Program-made: the position numbers and the translations under genes
Assembly: GCF_900101115.1 (NCBI RefSeq)
Contig: NZ_FNFU01000008.1
Span: 1-64,000, forward strand
Source: Cryobacterium psychrotolerans
GTDB taxonomy: Bacteria > Actinomycetota > Actinomycetes > Actinomycetales > Microbacteriaceae
Reading direction: 5' to 3'
Length of the DNA stretch: 64,000 nt
In this document: in pieces, positions 1-64,000 of the stretch
Numbering within the stretch: position 1 is the stretch's first letter
Layout: each line of letters begins with the position of its first letter
Notes under the pieces: generated by a model
What the model was told of the DNA's origin: nothing
What the model saw: only the letters and a program-made list of their open reading frames with translations
Databases searched by the model: none

Positions 1-491
1 CGACCGCGAGCCGGGAGACGCTCGACCACTCGATCCCGTATATCTTCACGGTCGCCCTGCAGGACGGCAGCTGGCACCACGTCGACTCCTACTCGCCCGA
101 GCGCGCCGGCCGGGCCGACACCGTCGCCCTCTGGCACAGCGTGACCACGGTCGAAGACCCCGAGTGGACCCGCCGGTACCACTCGCTCGATGTCAGCGAG
201 AAGGCCTTCGGCGGCCGCGTCGTCATCACGCTCAGCACCGGCGAGACCATCACCGACGAGATCGCGGTCGCGGATGCGCATCCGCTGGGCGCCCGTCCGT
301 TCGGTCGTGCGGAGTACGTGAACAAGTTCCGCACCCTGGCCGCGGACGTGCTCGAGGCGGACGAGATCGAGCGCTTCCTCGACCTTGCGCAGCGCCTGCC
401 CGAGCTGAGCGCCCACGACATCGGCCAGCTGACGATCGTCGCCAGGCCCGGTCTGCTCGCCGCCGCGCCCATGCCGAAGGGGCTCTTCTAA
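1..491 (+). CDS. prpD: 2-methylcitrate dehydratase, C-terminal part (MmgE/PrpD family)
   Basis: The gene is cut by the window start. The frame is open from base 3 and its TAA stop ends at 491. The translation carries the MmgE/PrpD signature of a [13 protein letters not shown] stretch followed by IFTVALQDG and VDSYSPERA. The family dehydrates 2-methylcitrate to 2-methyl-cis-aconitate in the methylcitrate cycle, which turns propionyl-CoA into pyruvate and succinate. The stop codon overlaps the next start (TAATG), so it is translationally coupled to prpB. About 163 residues are visible; a whole PrpD has about 480 to 500. The identification rests on the motif and on prpB and prpC following directly. 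Confidence 0.88.
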
Positions 492-1402
492 TGCTCTACG
501 CCGCCGCCACCGCCGCCGAGAAGCGCCTGAACCTGCGGGCCGGGCTCGCCAGCGGCACGATCCAGCGCTTCCCCGGCGCCTTCAACCCGCTCTCGGCGAA
601 GCTGATCCAGGCGAAGGGCTTCGAGGGCGTCTACATTTCCGGGGCGGTGCTCTCGGCCGACCTGGGCCTGCCCGACATCGGTCTGACCACGCTCACCGAG
701 GTCGCCGGGCGGGCGCAGCAGATCGCCCGGATGACCGACCTGCCGGCGATCGTCGACGCCGACACGGGCTTCGGCGAGCCGATGAACGTGGCGCGCACGA
801 TCCAGACCCTCGAGGATGCCGGCCTGGCCGGCATGCACATCGAGGACCAGGTGAACCCGAAGCGCTGCGGGCACCTCGACGGCAAGCAGGTCGTCGACGA
901 GGAGACCGCGCTGAAGCGTATCCGCGCGGCGGTCGATGCGCGCCGGGACCCGAACTTCCTGGTCATGGCGCGCACCGACATCCGTGCCACGGTGCCGGGT
1001 GATGGCGGCCTCGACGCGGCGGTCGACCGGGCGAAGAAGCTCGTCGACGCCGGCGCCGACGCGATCTTCCCCGAGGCGATGGCGACGCTGGCCGAGTTCG
1101 AGGCGATCCGCGCGGCCGTCGACGTGCCGCTGCTGGCGAACATGACCGAGTTCGGCAAGAGCGAGCTGTTCACGGTGGACCAGCTGGCGGGCATCGGTAT
1201 TAACATGGTGATCTGGCCGGTCTCGCTGCTGCGCCTGGCAATGGGTTCCGCCGCCCGCGGGCTCGATACGCTTATCGGCCACGGCACCCTGGAACCGGTG
1301 CTGGCTGAAATGCAGCACCGGGCCGATCTCTACGAACTCCTCGACTACGAGTCCTACAACCAGTTCGACACCAATGTCTTCAACTTCCAGATCAAGCGCT
1401 AG
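491..1402 (+). CDS. prpB: methylisocitrate lyase
   Basis: 303 residues, the usual length for 2-methylisocitrate lyase of the isocitrate lyase/PEP mutase superfamily. It cleaves 2-methylisocitrate to pyruvate and succinate in the cytoplasm. The catalytic loop KRCGH is at residues 124-128 with Cys126, and the metal-binding region VDADTGFG lies near residues 88-95. The open frame extends upstream inside prpD, but the ATG at 491 gives the normal N-terminus ([12 protein letters not shown]) and overlaps the prpD stop by one base. It sits between prpD and prpC in the common actinobacterial order prpDBC. Confidence 0.95.
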   Translation: MLYAAATAAEKRLNLRAGLASGTIQRFPGAFNPLSAKLIQAKGFEGVYISGAVLSADLGLPDIGLTTLTEVAGRAQQIARMTDLPAIVDADTGFGEPMNVARTIQTLEDAGLAGMHIEDQVNPKRCGHLDGKQVVDEETALKRIRAAVDARRDPNFLVMARTDIRATVPGDGGLDAAVDRAKKLVDAGADAIFPEAMATLAEFEAIRAAVDVPLLANMTEFGKSELFTVDQLAGIGINMVIWPVSLLRLAMGSAARGLDTLIGHGTLEPVLAEMQHRADLYELLDYESYNQFDTNVFNFQIKR

Positions 1403-1411
1403 GGGAGCAAC

Positions 1412-2575
1412 ATGACCGAAACACAGCAGGCCGTGGCCCCGACGCTTGTCGGTGCCGAGCCACCGACACCCGTCATCTACAAGGGGCTGGCCGGGGTGCC
1501 GGTCGACTATACGGCGATCTCGCAGGTCAACTCCGACACGAACTCGCTGCTCTACCGCGGCTATCCGGTGCAGGAACTGGCCGATCGCCGCAGCTTCGAA
1601 GAGGTCGCCTACCTGCTCTGGCACGGCGAGCTGCCGACCGAGTCGCAGCTGGCGACGTTCGAGGACCTCGAACGGTCGCTGCGCCACCTCGACCCGGCCG
1701 TGCACCGCGTGATCGACGAACTGCCGATGACCGCTCACCCGATGGATGTCGTGCGCACGGCCATCAGCGTCATCGGCGCGAGGGACCCCGAGGCGAACGA
1801 TTCCTCGCCGGAGGCCGATCTCGCCAAGGCGATCCGCCTCTTCGCTCAGCTGCCCGCCATCGTCGCCTATGACCAGCGCCGCCGCCATGGACTCGACCTC
1901 GTCGAACCCCGGGACGACCTCGGCTACTCGGCGAACTTCCTGTTCATGACCCACGGCGAGGTGCAGGAGCTCGTCGTCGTCGAGGCCTTCGACGTGTCGA
2001 TGATCCTCTACGCCGAGCACTCCTTCAACGCCTCGACCTTCACCGCGCGGGTCATCACCTCCACCCTGGCCGACCTGTATTCCGCGGTCACCGGAGCGGT
2101 CGGCGCCCTCAAGGGCGCGCTGCACGGCGGCGCGAACGAAGCAGTCATGCACACCTTCGGCGACATCGGCACGGCCGACAAGGTCGACGCCTGGCTCGAG
2201 AACGCGCTCGCGAGCAAGAGCAAGATCATGGGCTTCGGGCACCGGGTCTACAAGAACGGCGACTCCCGCGTTCCCACCATGCGCCACGCCATGGAGGCGA
2301 TGCTGGAGCACTACGACCGGCAGGACCTGCTCGAGCTGTACACGGCGCTCGAGGAAGCCATGGCCGCACGCAAGGACATCAAGCCCAACCTCGACTACCC
2401 GACCGGCCCGGCGTACCACGTGATGGGCTTCGACACCGAGACCTTCACGCCGCTCTTCGTCGCCAGCCGCATCGTGGGCTGGACCGCGCACATCATGGAG
2501 CAGCGCGCCGCGAACGCGCTCATCCGTCCGCTGTCGGTCTACAACGGCGTCGAGCAGCGCGAGGTTCCCGCCTGA
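1412..2575 (+). CDS. prpC: 2-methylcitrate synthase (citrate synthase family)
   Basis: 387 residues, matching the short citrate-synthase family type rather than the longer hexameric enzyme. It condenses propionyl-CoA with oxaloacetate. The catalytic triad is visible: His238 in LKGALHGGANE, His277 in MGFGHRVYKNGDSR and Asp341 in MGFDTETFTPLF. It starts 9 bases after prpB with a GGGAG ribosome site and closes the prpDBC operon. By family alone citrate synthase activity is possible; the prpD-prpB context makes methylcitrate synthase the better call. No PrpR-type regulator is seen downstream. Confidence 0.93.
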   Translation: MTETQQAVAPTLVGAEPPTPVIYKGLAGVPVDYTAISQVNSDTNSLLYRGYPVQELADRRSFEEVAYLLWHGELPTESQLATFEDLERSLRHLDPAVHRVIDELPMTAHPMDVVRTAISVIGARDPEANDSSPEADLAKAIRLFAQLPAIVAYDQRRRHGLDLVEPRDDLGYSANFLFMTHGEVQELVVVEAFDVSMILYAEHSFNASTFTARVITSTLADLYSAVTGAVGALKGALHGGANEAVMHTFGDIGTADKVDAWLENALASKSKIMGFGHRVYKNGDSRVPTMRHAMEAMLEHYDRQDLLELYTALEEAMAARKDIKPNLDYPTGPAYHVMGFDTETFTPLFVASRIVGWTAHIMEQRAANALIRPLSVYNGVEQREVPA

Positions 2576-2712
2576 CCAACACGCCGGCGTCGGCGGCCGC
2601 GGGGCCGTCGGCTGTCGGCGTCGTGCACGCGGAGGCTCGAGCCGGGCGTGACGCTTGTGGGGCTCGCACAACCGAGGCGGGAGCATCCGGCGCGTCCCGC
2701 TAGCCTGCGAGG

Positions 2713-3273
2713 ATGCATATGCTGCTCCGCACCCTCCTGCACTCCGTCCGCTCACGCTTCGGCCCTCGCCTCGGCCACTACGAGGTCGCCCGCACGCGGT
2801 TCATCACACTGCCGACCGACCAGGACATCCTGCGGCACATGAACAACGGCGTGTACCTGTCGATCATGGACATCGCGCGCTTCGACATGCTGCACCGCAC
2901 CGGCATCTGGGCGATCTTCGTCGCCCGCGGCTGGTATCCGGTCGTGGTGTCGGAGACGATCAGCTTCCGGAAGTCACTGACCGTCGGCCAGAAGTTCACG
3001 GTCGAATCGCGCATCCTCGGCTACGACGCGAAGGCCGTCTACGTCGAGCAGCGCTTCGTGCGCCCGGATGCCGACGGGAACCCCGAAATCTATGCCCAGG
3101 GCTACATCCGCGGCCGGTTCCTCAAGCGCACCGGCGGCGTCGTGGGGATCGACGAGCTGGTCGCGGCGGTCGGCGCCCCTCCCGCGGACGCGGTCCCGCA
3201 GTGGCTGCTGGACTGGAGCGCGGACGTCGCGATGCCGCCCACCCGCGCGGCCGCGCCCAGCGTCTGGCCCTAG
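2713..3273 (+). CDS. acyl-CoA thioesterase-like hotdog protein (THEM6-like)
   Basis: 186 residues with a single hotdog fold. Recognisable features are the DILRHMNNGVYLSIMDIARFD segment near residues 38-58, typical of 4-hydroxybenzoyl-CoA-thioesterase-like enzymes, followed by a strand pattern (VVVSETISFRKSL) and an RFLKRTGG end. Proteins of this type are annotated as acyl-CoA thioesterase or THEM6-like; no substrate can be read from the sequence. There are two possible starts (ATG at 2713 and 2719), with GAGG directly upstream. It stands alone, 137 bases after prpC, and converges on the SRPBCC gene across a long palindrome. Confidence 0.8.
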   Translation: MHMLLRTLLHSVRSRFGPRLGHYEVARTRFITLPTDQDILRHMNNGVYLSIMDIARFDMLHRTGIWAIFVARGWYPVVVSETISFRKSLTVGQKFTVESRILGYDAKAVYVEQRFVRPDADGNPEIYAQGYIRGRFLKRTGGVVGIDELVAAVGAPPADAVPQWLLDWSADVAMPPTRAAAPSVWP

Positions 3274-3291
3274 CGCGTTCCCCGATCGCTC

Positions 3292-3344
3292 AGTTGCGGA
3301 CAAAGTACCTTCGCGGGCGCCGTGAAGGTACTTTCTCCGCAACT
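3292..3344. repeat. long intergenic palindrome, family B copy 1
   Basis: Two 21-base arms (3292-3312 and 3324-3344) are inverted copies with one mismatch, separated by 11 bases. The right arm reads GAAGGTACTTTCTCCGCAAC plus T. It lies in the 92-base gap between two convergent genes and could act as a two-way terminator, but there is no T-tract. A second copy of the same sequence is at 17069-17121. Confidence 0.85.
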
Positions 3345-3365
3345 CAACCGCGGTGCGCGAGGAAG

Positions 3366-3872
3366 TCAGGCCGACTTGCTCGGAACCACGAGCTCCTTGT
3401 AGTAACGCGCGTGGGCCGGGATGTAGTGCTCGCGCTCGGGCAGCGGCTTGCCGGTGCGGGCCGCCACCAGGCGGTCGAGGTAGTAGTCCCAGCCGGGGCC
3501 GACCGTGGCCGCCTCGGCGGCGCTGTTCAGGCGCTGGCCGAAGGTCAGGGTCGTCATCCCGTCGGCTTCGCTCAGGTGCACCAGGGCGCGCCATTCGTTC
3601 TCGCCCTCGCCGAAGTCGCCCGCGAAGCGGTACGGGGGAGTGCACTCGAGGATGCTCACGTACTCCCACTCGGCGTCGTCCTCGGCGTTCATCCGGAACT
3701 TGACGGCGCCCGTGCGCGGCGAGCCGGTGTACGTGCCGATCCAGGTCTCGAGCTCGTCGGTCCGGGTGAGGCTCGCCCAGACGTCGACGGCCGGCGCGGA
3801 GAACAGCCGGTCGAGCATCAGGTAGAGCCCGTCCTGGCGATGGGCGAGGCGACCGGTGGGTTTTGCTGACAT
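3366..3872 (-). CDS. SRPBCC (AHSA1-like) domain protein
   Basis: 168 residues. The N-terminal pattern RLFSAPAVDVWASLTRTDELETWIG near residues 23-47 and the later WEYVSILECTPPYRFAGDF and WRALVHLSEADGMTTLTFGQRL segments match the START-like SRPBCC/AHSA1 fold, a hydrophobic ligand-binding cavity. The C-terminal third contains the usual GPGWDYYLDRLVAARTG helix. Many actinobacteria carry such proteins of unknown ligand. It is monocistronic and converges with the thioesterase gene. No function beyond the fold can be supported. Confidence 0.8.
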   Translation of the reverse strand: MSAKPTGRLAHRQDGLYLMLDRLFSAPAVDVWASLTRTDELETWIGTYTGSPRTGAVKFRMNAEDDAEWEYVSILECTPPYRFAGDFGEGENEWRALVHLSEADGMTTLTFGQRLNSAAEAATVGPGWDYYLDRLVAARTGKPLPEREHYIPAHARYYKELVVPSKSA

Positions 3873-3953
3873 GGCGACCTCCGCGGTGAGTGATCGAGTA
3901 CCTGCTATGAGGCTATGCCTTCCGCCCTCCGGATGCCAGAGCCCCGGCCGGCC

Positions 3954-5555
3954 TCAGTCCTCCAGCACCGCCATCGCCGCGTTGTGCCCGCCGATCCCGC
4001 TGACGCCGCCGCCGCGACGCGCGCCGGCCCCGCAGACCAGGATGCGCGGATGTTCCGTCGCCACGCCCCAGCGCTCGGCCGGGGTGTCCCGACGGGCGTC
4101 GTCCTCGAGGAAGGGCCAGTCGAGCGGGCCGTGGAAGATGTTGCCGCCGGGCATGTTCAGGGCGTGCTCGAGGTCGAGCGCGGTCTTGGTCTCCACGCAG
4201 GGGTTGCCCGCGGCATCCGTGAGCAGCAGCGCCTCGATCGGCTCGGCGAGCACCGAGTTGAGCGAGGCCAGCACGGCGGCCTGGAGCCGCTCGCGCAGGG
4301 CGTCGTTGTTCTCCTCGGTCAGCCAGCGGCTGGGGGCGTGCAGGCCGAACACGGTGAGCGTCTGCACTCCGGCGGCGACGAGCTCGGGCGCCAGGATGCT
4401 CGGGTCGGTGAGCGAGTGGCAGTAGATCTCGCACGGCAGCACGCCGGGGATGTCACCGCCTGCCGCCTGCAGGTACGCCGTTTCGAGCTGGTCGTAGGTC
4501 TCGTTGATGTGGAACGTTCCGCCGAACGCGGCCTCGGGCGAGACGGACTCGTCGCGGAGCTTCGGCAGCCGCGTGAGCAGCAGGTTCACCTTGACCTGGG
4601 CGCCCTCGGGCTTGGCGACGGGCCGGCCGGAAGCGGCGCCGGAAGCGGTGCCGGAAGCCGCGCCGGTCGCATCCGCGAGCAGCCCCTGCAGCACCCAGGG
4701 CGCGACATTCGCCAGCACGTACCGGCCGGCGACGACGATGTCCCGGCCGTCCTGCTCGTAGCGCACCTCACCGTCCGGCGTGACCGAGGTCGCCCGCGCC
4801 CCGGTTTCGATCCGGGCCCCGGCCGCGCGGGCGGCTTTCTCGAGTTCGCCGGACACGGCTCCCATGCCGCCGATCGGCACGTCCCAATCGCCGGTTTCGT
4901 TGCCAATCACGTGGTACAAGAAGCAGCGGTTGGCGTCGAGGGAGGCGTCATCCAGCGCCGTGAAAGTGCCGATCAGCCCGTCGGTGGCGACGACCCCGCG
5001 CACGAGGCCGCTGCCGAATCGGTCGGTGATCACCCGGCCGAGGGGCTGCTCGATGAGCGCGTCCCAGAGCGCGTCGTCGCCGACCAGGCGCCGCGCCTCC
5101 GAGCGTGTCGGCAGCGGCTCGCACACGGTGGGGAAGAGGGCCCGGGCGACGTGCTCGGTGGCCTGGTAGAAGGCGTTCCAGGGCTCGAAGTCGCCGGCCG
5201 CGCCGACCCGGGTGAAGGAGGCGCGGGTGGCGGCGTCGTCGCCGCGGTCCACGAGCAGGCCGCCGGTCGTGTCGGACGGGTCCGGCGTGTACGACGAGTA
5301 CCGGCGCCGGGCGAGCCCGATCGAGAGGCCGAGCTCGCTGATGATCCGCTCGGGCAGCAGGCTGACCAGGTAGGAGTAGCGCGAGAGGCGGGCGTCGATG
5401 CCCGCAAAGGCCGCGGCCGAGATGGCCGCGCCGCCCACCTGATCGCCCTGCTCGAGCAGAAGCACGGACTTGCCGGCCAGGGCGAGGTAGGCGGCGGCGG
5501 TCAGGCCGTTGTGCCCGCCTCCGACAATCACGACATCGTGTGTGGGTTCGGTCAT
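3954..5555 (-). CDS. FAD-dependent phytoene-desaturase-like oxidoreductase (PYROXD2/CrtI-like)
   Basis: 533 residues. The N-terminal dinucleotide-binding motif VVIVGGGHNGLTAAAYLALAG at residues 8-28 and the C-terminal LVCGAGARRGGGVSGIGGHNA segment near 505-525 mark the phytoene desaturase/amine oxidase superfamily. The body (SRYSYLVSLLP, IGGMGAVSGELEKAARAAGA) resembles PYROXD2-like proteins more than true CrtI, and no other carotenoid genes are nearby, so a carotenoid role is not supported. An in-frame 12-bp tandem repeat at 4627-4662 inserts an Ala-Ser-Gly stretch near residue 300. The start is the ATG at 5555; the LysR stop lies 52 bases upstream in the same orientation. Confidence 0.82.
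   Translation of the reverse strand: MTEPTHDVVIVGGGHNGLTAAAYLALAGKSVLLLEQGDQVGGAAISAAAFAGIDARLSRYSYLVSLLPERIISELGLSIGLARRRYSSYTPDPSDTTGGLLVDRGDDAATRASFTRVGAAGDFEPWNAFYQATEHVARALFPTVCEPLPTRSEARRLVGDDALWDALIEQPLGRVITDRFGSGLVRGVVATDGLIGTFTALDDASLDANRCFLYHVIGNETGDWDVPIGGMGAVSGELEKAARAAGARIETGARATSVTPDGEVRYEQDGRDIVVAGRYVLANVAPWVLQGLLADATGAASGTASGAASGRPVAKPEGAQVKVNLLLTRLPKLRDESVSPEAAFGGTFHINETYDQLETAYLQAAGGDIPGVLPCEIYCHSLTDPSILAPELVAAGVQTLTVFGLHAPSRWLTEENNDALRERLQAAVLASLNSVLAEPIEALLLTDAAGNPCVETKTALDLEHALNMPGGNIFHGPLDWPFLEDDARRDTPAERWGVATEHPRILVCGAGARRGGGVSGIGGHNAAMAVLED
4627..4662. repeat. in-frame 12-bp tandem repeat, three units
   Basis: Three successive units of a CCGGAAGCGGCG-like 12-mer lie inside the desaturase-like gene and encode a repeated Gly/Ala/Ser tetrapeptide in a probable surface loop. 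The length is a multiple of three, so copy-number change would not break the frame. Confidence 0.8.
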
Positions 5556-5583
5556 GGCACGAGCCTAAGCCGTGTCCCCCATC

Positions 5584-5648
5584 CCCGCGAAACCGCAGTT
5601 GTGCGGGCTAAAACGTCGTTATATCGCGCACAACTGCGGTTTCGCGGG
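5584..5648. repeat. long intergenic palindrome, family A copy 1
   Basis: Outer arms run CCCGCGAAACCGCAGTTGTG and its inverted copy, around a partly palindromic core of about 25 bases. The TAG stop of the LysR gene (5608-5610) lies in the core, so the last dozen codons of that gene are encoded by the repeat. Related copies are at 18089-18154 and 30939-31003. This copy is inverted relative to the other two when the core is compared. Confidence 0.88.
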
Positions 5649-6546
5649 AGGAAGGCCAGGCGACGGCGCGGGCCAGCGCGTCGCGCACCGCGAGCACGCC
5701 GGGCCGGCCGGCGCTCGAGCGCCGGGCGGCGGTGAAGACCGTGCGGTGGGGACGTCCGGGGAGCTCGCGCAGGCGCACCGACGGTTTGTCGCCGGCCCAG
5801 ACGAGGTCGGGCAGGATGCCTACGGCGTTGCCGGATTCGATCAGGCGGATGTGCGCGACCAGGTCGGCGGTCTCGAACCGCACGTCGGGCTCGAATCCGG
5901 CCGAGCGGCACAACTGCGTCGCCCATTGGCGGGAAGCCGTGCCTGCGGGTTCCATCACCCACGGCAGCGAGGCCGCTTCTTCGAGCGTCGGCGCCGACAC
6001 CCGCCCGGTGCGGCGGCGGGGAACGGCCAGCCGCAGCGCATCCGAGGCCAGATCCACCCGGTCGAGGTCCGGCCAGTGCGCCCTGGTGTGGCCGGGGTAC
6101 TGCTCGGCCATGACGAGGTCGAAGTCGCGGGCGGATACCTCGAACAGTCCCAGCTCCGGCTCGCGTTCGGTGATCTCCACCCGCAGCTCGGGGAACTGGG
6201 CCGAGAGGAGCGTGAGCGCACGCGGGATCACGGCGTGCGCGGCCGACTGGAACACGGCCACCCGCACGGTGCCCGACACCGTCGTCAGCGACGCGGTCAT
6301 CTCCGCCTCGGCCCGCTCGAGGCGCTCGAGCAGATGCGTCGTGTGCTCGACCAGGATCTCGGCCTGCGGCGTGAGCTGCACCCGCCGGCCGACCCTTTGC
6401 AGGAGCTTGGCGCCGGCCTCCTTCTCGAGCAGCGCGAGCTGCTGCGACACCGCTGACGGGCTGTAAGCGAGGGCCTCGGCCACCCCGGCCAGGGTGCCGC
6501 GAATCTTCAGTTCACGCAGCAACCGGAGCCTCCGGACATCCAGCAT
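5608..6546 (-). CDS. LysR-family transcriptional regulator, probable proline-catabolism regulator
   Basis: 312 residues with an N-terminal winged helix (RLLRELKIRGTLAGVAEALAYSPSAVSQQLALLEKEAGAKLL, residues 6-48) and a LysR substrate-binding domain from about residue 90. It is divergent from putA across 135 bases that hold a large inverted repeat with T-N11-A geometry at 6560-6584. This makes proline- or pyrroline-carboxylate-responsive control of putA a reasonable inference, with autoregulation because the repeat starts 14 bases from its own ATG. The C-terminus (SSRETAVVRDITTF) is translated from an intergenic palindrome, so the native end may have been replaced. Confidence 0.9.
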   Translation of the reverse strand: MLDVRRLRLLRELKIRGTLAGVAEALAYSPSAVSQQLALLEKEAGAKLLQRVGRRVQLTPQAEILVEHTTHLLERLERAEAEMTASLTTVSGTVRVAVFQSAAHAVIPRALTLLSAQFPELRVEITEREPELGLFEVSARDFDLVMAEQYPGHTRAHWPDLDRVDLASDALRLAVPRRRTGRVSAPTLEEAASLPWVMEPAGTASRQWATQLCRSAGFEPDVRFETADLVAHIRLIESGNAVGILPDLVWAGDKPSVRLRELPGRPHRTVFTAARRSSAGRPGVLAVRDALARAVAWPSSRETAVVRDITTF

Positions 6547-6559
6547 CAGACCGCCTCAC

Positions 6560-6584
6560 TATTCATCAGTAATACTAATGAATA
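6560..6584. promoter_or_regulatory. probable LysR operator between the regulator and putA
   Basis: A 25-base near-perfect palindrome: TATTCAT at 6560-6566 and ATGAATA at 6578-6584 flank an inner AGTA/TACT pair. Arms ATTCAT and ATGAAT are separated by 11 bases, the classical T-N11-A LysR form. It lies 14 bases from the LysR start and about 28 bases upstream of the likely putA -35 box. Confidence 0.75.
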
Positions 6585-6611
6585 TCGTGCACAAAGATTC
6601 GCTTTTGCCTA

Positions 6612-6642
6612 TTGACATTGGGCCGCACACTGAGACTAGATA
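6612..6642 (+). promoter_or_regulatory. candidate putA promoter
   Basis: TTGACA at 6612-6617 is followed 18-19 bases later by CTAGAT/TAGATA at 6636-6642, a fair sigma-A-type pair. It is 40 bases before the putA start and just downstream of the LysR palindrome. Confidence 0.5.
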
Positions 6643-6681
6643 CCTCTTCTGTGCGGCATAACGAAACGAAAGACTAACGTC

Positions 6682-9600
6682 GTGACCATGACCAACCCCC
6701 TCATCCCCAATGTCGAGAAGGACCTCAGCGTCGAGGTTGTCGCGCTCGTGCAGAAGTGGCTCGCCGAGAGCGCCACGATCCCCGCGGACGTGTCCGCCGA
6801 GCGCCTCGCCGGGGTACTGAAAGACCCCAACGGGCTGGACTTCACCGTCGGATTCGTCGACGGAGTGATGCGCCCCGAAGACAAGATGGTCGCCGGTTAC
6901 AGCCTGCAGAAGGTCGCGAAAAAGGCACCGGCCTTCCTGCCCTGGTATATGCGCGGCGCGATCGGCGTCGGCGGAGTGCTCGGCCCCGTGCTGCCCTGGG
7001 TCGTCGTCCCCGCGGCCCGTAAGGTGCTGCGCGAGATGGTGGGCCACCTCGTCATCGATGCGACCCCCGCGAAGCTCGGCCCGGCAATCGCACACCTCAC
7101 CGAGTCGGGCAATCGCCTCAACATCAACCTGCTCGGCGAGTCCGTGCTCGGCGAGAAGGAAGCCCTGCGTCGCCTCGAGGGGACCCGCACGCTGCTCCAG
7201 CGCCCCGACGTCGACTACGTCTCGATCAAGGTGTCCTCCATCGCCAGCCAGCTGTCGATGTGGTCCTTCGACGAGGCCGTCACCCGCGTCGTCGAACGCC
7301 TCACCCCGCTCTACGAACTGGCCGCGGCGTCGCCCACGCCCAAGTTCATCAACCTCGACATGGAGGAGTACCGCGACCTCGACCTCACCATCGCGGTGTT
7401 CGAACGCATCCTCGACCAGCCGCAGGTGCGCACCCTGGAAGCGGGCATCGTGCTCCAGGCCTACCTGCCCGACGCGCTCGGTGCGCTCCAGGGGCTCACG
7501 GAGTGGGCGAAGGCCCGGCGCGCGGCCGGCGGAGCGCCGATCAAGGTGCGCGTCGTCAAGGGCGCCAACCTGGCGATGGAGCAGGTCGACGCGGTCGTGC
7601 ACGACTGGCCGGTTGCCACCTACGGAACCAAGCAGGACACCGACACGAACTACAAGCGCTTGCTCGACTGGGCGCTCACCCCCGAGAACACGGATGCCGT
7701 CCGCATCGGCGTCGCCGGCCACAACCTGTTCGACCTCGCCTACGCCCACATCCTCTCCACCCGCCGCGGCGTGCAGGACCAGGTCGAATTCGAGATGCTG
7801 CTCGGCATGGCGACGAGCCAGGCCGACGCGGTCAAGAAGGACGTCGGCCGCCTGCTGCTCTACACGCCGGTCGTCAACCCGGCCGAGTTCGACGTGGCCA
7901 TCAGCTACCTGATCCGCCGCCTCGAAGAGAACGCGAGCCAGGAGAACTTCATGTCGGCCGTGTTCGAGCTGACCAGCACGCCGGCACTGTTCGCTCGCGA
8001 GAAGGAGCGCTTCCTCGCCTCCCTCCGGGCGCAGGACGCCGTCGTCCCCGAGCCGAACCGCAGCCAGGACCGGTCGCAGGCCACGCCGCTCGAGTCCGCA
8101 GCCCCGGCGGCGCTCGCCGCGGATGCCGCCGACGAGACCGACGCGCACCTGACCGCGGCCGTGCTCGGCCTCACCCGCGGCTCGGCCGGCGTGCCGTCCG
8201 GCTTCCACAACGCGGCAGACACCGACCCGTCCCTGCCGGCCAACCGCGCCTGGGGGCGCAGCATCCTGGCCCGCGTCGAGGGCTCGACACTCGGCGTCGA
8301 CACGATCGCGGCCGCGAGGGTCGATGACGCCGGCGTCCTCGACGGCATCATCGAGTCCGTTGCCAGGGCCGGCGCCGCGTGGGGGCAGAAGACCGGCGCC
8401 GAACGGGCCGAAGTGCTGCACCGCGCCGGCGTCGCGCTCGAAGCGAGGCGCGACCGACTGATCGAGGTGATGGCCGCCGAAACCGGCAAGACCATCGCCG
8501 AGGGTGACCCCGAGATCAGCGAAGCGATCGACTTCGCCCACTACTACGCCGAGCGGGCCAAGGACCTCGACCGGGTCCAGGGCGCCATTTTCGTGCCCTC
8601 GAAGCTCACCGTCGTCACCCCGCCGTGGAACTTCCCGGTGGCCATCTCGGCCGGCGGCGTGCTGTCCGCGCTCGCCGCGGGATCCGGTGTCATCATCAAA
8701 CCGGCCAGGCTCGCCCAGCGCAGCGGCGCCGTCATGGTGGAGGCGCTCTGGGAGGCCGGCGTCCCGCGCGAGCTCCTCGCGCTCGTCGACCTCGCCGACC
8801 GCACGCTCGGCACCCAGCTCATCGCGCACCCGTCGGTCGACCGGGTCATCCTGACCGGCGGGTACGAGACCGCGCAGCTGTTCCGGACGTTCCGCAGCGA
8901 CCTGCCGATGCTCGCCGAGACCAGCGGCAAGAACGCCATCATCGTCACCCCGTCGGCCGACCTCGACCTCGCCGCCGCCGACGTGATCAAGAGCGCGTTC
9001 GGCCACGCGGGCCAGAAGTGCTCCGCCGCCAGCCTGGTGATCCTCGTCGGCTCGGTTGCCCGGTCCGAGCGCTTCATCAGCCAGCTGGTGGATGCCGCGA
9101 CCTCACTGCGCGTCGGACTGCCCGCCGACCCGGTGACCCAGATGGGCCCGATCATCGAGCCGGCCGAAGGCAAGCTCCTGCACGCCCTCACCACGCTCGG
9201 CGCGGAGGAGAAGTGGCTTGTCGAGCCCCGGCAGCTGGATGACTCCGGCCGGCTGTGGACGCCGGGAATCCGCACCGGTGTGGCCCCCGGCTCCTACTTC
9301 CACCTCACCGAGTTCTTCGGCCCGGTGCTCGGCGTCATGCACGCCCGGAACCTGGCGGAGGCCATCCGGTTCCAGAACGCCGTGGACTACGGGCTCACGT
9401 CCGGGCTGCACTCGCTCGACGCCGACGAACTGGCGGAGTGGCTCGACACCATCGAGGCCGGAAACCTCTACGTGAACCGCGGCATTACCGGCGCGATCGT
9501 GCAGCGCCAGCCGTTCGGCGGCTGGAAGCGCTCCGCCGTGGGCGCCGGCACCAAGGCCGGCGGACCGAACTACCTGTTCGGCCTGGGCGGCTGGGTCACC

Positions 9601-10254
9601 GACCCCGGCAAGAACAGCTCGACGCTGCACCTGCGCGGCCTCGAGGAGCGCGTGACCGACGTGATCGAGGCGTCGCAGTCGGTGCTCGACTACGCCGACT
9701 TCGACGTGCTGCGCCGGTCTGCGCTCAGCGACGCGCTGGCCTGGCGGGAAGAGTTCGGAGCCGTGAAGGATGCCTCCGGCCTGGTCCTGGAACGCAACGT
9801 CTTCCGCTACCTGCCGCTGCCCGTCACGGTGCGCCTCACCGACAGCGGCACCCTCTCCGACCTGCTGCGCGTGATCAGCGCCGCGGTGCTGTCGAACTCG
9901 CGGTTCGTCGTGTCCACGGCCGTCCCGGTGCCGGCCGGCGTGCGCGGCGTTCTCGACGCCCGCGAGGTGCCGGTGACCGTCGAAAGCGACGCCGAGTGGC
10001 TGGAACGCGCGGCCGCCGGCGGCATCAGCACGAGCCGGGTTCGCCTGATCGGCGGAGACCCGCGAACGGGCGCCGCCGCCGAGGCATCCGCCCTCGCGCT
10101 GGCGCTCGCCGGCAGCCCCGACGCGGCCGTCTACGCGCACCAGGTCACCCAGGCCGGCCGCGTGGAACTGCTGCCGTTCCTCCGCGAGCAGGCGATTTCA
10201 ATCACCGCGCACCGCTTCGGCAACCCGAGCACGCTCTCCGACGGCGTGATCTAG
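6682..10254 (+). CDS. putA: bifunctional proline dehydrogenase / L-glutamate gamma-semialdehyde dehydrogenase
   Basis: 1190 residues. The N-terminal half is the proline dehydrogenase barrel (NLDMEEYRDLDLT, RVVKGANLAMEQ, then a VAGHNLFDLAYA strand). The second half is an aldehyde dehydrogenase with catalytic Glu near 746 (ETSGKN) and Cys near 780 (GHAGQKCSAAS). A final domain of about 200 residues follows. Together they oxidise proline to pyrroline-5-carboxylate, then glutamate. There is no N-terminal ribbon-helix-helix, so it is not self-regulating like the E. coli trifunctional PutA; the divergent LysR probably does that job. The start is GTG at 6682, with an in-frame ATG at 6688. Confidence 0.95.
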   Translation: MTMTNPLIPNVEKDLSVEVVALVQKWLAESATIPADVSAERLAGVLKDPNGLDFTVGFVDGVMRPEDKMVAGYSLQKVAKKAPAFLPWYMRGAIGVGGVLGPVLPWVVVPAARKVLREMVGHLVIDATPAKLGPAIAHLTESGNRLNINLLGESVLGEKEALRRLEGTRTLLQRPDVDYVSIKVSSIASQLSMWSFDEAVTRVVERLTPLYELAAASPTPKFINLDMEEYRDLDLTIAVFERILDQPQVRTLEAGIVLQAYLPDALGALQGLTEWAKARRAAGGAPIKVRVVKGANLAMEQVDAVVHDWPVATYGTKQDTDTNYKRLLDWALTPENTDAVRIGVAGHNLFDLAYAHILSTRRGVQDQVEFEMLLGMATSQADAVKKDVGRLLLYTPVVNPAEFDVAISYLIRRLEENASQENFMSAVFELTSTPALFAREKERFLASLRAQDAVVPEPNRSQDRSQATPLESAAPAALAADAADETDAHLTAAVLGLTRGSAGVPSGFHNAADTDPSLPANRAWGRSILARVEGSTLGVDTIAAARVDDAGVLDGIIESVARAGAAWGQKTGAERAEVLHRAGVALEARRDRLIEVMAAETGKTIAEGDPEISEAIDFAHYYAERAKDLDRVQGAIFVPSKLTVVTPPWNFPVAISAGGVLSALAAGSGVIIKPARLAQRSGAVMVEALWEAGVPRELLALVDLADRTLGTQLIAHPSVDRVILTGGYETAQLFRTFRSDLPMLAETSGKNAIIVTPSADLDLAAADVIKSAFGHAGQKCSAASLVILVGSVARSERFISQLVDAATSLRVGLPADPVTQMGPIIEPAEGKLLHALTTLGAEEKWLVEPRQLDDSGRLWTPGIRTGVAPGSYFHLTEFFGPVLGVMHARNLAEAIRFQNAVDYGLTSGLHSLDADELAEWLDTIEAGNLYVNRGITGAIVQRQPFGGWKRSAVGAGTKAGGPNYLFGLGGWVTDPGKNSSTLHLRGLEERVTDVIEASQSVLDYADFDVLRRSALSDALAWREEFGAVKDASGLVLERNVFRYLPLPVTVRLTDSGTLSDLLRVISAAVLSNSRFVVSTAVPVPAGVRGVLDAREVPVTVESDAEWLERAAAGGISTSRVRLIGGDPRTGAAAEASALALALAGSPDAAVYAHQVTQAGRVELLPFLREQAISITAHRFGNPSTLSDGVI

Positions 10255-10285
10255 CCGGCGCGCCACGCTGCGGGGCGCTGCGGGG

Positions 10286-10651
10286 TTACCGAGCGAGGGC
10301 GGCCGCCACGAGCGCCAGCGCCTCCGCCGGGTCGACGCCGAGCCCGGTGACCCGGTCGGCGTAGGCGATGGCGGCGAGCTGCGCCTGGCGGTGGGTGGCG
10401 TCCCCGGTCGCTGCGACGAACGATCCGTTCCGGCCGCGCGTTTCGATGACCTCGTCGCGCTCGAGCGCGCGGTAGGCGCGGGCGACCGTGTTCGTGGCCA
10501 GGCCGAGGTCCGCGGCCAGGGCGCGAACCGGCGGCAGCCGGGTGCCGGCGGCGAGTTCACCGGAGCGTACGGCCTCAATGAGCTGCACGCGGAGCTGCTC
10601 GAACGGCGGCGTGGCCGACGTCGAGTCGATTGTGAGGAATGACAGTGGCAC
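10286..10651 (-). CDS. short GntR-family regulator (YtrA-like)
   Basis: About 121 residues: a GntR winged helix (PPFEQLRVQLIEAVRSGELAAGTRLPPVRALAADLGLATNTVARAYRALE) and only a short C-terminal helical tail, the YtrA subfamily build. I chose GTG at 10651 because AGGGAGAG lies about 6 bases upstream; a longer frame reaches 10711. YtrA-type regulators usually control ABC transporters or envelope genes, but none is adjacent. It faces putA tail to tail, 31 bases apart. Confidence 0.82.
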   Translation of the reverse strand: MPLSFLTIDSTSATPPFEQLRVQLIEAVRSGELAAGTRLPPVRALAADLGLATNTVARAYRALERDEVIETRGRNGSFVAATGDATHRQAQLAAIAYADRVTGLGVDPAEALALVAAALAR

Positions 10652-10736
10652 GGCTTGCTCTCCCTGGGGGCTGCGTCTGGCCAGTGTGGCAACTCGGAGT
10701 GCCGGGCGCAACCGCGGCCGACCCCAGCGAGCCTCG

Positions 10737-11174
10737 CTACTCGGCGGCGCGGTGGATCAGGCGGGAGAGCACGATCGAGCTGCGGGTGTGGTCGACGTTG
10801 GGGGCCAGCCGCACCTTCTCCAGGGCCGCTTCGAGTCCTGAAATGTCGCGGGCCCGGATGTGCACCATCGCGTCGGCGCTGCCGGTGACGGTTCCGGCAT
10901 CCACGACCTCGGGCACACCGGAGAGGATCCGCAGCAGTTCGTCGGGTGCCACGGTCCCGCGGCAGAACAGCTCGACGTAGGCCTCCGTGCTCATGCCGTC
11001 GATGGCGGGATCGACCTGGATCGTGAAGCCGCGGATGACCCCGTCGGCCACGAGCCGGTCCACCCGGCGCTTCACCGCGGAGGCGGACAACCCGACGACG
11101 GAACCGATGTCCCCGTAGCCGGTGCGCGCATTCTGGCGCAGGAGATCGAGGATGCTGCGGTCGAGGTTGTCCAT
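10737..11174 (-). CDS. Lrp/AsnC-family transcriptional regulator
   Basis: 145 residues: an AsnC-type helix-turn-helix at residues 1-50 (LDRSILDLLRQNARTGYGDIGSVVGLSASAVKRRVDRLVADGVI) and a RAM ligand-binding domain after it. It is divergent from the amidinohydrolase/ornithine aminotransferase operon with 123 bases between. A perfect small palindrome (GATTAC-GCA-GTAATC) lies 39 bases from its start. Lrp/AsnC regulators next to such enzymes usually sense arginine or ornithine; that ligand is an inference here. Confidence 0.9.
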   Translation of the reverse strand: MDNLDRSILDLLRQNARTGYGDIGSVVGLSASAVKRRVDRLVADGVIRGFTIQVDPAIDGMSTEAYVELFCRGTVAPDELLRILSGVPEVVDAGTVTGSADAMVHIRARDISGLEAALEKVRLAPNVDHTRSSIVLSRLIHRAAE

Positions 11175-11212
11175 CCCGCGAGTCTAGGCGAAATCGTTGC
11201 GCGGACCGCGCA

Positions 11213-11227
11213 GATTACGCAGTAATC
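11213..11227. promoter_or_regulatory. candidate Lrp/AsnC operator
   Basis: GATTACGCAGTAATC is a perfect inverted repeat with 6-base arms. It lies in the divergent region between the Lrp/AsnC gene and the first amidinohydrolase gene. A further GATT...AATC pair follows at 11236-11247, as expected for multi-site Lrp binding. Confidence 0.5.
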
Positions 11228-11297
11228 CCGCGCTCGATTGCGGGAATCACCGGATAGCTGCGTGGAAAACTGAACCCACCACGACAAAGGAGATCCG

Positions 11298-12206
11298 TTG
11301 GCGAGAATGCTGCTGGACACCGCTCTGCCCACGATCGCTCCGACGCCCACGATCGCTCCCGCGCCCACGCCCGAGGCGGCGCCCACGCGCACGGCGAGCC
11401 CGCGCAGCTACCTGATGTGCCGCCCGGAATACTTCACGGTCAGCTACGCCATCAACCCGTTCATGAACCCCGACGCCCCGACGGACACGGCCCGCGCCCT
11501 TCGTCAGTGGGACGCACTCGTGGGCGTCTACCGCGGCCTCGGCCACGAGGTAGCGTTCCTCGGCCCGGTCCCCGGGCTCGTCGACATGGTCTTCGCCGCC
11601 AACGGAGGCTTCACCGTCGACGGCCGGGCCTACGTGGCGAGCTTCGCCCACCCGGAGCGGCGGGCGGAGGCGGACTCCTTCCGCGCCTGGTTCGCCGCGC
11701 ACGGTTTCGAGACGCACGAGCCGGCATCCGTCAATGAGGGCGAAGGCGACTTCGCGTTCGCCGGCGGCGTGATCCTGGCCGGCCACGGCTTCCGTTCGAG
11801 CGCGGAGAGCCACACCGAACTCGCGCGCGTCTTCGGCCGTGAGGTGCTCAGCCTGCGCCTCGTCGACGAGCGCTTCTACCACCTCGACGTCGCCCTCACG
11901 GTCCTGGATTCCGAGGCGATCGACGGCCCGGCACGGATCGCCTACCTGCCGAGCGCGTTCGACGAGGCCGGCCGGGCGCTGCTCGCCGACCGCTTCCCCG
12001 ACTCGATCCTCGTCTCCGAGGAGGAGGCCGCGATCCTCGCGCTCAATTCGGTGTCCGACGGGCGCAACGTGGTCGTCGCCCAGGACGCGCACGACTACAT
12101 CGCGGCCCTCGCCGCCGCCGGGTACACCCCGGTTCCGGTCGACCTGTCCGAGCTCCTCAAGAGCGGCGGCGGAGTGAAGTGCGTGTCCCAGGAACTGCGC
12201 CGCTGA
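11298..12206 (+). CDS. amidinotransferase-superfamily hydrolase (DDAH/arginine dihydrolase-like), first copy
   Basis: 302 residues of the dimethylargininase/arginine deiminase superfamily. Expected active-site residues are His195 (RFYHLD), Cys295 (GGGVKC) and acidic residues in VNEGEGDF near 147-152. In the VDMVFAANGG motif, Asn102 stands where deiminases and dimethylargininases carry Asp. This is a feature I associate with cyanobacterial arginine dihydrolases that make ornithine directly. The start is TTG at 11298, chosen because AAGGAGATCC precedes it exactly as it precedes the paralogue's ATG. A Pro/Thr/Ala-rich tail of about 30 residues precedes the domain. First gene of an operon ending in ornithine aminotransferase. 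Confidence 0.85.
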   Translation: MARMLLDTALPTIAPTPTIAPAPTPEAAPTRTASPRSYLMCRPEYFTVSYAINPFMNPDAPTDTARALRQWDALVGVYRGLGHEVAFLGPVPGLVDMVFAANGGFTVDGRAYVASFAHPERRAEADSFRAWFAAHGFETHEPASVNEGEGDFAFAGGVILAGHGFRSSAESHTELARVFGREVLSLRLVDERFYHLDVALTVLDSEAIDGPARIAYLPSAFDEAGRALLADRFPDSILVSEEEAAILALNSVSDGRNVVVAQDAHDYIAALAAAGYTPVPVDLSELLKSGGGVKCVSQELRR

Positions 12207-12244
12207 CCTGCTGCGCGCCGTGAATCGTGCGCAGGGGGCGGGAA

Positions 12245-12275
12245 GCACGCTGATTTCGTGCGCGAATTAGCGTGC
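12245..12275. promoter_or_regulatory. imperfect palindrome between the two amidinohydrolase genes
   Basis: GCACGCT and AGCGTGC arms enclose an AT-richer core (GATTTCG...CGAATTA), in the 220-base gap between the paralogues. The GATT/AAT(T) spacing recalls the site upstream of the first copy, so a second Lrp-controlled promoter for the downstream pair is possible. Confidence 0.4.
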
Positions 12276-12426
12276 ACCATTGATTCCGGCTGTGTGAGAC
12301 TTGAGGCGGCGTCCCGCGCGGGATCGTGAACCGATCGCGCCGGGCTCTCGTGAGCGACTTGGTCCGCCATCCACCCCACGCACCGACCCCCGGGTACCGG
12401 GCCGGAGCGCAGAGCAAGGAGATCCC

Positions 12427-13272
12427 ATGTCGACCAATCTCGAGGAACTCGTGACGCCGGACGTTCCAGTGCGCACGGCCGTCAAGCGCACCGTCCTCAT
12501 GTGCAAGCCCGACTACTTCACCGTGGTCTACCGGATCAACCCGTGGATGGACCCGGCGCTGCCGACCGACACGTCCCTCGCGGTGGCCCAGTGGCAGACC
12601 CTGTACGACACCTACCTCGGCCTCGGCTACGACGTGCACCTGATCGACCCGATCGACGGCCTGCCCGACATGGTCTACGCGGCCAACGGCGGTTTCGTCA
12701 TCGACAACATCGCCTACGGCGCCCGGTTCACCTACCCGCAGCGCCAGCCGGAGGGTCCGGCGTACATGGACTGGTTCCGCGCCAACGGATTCGACGTGCG
12801 CGATCCCGCCGAGGTCAACGAGGGCGAGGGCGACTTCCTGCTCGTCGGCGACGTCATGCTGGCCGGCACGGGCTTCCGCAGCGCGTCGAACAGCCACGAG
12901 GAGATCGCCGGCATCTACGGCCGCACGGTGATCACGCTCACGCTGGTCAACCCGAACTTCTACCACCTCGACACCGCGATCGCCGTGCTCGACGACACCA
13001 ACATCGCCTACCTGCCGAGCGCCTTCGACGAGGCCAGCCTGGCGATCCTGCGCGAGCGCTTTCCGGATGCCATCATCGCGACCGAAGCGGACGCCGCCAT
13101 CCTCGGCCTCAACTCCTACTCCGACGGCTACAACGTGGTCATCGCCTCGCGCGCGAAGGATTTCGAACGCGAGCTGCGCGCCCGCGGCTACAACCCGATC
13201 GGCGTCGACCTGTCCGAGCTGCTGCTCGGCGGCGGCGGCGTCAAGTGCTGCACCCTGGAACTCCGACGATGA
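12427..13272 (+). CDS. amidinotransferase-superfamily hydrolase (DDAH/arginine dihydrolase-like), second copy
   Basis: 281 residues, clearly paralogous to the preceding gene along its whole length, without the proline-rich N-terminus. Predicted catalytic residues are His180 (NFYHLD) and Cys274 (GGGVKC), with NEGEGD at 131-136. Asn87 in PDMVYAANGG again replaces the usual Asp. The start ATG at 12427 follows AAGGAGATCCC; the frame is open further upstream but lacks a ribosome site there. The stop overlaps a possible ATG of rocD (ATGA), linking it tightly to ornithine metabolism. An alternative annotation is dimethylargininase, which would give citrulline and leave rocD without an obvious substrate. 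Confidence 0.87.
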   Translation: MSTNLEELVTPDVPVRTAVKRTVLMCKPDYFTVVYRINPWMDPALPTDTSLAVAQWQTLYDTYLGLGYDVHLIDPIDGLPDMVYAANGGFVIDNIAYGARFTYPQRQPEGPAYMDWFRANGFDVRDPAEVNEGEGDFLLVGDVMLAGTGFRSASNSHEEIAGIYGRTVITLTLVNPNFYHLDTAIAVLDDTNIAYLPSAFDEASLAILRERFPDAIIATEADAAILGLNSYSDGYNVVIASRAKDFERELRARGYNPIGVDLSELLLGGGGVKCCTLELRR

Positions 13273-13283
13273 GCGAGGAAACA

Positions 13284-14543
13284 ATGACCCACACCACCCA
13301 CGCCGCGCCGAGCCTGACCACCACGCCCCGCCAGGCCCAGGCCATCGCGCTCGAGAACGAGCACGCCGCCCACAACTACCACCCGCTGCCCGTTGTCGTG
13401 GCATCCGGTGAGGGTGCCTGGGTGACCGACATCGACGGCCGACGCTACCTCGACTGCCTCGCCGCCTACTCGGCCGTGAACTTCGGCCACTCCAACCCGG
13501 TGCTGCTGGATGCCGCGCGCGCGCAGCTCGGACGGATCACGCTCACCAGCCGCGCCTTCCACAACGACCAGTTCGGCCCGTTCGTCACCGCCCTGGCGAA
13601 GCTCTCGGGCAAGGACATGGTCCTGCCGATGAACACGGGCGCCGAGGCGGTCGAATCCGCCGTCAAGGTCGCCCGCGCCTGGGGCTACCGGGTGAAGGGC
13701 GTCGCGCCCCTGCAGGCGAACATCATCGTCGCCGGCGGCAACTTCCACGGCCGCACGACCACGATCATCAGCTTCTCGGATGACGAGTCGGCTAGGGCGG
13801 ACTTCGGGCCGTTCACGCCCGGGTTCCGCACGGTTCCCTACGGTGACGTGGAGGCGCTCGAGGCCATGATCGACGCGAACACCGTCGCCGTGCTGATCGA
13901 GCCGATCCAGGGCGAGGCCGGCATCGTCGTGCCGCCGGCCGGCTACCTGCCCACCGTGCGCGAGATCACGAGCCGCCAGAACGTGCTGTTCATCGCCGAC
14001 GAGATCCAGTCCGGCCTCGGCCGCACCGGTTCGACGTTCGCCTGCGACCTGGTCGGGGTCGTGCCTGACCTCTACCTGCTCGGCAAGGCCCTCGGCGGCG
14101 GCATCGTGCCGGTGTCCGCGGTGGTCGGAAACAGCGACATCCTCGGCGTGCTGAAGCCCGGCGAGCACGGCTCGACCTTCGGCGGCAACCCGCTGGCGGC
14201 GGCCGTCGGCCTCGCCGTGGTGACGATGCTGGAGACCGGCGAATTCCAGCAGCGCGCCCGCGAACTCGGCGAGCACCTGCACGCCGGGCTGACGAGGCTG
14301 ATCGGACACGGCGTCCTCGCGGTGCGCGGCGCGGGCCTCTGGGCCGGCATCGACATCGACCCGGAGCTCGCGTCCGGGCGTGCGGTGAGCGAGGCGCTCC
14401 TGGCCCGCGGCGTGCTCGCGAAGGACACGCACGGCTCGACCATCCGTCTGGCGCCGCCCCTCGTCGTGTCGGCCGAAGACATCGACTGGCTCGTCGAGCA
14501 GCTGGCCGGCGTGCTCGAGGAACTCGCGAGCCCCGCCGCCTGA
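13284..14543 (+). CDS. rocD: ornithine aminotransferase
   Basis: 419 residues of the class III PLP aminotransferases with the ornithine-aminotransferase pattern (LAAYSAVNFGHSNP, NTGAEAVESAVKVARAW, GNFHGRTTTIISFS, ADEIQSGLGRTG) and PLP lysine 268 in LLGKALGGG. It converts ornithine and 2-oxoglutarate to glutamate semialdehyde and glutamate. The product cyclises to pyrroline-5-carboxylate, which PutA, a few genes away, can oxidise. ATG at 13284 has GAGGAA just upstream; the in-frame ATG at 13269 overlaps the previous stop and is an alternative giving 5 more residues. Confidence 0.92.
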   Translation: MTHTTHAAPSLTTTPRQAQAIALENEHAAHNYHPLPVVVASGEGAWVTDIDGRRYLDCLAAYSAVNFGHSNPVLLDAARAQLGRITLTSRAFHNDQFGPFVTALAKLSGKDMVLPMNTGAEAVESAVKVARAWGYRVKGVAPLQANIIVAGGNFHGRTTTIISFSDDESARADFGPFTPGFRTVPYGDVEALEAMIDANTVAVLIEPIQGEAGIVVPPAGYLPTVREITSRQNVLFIADEIQSGLGRTGSTFACDLVGVVPDLYLLGKALGGGIVPVSAVVGNSDILGVLKPGEHGSTFGGNPLAAAVGLAVVTMLETGEFQQRARELGEHLHAGLTRLIGHGVLAVRGAGLWAGIDIDPELASGRAVSEALLARGVLAKDTHGSTIRLAPPLVVSAEDIDWLVEQLAGVLEELASPAA

Positions 14544-14593
14544 TCGCACCTCGCCGCGTTTCGGCGCGGTCGTTCAACGCCGACCGTGACCGT

Positions 14594-14635
14594 TGCGGTC
14601 GAGTTTGCCCGGCACGACCGGGCAACTCGACCGCA
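14594..14635. repeat. intergenic palindrome C (5' edge of a gene remnant)
   Basis: TGCGGTCGAGTTTGCCCGG at 14594-14612 is the inverted copy of 14618-14635, apart from one missing base, with a 5-base loop. It lies 50 bases after rocD and directly abuts the remnant of an F420-type oxidoreductase. Confidence 0.8.
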
Positions 14636-14640
14636 CGGCC

Positions 14641-14883
14641 CTGAATGCGCGGATCGATGACGGCGCGGCCGAGGCGGGGCGGGATCCCCGGTCGATCAGG
14701 CGGCTGCTCAACGTGGGCGGGGCGTTCACCCCGAGCGCCGAGGGACTGCTGCGCGGGCCGCCCGGCCGGTGGGCCGAGGATCTCGCGTCGATGACGCTCG
14801 AGCACGGGATGAGCGAGTACATCCTGGCCACGGATGACGCCGCGACCATCCAGCGCTTCGCGGCCGAGGTGGCCCCCCGCGGC
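14641..14883 (+). pseudogene. C-terminal remnant of an LLM-class (F420-dependent) oxidoreductase
   Basis: About 80 codons (LNARIDDGAAEAGRDPRSIRRLLNVGG, GPPGRWAEDLASM, SEYILATDDAATIQRFAAEVAPR) match the C-terminal end of luciferase-like F420 oxidoreductases. No N-terminal part or start precedes it: the frame runs straight into palindrome C upstream and into palindrome D downstream. It is a decayed fragment, probably left after a deletion. A full-length gene of the same family is at 23347-24270, but the two are not close copies as far as can be judged by eye. Confidence 0.7.
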
Positions 14884-14887
14884 CAAT

Positions 14888-14982
14888 CAACGGCGCCGAG
14901 TGTCGCCGAATCTACCGAGTCGACCCGTTGTATCGGCGACACTCGGCAGATTCGGCGATTCTGGGCGCAGCCAACGGCGCCG
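14888..14982. repeat. palindrome D flanked by 11-bp direct repeats
   Basis: Arms GCCGAGTGTCGCC (14895-14907) and its inverse (14935-14947) are overlapped by a second pair, TCGCCGAATCT and AGATTCGGCGA (14948-14958). The whole is bracketed by direct repeats CAACGGCGCCG at 14888-14898 and 14972-14982. Direct repeats of this length around a palindrome look like a target duplication. It lies between the remnant and the stop of the lactate dehydrogenase gene. Confidence 0.72.
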
Positions 14983-14983
14983 T

Positions 14984-16249
14984 CTAGAGAACCACGGATG
15001 CCGGGGCGGGCGCCTCGGCCGCGATCCGGCTGAGCCGGGTCAGCTGCGTCACGTGCCCGGGCTCGAGCTCCTCGAGCGAGTTCACGCCGAGCAGGCGCAT
15101 CGTGCGCGACACCTGCTCGGAGAGGATCGCGATCGCCCGGTCGACGCCGGCCTCCCCGCCGGCCATCAGGCCGTACAGGTACGCGCGCCCGACCAGCGTG
15201 AAACGCGCGCCGAGGGCGACGGATGCGACGACATCCGCTCCGCTCATGATCCCGGTGTCGAGGTGCACCTCCATCTCGGAGCCGACCTCGCGCACGACCT
15301 GCGGCAGGAGGTGGAACGGGATCGGGGCGCGGTCGAGCTGGCGTCCGCCGTGGTTGGAGAGGATGATGCCGTCCACGCCGAGGTCGACCAGCCGCTTCGC
15401 GTCGGCCACGGTCTGCACGCCCTTGACGACGATCTTGCCGGGCCATTGCGCCTTGATCCAGGCGAGGTCCTCAAACGTCACGGTCGGGTCGAACATGGTG
15501 TCGAGCAGGTCGGCGACGGTGCCGCTCCAGCGGTCCAGGCTGGCGAAGGCGAGCGGTTCGGTCGTGAGGAAGTTGATCCACCACTCCGGGCGGGGCAGCG
15601 CGTTCAGCACCGTGCCCGCGGTCAGCGCCGGCGGGATCGAGAAGCCGTTGCGCTTGTCGCGCAGGCGCGCGCCGGCGACCGGCACGTCCACGGTCACGAG
15701 GAGGGTGTCGAAGCCGGCCTTCGCGGCCCGGTCGACGAGGGCCATCGAGCGGTCGCGGTCCTTCCACATGTACAGCTGGAACCAGTTGCGCCCGTCGGGG
15801 TTCGCGGCCTTGACGTCTTCGATCGAGGTCGTCCCCATCGTCGACAGCGAGAACGGGATGCCGGCCCTGGCCGCCGCGTGGGCGCCCGCGGTCTCACCCT
15901 CGGTCTGCATCATCCGGGTAAAGCCGGTCGGGGCGATGCCGAACGGCTGGGCGACGGGCGCGCCGAGCACGTCCCAGCCGGTGTTCACCGTCGACACGTC
16001 GCGCAGGATCGACGGGTTGAACTCGATGTCCTCGAAGGCCTGGCGCGCCCGGCCGAGCGAGAGTTCCGCCTCGGCGGCGCCATCCGTGTAGTCGAACGCG
16101 GCCCGGGGGGTGCGCTTCTTGGCGATGTCGCGCAGGTCGTAGATGGTGAGCGCGGCGTCGAGGCGGCGCTTCTTCGCGTTCAGCTCCGGCGTCTTGAACT
16201 GCATCAGCGGGGCGAGATCCTGAATCTTCGGGATGCGTCGTTGAACCAT
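14984..16249 (-). CDS. lldD: FMN-dependent alpha-hydroxy-acid dehydrogenase, probable L-lactate dehydrogenase
   Basis: 421 residues, full length for LldD-type enzymes. The FMN/active-site motif SNHGGRQLD has catalytic His near residue 300. Other family segments are present ([83 protein letters not shown]). It would oxidise L-lactate to pyruvate and pass electrons to the quinone pool at the membrane. The GntR gene lies 28 bases upstream on the same strand and carries a TGGT-N3-ACCA operator, as lactate regulators do. Glycolate or mandelate oxidase activity cannot be excluded. Confidence 0.9.
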
Positions 16250-16277
16250 CGAGTGCCTTCTTCCTGTTGGGCCTGGG

Positions 16278-16982
16278 TTAGGTGAGGTGGGTTTCGGCGT
16301 AGTAGCCGGAGATGTGGGATTGCACGGCCAGGCGTGCGGCCTCCGCGTCGGTGGAGGCGACGGCCGCGAGGATGGCGCGGTGCTCGAGCATGAGGCGGGC
16401 GGATGTTGCGGGCCAGGAGACGAGGCCGGGAACGCCGGCGCGCGCGTAGCCTTCGATGGCGCTCCGCAGGCCGGCCATCATCGCCGTGACGACCTGGTTG
16501 CCGGACGCCTCGGCCAGCGACACGTGGAACTGTGCGTCGAGGGCCAGGAACTCGGCCTCGGTCAACTCCCGGGACTCCATCGCGCGAAGCAGCGCCTCCG
16601 ACCCGGCGAGGTCGGGCCGATTCGGCGCCCCGGCCAGCTCGGTCACGACCGAGGCCTCGAGCACGAGACGGGTCTTCACGACGTCGGCGACCGGGAATCC
16701 CCGGGCGGCCATCTGCAACCGCATCAGGGCCGACATGCCGCCGCCGGGGAGGGCGACGATGATCGCGCCGGCGGAGGGGCCGGAGCCGGTCGCCGTGCGG
16801 ATCAGCCCGAGAACCTCGAGCACGCGGATCGCCTCGCGCACGCTGGACCGGCCCACGCCCAGCTCCACGGCCAGGGCGCGCTCGCCGGGCAGGCGGTCGC
16901 CCGGGCGGAGGCGGCCTTCGAGCAGGTCAGTCTCGATGTGGGCGAGCACGGTCTCCCAGGCGCGGCGGTCGTCGTCGGGCAC
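16278..16982 (-). CDS. FadR/GntR-family regulator, probable lactate-responsive LldR
   Basis: 234 residues from a GTG at 16982, preceded by a strong GAGGAGG. An N-terminal GntR winged helix ([50 protein letters not shown]) is followed by an all-helical FadR C-terminal domain (FCD) with metal-ligand candidates in [18 protein letters not shown]. It is the first gene of a two-gene operon with the lactate dehydrogenase, so it likely represses its own operon through the palindrome at 17019-17031. The start is favoured over ATG codons further upstream because those overlap the operator. Confidence 0.88.
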
Positions 16983-17018
16983 GATGGTCCTCCTCGACCT
17001 GGGGTGATGCTCACTGGT

Positions 17019-17031
17019 GTGGTCTGACCAC
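17019..17031. promoter_or_regulatory. GntR/FadR-type operator
   Basis: GTGGTCTGACCAC contains the TGGT-N3-ACCA core recognised by PdhR/LldR-type FadR-family regulators. It lies 37 bases upstream of the regulator's GTG and would overlap the promoter of the regulator-lactate dehydrogenase operon. Confidence 0.7.
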
Positions 17032-17068
17032 AGTACATGACTCACTCCGCGCTCGCACCGTCTGGCTC

Positions 17069-17121
17069 AGTTGCGGAGAAGGTACCTTCGTTGGGGGATT
17101 GAAGGCACTTTCTCCGCAACT
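17069..17121. repeat. long intergenic palindrome, family B copy 2
   Basis: Arms at 17069-17089 and 17101-17121 (21 bases, two mismatches) with an 11-base loop. The sequence is nearly identical to copy 1 at 3292-3344, including the AGTTGCGGA outer ends. It lies just downstream of the hydroxyacid dehydrogenase stop. Confidence 0.85.
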
Positions 17122-17132
17122 CAATCTGAAAA

Positions 17133-18062
17133 TCAGTCCGTGCGCAGCACCACGTTGGCGGGGGCCTCGCCGCGCAGCATCCGGTTGATCTGGCCGCGCA
17201 GCAGGCGGGCCATCCGCGGCAGCATGGCCGTCGAGGCTCCACCGACGTGCGGGGAGATCAGCACATTGGGCAGGGCGAAGAGCGGATGCCCCTGGGGCAG
17301 CGGCTCCGGATCGGTCACGTCGAGGGCGAGCCGCAGGCGCCCGCTGCCGGCGTGGGCGAGCAGCGCGTCGGTGTCCGCCACCGGGCCGCGGGCGATGTTC
17401 ACGAGCAGGCTGCCGTCGCGCATCCGGCCGAGGAAGGCGTCGTCGACCAGGTGCGTCGTCGACGCGGTGAGCGGCACGCCGACGACGACGATGTCGGCCT
17501 GGGGGAGCAGTCCGGGCAGTGACTCGAACCCGTGGATCACGCCGCGGTCGTCGGAGCGGGCGGTGCGGGCCACGCGCACGACAGTGGTCTCGAACGGGAG
17601 CAGCCGGGCCTCGATCGCCTGGCCCACGCCGCCGAAGCCCACCAGCAGCACGGTGCGGTCGGCGAGGCTCGCGTGCTGGGCAGGGGCCCAACGGCCCTCG
17701 GTTGCCGCCCGCACGAAGTCCGGGATGCCGCGCTGTGAGGCCAGGATCAGCGCCAGGGTGAGTTCGGCGGTCGACGTCTCGTGCACGGTGGCCGCGTTGG
17801 CAAACACGTGCCCGGCCGGCAGCGCCGCCTTGACCTGGTCGTAGCCGATCGACTGGCTCTGCACCAGGCGCGTCGTCACGCCGGCGAGGTGCGCGAGGCC
17901 GGCCGGTTTGCCCATATACGGCGTCACCACGATGTCGATGACGGGCACCGGCGCCGGACCGGTCAGCTCCCAGTCGAGAAGCTCGACCCCGTCGGGCAGG
18001 TCGCCGAGGGCCTCCCGCAGTTTCGTTTCCGGCACACTGACACGCAATCGCGGAGAAGTCAT
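17133..18062 (-). CDS. D-2-hydroxyacid dehydrogenase (NAD-binding)
   Basis: 309 residues. A Rossmann motif (VLLVGFGGVGQAIEARLL) near residues 138-155 and the catalytic set of D-2-hydroxyacid dehydrogenases are visible: Arg in VNIARGPVADTDALL, Glu in DVTDPEPLPQGHPLF and His in LISPHVGG. The N-terminal substrate domain is short. Members reduce or oxidise 2-oxo/2-hydroxy acids; the substrate is not readable here. It sits downstream of the MFS gene in the same orientation, separated by a family A palindrome, so it is probably transcribed alone. Confidence 0.85.
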   Translation of the reverse strand: MTSPRLRVSVPETKLREALGDLPDGVELLDWELTGPAPVPVIDIVVTPYMGKPAGLAHLAGVTTRLVQSQSIGYDQVKAALPAGHVFANAATVHETSTAELTLALILASQRGIPDFVRAATEGRWAPAQHASLADRTVLLVGFGGVGQAIEARLLPFETTVVRVARTARSDDRGVIHGFESLPGLLPQADIVVVGVPLTASTTHLVDDAFLGRMRDGSLLVNIARGPVADTDALLAHAGSGRLRLALDVTDPEPLPQGHPLFALPNVLISPHVGGASTAMLPRMARLLRGQINRMLRGEAPANVVLRTD

Positions 18063-18088
18063 CTTCCGAGCCTAGAGGCGCCCGTTAG

Positions 18089-18154
18089 CCCCGCGAAACT
18101 GCATTTGTGCGCGTTATGAACGCGCTTTAGCGCGCACAACTGCGGTTTCGCGGG
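18089..18154. repeat. long intergenic palindrome, family A copy 2
   Basis: Left arm with GCGAAACTGCATTTGTGCGC and the inverted right arm (GCGCGCACAACTGCGGTTTC) enclose a TTATGAACGCGCTTTA core. It lies between the hydroxyacid dehydrogenase start (18062) and the MFS stop (18207), that is, 3' of the MFS gene. Confidence 0.88.
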
Positions 18155-18206
18155 ATGTTTGCGGGGGGCTCGCGGGAGATTAGGGGATTAGGGGGTTAAG
18201 GGCGGC

Positions 18207-19529
18207 TCAGCGGGGGGTGGTTGCCTCGACGATGGCGATCTCCCGGGTCGCGGTTTCGCGGTCGCGGCCGGACCCGTCGTGCCGCACGAGCAGCCGCGGC
18301 GTGCCGCGCGGGCGGAAGCGCACGCGCAGCCGGCGGTACTTGATCATCCAGAACAGCACGGCGGCGGCGGCCAGGATCCCGGACAGGGCGGCGACCCCGA
18401 GCCCCCAGCGTGGGCCGTACTGGTCGGTGACCCAGCCCACCAGCGGAGCGCCGAGCGGGGTGCCGCCGGCGAAGATCGCCATGTACAGGGCCATGACGCG
18501 GCCGCGCATGGCAGGGGTGGTCGTCGTCTGCACGTAGGCGTTCGCGGTCGTCATCAGGGTGATGGCGGAGAACCCTACGAGCGCCAGGGCGATCGCGAAG
18601 GCGGCGTAGGTGGGCATCAGGGCCGCAACCCCGCAGGCGATACCGAATGTCGCGGCGCCGACGACCACGAGCCGGAGCCGCGGCCGGCTGCGGTGCGCCG
18701 AGAGCAGGGCCCCGGCCACCGACCCGATGGCCATGATCGAGCTGAGCAGGCCGAATTCCCCGGCGCCCATCCCGAACTCGACGGTCGCCATCGTCGCCGT
18801 GAAGATCGCGAAGTTGAAGCCGAACGTGCCGACCAGGAACACGGTGATCAGCACGACCACGATGTCCGGCCGGCGCCAGACATAGCGGAACCCGGCCACC
18901 AGCTGGCCTCGCTCCCGGGATGCCTTCGGCTGCGCCCGGAGTTTCTCCCGGCGCAGCAGCAGCATCGCGAGCACGGTCACGGCGAAGGTGGCCGCGTTGA
19001 TCAGGAAGACCCAGCCCGCACCGACGGCGACGGTGAGGATGCCCGCGGCGGCCGGTCCGATCAGCCGGGCCCCGTTGAATGACGCCGAGTTCAACGCGAC
19101 GGCGTTCGACAGGTTGTCATCGGCGACGAGCTCGGAGACGAACGTCTGCCGGGCCGGCGCGTCGATCGCCGCGACGACCCCGAGGGCGAGGGCGAAGAGG
19201 TAGACGTGCCAGAGCTCCACCACCCCGGTCACCGTGATGATGCCGAGCCCGAGGGCGAGAATCGCCATCAGGGTCTGGGTGAGGATGAGCAGCCGGCGCC
19301 GGTTGAAGCGGTCGGCGATCAGGCCCGACCAGGGCATCAGGAGCAGCTGCGGCCCGAACTGGAGCGCCATGACGATGCCGACCGCGGTGGCATTGTGATC
19401 GGTCAGCTCGGTGAGCACGATCCAGTCCTGCGCGGTGCGCTGCATCCAGGTGCCGATGTTCGACACGAGGGCGCCGGCGAACCAGATCCGGTAATTCACG
19501 CCGCCCAGGGAGCGGAACATCGCACTCAA
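18207..19529 (-). CDS. MFS transporter (DHA3/EntS-like exporter)
   Basis: 440 residues with about 12 hydrophobic segments. The N-terminal half has the exporter pattern ALVSNIGTWMQRTAQDW, LQFGPQLLLMPWSGLIADRFNRRRLL (the DRxxRR loop between segments 2 and 3) and LVADDNLSNAVALNSASFNGARLIGPAAAGIL, typical of the DHA3/enterobactin-exporter branch. The substrate is unknown. It overlaps the upstream MarR gene by 4 bases (ATGA), and a MarR-MFS pair normally means substrate-induced efflux of a toxic compound. The C-terminus is a basic, Arg-rich tail of about 50 residues. Confidence 0.9.
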   Translation of the reverse strand: MSAMFRSLGGVNYRIWFAGALVSNIGTWMQRTAQDWIVLTELTDHNATAVGIVMALQFGPQLLLMPWSGLIADRFNRRRLLILTQTLMAILALGLGIITVTGVVELWHVYLFALALGVVAAIDAPARQTFVSELVADDNLSNAVALNSASFNGARLIGPAAAGILTVAVGAGWVFLINAATFAVTVLAMLLLRREKLRAQPKASRERGQLVAGFRYVWRRPDIVVVLITVFLVGTFGFNFAIFTATMATVEFGMGAGEFGLLSSIMAIGSVAGALLSAHRSRPRLRLVVVGAATFGIACGVAALMPTYAAFAIALALVGFSAITLMTTANAYVQTTTTPAMRGRVMALYMAIFAGGTPLGAPLVGWVTDQYGPRWGLGVAALSGILAAAAVLFWMIKYRRLRVRFRPRGTPRLLVRHDGSGRDRETATREIAIVEATTPR

Positions 19530-19996
19530 CTGTCGGCCAGTCCCCTCATGATGAGCGTCGCCTCGGCGAGCACGCGGCGACGCTCGGGGGTGAGGGCACT
19601 GACGCGCGTGGCCAGCCAGGCGTCCCGGCGCATCCGGGTCTCGCGCATCAGCGCCTGGCCCTGCTCGGATGCGCTGAGCACGACCTTGCGGCCGTCGTCT
19701 TCGGCTCCGGCCCGCTGCACGAGGCCCGCCTCAACGAGGCAGTTGACGGTGCGGTTCATCGAGGGCGGTGTGACGTGTTCGAGTTCGCTCAACTCGCCGA
19801 GGGTCAGCGGTCCGTCGACGAAGAGGGTGCCGAGGGCAGAGAACTGGCCACCGCTGAGCTCGTTCTCCGCCTTCTCCTGGCGGAGGCGCCGGGCCAGCCG
19901 GCCGTTGGCGATCCGGAAGTCGTGGCTGAGTTCTGCAACGCTGCTGCGCCGGGCCGGTGTCGAGGCGGGGGCAGGGGTCGCGGATTCCATAAGCAT
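19526..19996 (-). CDS. MarR-family regulator of the adjacent exporter
   Basis: 156 residues with the MarR winged helix (LGELSELEHVTPPSMNRTVNCLVEAGLVQRAGAEDDGRKVVLSASEQGQAL). It is co-transcribed with the MFS gene. A TTAGC-GTT-GCTAA palindrome at 20010-20022, 14 bases before its start, is the probable operator and could also affect the divergent hydrolase gene. Start ATG at 19996; a second ATG is two codons on. Confidence 0.9.
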   Translation of the reverse strand: MLMESATPAPASTPARRSSVAELSHDFRIANGRLARRLRQEKAENELSGGQFSALGTLFVDGPLTLGELSELEHVTPPSMNRTVNCLVEAGLVQRAGAEDDGRKVVLSASEQGQALMRETRMRRDAWLATRVSALTPERRRVLAEATLIMRGLADS

Positions 19997-20009
19997 TGAG
20001 CATAACCAA

Positions 20010-20022
20010 TTAGCGTTGCTAA
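20010..20022. promoter_or_regulatory. candidate MarR operator
   Basis: TTAGCGTTGCTAA: perfect 5-base arms with a 3-base centre. It sits in the 65-base divergent gap between the MarR gene and the alpha/beta hydrolase gene. Confidence 0.6.
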
Positions 20023-20061
20023 GTATTCCTCTGCGCTGCCGTCTGCTGCCAGAATGACACC

Positions 20062-20931
20062 GTGCCCACCTTCACGGATGATTACGGCGTCGAGATCACC
20101 TACTACGCCTGGCCGGTCCCGAACGCGCGGGCCGTGGTTCAGCTCGCTCACGGGGTGGGGGAGCACGCCGGCCGCTACGCGGAACTCGCGCGGGCGCTCA
20201 ACGCCGCCGGCTACACGGTCTACGCGGACGACCACCGCGGCCACGGCCAGACCGGACTCGATCAGCACGGAGGCGACCTGTCGAAGATCGGCCGGCTCGG
20301 GCCGGGCGGGATGCGCGCGGCCGTCGCCGGCGTGCACCAGCTGAGCGGGATCATCCGCTCCCAGCAGCCGGGGCTGCCCCTCGTGCTGCTCGGGCACAGC
20401 TGGGGGTCGTTCATGGTGCAGATGATCATGAACCAGTACCCGGCCGACTACGACGCCATCGTGCTCAGCGGCACCGCGTATCGCTGGCCCGGCTACCTCG
20501 ACAGCGGTGACCTCAACCGCAAACACAAGCACCTCGGCACGACGGGCGTCGAGTGGCTGAGCCGCGACCCCGCGGTGGCCGACGCGTTCATCGCGGATCC
20601 GCTCACCACGACGACCCCCCTGGCCCGGCTTTTCGGGCTGCGCGAGGCGGCCCGGATCTTCGGTCGACCGGCCCAGGGGCTGCCGCCCGCCCTCCCGCTG
20701 CTGATCCAGGTGGGCGGCGACGACACCGTCGGCGGAGAGCGCAGCGCACGCATGCTCGTCAAGGCATATACGCGGCGATCCGGCCTGCGCGACGTGAGGC
20801 TGGTCGTGTACCCCGGCGCCCGCCACGAGGTCTTCAACGAAACCAACCGGGCGGACGTCGTCGCCGACCTCGTCGCCTGGCTCGATGAGCGCTTCCGCGC
20901 GCACACGGATGTCGGGGGCCCGGGCGATTAG
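20062..20931 (+). CDS. alpha/beta hydrolase, monoacylglycerol lipase-like (S33 family)
   Basis: 289 residues. The N-terminal AVVQLAHGVGEHAGRYAELARALNAAGYTVYADDHRGHGQT region is characteristic of monoglyceride lipase/lysophospholipase proteins. The nucleophile Ser lies in LLGHSWGS near residue 114, with Asp in VGGDDTVGG and His in YPGARHEVFNE completing the triad. No signal peptide. It is separated by 9 bases from the lipoate ligase gene, so the two probably share a transcript although a functional link is not obvious. Confidence 0.88.
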   Translation: MPTFTDDYGVEITYYAWPVPNARAVVQLAHGVGEHAGRYAELARALNAAGYTVYADDHRGHGQTGLDQHGGDLSKIGRLGPGGMRAAVAGVHQLSGIIRSQQPGLPLVLLGHSWGSFMVQMIMNQYPADYDAIVLSGTAYRWPGYLDSGDLNRKHKHLGTTGVEWLSRDPAVADAFIADPLTTTTPLARLFGLREAARIFGRPAQGLPPALPLLIQVGGDDTVGGERSARMLVKAYTRRSGLRDVRLVVYPGARHEVFNETNRADVVADLVAWLDERFRAHTDVGGPGD

Positions 20932-20940
20932 GCTTGCCCC

Positions 20941-21990
20941 ATGCACGGTGAATACAAGGTTCCAGGTGGCAAGCTCGTGGTTGTCGATCTCGACGTGGTC
21001 GACGACAAGATCGTCAACTTCCGGCTGGCCGGAGACTTCTTCCTCGACCCGGACGACGCCCTCGAGGACATCAACGCCGCGGTGAACGGCCTGCCGGTCG
21101 GCAGCGACGCCGCGACCATCGCCGCCGCGGTGCGGGGGGCGCTGCCCGCGCACGCGACCCTGCTCGGCTTCTCGCCGGAGTCCGTGGCGGTCGCGATCCG
21201 CCGGTCCCTGGCCCAGGCCAGCGGCTGGCGCGACTACGACTGGCAGCTCATCCACTCCAAGCCGGTTGCGCCGATGATGCAGATGGCGCTGGACGAGGTG
21301 CTCGCGATCGAGGTCGGCGAAGGACGCCGCAAGCCCACGCTCCGCATCTGGGAGTGGAACGAGCCGGCCGTGGTGATCGGCAGTTTCCAGTCACTGAAGA
21401 ACGAGGTGGACCCCGCCAACGCCGCCCTGCACGGCTTCACCGTCGTGCGCCGGATCACCGGCGGCGGCGCCATGTTCATGGAGGCCGGATCGGTCATCAC
21501 GTATTCGATCTACGCGCCGGTCGAACTGGTCCAGGGGATGACCTTCGCCGACTCGTACGCCTTCCTCGACGACTGGGTGCTCACCGCGCTCAAGTCACTC
21601 GGCATCGACGCGTACTACCAGCCGCTCAACGACATCACGAGCCCGAAGGGCAAGATCGGCGGAGCCGCGCAGAAGCGGCTCGGCAGCGGCGCCGTGCTGC
21701 ACCACGTCACCATGAGCTACGACATGGACGGCGACAAGATGGTCCAGGTGCTGCGCATCGGCCGCGAGAAGCTGAGCGACAAGGGCATCACCAGCGCGGC
21801 CAAGCGGGTCGACCCGCTGCGCAGCCAGACCGGCCTGGGCCGCGACGAAATCATCGAACGGATGAAGGACACCTTCATCGAGCTCTATGGTGCGCGTTCC
21901 GGCGACATCACCGACGAGGAGTACGCGAAGGCGGCCGAGCTTGTCGTCACCAAGTTCGGCACGGACGAATGGATCACCCGCGTTCCCTGA
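20941..21990 (+). CDS. lipoate--protein ligase family protein
   Basis: 349 residues. A short accessory domain of about 90 residues at the N-terminus (MHGEYKVPGGKLVVVDL, VVDDKIVNFRLAGDFFLDPDDALEDIN) resembles the LplA C-terminal domain. It is followed by the catalytic biotin/lipoate ligase fold (LRIWEWNEPAVVIGSFQSL, VVRRITGGGAMFMEAG, Lys in GKIGGAAQKRLGSGAVLHH). Relative to E. coli LplA the two domains are in swapped order, an arrangement I regard as usual in actinobacteria. It would attach lipoate or octanoate to 2-oxoacid dehydrogenase and glycine cleavage subunits. Start ATG at 20941. Confidence 0.88.
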   Translation: MHGEYKVPGGKLVVVDLDVVDDKIVNFRLAGDFFLDPDDALEDINAAVNGLPVGSDAATIAAAVRGALPAHATLLGFSPESVAVAIRRSLAQASGWRDYDWQLIHSKPVAPMMQMALDEVLAIEVGEGRRKPTLRIWEWNEPAVVIGSFQSLKNEVDPANAALHGFTVVRRITGGGAMFMEAGSVITYSIYAPVELVQGMTFADSYAFLDDWVLTALKSLGIDAYYQPLNDITSPKGKIGGAAQKRLGSGAVLHHVTMSYDMDGDKMVQVLRIGREKLSDKGITSAAKRVDPLRSQTGLGRDEIIERMKDTFIELYGARSGDITDEEYAKAAELVVTKFGTDEWITRVP

Positions 21991-22036
21991 CCGGATGCCG
22001 CCCGGCGGACTGCGCGCCCCTCGGTAGACTGGCGGA

Positions 22037-22372
22037 ATGGAGTGGTGGTTTCCGATCGGCCTGGCCGGCTTTGTGCTGCTCGGATACCTGGCCAACCGGC
22101 TCGGCTGGATCGACCTTTCGAACAAGAACCATCGCCCTGGCGGCGGCGGAAGCATCGTGAGCATCGGCGACGAGGTCTTCGCGCCCGCTCGGCATGAGGC
22201 CGCCATCGAGCTGGACCGCCAGAGCGTGCTCCCGGCGCCCGCGCCCCTCGCCGGGGATCCGGCCGCAGACAAGGTCTACGACGGCCGCATCACCATCCAG
22301 CTGCGAGACGACCACCAGCTGCGAGACGACGAGCCGCGAATCGACCGGCGACCGGGGCCGGATCCCAGCTAG
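22037..22372 (+). CDS. small membrane-anchored protein of unknown function
   Basis: 111 residues. One N-terminal membrane helix (residues 3-20, WWFPIGLAGFVLLGYLANRLG) is followed by a soluble tail with a Gly-rich linker (RPGGGG) and GDEVFAPARHEAAIELDRQ. The tail pattern recalls small actinobacterial proteins annotated only as domains of unknown function (DUF6191-like is possible). The C-terminus repeats an (I/H)QLRDD motif twice (QLRDDHQLRDDEPR). It is probably real: the spacing to its neighbours is normal and codon use is typical. Confidence 0.6.
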   Translation: MEWWFPIGLAGFVLLGYLANRLGWIDLSNKNHRPGGGGSIVSIGDEVFAPARHEAAIELDRQSVLPAPAPLAGDPAADKVYDGRITIQLRDDHQLRDDEPRIDRRPGPDPS

Positions 22373-22407
22373 CTCCCGCGGGCTATGTCGACTGGCAGAA
22401 TGAGGGA

Positions 22408-23334
22408 ATGCCTATTGCGTGGTCACAGACGTCTCCCAGCCGCGTCATCCACGCCGACAACCTCGAGGTGCTCCCCGCACTGCCGGACGCGTCCTTCACT
22501 CTGATCTACCTCGACCCCCCGTTCAACACGGGCCGCGTGCAGAATCGCCGCACAACGACGTCGGTGCGCCTGCCGACGCCGCCGGCAAGCCCGGGAAAGG
22601 GCGCGCGCGCGGCCGGCACCATCACCGGTTTCAAGGGTCAGTTGTACGAGCGGATCAAGGGCGACCTGCTCGGCTACGACGACCAGTTCGAGGATTACTG
22701 GGCCTTTCTTGAACCGCGCCTGATCGAAGCCTGGCGCCTGCTCGCCGACGACGGCACCCTGTACCTGCACCTCGACTACCGGGAGGCGCACTACGCCAAG
22801 GTGCTGCTCGACGCGCTCTTCGGCCGGGACTGCTTCCTCAACGAACTGATCTGGGCCTACGACTATGGGGCGAAGTCGAAGAACCGCTGGCCGACCAAGC
22901 ACGACACGATCCTCGTCTACGTGAAGAACCCGGCCCGGTACTACTTCGACTCGAGCACCGTCGACCGCGAGCCGTACATGGCGCCCGGGCTGGTCACGCC
23001 CGAGAAGGTCGCGCGCGGCAAGCTGCCGACGGATGTCTGGTGGCACACGATCGTGTCGCCCACGGGCAAGGAGAAGACCGGGTACCCCACCCAGAAGCCG
23101 ATCGGCATCCTGCGCCGGATGATCCAGGCCTCCAGTCGCGAAGGCGACTGGGTGCTCGACTTCTTCGCCGGCAGCGGCACCACCGGCGCGGTCGCCGCCG
23201 CCCTCGGACGCCGCTTCGTGCTCGTCGACCAGAACCCGGAATCGATCGCGGTGATGCGCACGCGGTTCGCGCCCCTGCCCGACGTCGAGTTCCTCGGCCC
23301 GCCCGCCCCGGAGGTCGAGCCTGTCGAGACCTGA
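22408..23334 (+). CDS. solitary DNA methyltransferase (beta class, N6-adenine or N4-cytosine)
   Basis: 308 residues. Motif IV is LIYLDPPFNTG near residues 32-42, motif X/I region is DFFAGSGTTGAVAAALGRRFVLVDQN near 251-276. The order IV before I marks a beta-class amino-methyltransferase, and DPPF favours N6-adenine or N4-cytosine methylation. A low-complexity Pro/Arg/Thr-rich insert (residues 47-66) follows the catalytic motif. No restriction endonuclease or specificity subunit is adjacent, so it looks like an orphan, possibly regulatory, methylase. Its last codons (EVEPVET) are read from a 19-bp palindrome GGTCGAGCCTGTCGAGACC directly before the TGA. Confidence 0.9.
   Translation: MPIAWSQTSPSRVIHADNLEVLPALPDASFTLIYLDPPFNTGRVQNRRTTTSVRLPTPPASPGKGARAAGTITGFKGQLYERIKGDLLGYDDQFEDYWAFLEPRLIEAWRLLADDGTLYLHLDYREAHYAKVLLDALFGRDCFLNELIWAYDYGAKSKNRWPTKHDTILVYVKNPARYYFDSSTVDREPYMAPGLVTPEKVARGKLPTDVWWHTIVSPTGKEKTGYPTQKPIGILRRMIQASSREGDWVLDFFAGSGTTGAVAAALGRRFVLVDQNPESIAVMRTRFAPLPDVEFLGPPAPEVEPVET
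23313..23331. repeat. short dispersed palindrome (REP-like) at the end of the methyltransferase gene
   Basis: GGTCGAGCCTGTCGAGACC, directly followed by the TGA stop of the methyltransferase. A closely related sequence (GGTCGAGCTTGTCGAGACC) occurs at 24295-24313 within a tandem repeat. Confidence 0.75.
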
Positions 23335-23346
23335 AACACTGAACCC

Positions 23347-24270
23347 ATGAGACTTCGCATCTTCACCGAACCGCAGCAGGGCGGCACCTACGACGACATC
23401 CTCGCCGTCGCCCAGGCCACGGAGTCGCTCGGCTTCGACGCGTTCTTCCGCTCCGACCACTACCTCGCGATGGGCGACGCCTCCGGTCTGCCGGGCCCGA
23501 CGGATGCCTGGACCACCCTGGCCGGGCTCGCCCGCGAGACGCGGCGCATCCGCCTCGGCACCCTCGTCTCGTCGGTGACCTTCCGTCCGCCGGGGATCCT
23601 CGCGATCCAGGCGGCCCAGGTCGACCAGATGTCGGGCGGCCGGGTCGAACTCGGCCTCGGCACCGGCTGGTTCGAGAGGGAACACCTCGCCTACGGCATC
23701 CCGTTCCCGCGGAAGCGCTTCGGCATGCTCGAGGAACAACTCGAGATCGTCACCGGACTGTGGGCGACCCCGGTCGGACAGAGCTACAGCTTCGCCGGCG
23801 AGCACTACAGGCTCGTCGACTCCCCGGCGCTGCCGAAGCCCGTGCAGGCGCGCGTTCCGGTCATCGTCGGCGGCGGCGGGCCTCAACGCACCCCGGCCCT
23901 GGCCGCCCGCTTCGGCACCGAGTTCAACCTGCCGTTCCCCGAGTTCGCGGACATTCCGGGCAAGTTCGCCGGCGTCCGCGCGGCCTGCACGGCCATCGGC
24001 CGCGACCCGCACGAGCTCGTCTACTCGGCCGCCCTGATCGCCGTTGCGGGGCGGGACGAGGCAGAGTTCGCCCGCCGGGCCGCCGCGGTCGGCCGCGAGC
24101 CGGCCGAGCTGCGCCAGCACGGCGTGGCCGGCACCGCATCCGAGATCGTGGACCGGCTGGGCGCCCTCGCCGCCGACGGCGTGGAGTGCGTCTACTTGCA
24201 GATCATGGATCTGTCCGACCTCGACCACCTGGACTTCATCGCCCGCGAGGTCGTGCCGCAGCTGGACTGA
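23347..24270 (+). CDS. LLM-class F420-dependent oxidoreductase
   Basis: 307 residues with the luciferase-like monooxygenase barrel: LRIFTEPQQGGTYDDILAVAQATESLGFDAFFRSDHYL at the N-terminus, then IRLGTLVSSVTFRPPGILAIQAAQVDQMSGGRVELGLGTGWFEREHLAYGIPF and VPVIVGGGGPQRTPALAARFGTEFN. This subgroup (F420-dependent, TIGR03560-like) is typical of actinobacteria; the substrate is unknown. It starts 12 bases after the methyltransferase stop. The downstream gap to the convergent gene holds a 36-bp tandem palindromic repeat. Confidence 0.88.
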   Translation: MRLRIFTEPQQGGTYDDILAVAQATESLGFDAFFRSDHYLAMGDASGLPGPTDAWTTLAGLARETRRIRLGTLVSSVTFRPPGILAIQAAQVDQMSGGRVELGLGTGWFEREHLAYGIPFPRKRFGMLEEQLEIVTGLWATPVGQSYSFAGEHYRLVDSPALPKPVQARVPVIVGGGGPQRTPALAARFGTEFNLPFPEFADIPGKFAGVRAACTAIGRDPHELVYSAALIAVAGRDEAEFARRAAAVGREPAELRQHGVAGTASEIVDRLGALAADGVECVYLQIMDLSDLDHLDFIAREVVPQLD

Positions 24271-24283
24271 TCCCGACTGGCCT

Positions 24284-24355
24284 CGACCATCGGTGGTCGA
24301 GCTTGTCGAGACCCCGGCCCGATCACCGGTGGCCGGGCCCGTCGAAGCCCGGTGC
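24284..24355. repeat. two tandem 36-bp palindromic units
   Basis: Unit 1 (24284-24319, beginning CGACCATCGGTGGTCGAGCT) and unit 2 (24320-24355, beginning CGATCACCGGTGGCCGGGCC) are diverged copies, each with nested inverted repeats. Unit 1 contains GGTCGAGCTTGTCGAGACC, the element also seen at 23313-23331. Unit 2 overlaps the last 11 codons of the convergent Cys-rich gene. Confidence 0.75.
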
Positions 24356-24736
24356 CGATGGACGCCGCCGAATGCTGATCCTGTCGTAGGACCGCTCGAG
24401 GATCGCATCCGTGGGCCATCCCGCGATGAGGGCCAGTTGATCCCGCGCGAGCCCCTCGGCGTCTGCGGGATCCCAACCCTGTGCGGAGAGCCCGGATGCG
24501 AGTGCAGCGACGTAGTCGCCGACCGTGAAGCCGGGAATCTCAGCGATCCGCGCAGTTGTCGTCGCGCGCTGGGAGCTCAGGCCGGCGAATCCACGGGAGC
24601 AGCCGCAACCGGACTCCGGGTGGACGCTGTCGCACGCGCACGGTTCCTGGATCGTCACTAATTCGCCTTCGACGCACCAGTGGTAGTCGTCGTCTCGAGT
24701 GCCCTGGGACAGGGATGTCGCCACGAGAACGTTCAT
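24323..24736 (-). CDS. small Cys-rich protein of unknown function
   Basis: 137 residues from ATG at 24736, which has a strong AAGGAGG 7-8 bases upstream (the frame is open to 24793 but without a ribosome site). The first 60 residues hold a cysteine cluster: Cys in YHWCVEGEL, then EPCACDSVHPESGCGCSRGFAGLSS, which could bind a metal. The rest is helical (FTVGDYVAALASGLSAQGWDPADAEGLARDQLALIAGWP). It resembles small actinobacterial proteins of unknown function. The last 11 residues (SAPGFDGPGHR) are encoded by a repeat unit, so the native end was probably shorter. Confidence 0.75.
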   Translation of the reverse strand: MNVLVATSLSQGTRDDDYHWCVEGELVTIQEPCACDSVHPESGCGCSRGFAGLSSQRATTTARIAEIPGFTVGDYVAALASGLSAQGWDPADAEGLARDQLALIAGWPTDAILERSYDRISIRRRPSAPGFDGPGHR

Positions 24737-24808
24737 GTCGCTTCCTCCTTTGTTGGGAATCATTGCGACCGTTCTATCGGCACCGTCCGACATTCGACGT
24801 CGTCGGTG

Positions 24809-25504
24809 CTAGCCCAGCGCCGCCACGGCGTCGGCGACGGGAACCGTGCCCGAGAGCAGGTGCAGCACCTGCCGCGTGCCGGCGCCGGTTCGCACCAGCT
24901 CGGCGAGCACGGCTGCGACGTCGGCGCGAGGCACGGTCCCTCGCGGCTCGGACCGGCCGGGCTCGAGGTGTCCCGGGCCGGTGAGGTCGAGCCGCACGGC
25001 CCCGGTGCCCGGGTCGTCGATGAGCCCGCCGGGGCGAACGATGGTCCAGGCCAGCGGGCGCGCGGCGAGATCCTCCTCGGCGGCCAGCTTGGCCCGGAGG
25101 TACGCAACGAAATCGGCGGGCACCGAGTCGGGCACCGCACTGTCCCGCACCGATTCGACCCCGGTCGAGGAGATCTGGATGAAACGCGGCACGCCCGCGG
25201 CCTCCGCCGCGTCGGCCAGCAGCACGGATGCGCCGAGGTCGACCGACTCTTTCCGGGCGTCTCCGCTGCCGGCTCCCGCCCCGGCGGCGAACACCGCAAC
25301 ATCCGCGCCGGACAGGACCCGGGCCAGATCAGCGACCGAGGCGCTCTCGAGGTCGAGCACCACCGGAGCCGCGCCGTCGACCATGAGGTCGGCGCCCTGC
25401 GCCTCGCTCCGGATCAGCCCGGTCACCTCGTGCCCGTCCCGAACCAGCGCCCGGGTCAGGTGTCGGGCGATCTTTCCGTGTGCACCAGCAATGACAATAC
25501 GCAT
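24809..25504 (-). CDS. NAD(P)-binding SDR-like protein (NmrA/atypical SDR)
   Basis: 231 residues from ATG at 25504. N-terminal Rossmann motif IVIAGAHGKIARHLTRALVRDGHEVTGLIRS, then SGADVAVFAAGAGAGSGDARKESVDLGASVLLADAAEAAGVPRFIQISSTG and the YLRAKLAAEEDLAARPLAWTIVRPGGL block with the YxxxK-like YLRAK site. This is the SDR_a5/NAD(P)H-binding type (YwnB/HSCARG-like), often redox sensing or quinone/NAD(P)-linked. A frame runs on upstream, but the GxxGxxG start and neighbouring gene spacing favour 25504. It is divergent from the carboxypeptidase gene. Confidence 0.85.
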   Translation of the reverse strand: MRIVIAGAHGKIARHLTRALVRDGHEVTGLIRSEAQGADLMVDGAAPVVLDLESASVADLARVLSGADVAVFAAGAGAGSGDARKESVDLGASVLLADAAEAAGVPRFIQISSTGVESVRDSAVPDSVPADFVAYLRAKLAAEEDLAARPLAWTIVRPGGLIDDPGTGAVRLDLTGPGHLEPGRSEPRGTVPRADVAAVLAELVRTGAGTRQVLHLLSGTVPVADAVAALG

Positions 25505-25634
25505 CTCACCGACAACCCGGTGCGGCCACCGTTCATTCCCCTCGGCGGTGCAGCTCACCGGAGCGGGCCGTTCCGCCTTCGCCGACGCGGGCGGCGCCGG
25601 TTGCCGCCGCGCGGCCGAGGGTAGGCTCGACCTC

Positions 25635-26465
25635 GTGCCTGACCAACGTCTGCCCGGTTCCAGCCCGGGAGGGCGGTGGCGCGTCCGCCGCGCCGCCGTG
25701 CTCGTGCCGGTGGCGGTCGTCCTGGCTGCCGGCGCCCTGATCGCCGGCGTGCTCTCCGCGTCCGCCCCCGCGTCCCGCAACTCCCCGGCGCCCAGCCCCG
25801 CGGCGGCCGAGCCGGCGCGGCCGGCGCCCTCCGCCGCGCCGACCGCGGTGCCGACGTTCGACCGGGGCGCCCGGTCGACCGACGACCCGGCCAGCCTGTG
25901 GGTCGTCGTGAACAAGAAACGTCCGCTGACTCCGCCGGACTTCGCCCCGACCGACCTCGCGGATGTCCCGGTGCCTCACGTGTACGAGCCGAAGCTGCGG
26001 CAGGAGGCATCCGTCGCAGCCGTGGCGATGTTCGCGGGCATCACCGAGGCGACCGGACTCAGCCTGCAGTCGCAGAGCGCCTACCGCGGCTTCGAGGCGC
26101 AGACCCGGGTGTACGACCGGGCGGTGCGAGCGAACGGACAGGCGTCTGCGGACGCCGCCATCGCCCGCCCCGGCTCGAGCGAACACCAGACCGGCCTGGC
26201 CCTGGACATCAGTTCGGTTCCGTCACGGTGTGCCCTGAGTGCCTGCTTCGCCGACACCCCGCACGGACGGTGGCTCGCGGCGAATGCGTGGCGCTACGGG
26301 TTCCTGCTGCGCTACCCGGCCGACAAGGTCGCCATCACCGGGTACGAGTTCGAGCCCTGGCACTTCCGCTACATCGGGGTGCAGCTGGCGGGCGAAATGC
26401 ACCGCACCCGCGTGAGCACACTGGAGGAATTCTTCGGACTCCCCGCGGCGCCTGACTACGACTAG
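25635..26465 (+). CDS. secreted or membrane-anchored D-alanyl-D-alanine carboxypeptidase (M15B, VanY-like)
   Basis: 276 residues from GTG at 25635. An N-terminal membrane segment (AAVLVPVAVVLAAGALIAGVLSASA, residues 20-44) is followed by a Pro/Ala-rich linker to about residue 75, then the zinc peptidase domain. The LD/DD-carboxypeptidase motifs are intact: SSEHQTGLALDI (SxHxxGxAxD, zinc His and Asp) and FEPWHFRYIG (ExxWHxRY, catalytic Glu and third zinc ligand). It trims peptidoglycan stem peptides outside the membrane. It is followed in the same direction by two secreted amidase-domain proteins. Confidence 0.9.
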   Translation: MPDQRLPGSSPGGRWRVRRAAVLVPVAVVLAAGALIAGVLSASAPASRNSPAPSPAAAEPARPAPSAAPTAVPTFDRGARSTDDPASLWVVVNKKRPLTPPDFAPTDLADVPVPHVYEPKLRQEASVAAVAMFAGITEATGLSLQSQSAYRGFEAQTRVYDRAVRANGQASADAAIARPGSSEHQTGLALDISSVPSRCALSACFADTPHGRWLAANAWRYGFLLRYPADKVAITGYEFEPWHFRYIGVQLAGEMHRTRVSTLEEFFGLPAAPDYD

Positions 26466-26576
26466 CGACGGGTCCGCCGCACCGGCACCCATGGGTTTCG
26501 GATGCTTCGCACAGGGGTTTGCCATGGGGCGATGTTTAACTTTTGGGTCCCCTCCCCCCCAAACAGAGACGATTTT

Positions 26577-27566
26577 GTGCGCCTGAATTCACCCCGAGAC
26601 ACCCGCAACCGGCCCCGCCACTCCGCCGAGAGGCCCCGCGAGAAGCGGCACATCCTCCTCCCCGGAAGCATCATCGCAGCCAGCAGTGCCGTCGCCTTGT
26701 CGGTCGGCCTGGCCACCGGCGGAGGCGCGATCGGTGCGGTTTCCGAGCCGGGACCCTCGGCCGCCGCGGGCAGCGCCCCGGCCTGGCAGCCGGAGCCGAT
26801 CGTGCGCAGCAGCATCATCGCGGCCAATGGCACCTCTGCCGGCTCCGTCGCCGGAGGCACCGTCGTGACCGTGACCGGCGCGGACCTGAACAAGGTGGCC
26901 AGCGTGAACTTCGGCGCCAACCCCGGCACGGTCGTCTCGGTCACGAGCGACACGGCCACCCTCAGCACCCCGGCCTCGACGCGCCTCGGAGCCGTCCCGG
27001 TGGAGCTCTTCGACGCCGACGGCGTCGCCGTACCCGTCCACTCGGCCGCGACCCCGTCCCTGGCCACCGCGCCGCTGAGCTTCCGCTACATCCCCGACCC
27101 GAAGGTCGCCGCGCAAACCGCCTATGTGCTGGCCCACTGGAAGGACTACAACTCCGCCGAGTACGGCCGGCTCCCCGGTAACGACTGCGTCAACTTCACC
27201 AGCCAGTCGCTGATCGCACGCGGCTGGACCATGGATGCCGAGTGGTCGTTCAACGCCGGAACCAGCCAGTACAGCGCGGCCTGGGCCAGTTCCACGGCCT
27301 TTGCCGCCTACCTGGCCGCACATCCGAACCGCGCCACCGCGCTCGGCGACGACCGGCGCGCGCAGGTCAAGGTCGGGGACGTCGTGCAGTTCGACTGGTA
27401 CAGCTCGGGCGACCGCGACCACACCGGGATCGTCACCCGCGTCGAGAAGACGGGCGGCAGCGCGCGGATCTACTACGCCAGCCACACGATGGACAACGAC
27501 TTCAAGTCTGTCGACGAGTCGCTCGCGAACGCCGGAGGAACGGTCTCATACTGGAGTATCACCTAA
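26577..27566 (+). CDS. secreted protein with IPT/TIG domain and amidase-like (Amidase_6) domain
   Basis: About 329 residues from GTG at 26577; ATG at 26532 is an alternative and neither has a strong ribosome site. A basic N-terminus leads to a signal-like segment (HILLPGSIIAASSAVALSVGLATGGGAIGAV), then an IPT/TIG Ig-like domain (GGTVVTVTGADLNKVASVNFGANPGTVVSV). A C-terminal Amidase_6 domain follows, with NDCVNFTSQSLIARGW (Cys candidate) and GDRDHTGIVTRVEK (His candidate). Probably cell-wall associated. A shorter paralogue follows 59 bases later. Confidence 0.82.
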   Translation: MRLNSPRDTRNRPRHSAERPREKRHILLPGSIIAASSAVALSVGLATGGGAIGAVSEPGPSAAAGSAPAWQPEPIVRSSIIAANGTSAGSVAGGTVVTVTGADLNKVASVNFGANPGTVVSVTSDTATLSTPASTRLGAVPVELFDADGVAVPVHSAATPSLATAPLSFRYIPDPKVAAQTAYVLAHWKDYNSAEYGRLPGNDCVNFTSQSLIARGWTMDAEWSFNAGTSQYSAAWASSTAFAAYLAAHPNRATALGDDRRAQVKVGDVVQFDWYSSGDRDHTGIVTRVEKTGGSARIYYASHTMDNDFKSVDESLANAGGTVSYWSIT

Positions 27567-27625
27567 AGGCGGACCCGCATCCGCAGCCGACCAGGTGAAC
27601 TCACCCCCAACGAATCGAGGATATC

Positions 27626-28300
27626 GTGGCGCTCTCCCGGCCCATCCGGATCGGCCTCGTGGCGCTCGCCGTCGGCGGCCTCATCGCGGGAGCGGCAGCG
27701 CTGACCTCGGTTGTGGTTGCACAGGATTCACCCTCCGCCGGCCGGGCGGCCACATCGGTGCCGACGGATACCGCGACCCCCCGAGCCATGCCCGACGCCC
27801 CGAACGCGCCGGTCCCGGTCGACCTCGCCGTTCAGAAGCAGCTGGCCTACGCGCTGGCGCACTGGAAGAACTACAACGTCGCCGACTATGGGGTCGTCAC
27901 CGGAAACGACTGCGTCAACTTCACCAACCAGTCGCTGATCGCGCGCGGCTGGAAAATGGATGCCGAGTGGCGCACCGCGGGCACCGGCTCCAGCTTTTCC
28001 TTCTCCAAGCCCTGGGTGAGTTCGACCGCGCTGATGCGCTACCTCGCCGACTCCGGCCGGGCCACGGCCCTGACCGACGCCCAGCGTGACCAGGTGAAAC
28101 TCGGCGACGTCGTGCAATTCGACTGGGACAAGTCGGGTGACCGCGACCACACCGGAATCGTCACCCGCGTGGAGAAGACCGCGGCGGGCGTGCAGATCTA
28201 CTACGCCGGGCACACCGACGACAGCGACTACCTCTCGGTCGACTACGCGATCACGACGAAGCACCCGGGCGGCCGGGCGTACTACTGGAGCATCCCCTAG
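27626..28300 (+). CDS. secreted amidase-like (Amidase_6) protein, paralogue of the preceding gene
   Basis: 224 residues from GTG at 27626 (CGAGGAT upstream). An N-terminal membrane/signal segment (RIGLVALAVGGLIAGAAALTSVVVA) leads into a short Ala/Pro linker and one Amidase_6 domain. Aligned motifs with the upstream gene are VTGNDCVNFTNQSLIARGWKMDAEW, QVKLGDVVQFDWDKSGDRDHTGIVTRVEK and the final YYWSIP. It lacks the IPT/TIG domain. The pair is a local duplication with loss or gain of that domain; substrate and wall role are inferred from family only. Confidence 0.85.
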   Translation: MALSRPIRIGLVALAVGGLIAGAAALTSVVVAQDSPSAGRAATSVPTDTATPRAMPDAPNAPVPVDLAVQKQLAYALAHWKNYNVADYGVVTGNDCVNFTNQSLIARGWKMDAEWRTAGTGSSFSFSKPWVSSTALMRYLADSGRATALTDAQRDQVKLGDVVQFDWDKSGDRDHTGIVTRVEKTAAGVQIYYAGHTDDSDYLSVDYAITTKHPGGRAYYWSIP

Positions 28301-28317
28301 CCCGGGTCTCGACGAGA

Positions 28318-29934
28318 TCAGGCGATCGCCGCGTCGACGATCGCCTTCGCCTCGACCTGCACCTGCTTCAGGTGCTCCGGGCCGAGGAACGACTCCGCGT
28401 AGATCTTGTAGACGTCTTCCGTGCCGCTCGGCCGGGCCGCGAACCAGGCGTTCTCGGTGACGACCTTGACCCCGCCGATGGCCGCGCCGTTGCCGGGCGC
28501 GTGGCTGAGCTTGGCGATGATCTTCTCGCCGGCCAGCTCGGTGGCCGTGATGGCGTCGCCGTCGAGCTTGCCGAGCTGGGCCTTCTGCGCCGGCGTCGCC
28601 GCGGCATCCACCCGCGCGTAGGCGGGCGCACCGAAGTGCTCGGCGAGTTCGGCATAGCGCTGGCTCGGCGTCTTCCCGGTTACCGCGAGAATCTCCGAGG
28701 CGAGCAGGGCGAGCAGGATGCCGTCCTTGTCGGTGGTCCAGACCGTGCCGTCGAAGCGCACGAAGCTGGCTCCCGCGCTCTCCTCGCCGCCGAACGCGAC
28801 CGACCCGTCGATCAGGCCGGGGACGAACCACTTGAAGCCGACCGGAACCTCCCAGAGTTCGCGGCCGAGGAAGCCGGCGACGCGGTCGATCATGGTGGAC
28901 GAGACGAGGGTCTTGCCGACCCGGGCGTCCGCCCGCCAGCCGTCGCGGTGGCTGTACAGGTAGTCGATGGCGACGGCCAGGAAGTGGTTGGGGTTCATCA
29001 GCCCGTCATCCGGGGTGATGATCCCGTGCCGGTCGGCGTCGGCGTCGTTGCCGGTGAGGATGTCGTAATCATCCTTGTGCGCCAGCACGGAGGCCATCGC
29101 CGAGGGGCTCGACGGGTCCATCCGGATCTTGCCGTCCCAATCCAGGGTCATGAACCGCCAGGTCGGGTCGACCTTCGGGTTCACGACGGTCAGGTTGAGC
29201 TCGTACCGGTCGCGGATGGCGCCCCAGTAGCCCACGCTCGCGCCGCCGAGCGGGTCGGCGCCGATCCGGATGCCGCTGTCCTTGATGGCCTTCATGTCGA
29301 TGATGTTCTCGAGGTCATTGACATAGTTGCCGCGGAAGTCGTAGGTCTCCACCGCGCTCGGCTCGCTCATCCTGACGTCTTTCAGGCCGCCCGCGATGAG
29401 CTCGTTCGCGCGGTTCGCGATCCAGGAGGTGGCGTCGCTGCCGGCCGGGCCGCCGTGCGGCGGGTTGTACTTGAAGCCGCCGTCGGAGGGCGGGTTGTGG
29501 CTGGGGGTCACGACGATCCCGTCGGCCTCGTCGCCGTTCCCGGCCCGGTTGTAGGCGAGGATGGCGTGCGAGAGGGCCGGCGTCGGCACATAGTCGTCGA
29601 ATTCGTCGACCAGGGCGCGAACGCCGTTGGCGACGAGCACCTCGAGGGCGGTCGTGTACGCGGGGGCGCTGAGCGTGTGCGGGTCGGTGCCGATGAACAG
29701 CGGCCCGGTGATGCCCTGGGCGGCTCGGTACTCGACGATCGCCTGCGTCGTGGCGATGATGTGGTCCTCGTTGAACGCGAGGCTGAGCGAACTGCCGCGA
29801 TGGCCCGATGTGCCGAAGACGACCCTCTGCGCCGGGATGGAGACATCCGGTTTCAGCGCGTAATACGCGTTGACGAGCGCCTCCGCGTCGATGAGGTCTG
29901 AGTCCTGGGCCGGGGTTCCCGCACGTTCATTCAT
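28318..29934 (-). CDS. pgm: phosphoglucomutase (alpha-D-glucose phosphate-specific)
   Basis: 538 residues. The phosphohexomutase landmarks are in order: [12 protein letters not shown] near residue 40, the phosphoserine loop [13 protein letters not shown] near 140, metal loop [10 protein letters not shown] near 300, sugar loop [10 protein letters not shown] near 380 and phosphate loop [11 protein letters not shown] near 500. It interconverts glucose-1-phosphate and glucose-6-phosphate. Start ATG at 29934 (MNERAG); an ATG seven codons upstream has no advantage. It is divergent from pheA with 35 bases between. Confidence 0.95.
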
Positions 29935-29969
29935 GCCCCCATCTTGGCACTGCAACTAGGCTGTGAGCC

Positions 29970-30899
29970 ATGGCCGAGTCCCCTAATGTCACCTACAGCT
30001 TCCTGGGGCCGGTCGGCACCTTCACGGAAGCCGCGCTGGCCCAGGTGCCCGAGGCGCAGGGAAAGCCGTGGCGTGCCGTCAACAACGTGGGCGAGGCCCT
30101 CGCGGATGTCCTCACCGGGCGCAGCGTCGCCGCGATGATCGCGATCGAGAACTCGGTCGACGGCGGTGTCTCGGCCACCCAGGACGCCCTCGCCGGCGCC
30201 CCTAACCTGCGGATCATCGGCGAATACCTGGTCCCGGTGAACTTCGTGCTCGTCGCCCGCCCCGGCACCGCGCTCGCGGACGTGCGGGTCATCAACGCGC
30301 ATCCGGTCGCCTACGCCCAGTGCCGCACCTGGCTCGAGTCCACTCTGCCGCGCCACGGCCACATCCCGGCGTCGAGCAACGTCGCCGCCGCGGCATCCCT
30401 GTTCGACAACAGCCAGGCGGATGCCGCCATCGCCCCGCCCGGCATCGAGAAGCACCACGACCTCGACGTGCTGGCCACGGACATCGGCGACAATCCCAAC
30501 GCGGTCACCCGATTCGTGCTGGTGAGCCGCACGACCGAGCTCCCGGCCAGGACGGGCGCCGACAAGACGAGCGTGATCGTCGAATTGCCCGAGGACAGGT
30601 CGGGCGCCCTGCTCGAAATGCTCGAACAGTTCGCCACCCGCGGGGTCAACCTCAGCCTGATCCAGTCGCGGCCGATCGGCGACGCCCTGGGGCGCTACCG
30701 CTTCGTGATCGACGCCGACGGCCACATCCTCGACGAGCGCGTCGCCGACGCCCTGCTGGGCCTGCGCCGCTCGAGCCCCAACGTGATCTTCCTCGGCTCG
30801 TACCCGCGCGCCGACAAGCGGCCGATCGAGTTCACGTCCCGCTACGACGACGAGATCTTCATCGAGGCCCGCGCCTGGCTCAGCACCCTCCTCCCCTAA
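29970..30899 (+). CDS. pheA: prephenate dehydratase
   Basis: 309 residues, the monofunctional form. Catalytic domain with YSFLGPVGTFTEAALAQ at the N-terminus, ENSVDGGVSATQD, and the NAVTRFVLVSR substrate motif (TRF). An ACT regulatory domain follows (SVIVELPEDRSGALLEMLEQFATRGVNLSLIQSRPIGDALGRYRFVIDADGHI), so phenylalanine feedback is expected. It makes phenylpyruvate from prephenate. It converges on the lipid kinase gene across a family A palindrome. Confidence 0.95.
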   Translation: MAESPNVTYSFLGPVGTFTEAALAQVPEAQGKPWRAVNNVGEALADVLTGRSVAAMIAIENSVDGGVSATQDALAGAPNLRIIGEYLVPVNFVLVARPGTALADVRVINAHPVAYAQCRTWLESTLPRHGHIPASSNVAAAASLFDNSQADAAIAPPGIEKHHDLDVLATDIGDNPNAVTRFVLVSRTTELPARTGADKTSVIVELPEDRSGALLEMLEQFATRGVNLSLIQSRPIGDALGRYRFVIDADGHILDERVADALLGLRRSSPNVIFLGSYPRADKRPIEFTSRYDDEIFIEARAWLSTLLP

Positions 30900-30938
30900 A
30901 CCCCCTTCCCCTCCCCCTAAAGAACCCCCCTTTTCCTT

Positions 30939-31003
30939 CCGCGAAACCGCAGTTGTGCGCGTTATTCGGGCGTTTTAGCGCGCACAACTGCGGTTTCGCG
31001 GGG
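30939..31003. repeat. long intergenic palindrome, family A copy 3
   Basis: Perfectly paired outer arms (CCGCGAAACCGCAGTTGTGC and its inverse) around a TTATTCGGGCGTTTTA core, between the pheA stop (30899) and the lipid kinase stop (31011). It is the cleanest of the three copies and may serve as a shared terminator here. Confidence 0.9.
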
Positions 31004-31010
31004 AGGAAAG

Positions 31011-32015
31011 TCAGACGGGAGGGGACCAGGCGGGCACCCGCACGGCCAGCGCCTGCGGGTCCGACCGGAGGAACACCGACCGCACCATCCCGAATCCGTC
31101 GCCGTCGAGTTCGAGCGGCTGCGGGCTGTCCAGCCTGATCCGGATGTCGGTGCCGGAGAGCGTTTTCATCATGCGCTGGTTCCCCTTCTCGCGCAGGCGG
31201 ATCACCTCGCGGCCCGCCGCCGAGCGGCGCAGCACGCCGTTTTCCCACATCACGCGCAGCCAGATCCTGAACCAGCCGCGCACGCCCTTGACCTGCATGA
31301 TCGCCGTGTCGAGGATGCCGTCGTCGAGCCGGGCGTCGGGCAGGAACAGCATGTTCCCGGTCAGGGTGCCGCAGTTCGCGACGAGGATCGTGCTGATGTG
31401 CGCATGCCGCTCGGGACGGCCGTCGAGGCTGTAGCCGATGCGGAAGGGTTCGGCCCGGGGGATGACCCGTGCCCCCGCGTCGACGTACGCGAGCCAGCCG
31501 ACCTGCTTCTTCAGCGACGGCCGGGTCTTCGCGATCATCTCCGCGTCCAGGCCCACCCCGGCCAGCACGACGAAGGCGTGCTCGATGGTCCGCCCGTCAA
31601 AGGTGGTCATCTCGGCGACGCCGACGTCCACCGGTTTGTCGATCCCCCCGAACGCGATCGCGGCCGACTCGTCGATGCTGCCCAGGGGCAGCTGCAGGTT
31701 TCGCGCGAGCAGGTTGCCGGTGCCGAGCGGCACGATGGCCAGGCTCACCTCGGAGCCGCGCAGGGCTTCGGCCACGGCCCGCACGGTGCCGTCGCCCCCG
31801 GCTGCGATCACGAGGGATGCCCCGCGGCGCACGGCTCGACGGGCGGCCTCGTTTCCGAAATCCTCGGCGCTCGTTTCGAACCAAAGTGTCGGGGCCCAGC
31901 CCGCGGCGGACTGCGCAGCGTGCACGCTCCTCCGAAGCCTGGCCAGGTCGACCTTGATCGGGTTGTAGACGACGGCGGCATACCGGTCGATGCGGGGCGG
32001 ACCGGAGGCTGTCAC
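31011..32015 (-). CDS. diacylglycerol/lipid kinase family protein
   Basis: 334 residues of the DAGK catalytic (YegS/BmrU/DgkB) family. Features: AAVVYNPIKVDLARLRRSVH at the N-terminus, the nucleotide motif LVIAAGGDGTVRAVAEALRGSEVSLAIVPLGTGNLLARNL near residues 80-115, and the GVGLDAEMIAKT strand. It phosphorylates a lipid such as diacylglycerol using ATP, at the membrane face. It is divergent from serS with 49 bases between. Confidence 0.9.
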   Translation of the reverse strand: MTASGPPRIDRYAAVVYNPIKVDLARLRRSVHAAQSAAGWAPTLWFETSAEDFGNEAARRAVRRGASLVIAAGGDGTVRAVAEALRGSEVSLAIVPLGTGNLLARNLQLPLGSIDESAAIAFGGIDKPVDVGVAEMTTFDGRTIEHAFVVLAGVGLDAEMIAKTRPSLKKQVGWLAYVDAGARVIPRAEPFRIGYSLDGRPERHAHISTILVANCGTLTGNMLFLPDARLDDGILDTAIMQVKGVRGWFRIWLRVMWENGVLRRSAAGREVIRLREKGNQRMMKTLSGTDIRIRLDSPQPLELDGDGFGMVRSVFLRSDPQALAVRVPAWSPPV

Positions 32016-32064
32016 GGGGCAAGGCTAGCAAGCCGCCCCGGTTCGCGCTTGTAGACTCGATGCT

Positions 32065-33336
32065 GTGATTGATCCGGTGCTGTTACGCGAGAATCCTGAG
32101 CTCATCAAGCGTTCGCAGGAGGCGCGCGGCGACTCCGTCGCGGCGGTCGATTCTGCGCTGTCCGCGGACGCCGCCCGCCGGGCGGCGATCACCTCCTTCG
32201 AGGCGCTGCGGGCCACGCAGAACCAGTTCGGCAAGCGCGTCGCCTCCGCCCCGCCCGAAGAGAAGAAGGCGCTCGTCGCGGAAGCGCAGAGCCTGGCCGC
32301 CGAGGTGAAGGCGGCCGGTGCCGCCGCGGCGGATGCCGAGGCGCGCTTCACCACGATCGTGCGCAGCATTGCCAACCCGGTCATCGACGGCGTGCCGTCG
32401 GGCGGCGAGGAGAACTTCACCACCCTCCGCACCCACGGCGAGACCCCCACCTTCGACTTCGAACCGCGCGACCACCTGGAGCTGGGCGAGCTGCTCGGCG
32501 CCATCGATATGGCCCGCGGCGCGAAGGTGTCCGGATCGCGCTTCTACTTCCTGCGCGGGATCGGCGCTCGCCTCGAAATCGCCCTGATGAACATGGCGCT
32601 CGACCACGCGCTCGCGGCCGGTTTCGTCCCCCTGATCACGCCGACGCTGGTGCGGCCGGAGATCATGGACGGCACCGGATTCCTCGGCGAGCACAACGAC
32701 GAGGTCTACTACCTGCCCGGCGACGACCTCTACCTCACCGGCACCAGCGAGGTCGCGCTCGCCGGCTACCACAAGGACGAAATCCTCGACCTCTCGGCCG
32801 AGCCGCTCCGCTACGCCGGCTGGTCGACCTGCTACCGCCGTGAGGCCGGCTCCGGCGGCAAGGACACCCGCGGCATCATCCGGGTGCACCAGTTCAACAA
32901 GCTGGAGATGTTCACCTACGTGCTCCCGGAGAACGCCGAGGGCGAGCACGATCGCCTCGTCGCGCTGCAGGAGGACATGCTTCAGGCCCTCGGACTGAGC
33001 TACCGGGTCATCGACGTCGCAGCCGGGGACCTCGGCTCGAGCGCCGCCCGCAAGTTCGACATCGAGGCGTGGGTGCCCACCCAGGGCGCCTACCGAGAAC
33101 TGACCAGCACGAGCAACTGCACCACCTACCAGGCCCGCCGCCTCGACATCCGCTACCGCACGGAATCCGGCAAGACCGCGCCGGTCGCGACCCTCAACGG
33201 CACCCTGGCCACGACCAGGTGGATCGTCGCGCTGCTCGAGACCCACCAGCAGGCCGACGGATCCGTGCGGGTGCCCGAAGCGCTCCGGCCCTTCCTCGGC
33301 GGCCTCGAGCTGCTCGAACCGGTGAGCCGACCGTGA
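32065..33336 (+). CDS. serS: seryl-tRNA synthetase
   Basis: 423 residues. An N-terminal coiled-coil arm (residues 1-110) is followed by the class II core: [17 protein letters not shown], motif 2 [28 protein letters not shown], and motif 3 [16 protein letters not shown]. It charges the tRNA-Ser species, two of whose genes lie within 2.4 kb downstream. Start GTG at 32065. Its TGA overlaps the GTG of the HAD gene. Confidence 0.96.
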
Positions 33337-34136
33337 CCGACGGGCGCTGGCTCGTCGCCCTCGACATCGACGGCACGACCATGCACGAGGACGGCACGAT
33401 CAGCGACGCCGTGCTCGAGCAGATCCAGCGGCTCACCTCGGCCGGCCACGAGGTGATGCTGGCCACGGGTCGGTCCGCCTCCGCCACCCTGCCCGTGCTC
33501 GAGCGCCTCGACATCGCACCCCGCTTCGTCGTCTGCTCGAACGGGGCGATCACCCTGCACCGCGACCCGGACGCGCCGACCGGTTACCGCCGGGAATGGG
33601 TCGAGACCTTCGACCCGACCGACGTTCTCACCTCGATCCGCTCGCACCTGACCGGCGCGCGCTATGCGGTCGAGGACGAGCACGGTTATTACCGCTACAC
33701 CGAACCCTTCCCGGATGCCACGATCGGCCTGGACAGCGAACACGTCGACTTCGACCAGCTACTCCTGCACGCCGCCACCCGGGTGGTTGTCATCTCGCCC
33801 GATCACGACATGGAGGAGTTCCTCCAGGTGGTCGAGAAGATGGGCCTCAACCGGGTCAGCTACGCGATTGGCTGGACGGCCTGGCTGGACATCGCGCCCG
33901 ACGGCGTGAACAAGGCCACGGCGATGGAACGGGTGCGCGAGGAATTCGGGATTCCGCGCAGCCGGGTGATGGCCGTCGGCGACGGACGCAACGATATCGA
34001 CCTGCTGCTCTGGGCATCCGTTTCGGGGCGGGGCGTGGCCATGGGCCAGGCCCCCGCAGACGTGATCGAGGCGGCCGGCGAGATCACGGCCTCGGTTCTC
34101 GACGACGGACTCGCGCTCGTGCTCGGCACGCTCTAG
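33333..34136 (+). CDS. HAD-superfamily phosphatase (Cof type)
   Basis: 267 residues from GTG at 33333, overlapping the serS stop (GTGA). HAD motif I is [15 protein letters not shown], motif [10 protein letters not shown], Lys in [10 protein letters not shown] and motif [20 protein letters not shown], with a Cof-type C2 cap between. Such enzymes dephosphorylate sugar phosphates, flavin or other small metabolites. The position after serS is a conserved arrangement in related actinobacteria as I recall; no functional tie is known. Confidence 0.9.
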
Positions 34137-34193
34137 ACCCGCATGCAGCCGGTTTTCAGGTAATCCTGTCATTCTGGAGAGTCCGCCATCGGC

Positions 34194-34199
34194 TAGAAT
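34194..34199 (+). promoter_or_regulatory. candidate -10 box of the tRNA-Ser(UGA) gene
   Basis: TAGAAT lies 25 bases upstream of the tRNA. A loose -35 (TTCTGG, 34172-34177) is at about the right distance. Confidence 0.45.
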
Positions 34200-34223
34200 C
34201 GGGCCTTGTTCGTTCGCGAACCG

Positions 34224-34308
34224 GGAGGGCTGTCCGAGCGGCCGATGGAGCCAGTCTTGAAAACTGGTGGGCAGAAATGTCTCGTGGGTTCGAATCCCAC
34301 GCCCTCCG
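34224..34308 (+). tRNA. tRNA-Ser (anticodon UGA)
   Basis: The acceptor stem GGAGGGC pairs with GCCCTCC at 34301-34307, discriminator G. The anticodon stem is CCAGT/ACTGG with loop CTTGAAA, giving anticodon TGA. The T-arm GTGGG-TTCGAAT-CCCAC and a long class II variable arm are present. The CCA end is not fully encoded. Confidence 0.97.
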
Positions 34309-34350
34309 CATTGCGAGGTGTCACCGCCAGCCAGGAACGAAGGGATCAGA

Positions 34351-35619
34351 GTGAGCGACCAGATGCGTCCACGCTCTTCGCGATCGAAGCTGAGCACCAT
34401 CGCCCGGCACGGCCGGCTGAAGAAATCCAACCCGGTTACGACCGTGTTCAAGTTCATCGCCGCGGCCCTGGCCGTTCTCATGGTCAGTGGCGTGTCTGTC
34501 GCCGCGATCGCGGCCTACGACGTTGTGGCCAGCGTCAAGCCCGGTGTCCACCTCGAGAACGAGGTCGAGGGCGAGCCCGGTCCGAAGTTCAGCGCGATCA
34601 AGGGTGGCGTGAACCTGCTGCTCGTCGGCAGTGACAGCCGCAAGGGCCAGGCCGCCGTGTTCGGCGGCGAGGACGAAACCGGCGACCTCAACGACGTGAC
34701 GATGCTGCTGCACATTTCGGAGGACCACAGCAACGCCTCCGTGATCAGCTTTCCCCGCGACATGTACGTGCCCATCCCCGGCTGCCCCGACGGCAAGGGC
34801 GGCACCTACGACGCGATGAGCAGCCAGAAGATCAACACGACCCTCACCTACGGCGGGCTCGCCTGCACCGTGCTCACGGTGGAGGAGCTCACCGGGCTCA
34901 AGATTCCCTATGCGGCCGAGGTGCAGTTCGGCGGGGTCATGGCCATGTCGACCGCGGTCGGCGGCGTCGAGGTCTGTGTCGCCGAGGACATCGAGGACAA
35001 GCACACCGACACCTACCTCAAGGCCGGCAAGCACACCTTGCAGGGCCTGGCCGCCCTCCAGTTCCTGCGCACCCGCCACGGCATCGGCGACGGCAGCGAC
35101 CTGACCCGCATCAACAACCAGCAGGTCTTCATGTCCGCGTTGCTCCGCACGATCAAGAGCTCCGAGACGCTCTCCGACCCCACCAAGGTGTACTCGCTCG
35201 CCAAGGCGGCGACCGCCAACATGCAGCTGTCGACGAGCCTCAACAACGTCGACACCCTGATCTCGATCGCGCTGGCGCTCAAGGACATCGACCTGGACAA
35301 GGTGGTCTTCGTGCAGGTGCCCACGGGCGAGGTCGACAGCGGCGTCAAGCCCCTGCAGCCGGACTTCGAGGACATGTTCACGACCATCGCCGCCGACCAG
35401 CCGATCCAGCTGGGAGGCTCGACCGGCCGGGGAGCAACTGCTGACCCGGATGCCCCGGCGACGCCCGAGCCCACCGCGTCGGCCACACCGAAGCCCGGCA
35501 CGTCGGCAACGCCGGCACCGAAGCCCAGCGTCCCGGCGACGGTGCTCCCCGACTCGGCCACCGGCCAGACTGCGGACGAGTTCACCTGCTCGGTCGGCCG
35601 CACGCTCAACAACCAGTAG
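34351..35619 (+). CDS. LytR-CpsA-Psr (LCP) family protein
   Basis: 422 residues from GTG at 34351 (AAGGGAT upstream). A basic N-terminus and one membrane helix (FIAAALAVLMVSGVSVAAIAAYDVV, residues 34-58) lead into the extracellular LCP catalytic domain: NLLLVGSDSRKG, DVTMLLHISEDHSNASVISFPRDMYVPIPG, FLRTRHGIGDGSDLTRINNQQVF. These Arg and Asp residues bind polyprenyl pyrophosphate and metal. LCP enzymes attach wall glycopolymers to peptidoglycan. A Pro/Thr/Ala-rich linker of about 60 residues precedes a final short Cys-containing tail (DEFTCSVGRTLNNQ). Confidence 0.92.
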   Translation: MSDQMRPRSSRSKLSTIARHGRLKKSNPVTTVFKFIAAALAVLMVSGVSVAAIAAYDVVASVKPGVHLENEVEGEPGPKFSAIKGGVNLLLVGSDSRKGQAAVFGGEDETGDLNDVTMLLHISEDHSNASVISFPRDMYVPIPGCPDGKGGTYDAMSSQKINTTLTYGGLACTVLTVEELTGLKIPYAAEVQFGGVMAMSTAVGGVEVCVAEDIEDKHTDTYLKAGKHTLQGLAALQFLRTRHGIGDGSDLTRINNQQVFMSALLRTIKSSETLSDPTKVYSLAKAATANMQLSTSLNNVDTLISIALALKDIDLDKVVFVQVPTGEVDSGVKPLQPDFEDMFTTIAADQPIQLGGSTGRGATADPDAPATPEPTASATPKPGTSATPAPKPSVPATVLPDSATGQTADEFTCSVGRTLNNQ

Positions 35620-35707
35620 TGACCGCCGGCGGCATCCGGGCCTGGTTCCTCCGGAGGCCCCCGGTGCGGTTATGATTGAACTCGTGTGTTTGCAGCGCAA
35701 GCACCAA

Positions 35708-35798
35708 GGAGACGTCGCATAGTTCGGCTTAGTGCACCACCCTGCTAAGGTGGAGTGCCCTTTACGGGGCACCGTGGGTTCAAATCCCACCGTCTCCG
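35708..35798 (+). tRNA. tRNA-Ser (anticodon GCU)
   Basis: The acceptor stem GGAGACG pairs with CGTCTCC, discriminator G at 35798. Anticodon stem CCACC/GGTGG with loop CTGCTAA (anticodon GCT). Long variable arm GTGCCCTTTACGGGGCAC and T-arm GTGGG-TTCAAAT-CCCAC. A TATGAT box at 35671-35676 may be its -10. The AT-richer catabolic island begins just beyond. Confidence 0.97.
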
Positions 35799-35863
35799 CA
35801 CTGGGGAATTCAGCCTGTGCAACGGCCGAGTTCGTTAAATTGCGAACTGCGCGTCGAGGGTCG

Positions 35864-36142
35864 CTAGGACAGCTTCTCGGTTTCGACGAACACGATCGTG
35901 GCCGTGCCTCGGTTCGCCACGGTGTGCTCCGCGCCCGCCGGGCGAGTGTAGCTCTGGCCGATGCGCAGTTCCGCGGCAATCTCCGACCCGTCGGCGTTTG
36001 TGACATACATCGTGTCGTTGACGAGAGGCACCACGACGTACTCGAATTCGTGCCGGTGCATGGGGATCGCTCCACCGGGCTCGATCACCCACTTCGTCAC
36101 CCGAAAGATGCCGTTGTCGATCTGGGTCTCGCTGATGGCCAT
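35864..36142 (-). CDS. small cupin-domain protein
   Basis: 92 residues from ATG at 36142 with GAAGGA upstream. The single cupin barrel shows motif 1 PGGAIPMHRHEFEYVVVPL (His-x-His and Glu metal ligands) and motif 2 YTRPAGAEHTVANRG. It could be a metal-dependent isomerase or sensor; no reaction can be assigned. It is downstream of the PucR-type regulator on the same strand (69-base gap), so it is probably part of the cyclic-amide gene set. Confidence 0.82.
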   Translation of the reverse strand: MAISETQIDNGIFRVTKWVIEPGGAIPMHRHEFEYVVVPLVNDTMYVTNADGSEIAAELRIGQSYTRPAGAEHTVANRGTATIVFVETEKLS

Positions 36143-36210
36143 AGCGGTTCCTTCGATTGTGTTGTCGTTGAGCCGAGCATACTTGCCCCGCTTGCCCGAG
36201 TCGCGCCGGC

Positions 36211-37461
36211 TTACCCGCCGGCCGCGACGTCGTGTTGGTGGCCCAGCGCACGTTGACGCCCCAGCACAGGACTCTGGAGGCACAGGTACAGGTTCGTCAC
36301 GAATGCCGCAGACGTGACCGGCTCGCCGAACAGCTCCTCGATCTTCCCGAGTCGATACCTGATCGTGTTGGCATGCACGAACATGGCCTGCGCGGTGGCT
36401 GTGATGTTCTGATCCAACGCCAGATAAGTCACCAGCGTTGCGTGCAACGTGTCGGCACCGCGCAGTTCGTGCAGAATCGGGCGCATGCGTGCCAGCAACT
36501 GCTGTCCATCCACCTGGGAGAGCAGCCAGGTCGCGAGGTCGACTTCGTCCAGGCGCACGATCTCGGTCGCCGTCGCAGGGCCGGCGTCGGCTGCAAAGGA
36601 GCGTGCCCGTGACCGGGCGATCTCCAACGCCATTTCGGCCTCGCGGAATGCCGCCGGGGTTTCCGCTAACGCCCCGAAGGGCGCCGACGTGCCCACGGTG
36701 AGCGTCTGCGCGACCTGATTGAGCCACGCCTCGGCACGTCCGGCCGCGGGAATGACCGCGCTGATGGTCGCCGGTGTCTCTTGATCAAGCCTGCGGATCG
36801 AAACGAGCAGTGCCACTCCGAAGCTCTTGGCCGAATCGATCAGCCGTTGCACGTGCGCCTCGGTCGCCGATTCGCCCCCGGGCGCCGCCGCCTCCAGCGC
36901 GCGCAGCGGAACATAACTCGGGAACTTGTACTGCGCCAGTCGTCCCCAGTGCCGGTGCTCGCGCGAGGGCAGGACCCCATCCTGCAGCGTGGCCAGGACG
37001 TGCGCGTTGTCTCGGCGATCGCGCAGGCTCGCCCCGTGCTGGATGCCATTCACCGCTGCCAGCATGCGCTCGGCGGTGTCGAGCAGCACGTCACCGAGCC
37101 GGGGCAGCAGGTCCTCGCTGCGGGTGCCGATGGCCAGCACGTGCACGCCGTCGTGCAGGGCCACCGTGCGGGTGCGCAGGTGCCATCGGCCAATGGAAAA
37201 CTCCTGATCGGTCGCGTGCGAGGCCGCCACCTCGTTCCAGATCAGCCGGGTGGGGGCCTCGCCTGAGCTTTCGACAATTGCCCCGTCGGCGTCATACACC
37301 ACGGCCGCGCCATGACACAGGTCGGCGACCCGTCCGACGAGCGCCTTCACCGGCTCCTCCATAGACACAGCGTTCAGGAGCAGGGTCGTGACTTTGAGGG
37401 TGAGGGTTAGCTCCGCGGCCTGGTCCGCTAGCGACGGGTTTGAACCGGTTCCCTGCTCCAT
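36211..37461 (-). CDS. PucR-type transcriptional regulator, first
   Basis: 416 residues. A middle sensory region (residues 30-260) precedes the C-terminal PucR helix-turn-helix: TLVTYLALDQNITATAQAMFVHANTIRYRLGKIEELFG, near 355-395. The family activates purine, allantoin or amino-acid catabolism. It is divergent from hyuA with 211 bases between. Start ATG at 37461, whose ribosome site (GGAGGAGAGG) is partly inside a strong hairpin at 37468-37498. An ATCTGA-N6-TCAGAT palindrome at 37504-37521 is a candidate operator. Confidence 0.9.
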   Translation of the reverse strand: MEQGTGSNPSLADQAAELTLTLKVTTLLLNAVSMEEPVKALVGRVADLCHGAAVVYDADGAIVESSGEAPTRLIWNEVAASHATDQEFSIGRWHLRTRTVALHDGVHVLAIGTRSEDLLPRLGDVLLDTAERMLAAVNGIQHGASLRDRRDNAHVLATLQDGVLPSREHRHWGRLAQYKFPSYVPLRALEAAAPGGESATEAHVQRLIDSAKSFGVALLVSIRRLDQETPATISAVIPAAGRAEAWLNQVAQTLTVGTSAPFGALAETPAAFREAEMALEIARSRARSFAADAGPATATEIVRLDEVDLATWLLSQVDGQQLLARMRPILHELRGADTLHATLVTYLALDQNITATAQAMFVHANTIRYRLGKIEELFGEPVTSAAFVTNLYLCLQSPVLGRQRALGHQHDVAAGG

Positions 37462-37467
37462 GCCTCT

Positions 37468-37521
37468 CCTCCGCGCCCGAATTTCGCCCGCGCGGAGGAA
37501 AAAATCTGAGAAAGTTCAGAT
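37468..37521. promoter_or_regulatory. leader hairpin and palindrome upstream of the first PucR gene
   Basis: CCTCCGCGC (37468-37476) pairs perfectly with GCGCGGAGG (37490-37498). On the minus strand the distal arm contains the GGAGG of the regulator's ribosome site, so folding could hide it. Immediately outward, ATCTGA-GAAAGT-TCAGAT (37504-37521) is a perfect 6-base inverted repeat, possibly an operator for the divergent pair. Confidence 0.55.
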
Positions 37522-37672
37522 CCGGTCCTGCGTTGTCCGGGGGGTTTTGGAGATTCTACAGGCGTGCCCCGGTCGAGGTTTGGATTTTTCTAATGACGAA
37601 CGGGAACCGTGCCCCCACAGTTGTCATCAATCCATTCATTGACCAGTCCCAGAAATCCCAGGAGGAACACCG

Positions 37673-39718
37673 ATGACACAACTCCGCGTAGCCGTGGATG
37701 TTGGCGGAACCTTCACCGACGTGTGCATCTTCGACGAAGATACGAAGACCATGCGGGTGACAAAGGTTCCCTCAACGCCGCATGACCCAATGATCGCCGT
37801 CATGAACGGCGTTGAACGGGGTGAGATCAACCTGTCCGACGTCAGCCTGTTCTCGCACGGCACCACCGTGGCGACCAACGCTCTGATCACAAGAAAGTTT
37901 CCGGCCGCCGCCCTCGTCACCACCAAAGGGTTTCGTGACGTCATCGAGATTCGCGACGGTACCAAGGACGACCTCTGGGATGCCTACAACGACGTTTCTG
38001 GTCCCTACATTCGTCGCCGTGACAGATTCGAGGTGAGCGAGCGTATCGACTTCTCGGGACGCACGGTCACCCCGCTCGACGAGGAGGAGGCCCGCCGGGT
38101 GGCGGCCCTGCTGAAACGGCGCGGCGCCAAAACCATCGCCGTCTGCTTCCTCAACTCCTACGCGAATCCGGCCCATGAGACCCGTATGCGCGAGATCCTC
38201 GAAGAGGAGATCCCGGATGCCACTGTCTCGACCTCGGCCGAGATTCTGCCCGAGATCTTCGAATACGACCGGTTCAATACCGCGGTCGCGAACGCGGTGC
38301 TCGCTCCGCTCGTGTCGGGCTACGTGAACCGCCTCGCCACCCATCTGAAGGAGGGCGGCTACGCCGGCGACTTGCTGCTGTTGCACTCGGGTGGCGGCTC
38401 CATGACCCCTCGCATGGTCGAGAAGTACCCGGTGCGCCTGGCCGCCTCGGGCATCGCCGCGGGGGCGATCTCCGCAAAGCACATCGCCCAGCAGTGCGGC
38501 TACGAGAACGCGGTCAGCCTCGACATGGGCGGCACGTCAACGGACATCGCCCTCATCGCTGACGGCGAGCTGCGCATCACCAAGGAGTGGCAGGTGGAGT
38601 ACGGCCACCCGATCATCTTTCCCTCGATCGAAGTGCTCACCATCGGCGCGGGCGGCGGATCGCTCGCCCACATCGACATTGCCGGGTCACTACGTAACGG
38701 CCCCCAGTCGGCCGGGGCGGACCCCGGGCCCGCCTGCTACAGCATGGGCGGCGACCAGCCGACAAACACCGACGCCAACGTGGTGCTCGGCCGGCTCGGC
38801 ACCTCGCTCGCCGGCGGCGCCAAGAGCCTCGACAAGCGCCTGTCCGCAGAGGCCATCACCCGATTCATTGCGGAGCCACTCAACCTGGAACTGGCCGAGG
38901 CAGCCCACGCGATCGTCGCGGTCGCCAATGCGAACATGGCAGACGCGGTGCGTCTCATCTCGATTCGTCGAGGCTACGACCCGCGCGACTTTGCGCTGCT
39001 CGCCTTCGGCGGCGCGGGTGCGCTGCACGGTGCTGACGTTGCCCGCGAATTGAACATCCCTGTCGTCATCGTGCCGCCGAACCCCGGCGTCACTTCGGCG
39101 ATGGGATGCCTGCTCGTTGACATTCGTCACGACCTGTCACAGATGTACACCGGGCTGGCCGCAAACGCGGACGCCGATGACCTCGAGGCAAGCTTCACCG
39201 CCCTCGAGTCTGAGGCATCCGCCCGCTTGCGGCATGAGGGTGTCGCCGACGAAAACGCGCTGTTGCAGCGGCAAGTGTCGATGCGCTACCTGGGCCAGTG
39301 GCGTTCTCTCTCGGTGCCGATGGGGTCGGGCGAGGGAGCGCTCAAGCAGGCGATCACGGCGTTTCACGAGCAGTACGAGCGCGAGTTCGCCTTTCGACAG
39401 GATGGCACGCCGGTGGAAATCTACCAGTTGCACCTCGCCGCCATCGGCAAGACACCCAAGCCCTCGTTTCGACCGCATGCGCGCACGTCGACCCACCCCG
39501 GGACGCCGATCGATACCCATCCCGTGTACTTCGGCGCCGACGGCTGGCTGGACACGCCGGTGTACGACCGCGACACCATCCCGGCCGGGGCCAGGTTCCG
39601 GGGCCCGGCCATCATCAACCAACTCGACTCGACCACGGTGGTGCCGCCATACACACACGCCGAGATCGACGAATGGCTCAACATCCGTATTCACCTCGAG
39701 GAGATACTCCATGGGTAA
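37673..39718 (+). CDS. hyuA: hydantoinase/oxoprolinase family protein, subunit A
   Basis: 681 residues. The N-terminal Hydant_A_N domain begins VAVDVGGTFTDVCIFDEDT. The ATP-binding hydantoinase A domain has FSHGTTVATNALI, SLDMGGTSTDIALI (near 283-296) and IGAGGGSLAHID, and a C-terminal domain follows. With HyuB it makes an ATP-dependent amidohydrolase: N-methylhydantoinase, 5-oxoprolinase and caprolactamase all belong here, and carboxylases such as acetone carboxylase are distant relatives. The stop overlaps the hyuB start (ATGGGTAA). The gene set around it argues for a small cyclic amide as substrate. Confidence 0.92.
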   Translation: MTQLRVAVDVGGTFTDVCIFDEDTKTMRVTKVPSTPHDPMIAVMNGVERGEINLSDVSLFSHGTTVATNALITRKFPAAALVTTKGFRDVIEIRDGTKDDLWDAYNDVSGPYIRRRDRFEVSERIDFSGRTVTPLDEEEARRVAALLKRRGAKTIAVCFLNSYANPAHETRMREILEEEIPDATVSTSAEILPEIFEYDRFNTAVANAVLAPLVSGYVNRLATHLKEGGYAGDLLLLHSGGGSMTPRMVEKYPVRLAASGIAAGAISAKHIAQQCGYENAVSLDMGGTSTDIALIADGELRITKEWQVEYGHPIIFPSIEVLTIGAGGGSLAHIDIAGSLRNGPQSAGADPGPACYSMGGDQPTNTDANVVLGRLGTSLAGGAKSLDKRLSAEAITRFIAEPLNLELAEAAHAIVAVANANMADAVRLISIRRGYDPRDFALLAFGGAGALHGADVARELNIPVVIVPPNPGVTSAMGCLLVDIRHDLSQMYTGLAANADADDLEASFTALESEASARLRHEGVADENALLQRQVSMRYLGQWRSLSVPMGSGEGALKQAITAFHEQYEREFAFRQDGTPVEIYQLHLAAIGKTPKPSFRPHARTSTHPGTPIDTHPVYFGADGWLDTPVYDRDTIPAGARFRGPAIINQLDSTTVVPPYTHAEIDEWLNIRIHLEEILHG

Positions 39719-41696
39719 CACCGCAACGGCAACCGCAACCGCCCCCCTGACCACGCTGGATCCGGTCACTTTCGAGGTGCTCAAGAACGCCTTCGCAACC
39801 AGCGTTGACCTCATGAGCGAACAGATCCTGCGCACCTGCTACTCCTTCGTCATCTATTCGCGCGACTTCTCCTCGGCATTGTGTGATGCCGAGGGCAACA
39901 CCGTGATGCAGGGTTCAGGGGACATCGCCGTCCACGTCGGCACGCTGCACTTCCAGTGCAAGGCCGTGATTGAGGAATTCGGGACGGACATTCACCCCGG
40001 CGACGTCTTCGCCATCAACGACCCATATCGGGGGGGCACTCACTTCAACGACGTGTCATTTATTCGTCCGATCTTTGCTGATGGCGAAGTGATCGCTTAT
40101 GCGCAGAACAAGGGGCACTGGGCCGACATCGGTGGCAACGTGCCCGGTTCCTTCGATGTGAACGCCAAGGAGCACTTCGGGGAAGGCCTGCGCATAACTC
40201 CGGTGCGGGTCTGGTCCAAGGGCGTGTTTCTCCACGATGTGGCGCAATTGCTCGTCTCCAACACGCGTGCGCCTGCACAGGCTATGGGCGACCTGCACGC
40301 CCAGTCCGAGGCGACCGCTGTGTGCGAGCGACAAATGCAACGCCTCATTGGCCGATACAGCACCGCAACGGTGAAGACCGCGCTCAAGGAGACACAGGAC
40401 TACGTGGAGCGAACCGTGCGCCGCCGCCTGGAGACGCTGCCGCGTGGCACCTGGGAAACAGTCGACTACATGGATGCCGATCCCGGAAAGGGTGAGGGGC
40501 TCGTACCCATCAAGATCAAGCTCACCCTGGACGGCGAGGGCATTCACTATGACCTCACCGGCTCGGCACCGGTTGTTGAAACATTCCTCAACTCGGGCTA
40601 TGGCACAACGTTCTCAGCCATCTACGCCGGCACCAAGACGTTCTTTCCTGACGTGCCACTCAACTCGGGATTCTATGCGGCCGTCACCGCGGACATCGGG
40701 CCCGAGGGCACCGTCGTGAACGCTGGATGGCCCTACGCGGTCACCGGCTTCTGCTCCGGCCCCTACGAGAAGCTGATGAACGGCATTTTCGAAATTTGGT
40801 CCCAGGTCATGCCCGAGCGGGCCATGGCGTGTGCGTTCAATCTCGAATACCTGCTCGTGGGCGGCCGCGATGCGCGCAGCGAGAAGAAGCCCTACTTCAT
40901 GTGGTACGACTGGATGGCCGGCGGCTGGGGTGGCCGCGCGTCCAAAGACGGCTCGACGGCGACCGCACCCGTGTTCGGCCCCGGCCTCGCCGTGCAGCCG
41001 CTCGAAGGTCAGGAGCGTCTCTCGCCCGTGCTCACCTCGGTGCATCAGATTGCCGTCGACTCGGGTGGCCCCGGTCGCTTTCGCGGTGGCTGCGGCATCG
41101 AAAAGGGCGGGACGTTGACCGACGCTGAGTCCACAGTGATGAGCTACTCCTGCGACCGGGCTCGTTCCATCACCTGGGGCATTGAAGGCGGGTTGCCCTC
41201 GATCCCGCACGGCGTGTGGCTCAACCGCGGATCTGACAACGAGAGGTTCCTCGGCTCAAACTTCTCGTCGGTGCCCCTGCAGCCCGGGGACTCCTTCATC
41301 CGCCCCTCCGCCGGTGGCGGCGGGTACGGCGACCCGCTTGAACGCCCGGCGGAAGAAGTGCTGGACGACGTCATCGACGGCTACGTCTCGCTGCGTCGCG
41401 CTGCCGAGGACTACGGTGTGGTGATCGATGAGATCGATGCCGAGCTCGATGACTTCCGAATCGATTTTGCCTCCACCGCTGCCAAGCGCGAGTCAATTTC
41501 CGCGCAGCGGCAGGGGTGGCTCGAAGTCGACCCCACGGTGATCGCAGAAGGCTACAAGTCGGGCGAGATCGACATGCTCGATGTGATCCGCCGCCATGGC
41601 GTCATCCTCGACTGGGGCACGGGCGAGCTCTTTCCCACGACCACCGATCAGTTCCGTGCGCTGATGGAACGGCGGTCGGCGCAACACTGGGGCTGA
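39711..41696 (+). CDS. hyuB: hydantoinase/oxoprolinase family protein, subunit B
   Basis: 661 residues from ATG at 39711, with GAGGAG 8-13 bases upstream and an 8-base overlap with hyuA. Hydantoinase B domain landmarks: LDPVTFEVLKNAFATSVDLMSEQILRTCYS, ALCDAEGNTVMQGSGDIAVHVGTL, HPGDVFAINDPYRGGTHFNDV and the Gly-rich AGGGGYGDPLERP end. It forms the second half of the ATP-dependent ring-opening enzyme with HyuA. No gamma or delta subunit of the carboxylase relatives is present, so hydrolysis rather than carboxylation is expected. Confidence 0.92.
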   Translation: MGNTATATATAPLTTLDPVTFEVLKNAFATSVDLMSEQILRTCYSFVIYSRDFSSALCDAEGNTVMQGSGDIAVHVGTLHFQCKAVIEEFGTDIHPGDVFAINDPYRGGTHFNDVSFIRPIFADGEVIAYAQNKGHWADIGGNVPGSFDVNAKEHFGEGLRITPVRVWSKGVFLHDVAQLLVSNTRAPAQAMGDLHAQSEATAVCERQMQRLIGRYSTATVKTALKETQDYVERTVRRRLETLPRGTWETVDYMDADPGKGEGLVPIKIKLTLDGEGIHYDLTGSAPVVETFLNSGYGTTFSAIYAGTKTFFPDVPLNSGFYAAVTADIGPEGTVVNAGWPYAVTGFCSGPYEKLMNGIFEIWSQVMPERAMACAFNLEYLLVGGRDARSEKKPYFMWYDWMAGGWGGRASKDGSTATAPVFGPGLAVQPLEGQERLSPVLTSVHQIAVDSGGPGRFRGGCGIEKGGTLTDAESTVMSYSCDRARSITWGIEGGLPSIPHGVWLNRGSDNERFLGSNFSSVPLQPGDSFIRPSAGGGGYGDPLERPAEEVLDDVIDGYVSLRRAAEDYGVVIDEIDAELDDFRIDFASTAAKRESISAQRQGWLEVDPTVIAEGYKSGEIDMLDVIRRHGVILDWGTGELFPTTTDQFRALMERRSAQHWG

Positions 41697-41721
41697 CCGC
41701 AGCAGACGCCCTGGAAGTCTG

Positions 41722-41777
41722 GGGCGGGCATCCGACCGGGCATGCGCAAGCCAGCGCGAGGTGCAGGATGCCCGCCC
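41722..41777. terminator. long hairpin downstream of hyuB
   Basis: GGGCGGGCATCC (41722-41733) and GGATGCCCGCCC (41766-41777) pair perfectly over 12 bases with a 32-base loop. It starts 26 bases after the hyuB stop. There is no T-tract, so it is either a factor-assisted terminator or an RNA-stabilising or processing hairpin between hyuB and the permease. Confidence 0.6.
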
Positions 41778-41779
41778 AG

Positions 41780-41801
41780 ATATTGTGCAACAGCACAATA
41801 T
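41780..41801. promoter_or_regulatory. palindromic operator candidate upstream of the permease
   Basis: ATATTGTGC-AACA-GCACAATAT, with perfect 9-base arms. It contains TTGT-N8-ACAA with the same spacing as the site between the second PucR gene and pxpA (44992-45007), suggesting a shared regulator. Confidence 0.65.
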
Positions 41802-42025
41802 TTCGAGTATTCCTCGGGCGCATGCCCACTTGTTAGCACCTGCAGTATTTACCCATGATTGCTGAATGTGAAAGCCTCGCGGCGCTCACACTCTCCCTCA
41901 CCACGAATGACTTGGGCCGCGCACCGCTCGGCTCCAAGGCACGGCATCACCACACGACAGTCGCATGCGAGCGCCACCCACAACGACGTTCCGGCCGTTC
42001 GCGCCTGTCACTATCGGAGGTAACA

Positions 42026-43411
42026 GTGAACTTGAATTTGACTGGCAGCAACGACACCGTTGAGGCCACGGATGCGCTCTACAGAGAGGGCAACGATGAA
42101 GATCAGATGACTCGCGGCTCGCTCTCGATGGCGTGGTACGGCGTCGCCAGCGCGATGTTCTTCGTCTATATCGGGGCCGCCATGGCGATGGCCTACGGCA
42201 CCCTCAACGCTGTTATCGGCCTCGTACTCACGATCTTCGTCTACGGTCTGATCAACCGGGTGCTCGCCAAGTACGCGATCAACAACCGCACCACCGTGGC
42301 GTTGTTCTCGCGCACCATCCTCGGGACTGCCGGCTCGTCCATCGCCACGATCATCTTCGCCCTCGTCGCCATCTACTACGCGGTTTTCGAAGGATCCATC
42401 GTCGCCTACGCTTTCCAGACGGCATTCGGCGGTCCGACGTGGATGTGGTACCTGATTGTTGTGGTCTACTCCACGCCGCTGATCCTCGGCGGCGCACGCA
42501 AGTTCATCGACAAGCTCAACGGATGGCTCCTGCCCATCTACCTGGGCGGGCTCATTGCCGCCGTGATCTGGGCAGGCGTGCAGTACGGATTCACCGACAC
42601 CTGGCTCACGCAGCAGGCTGACCTCGCCGTGCCGCTCGCCGTCGGCGGACCCGGCTGGCTGGCCACCTTCGCCGGCTACATGGGCGTGTGGATCATGATG
42701 ATGTTCACTATGGACTACGCGGCCCTCGGCAAGCGCAAAGACATCAAGTTCCACCAGCGCTGGAGCTTCGGCTGGCTGTTCTACATCGTCGCTTACGGAT
42801 TCAGCGCAATCGTGGGCATCTTCCTCACCTTCACCATTCCCGGCATGGAGGTCTCGGAGACCGGCGTGGCAGGCGGTCTCGTCTCCATGATGGGCATTCT
42901 CGGCCTGATCGTCGTCTTCGTCTCGCAGACCCGGATCAACACCGCCAACTATTACCTCGGTGCAGCAAACCTCAAGTCATTCGGGGAGCGCGTTTTCCGC
43001 GTCAAGCTGCCCAACCTGGTCTGGGTGCTCATCTCGTCGCTGATCATCTTCCTGCTCATGTTGCTGCCCATCGTGCAGTACATCCTGCTCGCGCTGGCGT
43101 GGCAGGGCGTCCTGGTCACGGCGTGGGTGGCGATCGCGCTGACGCACATTCTGCTGAACCGTGGCAAGAATGAAGAACATGGCATGCTCGGCGACGCGCA
43201 CTACCGCTCGTTCAACAACTCGGGCCTCATCGCCTGGATCGCGGCCACAGCCATCGGCATCCTCATGCTCCAGCTTGGGGCGATCAACCCGGACCTGGCC
43301 GGTGTGGGTGCGACCTGGGGCCCGATCACCACTGCGGTTGTTGCTGCGGTTGTCTACGCGCTCCTCTGGAACGGCACTTCCTCCAGAACCGCGCTCCGCG
43401 TCAAGCGGTAA
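42026..43411 (+). CDS. NCS1-family permease (purine/cytosine/hydantoin-type)
   Basis: 461 residues from GTG at 42026, chosen because ATCGGAGG ends 5 bases upstream. There are about 12 hydrophobic segments, with the NCS1 pattern in the first (RGSLSMAWYGVASAMFFVYIGAAMAMAYGTLNAVIG) and TTVALFSRTILGTAGSSIATIIFALVAIYYAVFEGSI after it. The family imports cytosine, purines, allantoin or hydantoin with Na+ or H+. Its place between hyuB and the pxp operon makes it the likely importer of the cyclic amide degraded by this cluster. A clear terminator follows. Confidence 0.9.
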   Translation: MNLNLTGSNDTVEATDALYREGNDEDQMTRGSLSMAWYGVASAMFFVYIGAAMAMAYGTLNAVIGLVLTIFVYGLINRVLAKYAINNRTTVALFSRTILGTAGSSIATIIFALVAIYYAVFEGSIVAYAFQTAFGGPTWMWYLIVVVYSTPLILGGARKFIDKLNGWLLPIYLGGLIAAVIWAGVQYGFTDTWLTQQADLAVPLAVGGPGWLATFAGYMGVWIMMMFTMDYAALGKRKDIKFHQRWSFGWLFYIVAYGFSAIVGIFLTFTIPGMEVSETGVAGGLVSMMGILGLIVVFVSQTRINTANYYLGAANLKSFGERVFRVKLPNLVWVLISSLIIFLLMLLPIVQYILLALAWQGVLVTAWVAIALTHILLNRGKNEEHGMLGDAHYRSFNNSGLIAWIAATAIGILMLQLGAINPDLAGVGATWGPITTAVVAAVVYALLWNGTSSRTALRVKR

Positions 43412-43430
43412 CCGCCGCCGCGGCTCACAC

Positions 43431-43464
43431 AGGTGGGGCGCCCTTCGGGGTGCCCCACCTTTTT
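43431..43464. terminator. Rho-independent terminator after the permease
   Basis: AGGTGGGGC pairs with GCCCCACCT, followed on the plus strand by a T-run. It serves the permease gene; the convergent second PucR gene ends at 43511. Confidence 0.85.
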
Positions 43465-43510
43465 CATGCGCCCGCCCGTGCCGCGTCGGCCGCGTCGGCG
43501 GAGTTCCTGA

Positions 43511-44977
43511 CTAGTGCGTCTCCAGGCCCGCGAGGCGCAACGCAAACAGGCTGGTGGCCTGGCCGTCGACGGTGTCAAGCTGCACTCGGAGCAGGTTCTC
43601 GATCTGGCGAAGCCGGTAATTGAGCGTGTTGCGGTGGATGAACAGCGCGTCGCACGTTCGGGACGGTTGGGCGTTATGGCGCAGATACGTGCTCAGTGTG
43701 TCGAGGAGTTGGCTTGAGCGTTTGCTGTCATGTTCGACCAGCGGGGCGAGGAACCTGTGCGCGGCTTCACGCGCCCCACGGCCCGCGGTCGCGGTGACGA
43801 CGGCGCTCAGCCCGAGGTCTGGCGCGAGCTGAGGCCGCTCGATGTGTCGCACAAGGTCGAGCGCGTGAACGACCGAGAGCCGCAACTCGAAGAGGCTTGT
43901 GGTGGGTGCTTTAAGTACGAGCGGCTGTCTTGCGTGGATCCGAAGGAGTCGCTGGGCGACCGTGTCGAAGTCTTCCCGCGGCAGCTGCGCAAAGGCGACC
44001 AGTCGGCCGTCGAACTCGGTAACGCGCACCGTGTGGAAGGTGTCATGCAATGCGACTCGGAGCTGCCATGACGTGGACGCGAATTCGCCGCTCATGTCGG
44101 CGACGAGGAGGGTGGTCTCGGAGCGCCGGTCGAGCCCGAGCGTGTTGAATGCTTTGGTGACGTCGGTGTGGGTCGCTTCTTCCCAGGCCTCGCAAACGGT
44201 CACGAGGAGCTTGATTTCCTGATGTCGGCTCGCATCGACGACGACGGAGCGATTGAGCTGCAGCGCGATGATAGACGCGACCGGCCCGAGAAGTGATGCC
44301 AGCGGGGTGTCATTATCGGGTTGCCGTACGGCGAGGTGGCACGGGTTGTTGAGCCCCATGGGGAGGGGGATGTTGAGTACTCCTGCCCTGGGCTTCTTGC
44401 TGATTCCGGGTGCCCAGGACACGATCTCCGGGTACTGGGCGATCACCGTCCCGTAGGCGTCGTAAACCGCGAGCGGAGTTTGAACCGTGTCGAAGACTGC
44501 GGCGAGCAGGGTGACGACTTCGGCGCCCTTGTTCGCGAGCCGCGCGCACTCGTCCGCGAGGGTCCAGCCGCGGTTCACGACAACGAGGCGTTCTGCCTGC
44601 ATGACACTTTCGACATGCCGGTCCACCTGGAGCGGCGGCACGACGGAGGGGACTTCGAGCAGCGGCACGTCGTACGTGGCGCAGGCGGTGACGAGCCCTG
44701 GCGGAAGCACCCGGTGGGCCATCCCCGTCGCGAAAACGATCGCCGAAACGGGCACGTCGGCCAGGCGCTCGACGAAGGCATCCCAGGTTCGTTCTTCGCT
44801 GAAGTTCATTCCGATGCCGCTGGTGAGCAGGAGCGAGTCGGGATCGAGGTAAGGGGTTGGATCCATGAGTTCGGTAGGTGAGCAGCCGCTCACTTCGCAC
44901 TCAAGCCGAGCCTTCGTTGATGGCGTCTGGAGCCGGAGTTGAAGGGAAGGCTCAAGGAGAAGGTCAACAACGCGCAT
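43511..44977 (-). CDS. PucR-type transcriptional regulator, second
   Basis: 488 residues from ATG at 44977 (GAGG 7-10 bases upstream). An N-terminal PucR sensory domain (MRVVDLLLEPSLQLRLQTP..., then TSGIGMNF and PPGLVTACATYDVPLLEVP) is followed by a GGDEF-like middle and the C-terminal helix-turn-helix STYLRHNAQPSRTCDALFIHRNTLNYRLRQIENLLRV. Unlike the first PucR it has the full N-terminal domain. It is divergent from pxpA with only 97 bases between; the TTGT-N8-ACAA site lies there. It probably controls pxpA-pxpC and perhaps the permease. Confidence 0.9.
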   Translation of the reverse strand: MRVVDLLLEPSLQLRLQTPSTKARLECEVSGCSPTELMDPTPYLDPDSLLLTSGIGMNFSEERTWDAFVERLADVPVSAIVFATGMAHRVLPPGLVTACATYDVPLLEVPSVVPPLQVDRHVESVMQAERLVVVNRGWTLADECARLANKGAEVVTLLAAVFDTVQTPLAVYDAYGTVIAQYPEIVSWAPGISKKPRAGVLNIPLPMGLNNPCHLAVRQPDNDTPLASLLGPVASIIALQLNRSVVVDASRHQEIKLLVTVCEAWEEATHTDVTKAFNTLGLDRRSETTLLVADMSGEFASTSWQLRVALHDTFHTVRVTEFDGRLVAFAQLPREDFDTVAQRLLRIHARQPLVLKAPTTSLFELRLSVVHALDLVRHIERPQLAPDLGLSAVVTATAGRGAREAAHRFLAPLVEHDSKRSSQLLDTLSTYLRHNAQPSRTCDALFIHRNTLNYRLRQIENLLRVQLDTVDGQATSLFALRLAGLETH

Positions 44978-44991
44978 CAAAACCTCATTTT

Positions 44992-45007
44992 TTGTAAGCC
45001 TGCACAA
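44992..45007. promoter_or_regulatory. TTGT-N8-ACAA operator candidate between pucR2 and pxpA
   Basis: TTGTAAGCCTGCACAA. It has the same half-sites and spacing as the core of the palindrome at 41780-41801, and both share GCACAA in the right half. It lies 15 bases upstream of the second PucR start and 67 bases before pxpA. Confidence 0.55.
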
Positions 45008-45074
45008 ATTTAGCTCAAAGCTTAGGGCAATTGCCTACTGGGAGCGACTCGGGGTGCGGGCGTAGCGTGAGTTT

Positions 45075-45812
45075 ATGCTTCCTGCACAACGACGTTCAGA
45101 AATTCTGATTAATTCCGACATGGGTGAAGCGTTCGGTCTCCACAGCTTCGGCAACGACGAGGCCCTCATGGCGTTAATCGACGTGGCCAACGTCGCCTGC
45201 GGATTCCACTCCGGTGATCCGGACACGATGGATGCCACAGTGGCCCTGGCCAGGAAGCACGGCGTTCGCGTCGGTGCACACCCTGGCTTGCCCGACCTGG
45301 TCGGCTTCGGCCGCCGCGAAATGAAGCTCAACCCCGAAGAGGTTGAGTCCATCATCCGCTACCAGGTCGGCGCTCTCACTGGGTTTCTCGACAAGTACGA
45401 CATGCCCCTCAACCACATCAAGCCCCACGGCTCGCTCTACGGCATGCTCGCCCGTGACGAAGCCCTCATGCAGGGCGCCGTGAACGTTGCAAAAACCTAC
45501 GGGGTGCCCGTGTTCGGGATCGCCGGCAGCGCGCACCAGCGCGTGGCCGAGCGTGAAGGCGTCGAATTTGTTGGCGAGCTGTATGTGGACCTGGACTACA
45601 ACCCGGAGGGTGGACTCATCATCCTTCGCCGCCCCGAGCACACCGACCCCGGAGCAGCCTCAGCACGTGTGCGTCGCGTGCTCGAAAACGGCACGGTTGC
45701 CGCGGTCGACGGTACGCTGCTCGAAATTCCCTTCGGCAGCGTCTGTGTCCACTCGGACACTCCCAACTCGCCGGAGGTCGCGGAGGCAGTCCGCGCGGCG
45801 CTGCGCGACTGA
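45075..45812 (+). CDS. pxpA: 5-oxoprolinase subunit A (LamB/YcsF family)
   Basis: 245 residues, standard length. Family motifs: ILINSDMGEAFG, NVACGFHSGDPDTM, VGAHPGLPDLVGFGRREM, HIKPHGSLYGML and GELYVDLDYNPEG. With PxpB and PxpC it forms the ATP-dependent 5-oxoprolinase that opens 5-oxoproline to glutamate. It is the first gene of an operon with biotin genes interposed before pxpB. A 10-bp tandem repeat follows in the 93-base gap to the biotin carrier gene. Confidence 0.93.
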   Translation: MLPAQRRSEILINSDMGEAFGLHSFGNDEALMALIDVANVACGFHSGDPDTMDATVALARKHGVRVGAHPGLPDLVGFGRREMKLNPEEVESIIRYQVGALTGFLDKYDMPLNHIKPHGSLYGMLARDEALMQGAVNVAKTYGVPVFGIAGSAHQRVAEREGVEFVGELYVDLDYNPEGGLIILRRPEHTDPGAASARVRRVLENGTVAAVDGTLLEIPFGSVCVHSDTPNSPEVAEAVRAALRD

Positions 45813-45820
45813 CTGCCTGA

Positions 45821-45847
45821 ACCCACCTGGACCCACCTGGACCCACC
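45821..45847. repeat. 10-bp tandem repeat between pxpA and the biotin carrier gene
   Basis: ACCCACCTGG occurs at 45821-45830 and 45831-45840, followed by a partial third unit (ACCCACC). It probably arose by slippage in the intercistronic gap. Confidence 0.75.
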
Positions 45848-45905
45848 GCACGCGAAGCGCCGACAGCGCCTGTGCCACCCAAGATCTCCCAATGAAAGAG
45901 AGCAC

Positions 45906-46142
45906 ATGAGCGAGAACATCATCTCCCCGCTGCCCGGTATTTTCTACCGCAAGCCCGGCCCCGGCAAAGACCCCTACGTGAACGAAGGTGACACCGTCGA
46001 GGCGGGCCAGACCATTGGCCTCATCGAGATCATGAAGCAGTTCAGCGAGGTGCGCGCCGAGACCGCCGGCGTCCTCACAAGGTTTGAAATTGAAGACTTC
46101 GGCATGGTCAACCCCGGTGACGTCATCGCCGTGACCAACTAG
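45906..46142 (+). CDS. biotin carboxyl carrier protein (biotin/lipoyl domain)
   Basis: 78 residues, a lone biotinyl domain. The modification site is Lys in GLIEIMKQFSEV (residues 44-46 IMK, in place of the commoner AMKM). The preceding GDTVEAGQTIGLIE and following GVLTRFEIEDFGMVNPGDVIAVTN hairpin strands are intact. The EIMK form occurs in carriers tied to urea-amidolyase/5-oxoprolinase-like clusters, as far as I recall. With the next gene it gives a complete biotin carboxylation half-reaction inside the pxp operon. Confidence 0.9.
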   Translation: MSENIISPLPGIFYRKPGPGKDPYVNEGDTVEAGQTIGLIEIMKQFSEVRAETAGVLTRFEIEDFGMVNPGDVIAVTN

Positions 46143-46176
46143 TGCCAACGATGCACCCTAATCACGGGATTACTTC

Positions 46177-47532
46177 ATGAAGAAACTGCTCGTAGCCAAC
46201 CGCGGCGAGATCGCGGTCCGCATCATCCGCACCGCCCATGAAATGGGCATCGTCGTCGTCGCCGTCGTCAGCGAGGCCGACAAGACGTCATACGCCGCCG
46301 AACTCGCCGACGAAGTTATCGTCATTGGACCGGCGCCCGCCAGCCTCAGCTATCTCAACCAGGACGCCGTCCTCAAAGCCGCCATTGAGAGTGGCGCCGA
46401 CGCGGTGCATCCCGGCTACGGCTTCCTCTCGGAGAATGCGGCATTCGCCCGCAAGGTCATCGCAGCCGGAATCACCTGGGTCGGCCCGTCACCGGAATCC
46501 ATCGAACTCATGGGCGATAAGTCCCGGGCCCGTCAAGCCGCAATCGACGCCGGCGTTCCCACGCTTCGCGGCACGGAGGGGGCGCTCCGCGACGGCGACG
46601 ACATTGTCAGCATCGCTGCCGGAATTGGGTACCCGCTGGTCGTGAAGGCGTCCGCCGGTGGTGGTGGCCGGGGGATCCGCCTGGTCGCAAGCCCCGCCGA
46701 CCTCGTTTCCACGGTCGGAATCGCGCAGGCGGAGGCGCTCGCCGCATTCAACTCGTCAGACGTCTATTTCGAACTCTTTGTCACGAGAGCCCGCCACGTT
46801 GAGGTGCAGATTTTTGGTGACGGGGAAAACTATGTGCACCTGGGCGACCGCGACTGCTCCATGCAGCGCCGCCAGCAGAAAGTGCTCGAAGAGGCTCCGG
46901 CGCCCGGGCTGCCGGACCATGTGCGTCAGCTGATGCGGGACTCGTCTGTTGACCTTGCGCGTCAGGCCTCGTACGTCGGCGCCGGGACCGTCGAGTTCCT
47001 CTACGATCCCGAGACCGAGGAAGTGGCGTTCATTGAGATGAACACACGGCTTCAGGTCGAGCACCCCATCACCGAGGCGATCACGGGCATCGACCTCGTG
47101 CGCGAACAGTTGCGCATCGCCTCCGGCGAGAAGCTCGGTTACTCGCAGGAGGACGTCGCCTTCACCGGGCACGCGCTGGAGTTCCGAATCAACGCCGAAG
47201 ACCCCAGCAACAACTTCATGCCCAGCCCGGGAGTGATCTCCTCCCTCCACCTGCCAGGTGGTCCAGGGGTGCGAGTCGACTTCGGCTTCATCGCAGGCAA
47301 CGCCGTGGCACCCTTCTACGACTCGCTCCTGGGCAAAATCATCGTGTGGGCGCCCACCCGCGACCTGGCGATTTCGCGCGCCGAACGCGTTCTCGGCGAG
47401 GCGCGCATCGAGGGTGTCAAAACCACCGCAGGACTGTTGCGCACGCTCGTCGCACTCGACGACTTCCGTCAGGTCACCCACCACACCGCTTACATCGAAT
47501 CCGTACCCGACTTGTTGGGAGTACCCGCATGA
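46177..47532 (+). CDS. accC: biotin carboxylase (AccC-type)
   Basis: 451 residues. ATP-grasp features: KKLLVANRGEIAVRIIRTAHEMGI at the N-terminus, HPGYGFLSENAAFA, the Gly-rich loop VKASAGGGGRGIRLV, HVEVQIFGDG, DRDCSMQRRQQKVLEEAP, FIEMNTRLQVEHPITEAITGIDLV (Arg in NTRLQVEH) and the AccC C-terminal domain. It carboxylates biotin on the neighbouring carrier using bicarbonate and ATP. As a dedicated copy inside a pxp operon it may be distinct from the acetyl-CoA carboxylase subunit. It overlaps pxpB by 4 bases (ATGA). Confidence 0.93.
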   Translation: MKKLLVANRGEIAVRIIRTAHEMGIVVVAVVSEADKTSYAAELADEVIVIGPAPASLSYLNQDAVLKAAIESGADAVHPGYGFLSENAAFARKVIAAGITWVGPSPESIELMGDKSRARQAAIDAGVPTLRGTEGALRDGDDIVSIAAGIGYPLVVKASAGGGGRGIRLVASPADLVSTVGIAQAEALAAFNSSDVYFELFVTRARHVEVQIFGDGENYVHLGDRDCSMQRRQQKVLEEAPAPGLPDHVRQLMRDSSVDLARQASYVGAGTVEFLYDPETEEVAFIEMNTRLQVEHPITEAITGIDLVREQLRIASGEKLGYSQEDVAFTGHALEFRINAEDPSNNFMPSPGVISSLHLPGGPGVRVDFGFIAGNAVAPFYDSLLGKIIVWAPTRDLAISRAERVLGEARIEGVKTTAGLLRTLVALDDFRQVTHHTAYIESVPDLLGVPA

Positions 47533-48422
47533 CGCAACAATCCCAGGCGCGCTACACGTGGGGCGGCGACGAGTTCCTCTTCATTGAAATCGCGGAAGGG
47601 ATGTCTCTCGAGGCCAACTTCATCTCGAACAGCATCGCGAACGCACTCGAAGCGAAGGCACTGGACGGGGTCATCGACATCTGCCCCGCAAATGCGTCAC
47701 TCCTGATCCGCTTCAACCCGGATACGCTCCCACCCGCCGAGCTCGAACAGGTGGCGCGTTCCCTCGAGGCAGAGGTGCGTGCATCCACCAGGCAAGTGCT
47801 GGAAACCCGCATCGTTGAAATTCCCGTTTGGTACAACGACCCGTACACGAACGAGACCGGTGCGCGCTTTCGTGCCGGCTACCACCAGCGACCCGAGGGC
47901 AACGACCTCGACTATGCCGCCGAAGTGAACAATCTTGCCGACGCCGCCGAATTCATCAAGCGGCACCACGAATCGCCCTGGCTCGTTTCCATGGTTGGTT
48001 TCGTGGCCGGTCTGCCGTTCCTCTATCAGCTCGTCGACCGCGAGCACCAGCTCGAGGTGCCAAAATACCTCAGCCCCCGCACCGATACCCCCGCCCTGAC
48101 GATCGGTCACGGCGGATGCTTCAGCTGCATCTACTCGGTGCGCGGCGCGGGCGGCTACCAGATGTTCGGTGTTGCCGCCGCTCCCATCTTCGACCCGGGT
48201 CAGGAGCTGGCAGACTTCGCGGACTTCATGGTCTTCTTCAAGCCCGGCGACATCGTCAAGTTCAAGCCAGTCGACGAGGCCGAATACAAGCGCATTCAAG
48301 CCGAGGTCGAGGCGGGCACATTCACCTATCGGCAGGCGCCGGTTTCGTTTGATCTGGCAGCGGCACTCGCTGACCCCGAAGGCTACAAGGCGACGCTTCT
48401 GGAGGCGCTCAATGGCATTTGA
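47529..48422 (+). CDS. pxpB: 5-oxoprolinase subunit B / allophanate hydrolase subunit 1 family
   Basis: 297 residues from ATG at 47529. AHS1 (KipI-like) domain: YTWGGDEFLFIEI, the ETRIVEIPVWYNDPY segment, FLYQLVDREHQLEVPK and GHGGCFSCIYSVRGAGGYQMFGVAAAPIFDP. The family was first named from urea amidolyase and kinase-inhibitor work, but in PxpABC it is a 5-oxoprolinase subunit. At nearly 300 residues it is longer than the usual 220-240, with an extended C-terminal part after VFFKPGDIVKFKPVDEAEY. Its stop overlaps pxpC by 11 bases. Confidence 0.88.
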   Translation: MTQQSQARYTWGGDEFLFIEIAEGMSLEANFISNSIANALEAKALDGVIDICPANASLLIRFNPDTLPPAELEQVARSLEAEVRASTRQVLETRIVEIPVWYNDPYTNETGARFRAGYHQRPEGNDLDYAAEVNNLADAAEFIKRHHESPWLVSMVGFVAGLPFLYQLVDREHQLEVPKYLSPRTDTPALTIGHGGCFSCIYSVRGAGGYQMFGVAAAPIFDPGQELADFADFMVFFKPGDIVKFKPVDEAEYKRIQAEVEAGTFTYRQAPVSFDLAAALADPEGYKATLLEALNGI

Positions 48423-49377
48423 AATTCGAGAGCCAGGCCTCTCCACCACAGTGCAGGACCAGGGCCGGATCGGCTATTACCGTTACGGGATCCCCCAGGG
48501 CGGGGCCATGGATCAGTACTCCGCCTCTCTCGGTAACCGCCTTGTTGGCAATACCCCTGCAGAGGCCGTGCTCGAGTGCACCTACATCGGCCCCAGGGTT
48601 GTGACGACGACGGATGCCATAGTTGCCGTCACGGGCGCGCCCGTCGACGTGTTCATCAACGGCATGCCTGCCCCCCAGTACGCACGCCTGGCGCTCGCGG
48701 CAGGAGACGAGCTGCGGTTCGGCGTGATTCAAGGCGGCACGAAATACTTCATTGCGGTGCACGGCGGCATAGACGTGCCATCGGTACTCGGGTCGCGCTC
48801 CACCTACCCGATTGGGGCAATCGGCGGATTTGAGGGCAGGGCGCTCGCCGCCAATGACGTGCTGCCTGTGGGTGCGCCGATTGACAATGGGTTGCCCGTT
48901 TTGGCAACGATTGCAGAGGAAGACCGGCCGGTCTTCTCGCGCGATGTGAGCGTGCGCGTCATGCTCGGTCTCTATGACCACCACCTCTCCCAGGAGGGGA
49001 TCGACAACCTCTTGAACGCCGAGTGGACACTGACCCCGGTTGCCGACCGGATGGGTCTGCGCTACAGCGGCCCGGGTGTCCAGTGGCGGGAGCGCGAACA
49101 GCCGTTCGGCGCCGGCCAGGACCCGTCGAACATTGTGGATGCCGGGTATGCCGTGGGTTCGATCCAGATTCCGGGCGGCACCCAGCCGATCATCCTGCAC
49201 CGCGACGCGGTGTCGGGCGGAGGCTACGCGATGGTCGCCACCGTGATTTCAACCGACATGGACCTTGTGGCGCGGTGTGCGCCGGGCACAAAGACGCGCT
49301 TCGTGGCCGTCACGATGGATCAGGCGCTCGAGGCCCGGCACGAACACGCTGCGCAGGTCGCGAAGATCTGGTCGTAG
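48412..49377 (+). CDS. pxpC: 5-oxoprolinase subunit C / biotin-dependent carboxyltransferase family (AHS2)
   Basis: 321 residues from ATG at 48412 (GGAGGCG upstream inside pxpB). AHS2 motifs: EPGLSTTVQDQGRIGYYRYGIPQGGAMDQYSASLGNRLVGN, AVTGAPVDVFINGMP, YFIAVHGGIDVPSVLGSRSTYPIGAIGGFEGR and the C-terminal IQIPGGTQPIILHRDAVSGGGYAMVATVIS. Together with PxpA and PxpB it opens a 5-oxoproline-like lactam. The homologous domain in urea carboxylase accepts the carboxyl group from biotin, and here biotin genes are in the same operon. Confidence 0.9.
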   Translation: MAFEIREPGLSTTVQDQGRIGYYRYGIPQGGAMDQYSASLGNRLVGNTPAEAVLECTYIGPRVVTTTDAIVAVTGAPVDVFINGMPAPQYARLALAAGDELRFGVIQGGTKYFIAVHGGIDVPSVLGSRSTYPIGAIGGFEGRALAANDVLPVGAPIDNGLPVLATIAEEDRPVFSRDVSVRVMLGLYDHHLSQEGIDNLLNAEWTLTPVADRMGLRYSGPGVQWREREQPFGAGQDPSNIVDAGYAVGSIQIPGGTQPIILHRDAVSGGGYAMVATVISTDMDLVARCAPGTKTRFVAVTMDQALEARHEHAAQVAKIWS

Positions 49378-49439
49378 GTCGGCTGCCCCCGATTCTGCAC
49401 GATGAGCCTGAATTGCCCCAATGCTGAAGGAGATAGACA

Positions 49440-49628
49440 ATGCCGTTCGTGACTGTGAAGGTCTTCGAAGACCGCTTGTCGGATGATGAGTTTGCGGGCC
49501 GGCTGACATCGGCGGTGACCGAAGCTGTGGTGTCCGTGTGCGGCGAAAGCTCACGAGAGAACACCTGGGTAGTAGTCGAGGGCGTGCCTCGAAGTCACTG
49601 GTCGTTCGGTGGGGAGCGAAAGCTCTAG
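49440..49628 (+). CDS. 4-oxalocrotonate tautomerase family protein
   Basis: 62 residues, the usual size. Pro directly after the initiator Met (MPFVTVKVFEDRLS) is the catalytic base of the family, and the VVVEGVPRSHWSFGGE end matches the conserved C-terminal half. AGGAG lies 7-11 bases upstream. It closes the pxp operon (62-base gap) and may tautomerise an intermediate of the same pathway; which one cannot be told. Confidence 0.85.
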   Translation: MPFVTVKVFEDRLSDDEFAGRLTSAVTEAVVSVCGESSRENTWVVVEGVPRSHWSFGGERKL

Positions 49629-49733
49629 CTGTCAATCGGAAACCGGCGAGCTACGGACGGCGTCGCGGCCCCTTTTGGGGTGAGCGCGGGCCGTGCGCCT
49701 GCTGGCATAGTGGTCAGGGCGAAGGGGGCCACG

Positions 49734-50618
49734 ATGAGCGAACGCGACAGCATGGTCTCCGTCCATGGCGGCCTGTCCCGCCGATCCGTCGTCGCCGGCG
49801 GCCTGTCGATGGCCGCGTTCGGCGCCGTCGCCTCGAACCTCTTCGACGGCGACCCGGCCTGGGCGGCGACCTGGCCCACGGTCGCCCCAACGCAGTCCCT
49901 CGCGACGGTGGTCGCGACGGCGCGGCTCCAGACCGGCAAGGCGTCCCTGGCCTGCCCGGCGACGGAGGGCTGGTCCAGCCGCTCCACCGCCGTGGGGTGG
50001 TGCGATCGATTCGTCAACTGGTTTCTTCGGGCCAACGGGGCGCCGCAGGCCCTCGGCTGCACGGCGCTCTACAAGGCCTATGCCGCCCTCGGGCGCACGG
50101 GCACGGTCGCCAATCCGGGCGCCCTGATGTTCATGGACTGGAGCGGCACCGGCACCATGCAGCACGTCGGCCTGGTCACCGACATCGGCGGGGGACGCAT
50201 CCGCACGATCGAGGGCAATACCACCCCGACCGTTCTGCCGGTCGGTGCGTACGGCAACGGCACCGTGCAGAACAAGGACCGCACGCTCAATCGCCCCAGG
50301 AACCAGTGGTTCGCCTACCCGGTCTACCTCGGCTACGACTCGATGACCGGGGTCAGTTCCCCCGGTCAGTCCATTCAAACCCCCATCGCGCAAAGGAACA
50401 ACGGCATGTCATCTCTCTACTCCACGAAGGACGCAATCGGCACGATCTATGCGCTCGCGGGAGACGGCCGCGGCCGCGCCGCCTGGCTCGAGACCCGCGA
50501 CACGGCCCTCGCGACGGCGTGGGCCGGGCAGCACGGCGTTGCCGCCTACCTGAGCCCGGGCACGTTCACGGCCTGGAAGGCCAGCTACCTGTCGGCCGAA
50601 CCCACCGTCGCCGGCTAG
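49734..50618 (+). CDS. Tat-exported CHAP-domain protein
   Basis: 294 residues from ATG at 49734 (AAGGGGG upstream). A twin-arginine signal (LSRRSVVAGGLSMAAFGAVAS) is followed by a likely cleavage near WAA. The central CHAP-like cysteine peptidase/amidase region has the Cys in GWCDRFVNWFLRANG (Cys near residue 85) and the His in MQHVGLVTDIGGGRIRTIEGN. The C-terminal quarter (MSSLYSTKDAIGTIYALAGDGRGRAAWLETRDTALATAWA) is a separate, unrecognised segment. Probable peptidoglycan hydrolase or amidase acting outside the cell. Confidence 0.82.
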   Translation: MSERDSMVSVHGGLSRRSVVAGGLSMAAFGAVASNLFDGDPAWAATWPTVAPTQSLATVVATARLQTGKASLACPATEGWSSRSTAVGWCDRFVNWFLRANGAPQALGCTALYKAYAALGRTGTVANPGALMFMDWSGTGTMQHVGLVTDIGGGRIRTIEGNTTPTVLPVGAYGNGTVQNKDRTLNRPRNQWFAYPVYLGYDSMTGVSSPGQSIQTPIAQRNNGMSSLYSTKDAIGTIYALAGDGRGRAAWLETRDTALATAWAGQHGVAAYLSPGTFTAWKASYLSAEPTVAG

Positions 50619-50778
50619 ACGCGCGGGGATTGCCGGGCTTTTTGGGGGTACTCCGACGCTGGCTCCAGCCCCTCGGGCGTTGTTAGGCTCCGACTCGGGA
50701 GTGGGGCCGTGCTCGCGTGATTTCGGCAGCCATGAGCGAATCGGACTTCTGGAATGTCCGAACAACCTGGGGGAATCA

Positions 50779-53538
50779 ATGCTGTCTACTGAACGCTCGA
50801 CACATGCCACCCGGGGTTCAGCTCGACGGCGCTTTGCCGCCATTCTCGCTGCCGGAGCGCTCGTTGCGGCATCCATCACCGTGCCTGCGGCCGCGTACGC
50901 CGAGGTCGGCGCCTCGACCGATCCCGTCGCCTTCGGGGATGTCGGGCTGGAGGCCTGCGTCGCCAACCAACTTGGCATCGGCGCCGGAACCGCCGTCACG
51001 CAGGGCGACCTGGGCCTGCTCACAGCGCTCGATTGCCCTGGCGCGGACATCTCCGACCTGGGTCCGCTGCAGTTCGCCACGAACCTGATGACCCTGAACG
51101 TCGCCGGCAACGCCATCACCGACCTGACGGCCCTCGCCGGCCTGAGCCACCTCACTGACGTGACCCTGACCGATCAGGTTGTGCCGCTGGCGGATGCGCT
51201 CGCCGGCCTCGCTGTTGACCTTCCTGTCCTGGCGGGCGCGCACGGCGAGGCGATTGTCCTTGATGTCTCCAGCTCGTCTGGAACGGTGGGAACCGTCGCC
51301 GGCAATGCTGTGACCTGGGCGTGCGCGGGTGCCGGCCGACTGGACTGGCTTGCCACGGTCCCCCTCGGCGACCTGGGAGCGACGACGACCTTCACCGGCA
51401 GCATGCTCCAACAGGTCGCTCAGGGAACTGCTCCGGCCTGCGCCCTGACCGCTTCGCCGTCGCCCATCATCAAGGGAACCCCGCGAAGTGGCCAGACGCT
51501 GACGGTTAGCCCGGGGTCCTGGGCGCCGGAGCCGATTGCACTGGCCACGCAGTGGAAGAGCGCCGGGGTCGCGATACCAGGGGCCACGGCATCGACCTAC
51601 GTGGTTCTGGCCACGGATGCCGGAAAAGCAATCACCGTCACCGTGACGGGGTCGAAGCTCGGCTACACCAGCATGGCCCGGACGAGTGCCGCGTTGACAA
51701 TGGAAAGCACACTCACCGCTTCGCCGACGCCGACGGTTTCCGGCACGCGCCGGGTCGGTCAGGTGCTCACCGCGACCGCCGGGTCGTGGACTCCGACGGT
51801 CGTGACCCTTGCCTACCAATGGAAGCGGAATGGTGTTGCGATCCCGGGGGCGACAACGAGCACCTACAAGCTGGTCACAGTCGATGCCGGAACCCAGGTC
51901 ACGGCCGTTGTGACGGGCTACAAGAGCGGCTACACCACCGTCTCGCGGACCAGCGCCGCCGCCTCGATTGAGAAGCTGCTCACGGCGAGTCCGGTTCCCT
52001 CGATCTCGGGCACCGGCCGCGTTGGAAGGACGCTGACCGCCAACCCGGGATCCTGGACGCCGGCCACGGTGACCCTCGCGTACCGGTGGAAGCGCGACGG
52101 CGCCGGCATAACAGGAGCCACGGCATCGACCTACGTGGTCGTCGCTGCGGACGCCGGCCGATCGATCACGGTCACCGTGGCGGGCAGCAAATCCGGCTAC
52201 ACCTCCGTTAGCCGGACGAGCGCGGCGCTGCGGATCGAGAAGCCGCTCACGGCTACGCCGACGCCGACCGTTTCCGGCACCCGCCGGGTCGGCCAGGTGC
52301 TCACCGCGACCGCGGGGTCCTGGACTCCGACGGTCGTGACCCTTGCCTACCAATGGAAGCGGAATGGTGTTGCGATCCCGGGGGCGACAACGAGCACCTA
52401 CAAGCTGGTCACAGCGGATGCCGGAACCCAGGTCACGGCCGTTGTGACGGGCTCCAAGAGCGGCTACACCCCCGTCTCACGGACCAGCGCCGCCGCCTCG
52501 ATTGAGAAGCTGCTCACCGCGACTCCGGTTCCCTCGATCTCGGGCACCGGCCGCGTTGGAAGGACGCTGACCGCCAAGCCCGGATCCTGGACGCCGGCCA
52601 CGGTGACCCTTGCGTACCGGTGGAAGCGCGACGGCGCCAGTATTTCCGGCGCGACGGCGTCCACGTACACGCTCGTCACGGCGGACGCCGGCCGGTTGAT
52701 CACGGTCACCGTCTCGGGCAGCAAGTCCGGCTACACCACAGCCTCCCGGACCAGCCCCGCGTTGAAGGTCGAGAAGCTGCTGACGGCCGCCCCGACTCCC
52801 ACCATCTCCGGCGTGGCTGCAACCGCCAGGAAGCTCACGGCGAACCCGGGGATCTGGAGTCCGTCTCCTGTCGTGCTCACCTATCAGTGGATGCGCAACG
52901 GCATCGTCATCTCGGGCGCAACAGCCTCGACGTATGTTCCCTCTGGCCCCGATGTCGGCAAGCGGATTTCGGTTGTCGTTCGCGGTTCGAAGCTGGGCTA
53001 CACATCGAAGTCGAGGGTGTCAGCGGCGACGGCAGCCATCGTGATTTCCACTGCAATTCCGAGTGACGGCACCTACCGCATGGGCTATGGCCTGTCTGCG
53101 GGAACGTATGTCACCCGTGCGGCCACTGCCGGCTGCTACTGGGAACGCCTCTCCGGCTTCGACGGCTTGTTCGACAGCATCATCACGAACGACTACGGCT
53201 CCGGTCAGCGCATCGTGACGATTTCCGCGAGTGATGCGGGCTTCAGCACGTCGGACTGCGGCTCCTGGATTCGTTTGAAGGACGCGACCTTTACCCCCAG
53301 GACCACGGTGCCGAGTGTGGGGCTGTTCTCGGTCGCGCGCCAGATCATGCCGGGACTTTACTCGGCTCCCGGGGGCGACGGCTGCTACTGGGAGACCCTG
53401 TCCGGCTTCGAGGGCGGCTTCGACCCGATCATCGCGAACGACTTCTCCTTCTACGAGCGGCAGATCGTGCGCATTGACTCCTGGGCCGTCGGATTCCAAA
53501 CTGAGGACTGCGGCGCGTGGACGCGCATCGGTGACTGA
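50779..53538 (+). CDS. large secreted Ig-like repeat protein with paired Cys C-terminal modules
   Basis: 919 residues from ATG at 50779 (GGGGGAA upstream). Signal peptide at about residues 14-41 (ARRRFAAILAAGALVAASITVPAAAYA). A short leucine-rich region follows near 90-140 (LGPLQFATNLMTLNVAGNAITDLTALAGLSHLTDV). Six Ig-like repeats of exactly 89 residues begin at residue 223, each with a PxPTxSGTxRVGxxLTAxPGSWTP opening, YQWKRNG core and ISVTVxGSKxGYTS end. Two C-terminal modules of about 70 residues (GCYWERLSGFDG ... DCGSWIRL) close the protein. It has the look of an adhesin or wall-associated surface protein. No sortase motif is seen. Confidence 0.85.
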   Translation: MLSTERSTHATRGSARRRFAAILAAGALVAASITVPAAAYAEVGASTDPVAFGDVGLEACVANQLGIGAGTAVTQGDLGLLTALDCPGADISDLGPLQFATNLMTLNVAGNAITDLTALAGLSHLTDVTLTDQVVPLADALAGLAVDLPVLAGAHGEAIVLDVSSSSGTVGTVAGNAVTWACAGAGRLDWLATVPLGDLGATTTFTGSMLQQVAQGTAPACALTASPSPIIKGTPRSGQTLTVSPGSWAPEPIALATQWKSAGVAIPGATASTYVVLATDAGKAITVTVTGSKLGYTSMARTSAALTMESTLTASPTPTVSGTRRVGQVLTATAGSWTPTVVTLAYQWKRNGVAIPGATTSTYKLVTVDAGTQVTAVVTGYKSGYTTVSRTSAAASIEKLLTASPVPSISGTGRVGRTLTANPGSWTPATVTLAYRWKRDGAGITGATASTYVVVAADAGRSITVTVAGSKSGYTSVSRTSAALRIEKPLTATPTPTVSGTRRVGQVLTATAGSWTPTVVTLAYQWKRNGVAIPGATTSTYKLVTADAGTQVTAVVTGSKSGYTPVSRTSAAASIEKLLTATPVPSISGTGRVGRTLTAKPGSWTPATVTLAYRWKRDGASISGATASTYTLVTADAGRLITVTVSGSKSGYTTASRTSPALKVEKLLTAAPTPTISGVAATARKLTANPGIWSPSPVVLTYQWMRNGIVISGATASTYVPSGPDVGKRISVVVRGSKLGYTSKSRVSAATAAIVISTAIPSDGTYRMGYGLSAGTYVTRAATAGCYWERLSGFDGLFDSIITNDYGSGQRIVTISASDAGFSTSDCGSWIRLKDATFTPRTTVPSVGLFSVARQIMPGLYSAPGGDGCYWETLSGFEGGFDPIIANDFSFYERQIVRIDSWAVGFQTEDCGAWTRIGD
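51445..53043 (+). repeat. six tandem 267-bp repeats inside the surface protein gene
   Basis: Units begin at 51445, 51712, 51979, 52246, 52513 and 52780, each exactly 267 bp (89 codons). Units 2 and 4 are near-identical, as are units 3 and 5, so a 534-bp two-unit block has been duplicated. Units 1 and 6 are the most diverged. Confidence 0.92.
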
Positions 53539-53552
53539 GCCACCGTCGCCGG

Positions 53553-55112
53553 CTAGATCTCGGGCATGAACTCCCGCCAGCCGGCTCGGCGTTCCCCGCG
53601 CGGGTCTGATTCGACGCGATCGACCGTGTCGATGATCAACGTCAGCCGTTCGATCTCGGAGTAAGCGGGCCACGCGTCGTTGACCCGGCCGGTGCACGCG
53701 AACTGCAGCCAGTGGCGGCGCATCCGCTCGCCCGCGCTCGTGTACGGCGCGAGGCCGCCGAGAGCGGTCATGGTGCGCACGTACCGCCCGTTGAGGCTGT
53801 CGAACAGGGCGAACATCTCGATGCCGTGCGTGGCGTCGAGCCCCAGCACGCGCATGAGCCGGGGTGCCACGTCGAACCGGTACACGTGCACGCGTGCGAC
53901 CCGCGAATGGTGTTCGCCCACCAGCATGCTCGGGTACCAGAATGCGTAGTCCCCACCGAAATCGGAGGCGGGTCGCTTCAACGGGAGCCCCGGGTAGGCG
54001 TTCCTCATCGCGTCGTGGGAGCTCGCCGGCGCCTGCTCGAAGATCGCCTGGATGCGACCCGGCGACTTCGGCAGGATGTCCAGCCGGCCCCGAAACACGG
54101 AGCCCTCCCGGTCGTTGGTGCCGATGATCAGCGGCACCCGGTGCGCGCGGCCGTGCCGGAACGCGTCGAGGGGCCGTTCGGGCAGGAAGTCGCCGTCCAC
54201 CACCGGGGCCATGCAGAACGTGCCGGGGGTCGTGACCGGCGTGCGCATCTGCAGCACCAGGCCGGCCCGGACGAGGTCGACCGCGTCGGCCGTGGTGAGC
54301 AGGTCAGCCGGCGAGGCCAGGGAATCGTCCCCGGGGTGCAGGGCACGCAGCTCCTCGACGAATTCCGCCGCCCATGCGGCGGTGACCTCGCGTGAGTAGG
54401 CGGCGTTGGATGGCGCGCTCTGGGCGATGCCGCGGGCGAACAGGCCGCGGGCGGCCGGTGTCGTCATCAGGGTGATCACGGCGTTCCCGCCGGCCGATTC
54501 GCCGATCAGTGTGACGTTGTTCGGGTCCCCGCCGAAGCCGCGGATGTTGGCGCGCACCCATTCGAGCGCGGCCACCTGGTCACGCAGCCCGAGGCTGCTC
54601 TCGATCGGGCGTTCCAGCGTCGAGTAGCGGGTGAAGTCGAGGTAGCCGAGCGCGCCCAGCCGGTAGTTGAAGCTGCCGTAGACGACCCTGCCGGTCCGCA
54701 CGAAGCCCTCACCCTGGCCGGTGAAGTCCTGTGAGGAGCCCACCGTGTAGCCGCCGCCATGGATGAACACCATCACCGGCATGCCCAGACGCTTCCGGGG
54801 GATCACCGCGGCGGTCAGCACGTTGATCGTCAGGCAGTCTTCCCCGGACGGCACCTTCGGCGAGGCGCCCCGGAACTGGCCCTTGTAGGCCTGCGGCGCG
54901 ACGTTTCCGAACCGGGAGGCGTCGCGGATGCCGGGCCACGGAACGACCGGCTGCGGCGCGCGAAACCTCCGTTCACCTACCGGCGGCGCGGCGTAGGGGA
55001 TTCCCCGCCAGGCGAGTACGCCGCCTGCGCGTGTCCCGCGCACGACCCCGCCGCTGACCCGCACGTCGAGGCGGCTTCGGGGCGGTGACGGGGCATCGAC
55101 TCTGACCAGCAT
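53553..55112 (-). CDS. carboxylesterase type B family protein
   Basis: 519 residues. N-terminal GVVRGTRAGGVLAWRGIPYAAPPVGERRF, the EDCLTINV motif near residue 95, oxyanion HGGGY, and nucleophile Ser in IGESAGGNAVITLM near residue 205. Charge-relay Glu is probably in GTNDREGSV and His in a C-terminal GGLAPYTSAGERMRRHW region, though the classical triad His is not obvious. It hydrolyses carboxylic esters. No signal peptide. It is followed by a flavoprotein gene upstream in the same orientation, 5 bases apart. Confidence 0.9.
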   Translation of the reverse strand: MLVRVDAPSPPRSRLDVRVSGGVVRGTRAGGVLAWRGIPYAAPPVGERRFRAPQPVVPWPGIRDASRFGNVAPQAYKGQFRGASPKVPSGEDCLTINVLTAAVIPRKRLGMPVMVFIHGGGYTVGSSQDFTGQGEGFVRTGRVVYGSFNYRLGALGYLDFTRYSTLERPIESSLGLRDQVAALEWVRANIRGFGGDPNNVTLIGESAGGNAVITLMTTPAARGLFARGIAQSAPSNAAYSREVTAAWAAEFVEELRALHPGDDSLASPADLLTTADAVDLVRAGLVLQMRTPVTTPGTFCMAPVVDGDFLPERPLDAFRHGRAHRVPLIIGTNDREGSVFRGRLDILPKSPGRIQAIFEQAPASSHDAMRNAYPGLPLKRPASDFGGDYAFWYPSMLVGEHHSRVARVHVYRFDVAPRLMRVLGLDATHGIEMFALFDSLNGRYVRTMTALGGLAPYTSAGERMRRHWLQFACTGRVNDAWPAYSEIERLTLIIDTVDRVESDPRGERRAGWREFMPEI

Positions 55113-55117
55113 GGCCG

Positions 55118-55852
55118 TTACCGATGCTCCGGGTTCGGCTCGAAGCCGAAGCGTTCACCGCTGGCCCAGTCCTGCGGCAGGTTGCCGTAGGCGGGGACGC
55201 CGCCGTTGGCCTTGAGGATCGCGGCGAGGTGCATGAGGTTCCAGGTCATGAAGGTCGTGTTGCGGTTGGTGAAGTCGTTGTCCGGCCCGCCCGAACCGGG
55301 GTCGAGGTAGTTCGGGCCGGGGCCGATCTCGCCGATCCAGCCGACATCCGCGGCCGGCGGGATCGTGTAGCCGATGTGCTGCAGGCTGTAGAGAACGTTT
55401 GCCGCGCAGTGCTTGACGCCGTCCTCGTTGCCGGTGATGATGGCCCCGCCGACCTTGCCGTAGTAGATGTATTGCCCGTCGTCGTTCACCTCGCCTGACA
55501 TCGCATAGAGGCGCTCGATGATCCGCTTCGTGACCGAGCCGTTGTCGCCGAGCCAGATCGGGCCGCCGATCACCAGGATGTCGGAGGTGAGCACCTTGTC
55601 GAAGAGCGCCGGCCAGGCATCCGTCGCCCAGCCGTGCTCGGTCATGTCGGGATGAACGCCCGTCGCGATCTCATGGTCGATGGCGCGGATCGTCTCGACA
55701 TAGACGCCCTGCCCCCGCATCAGGTTCGCACTCAGGCCGATGAGACCCTGCGTGTTGCTGATTTCCGGGCTCTTCTTGAGTGTGCAGTTGATGAAGAGCG
55801 CGCGGAGCCCCGTGTAGTCGAAGGATGCCTGGGTGTTGCGCTTCTCCATCAT
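55118..55852 (-). CDS. flavodoxin-family / NADPH-dependent FMN reductase-like protein
   Basis: 244 residues. A flavodoxin-like fold is indicated by ALFINCTLKKSPEISNT at residues 18-34, the phosphate/FMN loop ILVIGGPIWLGDNGSVTKRIIERLYAMSG near 92-120 and KVGGAIITGNEDGVKHCAANVLYSLQHIGYTIPP. It probably reduces quinones or flavins. It is the leading gene of a two-gene unit with the esterase. The C-terminus (WASGERFGFEPNPEHR) is longer than the core fold needs. Confidence 0.85.
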   Translation of the reverse strand: MMEKRNTQASFDYTGLRALFINCTLKKSPEISNTQGLIGLSANLMRGQGVYVETIRAIDHEIATGVHPDMTEHGWATDAWPALFDKVLTSDILVIGGPIWLGDNGSVTKRIIERLYAMSGEVNDDGQYIYYGKVGGAIITGNEDGVKHCAANVLYSLQHIGYTIPPAADVGWIGEIGPGPNYLDPGSGGPDNDFTNRNTTFMTWNLMHLAAILKANGGVPAYGNLPQDWASGERFGFEPNPEHR

Positions 55853-56026
55853 GTCGTCAGTTTTGCACCGGCCGTTGGAGCCGGATAGGGGTCCGGGAGC
55901 GCCTCGGAAGCACGCCGCCAGCGGTCGCCCGGCCCGGCGCCCGCCACCGGTGGACGTGGGAGGGTCCCGTTTCCTGTTATAGTTTCTAAGTTGTCTTCGA
56001 GCGTTTCAGCTGGAAAACACGCCAAC

Positions 56027-56102
56027 GCGCCCGTAGCTCAACGGATAGAGCATCTGACTACGGATTAGAAGGTTGGGGGTTCGAATCCCTCCGGGCGCAC
56101 CA
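56027..56102 (+). tRNA. tRNA-Arg (anticodon ACG), CCA encoded
   Basis: The acceptor stem GCGCCCG pairs with CGGGCGC (56092-56098), discriminator A, then encoded CCA. Anticodon stem TCTGA/TTAGA with loop CTACGGA gives anticodon ACG, which becomes ICG after deamination by TadA, encoded at 60883. A TATAGT box at 55978-55983 may be its -10. A terminator follows. Confidence 0.97.
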
Positions 56103-56107
56103 CGCGG

Positions 56108-56152
56108 AAAGCCCCTCCCGCCAGTGTTTCTGCTGGAGAGTGGGGCTTTTTT
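56108..56152 (+). terminator. Rho-independent terminator of tRNA-Arg
   Basis: AAAGCCCC and GGGGCTTT form the stem ends, with an inner CCAG/CTGG pair, and a run of six T follows. It may also work for the minus-strand gene ending at 56188. Confidence 0.8.
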
Positions 56153-56187
56153 CCTGCCCGGGCACGTCTGGCGCGAACGCGACAGCG

Positions 56188-57387
56188 TCAGCCGACCAGC
56201 GCCCCGCGTCTCAGCTCGCCCTGCACGGCGAGGGCCAGCTCACGCAGCAGCACCAGGTCGATCTCGCCGGACGGCCGAGGCATCGGATCGAACACGCACA
56301 GCGCGCCGATCCGCTCACCGGATGCCGATTCCACCGGGAATCCGGCGTAGAAGCGGATGTAAGGTTCCCCGATCACAAGCGGATTGGCGCGGAACAGCGG
56401 GTCCGTCCGGGCGTCGGCCACGACCAGCGGCCCCGGGTCTCGAATCGTCACATCCGAGAAGGAACAACTGCGGGGGATTTCCTGGGGAAGCGTACCGACG
56501 TTGGCCTTGTCCCACTGCCGGTCATGGTCGGTCACGGTGAACGCCGCCCAGCGAGTGCCGAACGAGCGCTGCGCCAGTGCGACGATTCGGGTGAAGCGCT
56601 CTTCGGGATCCGTGTCCAGGATGCCCAGCCCGTCAACGGCGCGCTGGCGCGCCTCCTCGAGCCCACGGACGTCCTGGGGCGCAGCTTCCGGGGCGGGGGA
56701 GGCATCGCCAGGGGCGAGGTGCCCGGCGTCGAGGGGCGCGGCCATCGAGTCGGCCAGGAGCTCGGCCCAATTGCGATAATCCGTGGCCGATCGGAAGCGG
56801 CCGGGCTCACCTCGGGCCGCGGCCGTCATGGCGATGAACGTCGTCCGCGGGAGGGTCTGGCAGACCTCCGCTGTCACCCGGTCCAGTGCCGCGGCGTGCC
56901 GTGCGCCCACCGAGCCGAGCAGGGAGTCGAAAACGGGGATCGAGCGGATGGGCTGGTTGCCCAACATGAAGATGTGCGTGGTCCGCGAGGTCTCCTGTTC
57001 GAGAAGTCGCAGCAACGCCGTCAACTCGCGGCGCCAGACCCGCACCGATGTCAGGTTGAGGGCGTCCCGAGCGCCGAGCGTGATGACGATGGCGTCGAAA
57101 CGACAGAGCCGGAGCGCCGTCAGCTCGCGGGGAGCCGTGCCGAGGGATGTTGCCGGGCCGGCCGCCAGGTCGACGTCGACGCCCCGCCCGGAACGGGCCG
57201 AGAGCGCCCTGGCCAGGGCGCCGGGCAGGGCGAGGTCGTGGCTGAGCACGCCCCAGCCGAGCGCCGGGCCGCTGCCGAAGATGAGGATCCGATCGCTGTC
57301 GGTGCCGGGGGAGTGGGCCTGGGGCGCATCCATGGGCCGCGGAATGTCACGGTAGGCCCGTGATCGCGCGGCAACGAAGGTCTTCAT
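56188..57387 (-). CDS. SGNH/GDSL-hydrolase-like domain fused to a GAF domain
   Basis: About 399 residues from ATG at 57387; the start is uncertain and could be as far upstream as GTG 57510. The N-terminal half (RILIFGSGPALGWGVLSHDLALPGALARALSA, FDAIVITLGARDALNLTSVRVWRREL) resembles SGNH/GDSL hydrolases, with Gly-Ser-Gly in place of the usual GDS. The C-terminal half is a GAF domain (LGILDTDPEERFTRIVALAQRSFGTRWAAFTVTDHDRQW, FYAGFPVESASGERIGALCVFD). The hydrolase half may be catalytically altered. A sensor or regulated esterase is possible; no partner is adjacent. Confidence 0.78.
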   Translation of the reverse strand: MKTFVAARSRAYRDIPRPMDAPQAHSPGTDSDRILIFGSGPALGWGVLSHDLALPGALARALSARSGRGVDVDLAAGPATSLGTAPRELTALRLCRFDAIVITLGARDALNLTSVRVWRRELTALLRLLEQETSRTTHIFMLGNQPIRSIPVFDSLLGSVGARHAAALDRVTAEVCQTLPRTTFIAMTAAARGEPGRFRSATDYRNWAELLADSMAAPLDAGHLAPGDASPAPEAAPQDVRGLEEARQRAVDGLGILDTDPEERFTRIVALAQRSFGTRWAAFTVTDHDRQWDKANVGTLPQEIPRSCSFSDVTIRDPGPLVVADARTDPLFRANPLVIGEPYIRFYAGFPVESASGERIGALCVFDPMPRPSGEIDLVLLRELALAVQGELRRGALVG

Positions 57388-57526
57388 GATCGGAAGGCAG
57401 ACCCACCGCGCCAGTCCTCGCACGATACCCCCTGGAGCCATGCGAACCGGGCGGTTCGACCGAGGCATCGCCGGTGAGACCGTCGTCAGCGAGGGCGCCT
57501 CTTCGCTCACTCTACTGGGCGACGAA

Positions 57527-57718
57527 CTATTCGGAGTCTTTGTGCTCGATCAGGAAGTCCGAGCCGGGAAAGACGACGCTTTCGTGCCCCTCGCTGAAGC
57601 GAACGAGATAAGGGGGCGCCCCCTCCGCCCCGCGCACCTCAATGATTTCGCCGTGGCGATCCGGCGTTTCCACATTCTTACCGCGGATGATGATCCGGTC
57701 CCCTTGTGCTGCGTGCAT
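57527..57718 (-). CDS. DUF1918 domain protein
   Basis: 63 residues. MHAAQGDRIIIRGKNVETPDRHGEIIEVRGAEGAPPYLVRFSEGHESVVFPGSD covers the whole DUF1918 domain, an SH3-like beta barrel found almost only in actinobacteria and of unknown role. ATG at 57718 follows AGGAGG by 8 bases; an in-frame GTG at 57727 lies inside that ribosome site and is less likely. Confidence 0.92.
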   Translation of the reverse strand: MHAAQGDRIIIRGKNVETPDRHGEIIEVRGAEGAPPYLVRFSEGHESVVFPGSDFLIEHKDSE

Positions 57719-57822
57719 CGCACCCACCTCCTGGGCGTAAGGGTACGCCCGGACGCCGGATCGGCACAGGGCACATTCTGGTCACCTCTTCCCAGGACAT
57801 CCGCCGGGTATATTCTTGCGGG

Positions 57823-58242
57823 ATGACTTACGCCAACACGATCGCACTCAACCGTCCCTTCGTCGAAACGGTGGGGATGGTGCGCGAGGCCCTGGGCGCG
57901 CAGGGCTTCGGGATCCTGACCGAGATCGACGTCACGGCCACCTTCACCGCCAAGCTGGGAGCGGATGCGGCGGAGTCGGTCGGCGATTACCTCATCCTCG
58001 GTGCGTGCAATCCCCCGCTCGCGCACCGGGCCATCACAGCGGACCCCGACATGGGTGTCCTGCTTCCCTGCAATGTGGTCGTGCGCCGCGGTCGGGGCGC
58101 GTCCGAAACCATCGTTCAGGCCATTGACCCCGCCACGATGGTGCAGCTGAGCGGCCGGCCGGGGATGCAGGAGATTGCCGACGAGGTCGACGGCAAGCTG
58201 CGCGCCGCGCTGGCATCCCTGGCGGCCGCCGAGGGGCGGTAG
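57823..58242 (+). CDS. DUF302 family protein
   Basis: 139 residues from ATG at 57823. FVETVGMVREALGAQGFGILTEIDVTATFTAKLGADAAE and YLILGACNPPLAHRAITADPDMGVLLPCNVVVRRG are the two conserved blocks of DUF302, whose fold binds hydrophobic or heavy-metal-linked ligands in some members but whose function is unknown. The CNPPLA cysteine and LLPCNVVV cysteine are retained. Confidence 0.9.
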   Translation: MTYANTIALNRPFVETVGMVREALGAQGFGILTEIDVTATFTAKLGADAAESVGDYLILGACNPPLAHRAITADPDMGVLLPCNVVVRRGRGASETIVQAIDPATMVQLSGRPGMQEIADEVDGKLRAALASLAAAEGR

Positions 58243-58264
58243 GCCCGGCTCGCGAGGGCCGTGG

Positions 58265-58756
58265 CTACTCCCCGGGCCTCGGGTCGCCGGGTAGAGAGAG
58301 GCGTTCCTGGGGGCTCCCGGTTCTCAGGCGATCGCACAGGTCGGTGAGTTGCATCAGCTCGTCTTCGCTGAGCGCGTCGCCGATGCGATGGGCGATTGAG
58401 GCCATGTGCAGGGCGGCCACCCGGCGGAACAGTGCGAACCCCTCCGTCGTCAGCTCCACGATCGCCCCCCGACGGTCATCCGGGTCACCCCGCTTGCGCA
58501 GGTAGCCGCGGGACACGAGGCGGTCAACGAGTCGGCTCACGCTCGGCTGGGTCAGGAGCACGTTCTTGTTGAGCTCACGCAGGCGGAGGCGCCAGTCGGG
58601 GCGCCTCGAGAGGGTGAACAGCACGTCGTACTCGTTGAAGGAGATCTCCCGGGACGGGAAGTCCTCGGCAAGCCCCCGCATGATGGCCACCTGGGCGCGG
58701 AAAAGTGCCTCCCATGCGCTGACTGCCACGGCTCGATCGGCCACGCGGACTCCCAT
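58265..58756 (-). CDS. MarR-family transcriptional regulator
   Basis: 163 residues. Winged helix LRLRELNKNVLLTQPSVSRLVDRLVSRGYLRKRGDPDDRRGAIVELTTEGFALFRRVAA near residues 57-116, flanked by dimerisation helices. It converges on the DUF302 gene and no target is evident next to it. Start ATG at 58756. Confidence 0.9.
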   Translation of the reverse strand: MGVRVADRAVAVSAWEALFRAQVAIMRGLAEDFPSREISFNEYDVLFTLSRRPDWRLRLRELNKNVLLTQPSVSRLVDRLVSRGYLRKRGDPDDRRGAIVELTTEGFALFRRVAALHMASIAHRIGDALSEDELMQLTDLCDRLRTGSPQERLSLPGDPRPGE

Positions 58757-58943
58757 CCCTGACCTCTAAGGATAGGGACTGAGCCGGGAATCTCGGCGCA
58801 GGCTGCGCGCGAAAACTCCTCGGAGAATATCGGGACGATGTCTGGCGCTCGTTACTCATTCGTTATATATTCGGAGTGCGTCAAACGTTTGCTGTGGCGG
58901 ATGGCGTGAAATGTGATTGCAGGACACTCTTGGTGCAAGGGAA

Positions 58944-58977
58944 GAGGGTCGGTCGCTTACCTCTGCGACCGGCCCTC
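58944..58977. terminator. hairpin downstream of the winged-helix regulator
   Basis: GAGGGTCGGTCGC pairs with GCGACCGGCCCTC (one G-T wobble) around an 8-base loop, 46 bases beyond the regulator's stop at 59024. A T-rich tail is weak on both strands, so termination is likely but not certain. Confidence 0.6.
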
Positions 58978-59023
58978 AATCACGTTAAGCAGGCCGCGGG
59001 CCCAGCGTCAGCAGGTGTCAGCG

Positions 59024-59716
59024 TCAGAAGATGTCAGGGCTGGGCGTGCTGGCCTGGCGGATGGATACATCCGCGTGGCGGTCGAAGCGGTAGCCGGCGC
59101 CACGGACGGTGCGCACGATGTCCTCGTAACGCCCGAGCTTGGCGCGCAGACGTCGCACGTGCACGTCGATCGTGCGCTCGTTCGGGGCGTCCTCTTCGTC
59201 CGCGGCCGACCAGAGCGAGGAGATCAACTCCGCACGCTCGATCGTGCGTCCCTCGCGCAGCACCAGGTACTGGAGCAGCTCGAATTCCTTGTAGGTGAGT
59301 GACGCGGTCTCGTTGTCGAGGATCACACGCTTGCGGGAGATGTCCACGACGACCCCGCCCGGCGCGCGGTCCGGGTCATCCGCGGGGGCTCGGTGCTGTG
59401 CCAGCGCCGCCGGATCCTGCAGGGCGAGGCGCACGACGTCCACGTCCCGGCCGCCGGCGCCCTCGGGGGCGATGGCGACGGCTGCGTAGGTTTCGGCGGT
59501 GGGGGCCAGGCCGGCCGTCAGAGCCTTGAGCGCCTCGACGATGCGGTGGAGGCTGGTGCCGGCGGCCGCGGCCTTTGCTTCGTCGATGCCGACGTAGAGC
59601 ACGAACCCGCGAGCCTGGGTGCCGTCGGGAACTGCTCGGATGCGGGGTGCAGCGGGGGCGACGTCCTGGCGGGCGACGTGGGCCGAACGGGCGGTGTCGA
59701 TGTGTGCAAGTGACAT
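59024..59716 (-). CDS. OmpR/PhoB-type winged-helix regulator lacking a receiver domain
   Basis: 230 residues. The C-terminal half is a clear Trans_reg_C DNA-binding domain (GGVVVDISRKRVILDNETASLTYKEFELLQYLVLREGRTIERAELISSLW, RTIDVHVRRLRAKLGRYEDIVRTVRGAGYRFD). The N-terminal 110 residues are not a phosphoacceptor receiver: no acidic pocket or conserved Lys can be seen, only an Ala-rich segment with VLYVGIDEAKAAAAG. It is an orphan with no kinase nearby. Three GTGACGC repeats lie about 300 bases upstream. Regulation by a small ligand or expression level is more likely than by phosphorylation. Confidence 0.85.
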   Translation of the reverse strand: MSLAHIDTARSAHVARQDVAPAAPRIRAVPDGTQARGFVLYVGIDEAKAAAAGTSLHRIVEALKALTAGLAPTAETYAAVAIAPEGAGGRDVDVVRLALQDPAALAQHRAPADDPDRAPGGVVVDISRKRVILDNETASLTYKEFELLQYLVLREGRTIERAELISSLWSAADEEDAPNERTIDVHVRRLRAKLGRYEDIVRTVRGAGYRFDRHADVSIRQASTPSPDIF

Positions 59717-60217
59717 GGAACAGGTCCTTTGTGATGATGATGCGGGGAACCCGACGCGTCCGTTGCGTGAAATGGGTTCGTAAAATGTGCGGCCGATGGC
59801 CGGGATGCGGAAGCCTTAAGGGCTCCGGGGGAGTTCGCTCGGCCGGTGGGATTCAGCTCGGCAGGAACTCGGCGAGGGGGTCGCGTGTCAGCGGGACATT
59901 CGGCAACAGAGAACGACGTCGCTGCCGGGCATCATCATGCCGGCAGTCCCAGGGGCCTCGGAGGAGGTCAGGGGGAACGCGTTGGTTGTCATGAAGGTGA
60001 GTCAAGCCGACTGTGACGCCGTGTGTCAACTCGGTGACGCGGGATGACCCGATGTGACGCGCATCACGTCCATTGGGCTCCGCGGACGTTCGGAGGATCC
60101 AGCACGAATTGCCCATTCGTCAAAGAATCCTCGACGAAAACGAATCTGATCAAAGATTCTCGAAGTTCGTCCCGCAGGGCGTGTCGACCGTCGCAGGTTC
60201 TGCAGGATGCCGCGCGG
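59717..60217. other. 501-base intergenic region between the winged-helix regulator and upp
   Basis: No gene is supported here. Frames up to 87 codons are open but lack ribosome sites. The notable structure is three GTGACGC repeats (60013-60060), annotated separately. The part near 59750-59800 would be the regulator's leader. Confidence 0.6.
60013..60060. promoter_or_regulatory. three GTGACGC direct repeats at 20-21 base intervals
   Basis: GTGACGC begins at 60013, 60034 and 60054, two helical turns apart, so the sites face the same side of the DNA. This is the geometry bound by OmpR/PhoB-class proteins. They are some 300 bases upstream of the winged-helix regulator and 160 bases from the upp stop. 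Confidence 0.5.
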
Positions 60218-60850
60218 TTAGACCAGGCCGTACAGGCGATCTCCGGCGTCGCCGAGGCCCGGCACGATGTAGCCGAGCTCGTTGAGGTGGTCATCGACGG
60301 CGCCGAGCACGATGGTCACCTCGCGGCCGGCGAGGGCCTTCTCCACCGCCGCCAGGCCTTCGGGTGCGGCCAGGATGCAGATGGCCGTGACATCCACGGC
60401 TCCGCGGTCGAAGAGAAAGTCGATCGCGGCGATCAACGATCCGCCGGTGGCGAGCATCGGATCGAGAACGAAGCACTGGCGGTCGGAGAGGTCGTCCGGC
60501 AGGCGCTCGGCGTAGGTCGTCGGCTGGAGGGTCTCCTCGTTGCGGGCCATCCCGAGGAAGCCAACCTCGGCGGTCGGAAGCAGCTTCACCATTCCTTCGA
60601 GCATGCCGAGCCCGGCGCGGAGGATCGGCACGACGAGCGGCTTGGGATCGCTGATCCGCACTCCACGCGCCTCGGAGACCGGAGTCTGCACGGTCACGCC
60701 TTCGACGCGCACGCCTCGGGTTCCCTCGTAGGCGAGCAGGGTCATGAGTTCCTCGACGAGAGCCCGGAACAGGGGCGATGGGGTGGTCTTGTCGCGGAGC
60801 ACCGTGAGCTTGTGGGTGATGAGAGGGTGGTCGGCAACGTGGACTCGCAT
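60218..60850 (-). CDS. upp: uracil phosphoribosyltransferase
   Basis: 210 residues, typical for Upp. N-terminal [42 protein letters not shown], the PRPP site [18 protein letters not shown] near residue 130, and the uracil loop [17 protein letters not shown] at the C-terminus. It salvages uracil to UMP. It is divergent from tadA with 32 bases between. Confidence 0.96.
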
Positions 60851-60882
60851 AGGCTCAATCTACTAGTTGAGAGGAGTTCCGC

Positions 60883-61362
60883 ATGGGTCAGCAGAGCGGC
60901 CGGTACGTTGAATGGATGCGGCTGGCCCTCGCCGAGGCCCGGGCGGCACTGGCGACGGGCGATGTTCCGGTCGGGGCGATCGTCGTGGATGCCGACGGAC
61001 GGGTCATCGGGACCGGCCGCAACGAGCGCGAACTGCTCCAGGACCCGACGGCGCACGCCGAGATCGTGGCCATCCGTCAGGCGGCGGCCGCGACAGGGGA
61101 CTGGCGCCTCACCGGATGCACCCTCGTGGTGACGCTGGAGCCCTGTGTGATGTGTGCGGGTGCGATCGTCGCGGCACGGGTTCCCGTGGTGGTTTTCGGC
61201 GCCTGGGACGAGAAGGCGGGCGCATCCGGGTCGGTGTACGACGTGCTGCGGGACCGGCGACTCAATCACCGGGTCGAGGTCTATCCCGACGTGGACGCGG
61301 AGGAGTGCGGGGACCTGCTCAGGGAGTTCTTCGAGGACCCAGCCCGTCGAGCCACTCGCTGA
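60883..61362 (+). CDS. tadA: tRNA-specific adenosine deaminase
   Basis: 159 residues. Zinc site TAHAEIVAI (His-Ala-Glu) and [11 protein letters not shown] (two Cys), with [10 protein letters not shown] before and [13 protein letters not shown] after. It makes inosine at position 34 of tRNA-Arg(ACG), whose gene is at 56027. Its last 44 bases overlap the convergent amidotransferase gene. Confidence 0.95.
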
Positions 61363-62032
61363 ACATGGCGCGGGACGCGTCCTGCATGGCCGCCGAGTAG
61401 CGGGCGCGCTCGCGGCGGAGGTCGTCGGCGTCGACGCCCTCGGCGAGCAGTTCGGCAGCGGATGCCGCGAGCCATTGCTCGTGCATCTCGTCGGTGACCT
61501 CCGGGTGGAACTGCACGGCCAGGGCCCAGTTGCCGATCCCGAACGCCTCATTGCCGTACTGGGGCGACCCGGCCAGCCGGGTCACGCCGTCGGGCAGGTC
61601 GAAGGTGTCGCTGTGCCACTGCATCACGGGCACGCCGGCAATGTGCCGGAGCGGCGAGAGAGCGCCGGCCTCCGTCGGCTCCACCGTGCGGTAGCCGATC
61701 TCGTTCGTCGGGCCGGAATAGACCGCAGAGCCGAGGGCGCTGGCCATGAGCTGGGCGCCGAGGCACACTCCGAAGACGGGCCGCCCGACCTCGAGCCTGT
61801 CGGCGAGCAGCCTGACCTCGTCGCGGAGAGCCGGGAACCGATCGGCGTCGCCGAGGCCCATGTCCCCGCCCAGGACGACGACGAGGTCCGCGGCCAGCGC
61901 GTCGATCCCGCGCACATCGTCCCGGAGCGTGTCGATGTGGAGCACCTCATAGCCATGCTCGCGCAGCACCGGCTCCAGGTTGCCGAGATGGATCGCCTCG
62001 TCGTGCCTGAGCACCAGGGCGGTGGGGCTCAC
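61319..62032 (-). CDS. class I glutamine amidotransferase-like protein
   Basis: 237 residues of the GMP-synthase-glutaminase-like (GATase1) family. Nucleophile Cys in [12 protein letters not shown] near residue 90, His-Glu in [10 protein letters not shown] near 175. It lacks the synthetase partner, as do free-standing members that act on amide groups of unknown substrates. The 3' end overlaps tadA by 44 bases; its start overlaps the cation transporter stop by 4 bases. Confidence 0.88.
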
Positions 62033-62991
62033 TCGAGTCCTTTGATCACGATCGCGTCGGTGGGAGGGTTGGCGAGGTTCGGGTCGACGTAGACATCCGG
62101 CTCCAGGTAGATCGCCCGCGCGACCGGGACGGCCTGGCGGATCCGGGCTTCGACCGTATTGATCGCACCGGCGACCTCGGAGAATCGGCTGCCGGCATCG
62201 AAGGACAGCTTGGCGGCGACCAGGAGCTCGTCCGGGCCGAGGTAGAGCGTCTTCATGTGGATGATACGCCGGGTCTCCGGGCCGGCCAGGATCGCACTCT
62301 CGATGGCGGCGGCATCCTTCGTGCCGGCGCCCTCGCCCACCAGCAGGCTCTTGGTTTCGACGCCCAGGATGATGGCCACCAGCACGAGCAGCACGCCGAT
62401 GGCGAGGGTGCCGACGGCATCCCAGATCGGGTTGCCGGTGAGGATCGTGAGGCTCACCCCGAGGAAGGCCAGGACGAGGCCGAGGAGGGCGGCGATGTCC
62501 TCGAGCAGCACCACCGGGAGCTCAGGGGCCTTCGCGCGACGCACGAACTGCACCCAGGTCTGGGTCCCTCGCACGTGATTCGATTCGATGATCGCGGTGC
62601 GCAGGGAGAACGATTCGAGGATCATGGCGACGATGAGAACGACGATCGGCAGCCACGGCACCTCGAGCGGATGCGGGTCCTGCAGCTTGTTGACGCCCTC
62701 GTACAGGGAGAAGACGCCGCCGATGGAGAAGAGCACGATCGACACCACGAAGGCGTACACGTACCGTTCCCGGCCGTAGCCGAACGGATGCTCCTCCGTG
62801 GCATCCTTCTTCGCCTTGCGTCCGCCGAGCAGCAGCAGGCCCTGGTTCCCGGAGTCGGCGAGGGAGTGCACGCCCTCGGCAAGCATCGAGGATGAGCCGG
62901 AGAACGCCCAGGCCACGAACTTGGTGACCGCGATTCCCAGATTGGCCAGGAGTGCGGCCACGATTGCCTTGTTTCCGCCGGATGCGCTCAT
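62029..62991 (-). CDS. cation diffusion facilitator (CDF) family transporter, ZnT9-like
   Basis: 320 residues with about six membrane segments. Segment 2 has the HxxxD metal site (EGVHSLADSGNQG), followed by HPFGYGRERYVYAF. The segment 5 site is EDIAALLGLVLAF rather than the usual HxxxD, a variant seen in the ZnT9/SLC30A9-like branch, so transport of Zn2+ is not assured. A cytoplasmic C-terminal domain follows (HMKTLYLGPDELLVAAKLSFD). It is translationally coupled to the amidotransferase gene. Confidence 0.9.
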   Translation of the reverse strand: MSASGGNKAIVAALLANLGIAVTKFVAWAFSGSSSMLAEGVHSLADSGNQGLLLLGGRKAKKDATEEHPFGYGRERYVYAFVVSIVLFSIGGVFSLYEGVNKLQDPHPLEVPWLPIVVLIVAMILESFSLRTAIIESNHVRGTQTWVQFVRRAKAPELPVVLLEDIAALLGLVLAFLGVSLTILTGNPIWDAVGTLAIGVLLVLVAIILGVETKSLLVGEGAGTKDAAAIESAILAGPETRRIIHMKTLYLGPDELLVAAKLSFDAGSRFSEVAGAINTVEARIRQAVPVARAIYLEPDVYVDPNLANPPTDAIVIKGLE

Positions 62992-63061
62992 GTAAACATC
63001 CTAGGTCGCCAGCCGTTCCAGCGGCCGACGCGTGACGGGGCCCGGAAAGTAGACTCGGAAG

Positions 63062-63910
63062 ATGACTTCAGCAGACTCGACCACGCTCCCCGCAATCGCC
63101 TTCCTCGGCGCCGGTTCGATGGCCAGGGCGGTCCTGGCGGGGCTCCTCAAGCCGAGCGTGAACGTGGAGGGCGGCATCCGCGCCACCAACCGCAGCACCG
63201 CGAAGGCCGACGAACTGGCCGGCACCGAGGGCGTCACGGCCTGGGCCACCGAGGTCGACCCGGAAGCCAACCTCAAGGCGGTCGCCGGGGCCCGCATCGT
63301 CGTCGTCGCGGTCAAACCCGCCATGGTGCCCGGCCTGCTCACCGAGATCGCCGGCAGCCTCGAGCCGGGAACCCTCGTCATCAGCGTCGCGGCCGGTGTG
63401 ACGATCGCCACCTTCGAGTCGCTGCTGCCCGAATCGGTGCACGTCATCCGGTCGATGCCCAATACTCCGGCCATCGTCGGCCAGGCGGTGACCGGGCTGA
63501 GCGCCGGCACGCGTTCGACCGCCGAGGACCTCGCGCTCGCCACGGCGCTCTTCGACACCGTCGGCGACGTGCTCGTGGTGCCGGAAGGCAAGCTCGACGC
63601 ACTCAGCACCATCTCCGGATCCGGACCCGCCTACGTGTTCTACCTGATCGAACAGCTCACTGCCACGGCGATCGACAAGGGATTCACGCCGGAGGAAGCG
63701 GCGACGATGGTCAACGGAACGTTCCTCGGCGCCAGCTCCCTGCTGGCGGTCTCGGACAAGACCCCCGGAGAGCTGCGCCGCCAGGTGACCAGCCCCAACG
63801 GCACCACCGAGCGGGCGGTCTGGGAGCTCGAAAAGGGCGGCCTCAAGTCACTGTTCGACACGGCAACGGATGCCGCGCTCGCCCGGGCCCGCGAGCTGGC
63901 GGCCTCGTAG
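63062..63910 (+). CDS. proC: pyrroline-5-carboxylate reductase
   Basis: 282 residues. N-terminal NADPH motif IAFLGAGSMARAVLAGLLKP, central VVVAVKPAMVPGLL, VHVIRSMPNTPAIVGQAVTGLSAG, and the C-terminal SGSGPAYVFYLIEQLTATAIDKGFTPEEAATMV plus TSPNGTTERAVWELEKGGL signature. It makes proline from the pyrroline-5-carboxylate that rocD also yields. Start ATG at 63062; it is divergent from the CDF gene. Confidence 0.96.
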   Translation: MTSADSTTLPAIAFLGAGSMARAVLAGLLKPSVNVEGGIRATNRSTAKADELAGTEGVTAWATEVDPEANLKAVAGARIVVVAVKPAMVPGLLTEIAGSLEPGTLVISVAAGVTIATFESLLPESVHVIRSMPNTPAIVGQAVTGLSAGTRSTAEDLALATALFDTVGDVLVVPEGKLDALSTISGSGPAYVFYLIEQLTATAIDKGFTPEEAATMVNGTFLGASSLLAVSDKTPGELRRQVTSPNGTTERAVWELEKGGLKSLFDTATDAALARARELAAS

Positions 63911-63924
63911 CGGCCGGCCGGCCG

Positions 63925-64000
63925 TTACGAGCCGAGGGCGGCGAACCGTTCGATGTCCGGCTCGGTGCCGGCCACGATGATGAGGTCCTCGTCGGTCACA
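63925..64000 (-). CDS. C-terminal end of a probable TrkA-C type protein (partial)
   Basis: The gene is cut by the window end. The minus-strand translation ends VTDEDLIIVAGTEPDIERFAALGS, TAA at 63925-63927. DLIIVAG...DIERFA is the usual end of TrkA-C/RCK domains in potassium uptake regulators and similar transporters. Only 25 codons are visible, so the gene could belong to a different TrkA-containing protein. Confidence 0.6.
   Translation of the reverse strand, partial: VTDEDLIIVAGTEPDIERFAALGS

Follow-up and report, generated by a model that had tools for sequence, protein, structure and literature searches.

A tRNA-Ser-associated gene block in Cryobacterium psychrotolerans pairs HyuAB with a candidate biotin-dependent lactam amidolyase

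Gene Content of the Island

The window analyzed here comprises 64,000 nucleotides of Cryobacterium psychrotolerans (contig NZ_FNFU01000008.1). Between positions 35,802 and 49,632 it carries a block that holds genes for a cupin, a PucR-type regulator, HyuAB, a permease, a second PucR regulator, PxpA, a biotin carrier (BCCP), a biotin carboxylase (BC), PxpB, PxpC and a tautomerase (Table 1). All island frames are open and either overlap or are closely spaced. Every gene that the original prediction had placed at 35,864-49,628 is present, the near-identical block conserved in a sister species being slightly wider.

Both regulators had been labeled PucR. The label holds for the second, which carries both domains of the family, whereas the first has the PucR HTH domain and lacks the PucR N-terminal domain; a 42% identical gene occupies the same position in genome G078. 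Regulator 2 is transcribed divergently from the operon of biotin-linked Pxp genes (hereafter the core), and a similar regulator is found in 69 of 80 related loci. A cupin-like gene also lies beside the core in five Cryobacterium loci (L071, L075, L076, L080, and L081) and in L074, and a tautomerase-like gene in 12 of the 80 related loci.

Table 1. Features of the island and of its left boundary, with positions in the window.
Feature	Position	Strand	Remarks
tRNA-Ser(GCT)	35708..35799	+	left boundary; synteny of genus members stops here
Mobile block	35802..49632	.	97.9% identical to C. tagatosivorans copy
Small cupin	35864..36142	-	PF07883 28.8 bits, just above cut-off 27.2
PucR-family regulator 1	36211..37461	-	HTH_30 only
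HyuA, ATP-binding subunit of hydantoinase/lactamase	37673..39718	+	PF05378, PF01968, PF19278
HyuB, metal-binding subunit	39711..41696	+	PF02538 512 bits
Divergent NCS1-fold permease	42023..43411	+	fold match CodB/Mhp1; Pfam none
PucR regulator 2	43511..45007	-	PucR domain and HTH_30; start codon uncertain
PxpA (LamB/YcsF)	45075..45812	+	PF03746 282.9 bits; NF003814 250.5, cut-off 226
BCCP, motif EIMKQ	45906..46142	+	NF005457 106.7, cut-off 87; Pfam 45.3 bits
Biotin carboxylase	46177..47532	+	NF006367 602, cut-off 597; three Pfam domains
PxpB-like carboxyltransferase subunit, urea-carboxylase type	47529..48422	+	CT_C_D 135.4 bits; shared residues
PxpC-like carboxyltransferase subunit, urea-carboxylase type	48412..49377	+	CT_A_B 275.1 bits; AG..PSN..D residues
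4-Oxalocrotonate-type tautomerase (MPF start)	49440..49628	+	PF01361 41.1 bits

Boundaries and Composition

As predicted, the island starts right after tRNA-Ser(GCU). Synteny with the window stops at most 3 bases from this tRNA in six of seven genus members, and 46 bases later in G298. The C. tagatosivorans copy of the island is 97.9% identical, against 84-91% for the flanks, and extra DNA separates it from both of them. In G078 and G141 the clusters lie on contigs other than that of the LCP gene marking this site. The tRNA-Ser(GCT) gene is an insertion hot spot within the genus, and both the synteny break and the contig placement in G078 and G141 support the proposed acquisition beside it.

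The lower GC content and poorer codon fit claimed for the island were also confirmed. Nine island genes were compared with 43 other script-chosen frames of the window, all of them exceeding 90 scored codons. Gene-median GC was 0.640 in the island and 0.698 in the rest of the window (Mann-Whitney p 9e-6), and GC3 was 0.794 and 0.908, respectively (p 3e-4); the median codon log-likelihood was 0.21 against 0.48 (p 2e-4), a score trained on non-island frames and hence biased against the island, while GC and GC3 are free of that bias. However, in G078, L077, and L078, which are further Cryobacterium loci with sampled flanks of 61.5-65% GC, the same cluster has 60-61%, and in six Leucobacter-group loci it is within 3 points of the downstream flank. 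This weakens the case for a foreign origin from composition alone, and the low GC of the island could simply reflect transfer from a relative of lower GC.

A convincing direct repeat pair that could represent att sites was absent within 35.5-50.3 kb, and an inverted 19-mer pair is, by a hand estimate, close to chance expectation. A by-eye comparison found a degenerate copy of the post-tRNA sequence preceding the island in G298, which is suggestive; no integrase was recognized by eye among the ORFs of approximately 70 kb around that island.

HyuAB and the Permease

HyuA (278 bits) and HyuB (512 bits) both exceed their Pfam cut-offs. HyuA retains the ATP motifs DVGGTFTD, DMGGTSTD, and GADPGP, and in the alignment HyuB conserves the four metal ligands (D/H/D/H) defined for CapB (PMC8453981) but lacks the vicinal Cys pair; some 80 of its C-terminal residues do not align to CapB. 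The ATP motifs and the ligands place the pair in the ATP-dependent lactamase superfamily. The curated CapA and CapB models, both with a cut-off of 1000, were missed at 517.9 and 347.2. The best solved match of HyuA is N-methylhydantoinase (488 bits), and HyuB scores slightly higher with CapB (293.5) than with N-methylhydantoinase (269.5).

The permease matched no Pfam family at E<=10 and neither NCS1 model (PF02133, TIGR00800). A 47% identical relative in L117 gave weak hits under the cut-offs to TIGR00800 (9e-8) and PF02133 (0.03). The top Foldseek matches of the permease AlphaFold model, which is of moderate quality (mean pLDDT 72.5), are CodB and Mhp1 (TM 0.64-0.70), so that the predicted NCS1 identity stands at the level of fold and not of sequence models.

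A role in hydantoin or ureide catabolism would agree with the match of HyuA to N-methylhydantoinase, with a fold like that of the hydantoin transporter Mhp1, with the PucR regulators and with the resemblance of PxpBC to urea carboxylase described below; HyuAB would then form an N-carbamoyl (ureido) acid, and the core would carboxylate and split its ureido group. However, neither an N-carbamoyl amidohydrolase nor a hydantoin racemase is among the identified island genes, 68 of the 80 core loci lack a complete HyuAB, and PxpA is present alongside the core in 79 of 80 related loci (the sole exception being cut by a contig end), in 20/20 plasmid loci and in 13/13 others. We consider this explanation unlikely.

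The Biotin-Linked Core

All 11 AccC residues checked are conserved in the biotin carboxylase, at site numbers that we take to be those of AccC, and the carrier motif E[IV]MK[QTSNM] is present in 100 of the 102 loci examined. The intact BC site and the biotinyl lysine (EIMKQ) are those of a probable biotin-dependent carboxylase. One of the 20 plasmid loci, L161, showed no biotin carboxylase or carrier.

The carboxyltransferase subunits lean toward urea carboxylase. PxpB scored 111.6 bits with the urea carboxylase model and 74.8 with the PxpB model, neither reaching its cut-off, and the best solved match of PxpC is urea carboxylase (163.6 bits; YbgK 124.4). PxpC passes the broader 5-oxoprolinase/urea amidolyase model TIGR00724 (250.4 vs 230.2), while TIGR02712 for single-chain urea carboxylase (1303.85) is reached by none of BC (506.6), PxpB (111.6), and PxpC (238.2). 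Ten PxpB residues (D104, T107, R113, N134, V159, K179, Y180, T185, T187, and Y210) and six of PxpC (P28, A234, G235, N240, D243, and Y246) are shared with urea carboxylases. With one exception at most, they occur in all 19 island-type sequences, and they are found in 7/7 urea carboxylases and in none of six comprising E. coli PxpBC and five kin; the comparison was one of conservation, and tree members L039 (without BC) and L156 were placed in neither group. In a tree rooted on urea carboxylases, built from 34 of 41 sequences (40 loci and the window), E. coli PxpBC falls in a clade apart from the island type (support 100). The urea-carboxylase residues are missing both from a further type of biotin-linked Pxp, present in Rhizobiaceae and Bradyrhizobium, and from the C17 locus of C. 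psychrotolerans itself, and biotin linkage alone therefore defines no substrate.

These results bear on whether the island is a second ordinary 5-oxoproline system, in which PxpABC, assisted by BC and BCCP, would convert 5-oxoproline to glutamate and HyuAB would be an OplA-like 5-oxoprolinase. 5-Oxoproline is the established PxpABC substrate (PMC13274462), and PxpA passes the subfamily models NF003814 (Table 1) and NF003816 (218.9 vs 213), missing three other PxpA models. However, PxpB and PxpC stay below the 5-oxoprolinase models TIGR00370 (74.8 vs 145.55) and NF045499 (180.6 vs 500) and apart from E. coli PxpBC, and neighboring genes in some relatives point toward omega-amino acids. Moreover, a separate locus of the genome carries a D-glutamate cyclase, an Nramp-type transporter and a GntR gene and, judging from these genes, looks like a 5-oxoproline system; PxpT of C. 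glutamicum is also Nramp-like (PMC13274462). The 5-oxoproline explanation thus appears rather improbable, and the role in opening 5-oxoproline originally ascribed to PxpABC finds no support, given the model scores, the urea-carboxylase-type residues and the other locus.

Distribution Among Relatives

Relatives of the core were found in Actinomycetota, Proteobacteria, and haloarchaea; in the annotations examined, core-type genes are labeled 5-oxoprolinase, acetyl-CoA carboxylase, or allophanate hydrolase. Eighty loci, representing 80 of 143 relatives, were compared. The core is complete in 77, the remaining three being cut by contig ends. HyuAB, permease, and core occur together in 12 of the 80 (Cryobacterium, Leucobacter, and two MAGs; one is cut within PxpC at a contig end), so the gene set is not unique to the window. 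Complete HyuAB is always accompanied by the permease (12/12).

The proposed link between HyuAB, the permease, and the Pxp block gained support, as it recurs in Leucobacter. A plasmid filed under Roseateles (organism marked unverified) also carries core and permease with a different HyuAB pair, 32-34% identical to that of the island and in reversed order. HyuAB orthologues are also located near the core, at distances of approximately 10 and 20 kb, in two genomes from a different actinobacterial family.

The idea of a substrate needing both enzymes fared less well, since 6 of 11 Cryobacterium genomes carry the core but no HyuA orthologue, and just 12 of the 80 core loci have a complete HyuAB. 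Among the five HyuA orthologues of Cryobacterium, that of G259 is interrupted by an internal stop. Four Cryobacterium loci (L071, L075, L080, and L081) keep the core but have lost HyuAB, together with the permease in whole or for the most part, which implies that the core is useful in their absence or that import lies elsewhere. A dependence of HyuAB on the core agrees with 5/5 Cryobacterium genomes that have the HyuA orthologue and with 12/12 loci, the latter count being biased because loci were seeded on the core. It fails phylum-wide: in searches for PxpB and HyuAB, presumably of the same 396 genomes, the HyuAB orthologues of G495 lie 2.3 Mb from the core, and G518 and G409 have HyuAB orthologues but do not appear in the set of genomes matching PxpB at E<=1e-50. 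Of the 20 other genomes with matches in these searches, 13 entered the locus comparison.

Neighboring Genes

Some distant core relatives adjoin genes for GABA transaminase, succinate-semialdehyde dehydrogenase (SSADH), molybdenum hydroxylase, or biotin synthesis. In Ruegeria, gabT and gabD lie beside the core, both above cut-offs; in Rhizobium CIAT894, SSADH (above cut-off), carbonic anhydrase, bioB, and 8-amino-7-oxononanoate synthase are near it, as is bioB in Acidiphilium. Four of 13 actinobacterial relatives have a GABA transaminase above cut-off within the 11-20 kb stretch examined, and the genomes concerned hold 12 such genes in total. Among the 20 plasmid loci GabT adjoins one and SSADH two; among the 80 close relatives the counts are zero and one. 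It is distant relatives that carry the GABA link. The C. psychrotolerans genome has a GabT above cut-off and an SSADH-like gene below it (561.8 vs 646).

In 33 of the 66 loci with full flanks (14 of the 80 with short flanks being excluded), the core lies beside an operon with asparaginase, a polysaccharide-deacetylase relative, MFS, and SDR genes. The deacetylase relative matches solved structure 3qbu (533 bits), which we take to be H. pylori HP0310. The island could belong to a cyclic-imide network, with HyuAB, or the deacetylase-like enzyme of Micrococcaceae together with asparaginase, converting imides to half-amides and the core opening related lactams. Among the 66 loci, the deacetylase operon never occurs with permease or HyuAB (no overlap between 19 permease and 33 deacetylase loci). 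In G536, a region of approximately 25 kb holds the core and HyuAB along with SDRs, the deacetylase (70%), and an asparaginase-like gene (34%). However, activity on imides is a putative property of this deacetylase family, and mutual exclusion of alternative front ends loses significance once relatedness is taken into account on the tree (median p 0.25 from at most 3 informative pairs) and does not extend to G536. We give this network the least credence of the explanations considered.

Proposed Function

We favor, with slightly better than even confidence, the view that the island is an acquired catabolic unit whose core is a biotin-dependent lactam amidolyase and whose HyuAB is a second ring-opener. 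The NCS1-fold permease would import small cyclic amides. BC would carboxylate biotin on BCCP using ATP and bicarbonate, and PxpBC, which resembles the urea carboxylase carboxyltransferase in its build, would move the carboxyl group onto the ring nitrogen. PxpA would then hydrolyze the activated amide and open the ring, with the carbamate subsequently losing CO2. An omega-amino acid is the most probable product, the first candidate being 2-pyrrolidinone to GABA, and it may be finished by a transaminase and a semialdehyde dehydrogenase whose genes lie at other sites of the genome. HyuAB, fed by the same import route, may act with ATP on ring amides that the core refuses, such as N-substituted lactams or hydantoin-like rings, or may deliver substrate to the core. 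The gene set, the intact BC and BCCP sites, the residues of urea-carboxylase type, and the recurring linkage are observed, whereas the N-carboxylation, the substrate, and the order of HyuAB and core are inferred. Amide hydrolysis driven by nitrogen carboxylation is known for urea; no description for bacterial lactams was found in the literature searched.

More tentatively, and with distinctly less confidence, bacteria and haloarchaea may share a widespread, unrecognized biotin-dependent lactam amidolyase mislabeled as 5-oxoprolinase, which would open unstrained lactams by ring-nitrogen carboxylation followed by hydrolysis of the activated amide. The island would pair it with an unrelated ATP-dependent opener, one importer serving both N-H and N-substituted ring amides. 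If so, annotation labels hide a lactam-opening enzyme of Actinomycetota, Proteobacteria, and haloarchaea that bears on how pyrrolidone solvents, nylon monomers, and polyamine by-products are degraded, and ATP-driven hydrolysis of stable amides by phosphorylation and by transient carboxylation could be directly compared.

Comparison With Known Systems

The statement that no described pathway has exactly this set agrees with the literature searched, which covers subscription journals thinly and yielded neither a characterized Pxp cluster with biotin linkage nor a cluster joining HyuAB to PxpABC. The same cluster does occur in related genomes, but no characterized example was found, and the composition of the island is not uniform with the flanks. 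P. aeruginosa PA0492-PA0496 is presumably a similar gene set, and nmpAB is said to come from work on N-methylpyrrolidone. In the lam locus of Aspergillus nidulans, LamA and LamB are reportedly both needed for conversion of 2-pyrrolidinone to GABA. We assume that these fungal proteins resemble the core, as a urea-carboxylase-like protein with a LamB/YcsF partner, but they are fused and eukaryotic. A Trichoderma segment with predicted urea carboxylase and lamB genes has been reported (PMC8675399), and in the accessible text of another study 2-pyrrolidinone appears only as a tested nitrogen source (PMC8683493).

The caprolactamase CapAB of P. jessenii belongs to the same HyuA/HyuB family and shares the ATP motifs and four metal ligands; the island pair differs in its sub-threshold model scores, the missing vicinal disulfide, and the longer C-terminus of HyuB. 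CapAB requires bicarbonate (PMC8453981), and a precedent cluster combines caprolactamase with an omega-aminotransferase and a dehydrogenase (PMC6061476). The solved N-methylhydantoinase (7hk5, 9h03) is fused into one chain of 1288 residues.

The PxpABC 5-oxoprolinase of E. coli, B. subtilis, and C. glutamicum likewise combines PxpA with PxpB and PxpC homologues in one operon. In contrast, the island adds BC and BCCP, and its PxpB is approximately 80 residues longer than that of E. coli (297 vs 218), shares urea-carboxylase residues, and falls in a different clade. Urea carboxylase/urea amidolyase (3va7, 5i8i) likewise unites a biotin carboxylase and a carrier with the two carboxyltransferase halves, including the shared residues, whereas in the island these are split into four proteins and PxpA takes the place of allophanate hydrolase as the partner hydrolase.

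Organization and acquisition of the island

The gene block described in the original prediction was confirmed, as all the named genes were found, in order, in the window. The frames of HyuA/HyuB, of the biotin carboxylase (BC) and PxpB, and of PxpB/PxpC overlap by a few bases, as in an operon. Lower GC and poorer codon fit had been read as signs of acquisition, and the GC, GC3 and codon fit of the island genes indeed differ from those of the window's other frames. Given that the same cluster has 60-61% GC elsewhere in Cryobacterium, a within-genus donor would be enough to account for this composition. The island PxpB is identical to that of C. tagatosivorans Sr47, the closest record among the GTDB relatives found.

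Regarding the insertion site, the left flank is syntenic up to tRNA-Ser(GCT) in 6/7 genus members compared, the match stopping at most 3 bases from the tRNA; in the seventh (G298, taken to be C. tagatosivorans Sr47) synteny stops 46 bases later than the tRNA end. The island and its G298 copy are 97.9% identical across 13.8 kb, compared with 84-91% for the flanking stretches, and that copy is set apart from the tRNA side by ~42 kb, and from the right flank by ~27.6 kb, of other DNA. In genomes G078 and G141, the contig that holds the cluster is not the one with the LCP gene marking the site. The boundary at the tRNA, the identity exceeding that of the flanks, the extra DNA in G298 and the different contigs thus indicate that the block moves. 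The tRNA-Ser region of G298 also carries genes that, judged by eye, resemble a type I restriction-modification set. In the window, the genes immediately right of the island, between tRNA-Ser and tRNA-Arg, encode a CHAP-domain protein and a long protein whose repeats were noted by eye.

Features of the island and of related loci
Feature	Location	Genes or residues
Island, first half	35802-49632	cupin(-), PucR-type regulator(-), HyuA, HyuB, permease, PucR regulator(-)
Island, second half	35802-49632	PxpA, BCCP (biotin carrier), BC, PxpB, PxpC, tautomerase
HyuB	39711-41696	
CHAP-domain and repeat-protein genes	49680-53538	
Restriction-modification-like genes, G298	L060:4210-10390	
Second Pxp locus, own genome	G000:C17 ~108.5-117 kb (L038:8534-15839)	PxpA, fused PxpBC, fused BC-BCCP, GntR, D-glutamate cyclase, Nramp-type transporter
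Asparaginase/deacetylase operon, Micrococcaceae	L093:635-4809 and like positions	asparaginase, 3qbu-related deacetylase, MFS, SDRs
Shared positions, PxpB		S57, D104, T107, R113, N134, V159, K179, Y180, T185, T187, Y210, F274
Shared positions, PxpC		P28, A234, G235, S239, N240, D243, Y246

Identity of the core

PxpA scores above the cut-off of a 5-oxoprolinase subfamily model, but PxpB (74.8 vs 145.55) and PxpC (180.6 vs 500) both score below the cut-offs of the 5-oxoprolinase models (NCBIfam). For PxpB, the urea carboxylase model, itself below cut-off, outscores the PxpB model. Among solved structures, urea carboxylase was the best match of PxpC (163.6 bits; YbgK 124.4) and, for PxpB, came next (56.6) to the uncharacterised PH0987 (64.8). 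In a PxpB+PxpC tree rooted on urea carboxylases, the island-type PxpBC of Micrococcales, Rubrobacter, Proteobacteria and haloarchaea cluster together (support 95), and E. coli PxpBC, the biotin-linked rhizobial type B and the own genome's second locus make up a separate group (support 100); G152 (L039), which has no BC in its vicinity, belongs to neither. Nineteen PxpBC positions are alike in island-type (at least 18/19) and urea carboxylase (7/7) sequences, and in 0/6 of the 5-oxoprolinase-type. The label PxpABC was thus a misnomer for this core, for which a biotin-dependent lactam amidolyase is the better hypothesis. BC has every one of the 11 AccC residues that were compared. The biotin-lysine motif E[IV]MK[QTSNM] occurs in 100/102 loci, its last residue being mostly Q, T or S (M in E. 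coli). Judged by such residues, BC, BCCP and PxpBC are taken as a functional biotin carboxylase, carrier and carboxyltransferase, and PxpA as a hydrolase. The Bradyrhizobium, Rhizobium and Shinella plasmids (L194, L195, L196) carry the other biotin-linked Pxp type, grouping with E. coli PxpBC, with a short PxpB, a longer BCCP, a NAC regulator, an aminotransferase and an amino-acid ABC transporter.

Since 5-oxoproline uptake in C. glutamicum is ascribed to the Nramp-type PxpT (PMC13274462), the second Pxp locus on C17 is a better 5-oxoproline candidate than the island. By this analogy, C17 is likely a 5-oxoproline system, biotin-linked too.

Distribution of the core, HyuAB and the permease

Among 57 Cryobacterium genomes, orthologues of PxpB (at least 73% identity) were found in 11 and of HyuA (at least 78%) in 5, the latter always ~10 kb from PxpB and one with an internal stop. 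The GTDB collection yielded 143 relatives, of which 80 were kept for a wider survey. The complete five-gene core was present at 77/80 loci and HyuAB plus permease at 12/80 (4 Cryobacterium, 6 Leucobacter, one Aeromicrobium MAG, whose PxpC is cut by the contig end, and one other actinobacterial MAG); the set is a member of a recurring cluster family and not one of a kind. Of the 66 loci with full flanks, 19 carry the permease and 10 HyuAB, every one with the permease; 33 carry the asparaginase/deacetylase-like/MFS/SDR operon, none of them with permease or HyuAB, and 14 have none of the three. In Micrococcaceae this operon, which adjoins the core, is a possible cyclic-imide route.

HyuB or permease remnants (L075, L080, L081) and a broken HyuB (L076) point to loss more than once. 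The Cryobacterium and Leucobacter loci form a single supported group (SH-aLRT 98), so that the simplest account of this group is a single HyuAB gain and later losses; on the tree, 13 changes are required for the four neighbourhood labels taken jointly. Genome G254 has an additional PxpABC-BCCP-BC set (L156, G254:C36), 41% identical, and G296 a PxpB at equal identity.

HyuAB is found close to the core in three contexts: Micrococcales; G365 and G536, of another actinobacterial family; and a plasmid filed under Roseateles (organism unverified), where a non-orthologous HyuAB has reversed order and the core groups with Rhizobium. The distance is ~10 kb in G365, with a cupin-like gene (below the Pfam cut-off), GABA transaminase, an arginase-family gene, a class III aminotransferase and polyamine-type ABC genes, and ~20 kb in G536, where the deacetylase of the Micrococcaceae-type operon and an asparaginase-like gene also occur. 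G518 has HyuAB and an NCS1-like permease (39%) with no core nearby; the pairing thus recurs, yet neither enzyme strictly depends on the other. The original prediction's interpretation is partly supported: acquisition and the HyuAB/core link find support, the 5-oxoprolinase assignment does not.

Substrate clues and proposed mechanism

The neighbours of some distant relatives suggest that the core product is an omega-amino acid. Among 20 annotated plasmid loci out of 90 matching records, gabT and gabD, each above cut-off, adjoin the Ruegeria locus; Rhizobium CIAT894 has succinate-semialdehyde dehydrogenase (SSADH) above cut-off, carbonic anhydrase (annotation), bioB and 8-amino-7-oxononanoate synthase; and bioB adjoins the Acidiphilium locus. 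Class III-type aminotransferases stand beside 5/20 loci by annotation (4/20 by similarity cut) and molybdenum hydroxylase at 3/20. Among 396 genomes searched, 20 other actinobacterial ones had a match, and the 13 neighbourhoods examined hold GABA transaminase in 4, SSADH in 2 and the molybdenum hydroxylase large subunit in 8. As those 13 genomes have merely 12 GABA transaminases above cut-off in all, four within stretches of at most 20 kb is, by hand estimate, far above chance, although 11 of the 13 come from a single family. Counting against a GABA link, GABA transaminase was found at 0/80 close relatives in the DNA covered, up to 10 kb each side of the core. The own genome has GabT above cut-off and an SSADH-like gene below it.

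We propose that the permease, NCS1-fold in its predicted structure, would import a ring amide, whose nitrogen BC/BCCP/PxpBC would carboxylate; PxpA would then hydrolyse the N-carboxylated ring, CO2 would be lost, and the omega-amino acid would enter central metabolism. HyuAB may open further ring amides out of the same imported pool. For the proposed core, the nearest known functional precedent is the fungal LamA/LamB.

Island HyuAB has the ATP motifs and all four metal ligands named for CapB of caprolactamase (PMC8453981), but lacks the vicinal cysteine pair of CapAB. About 80 C-terminal HyuB residues are unaligned to CapB and aligned in orthologues of 66-67% identity. CapAB requires bicarbonate (PMC8453981), which hints that HyuAB and the core may, by analogy, each use a carboxylated intermediate.
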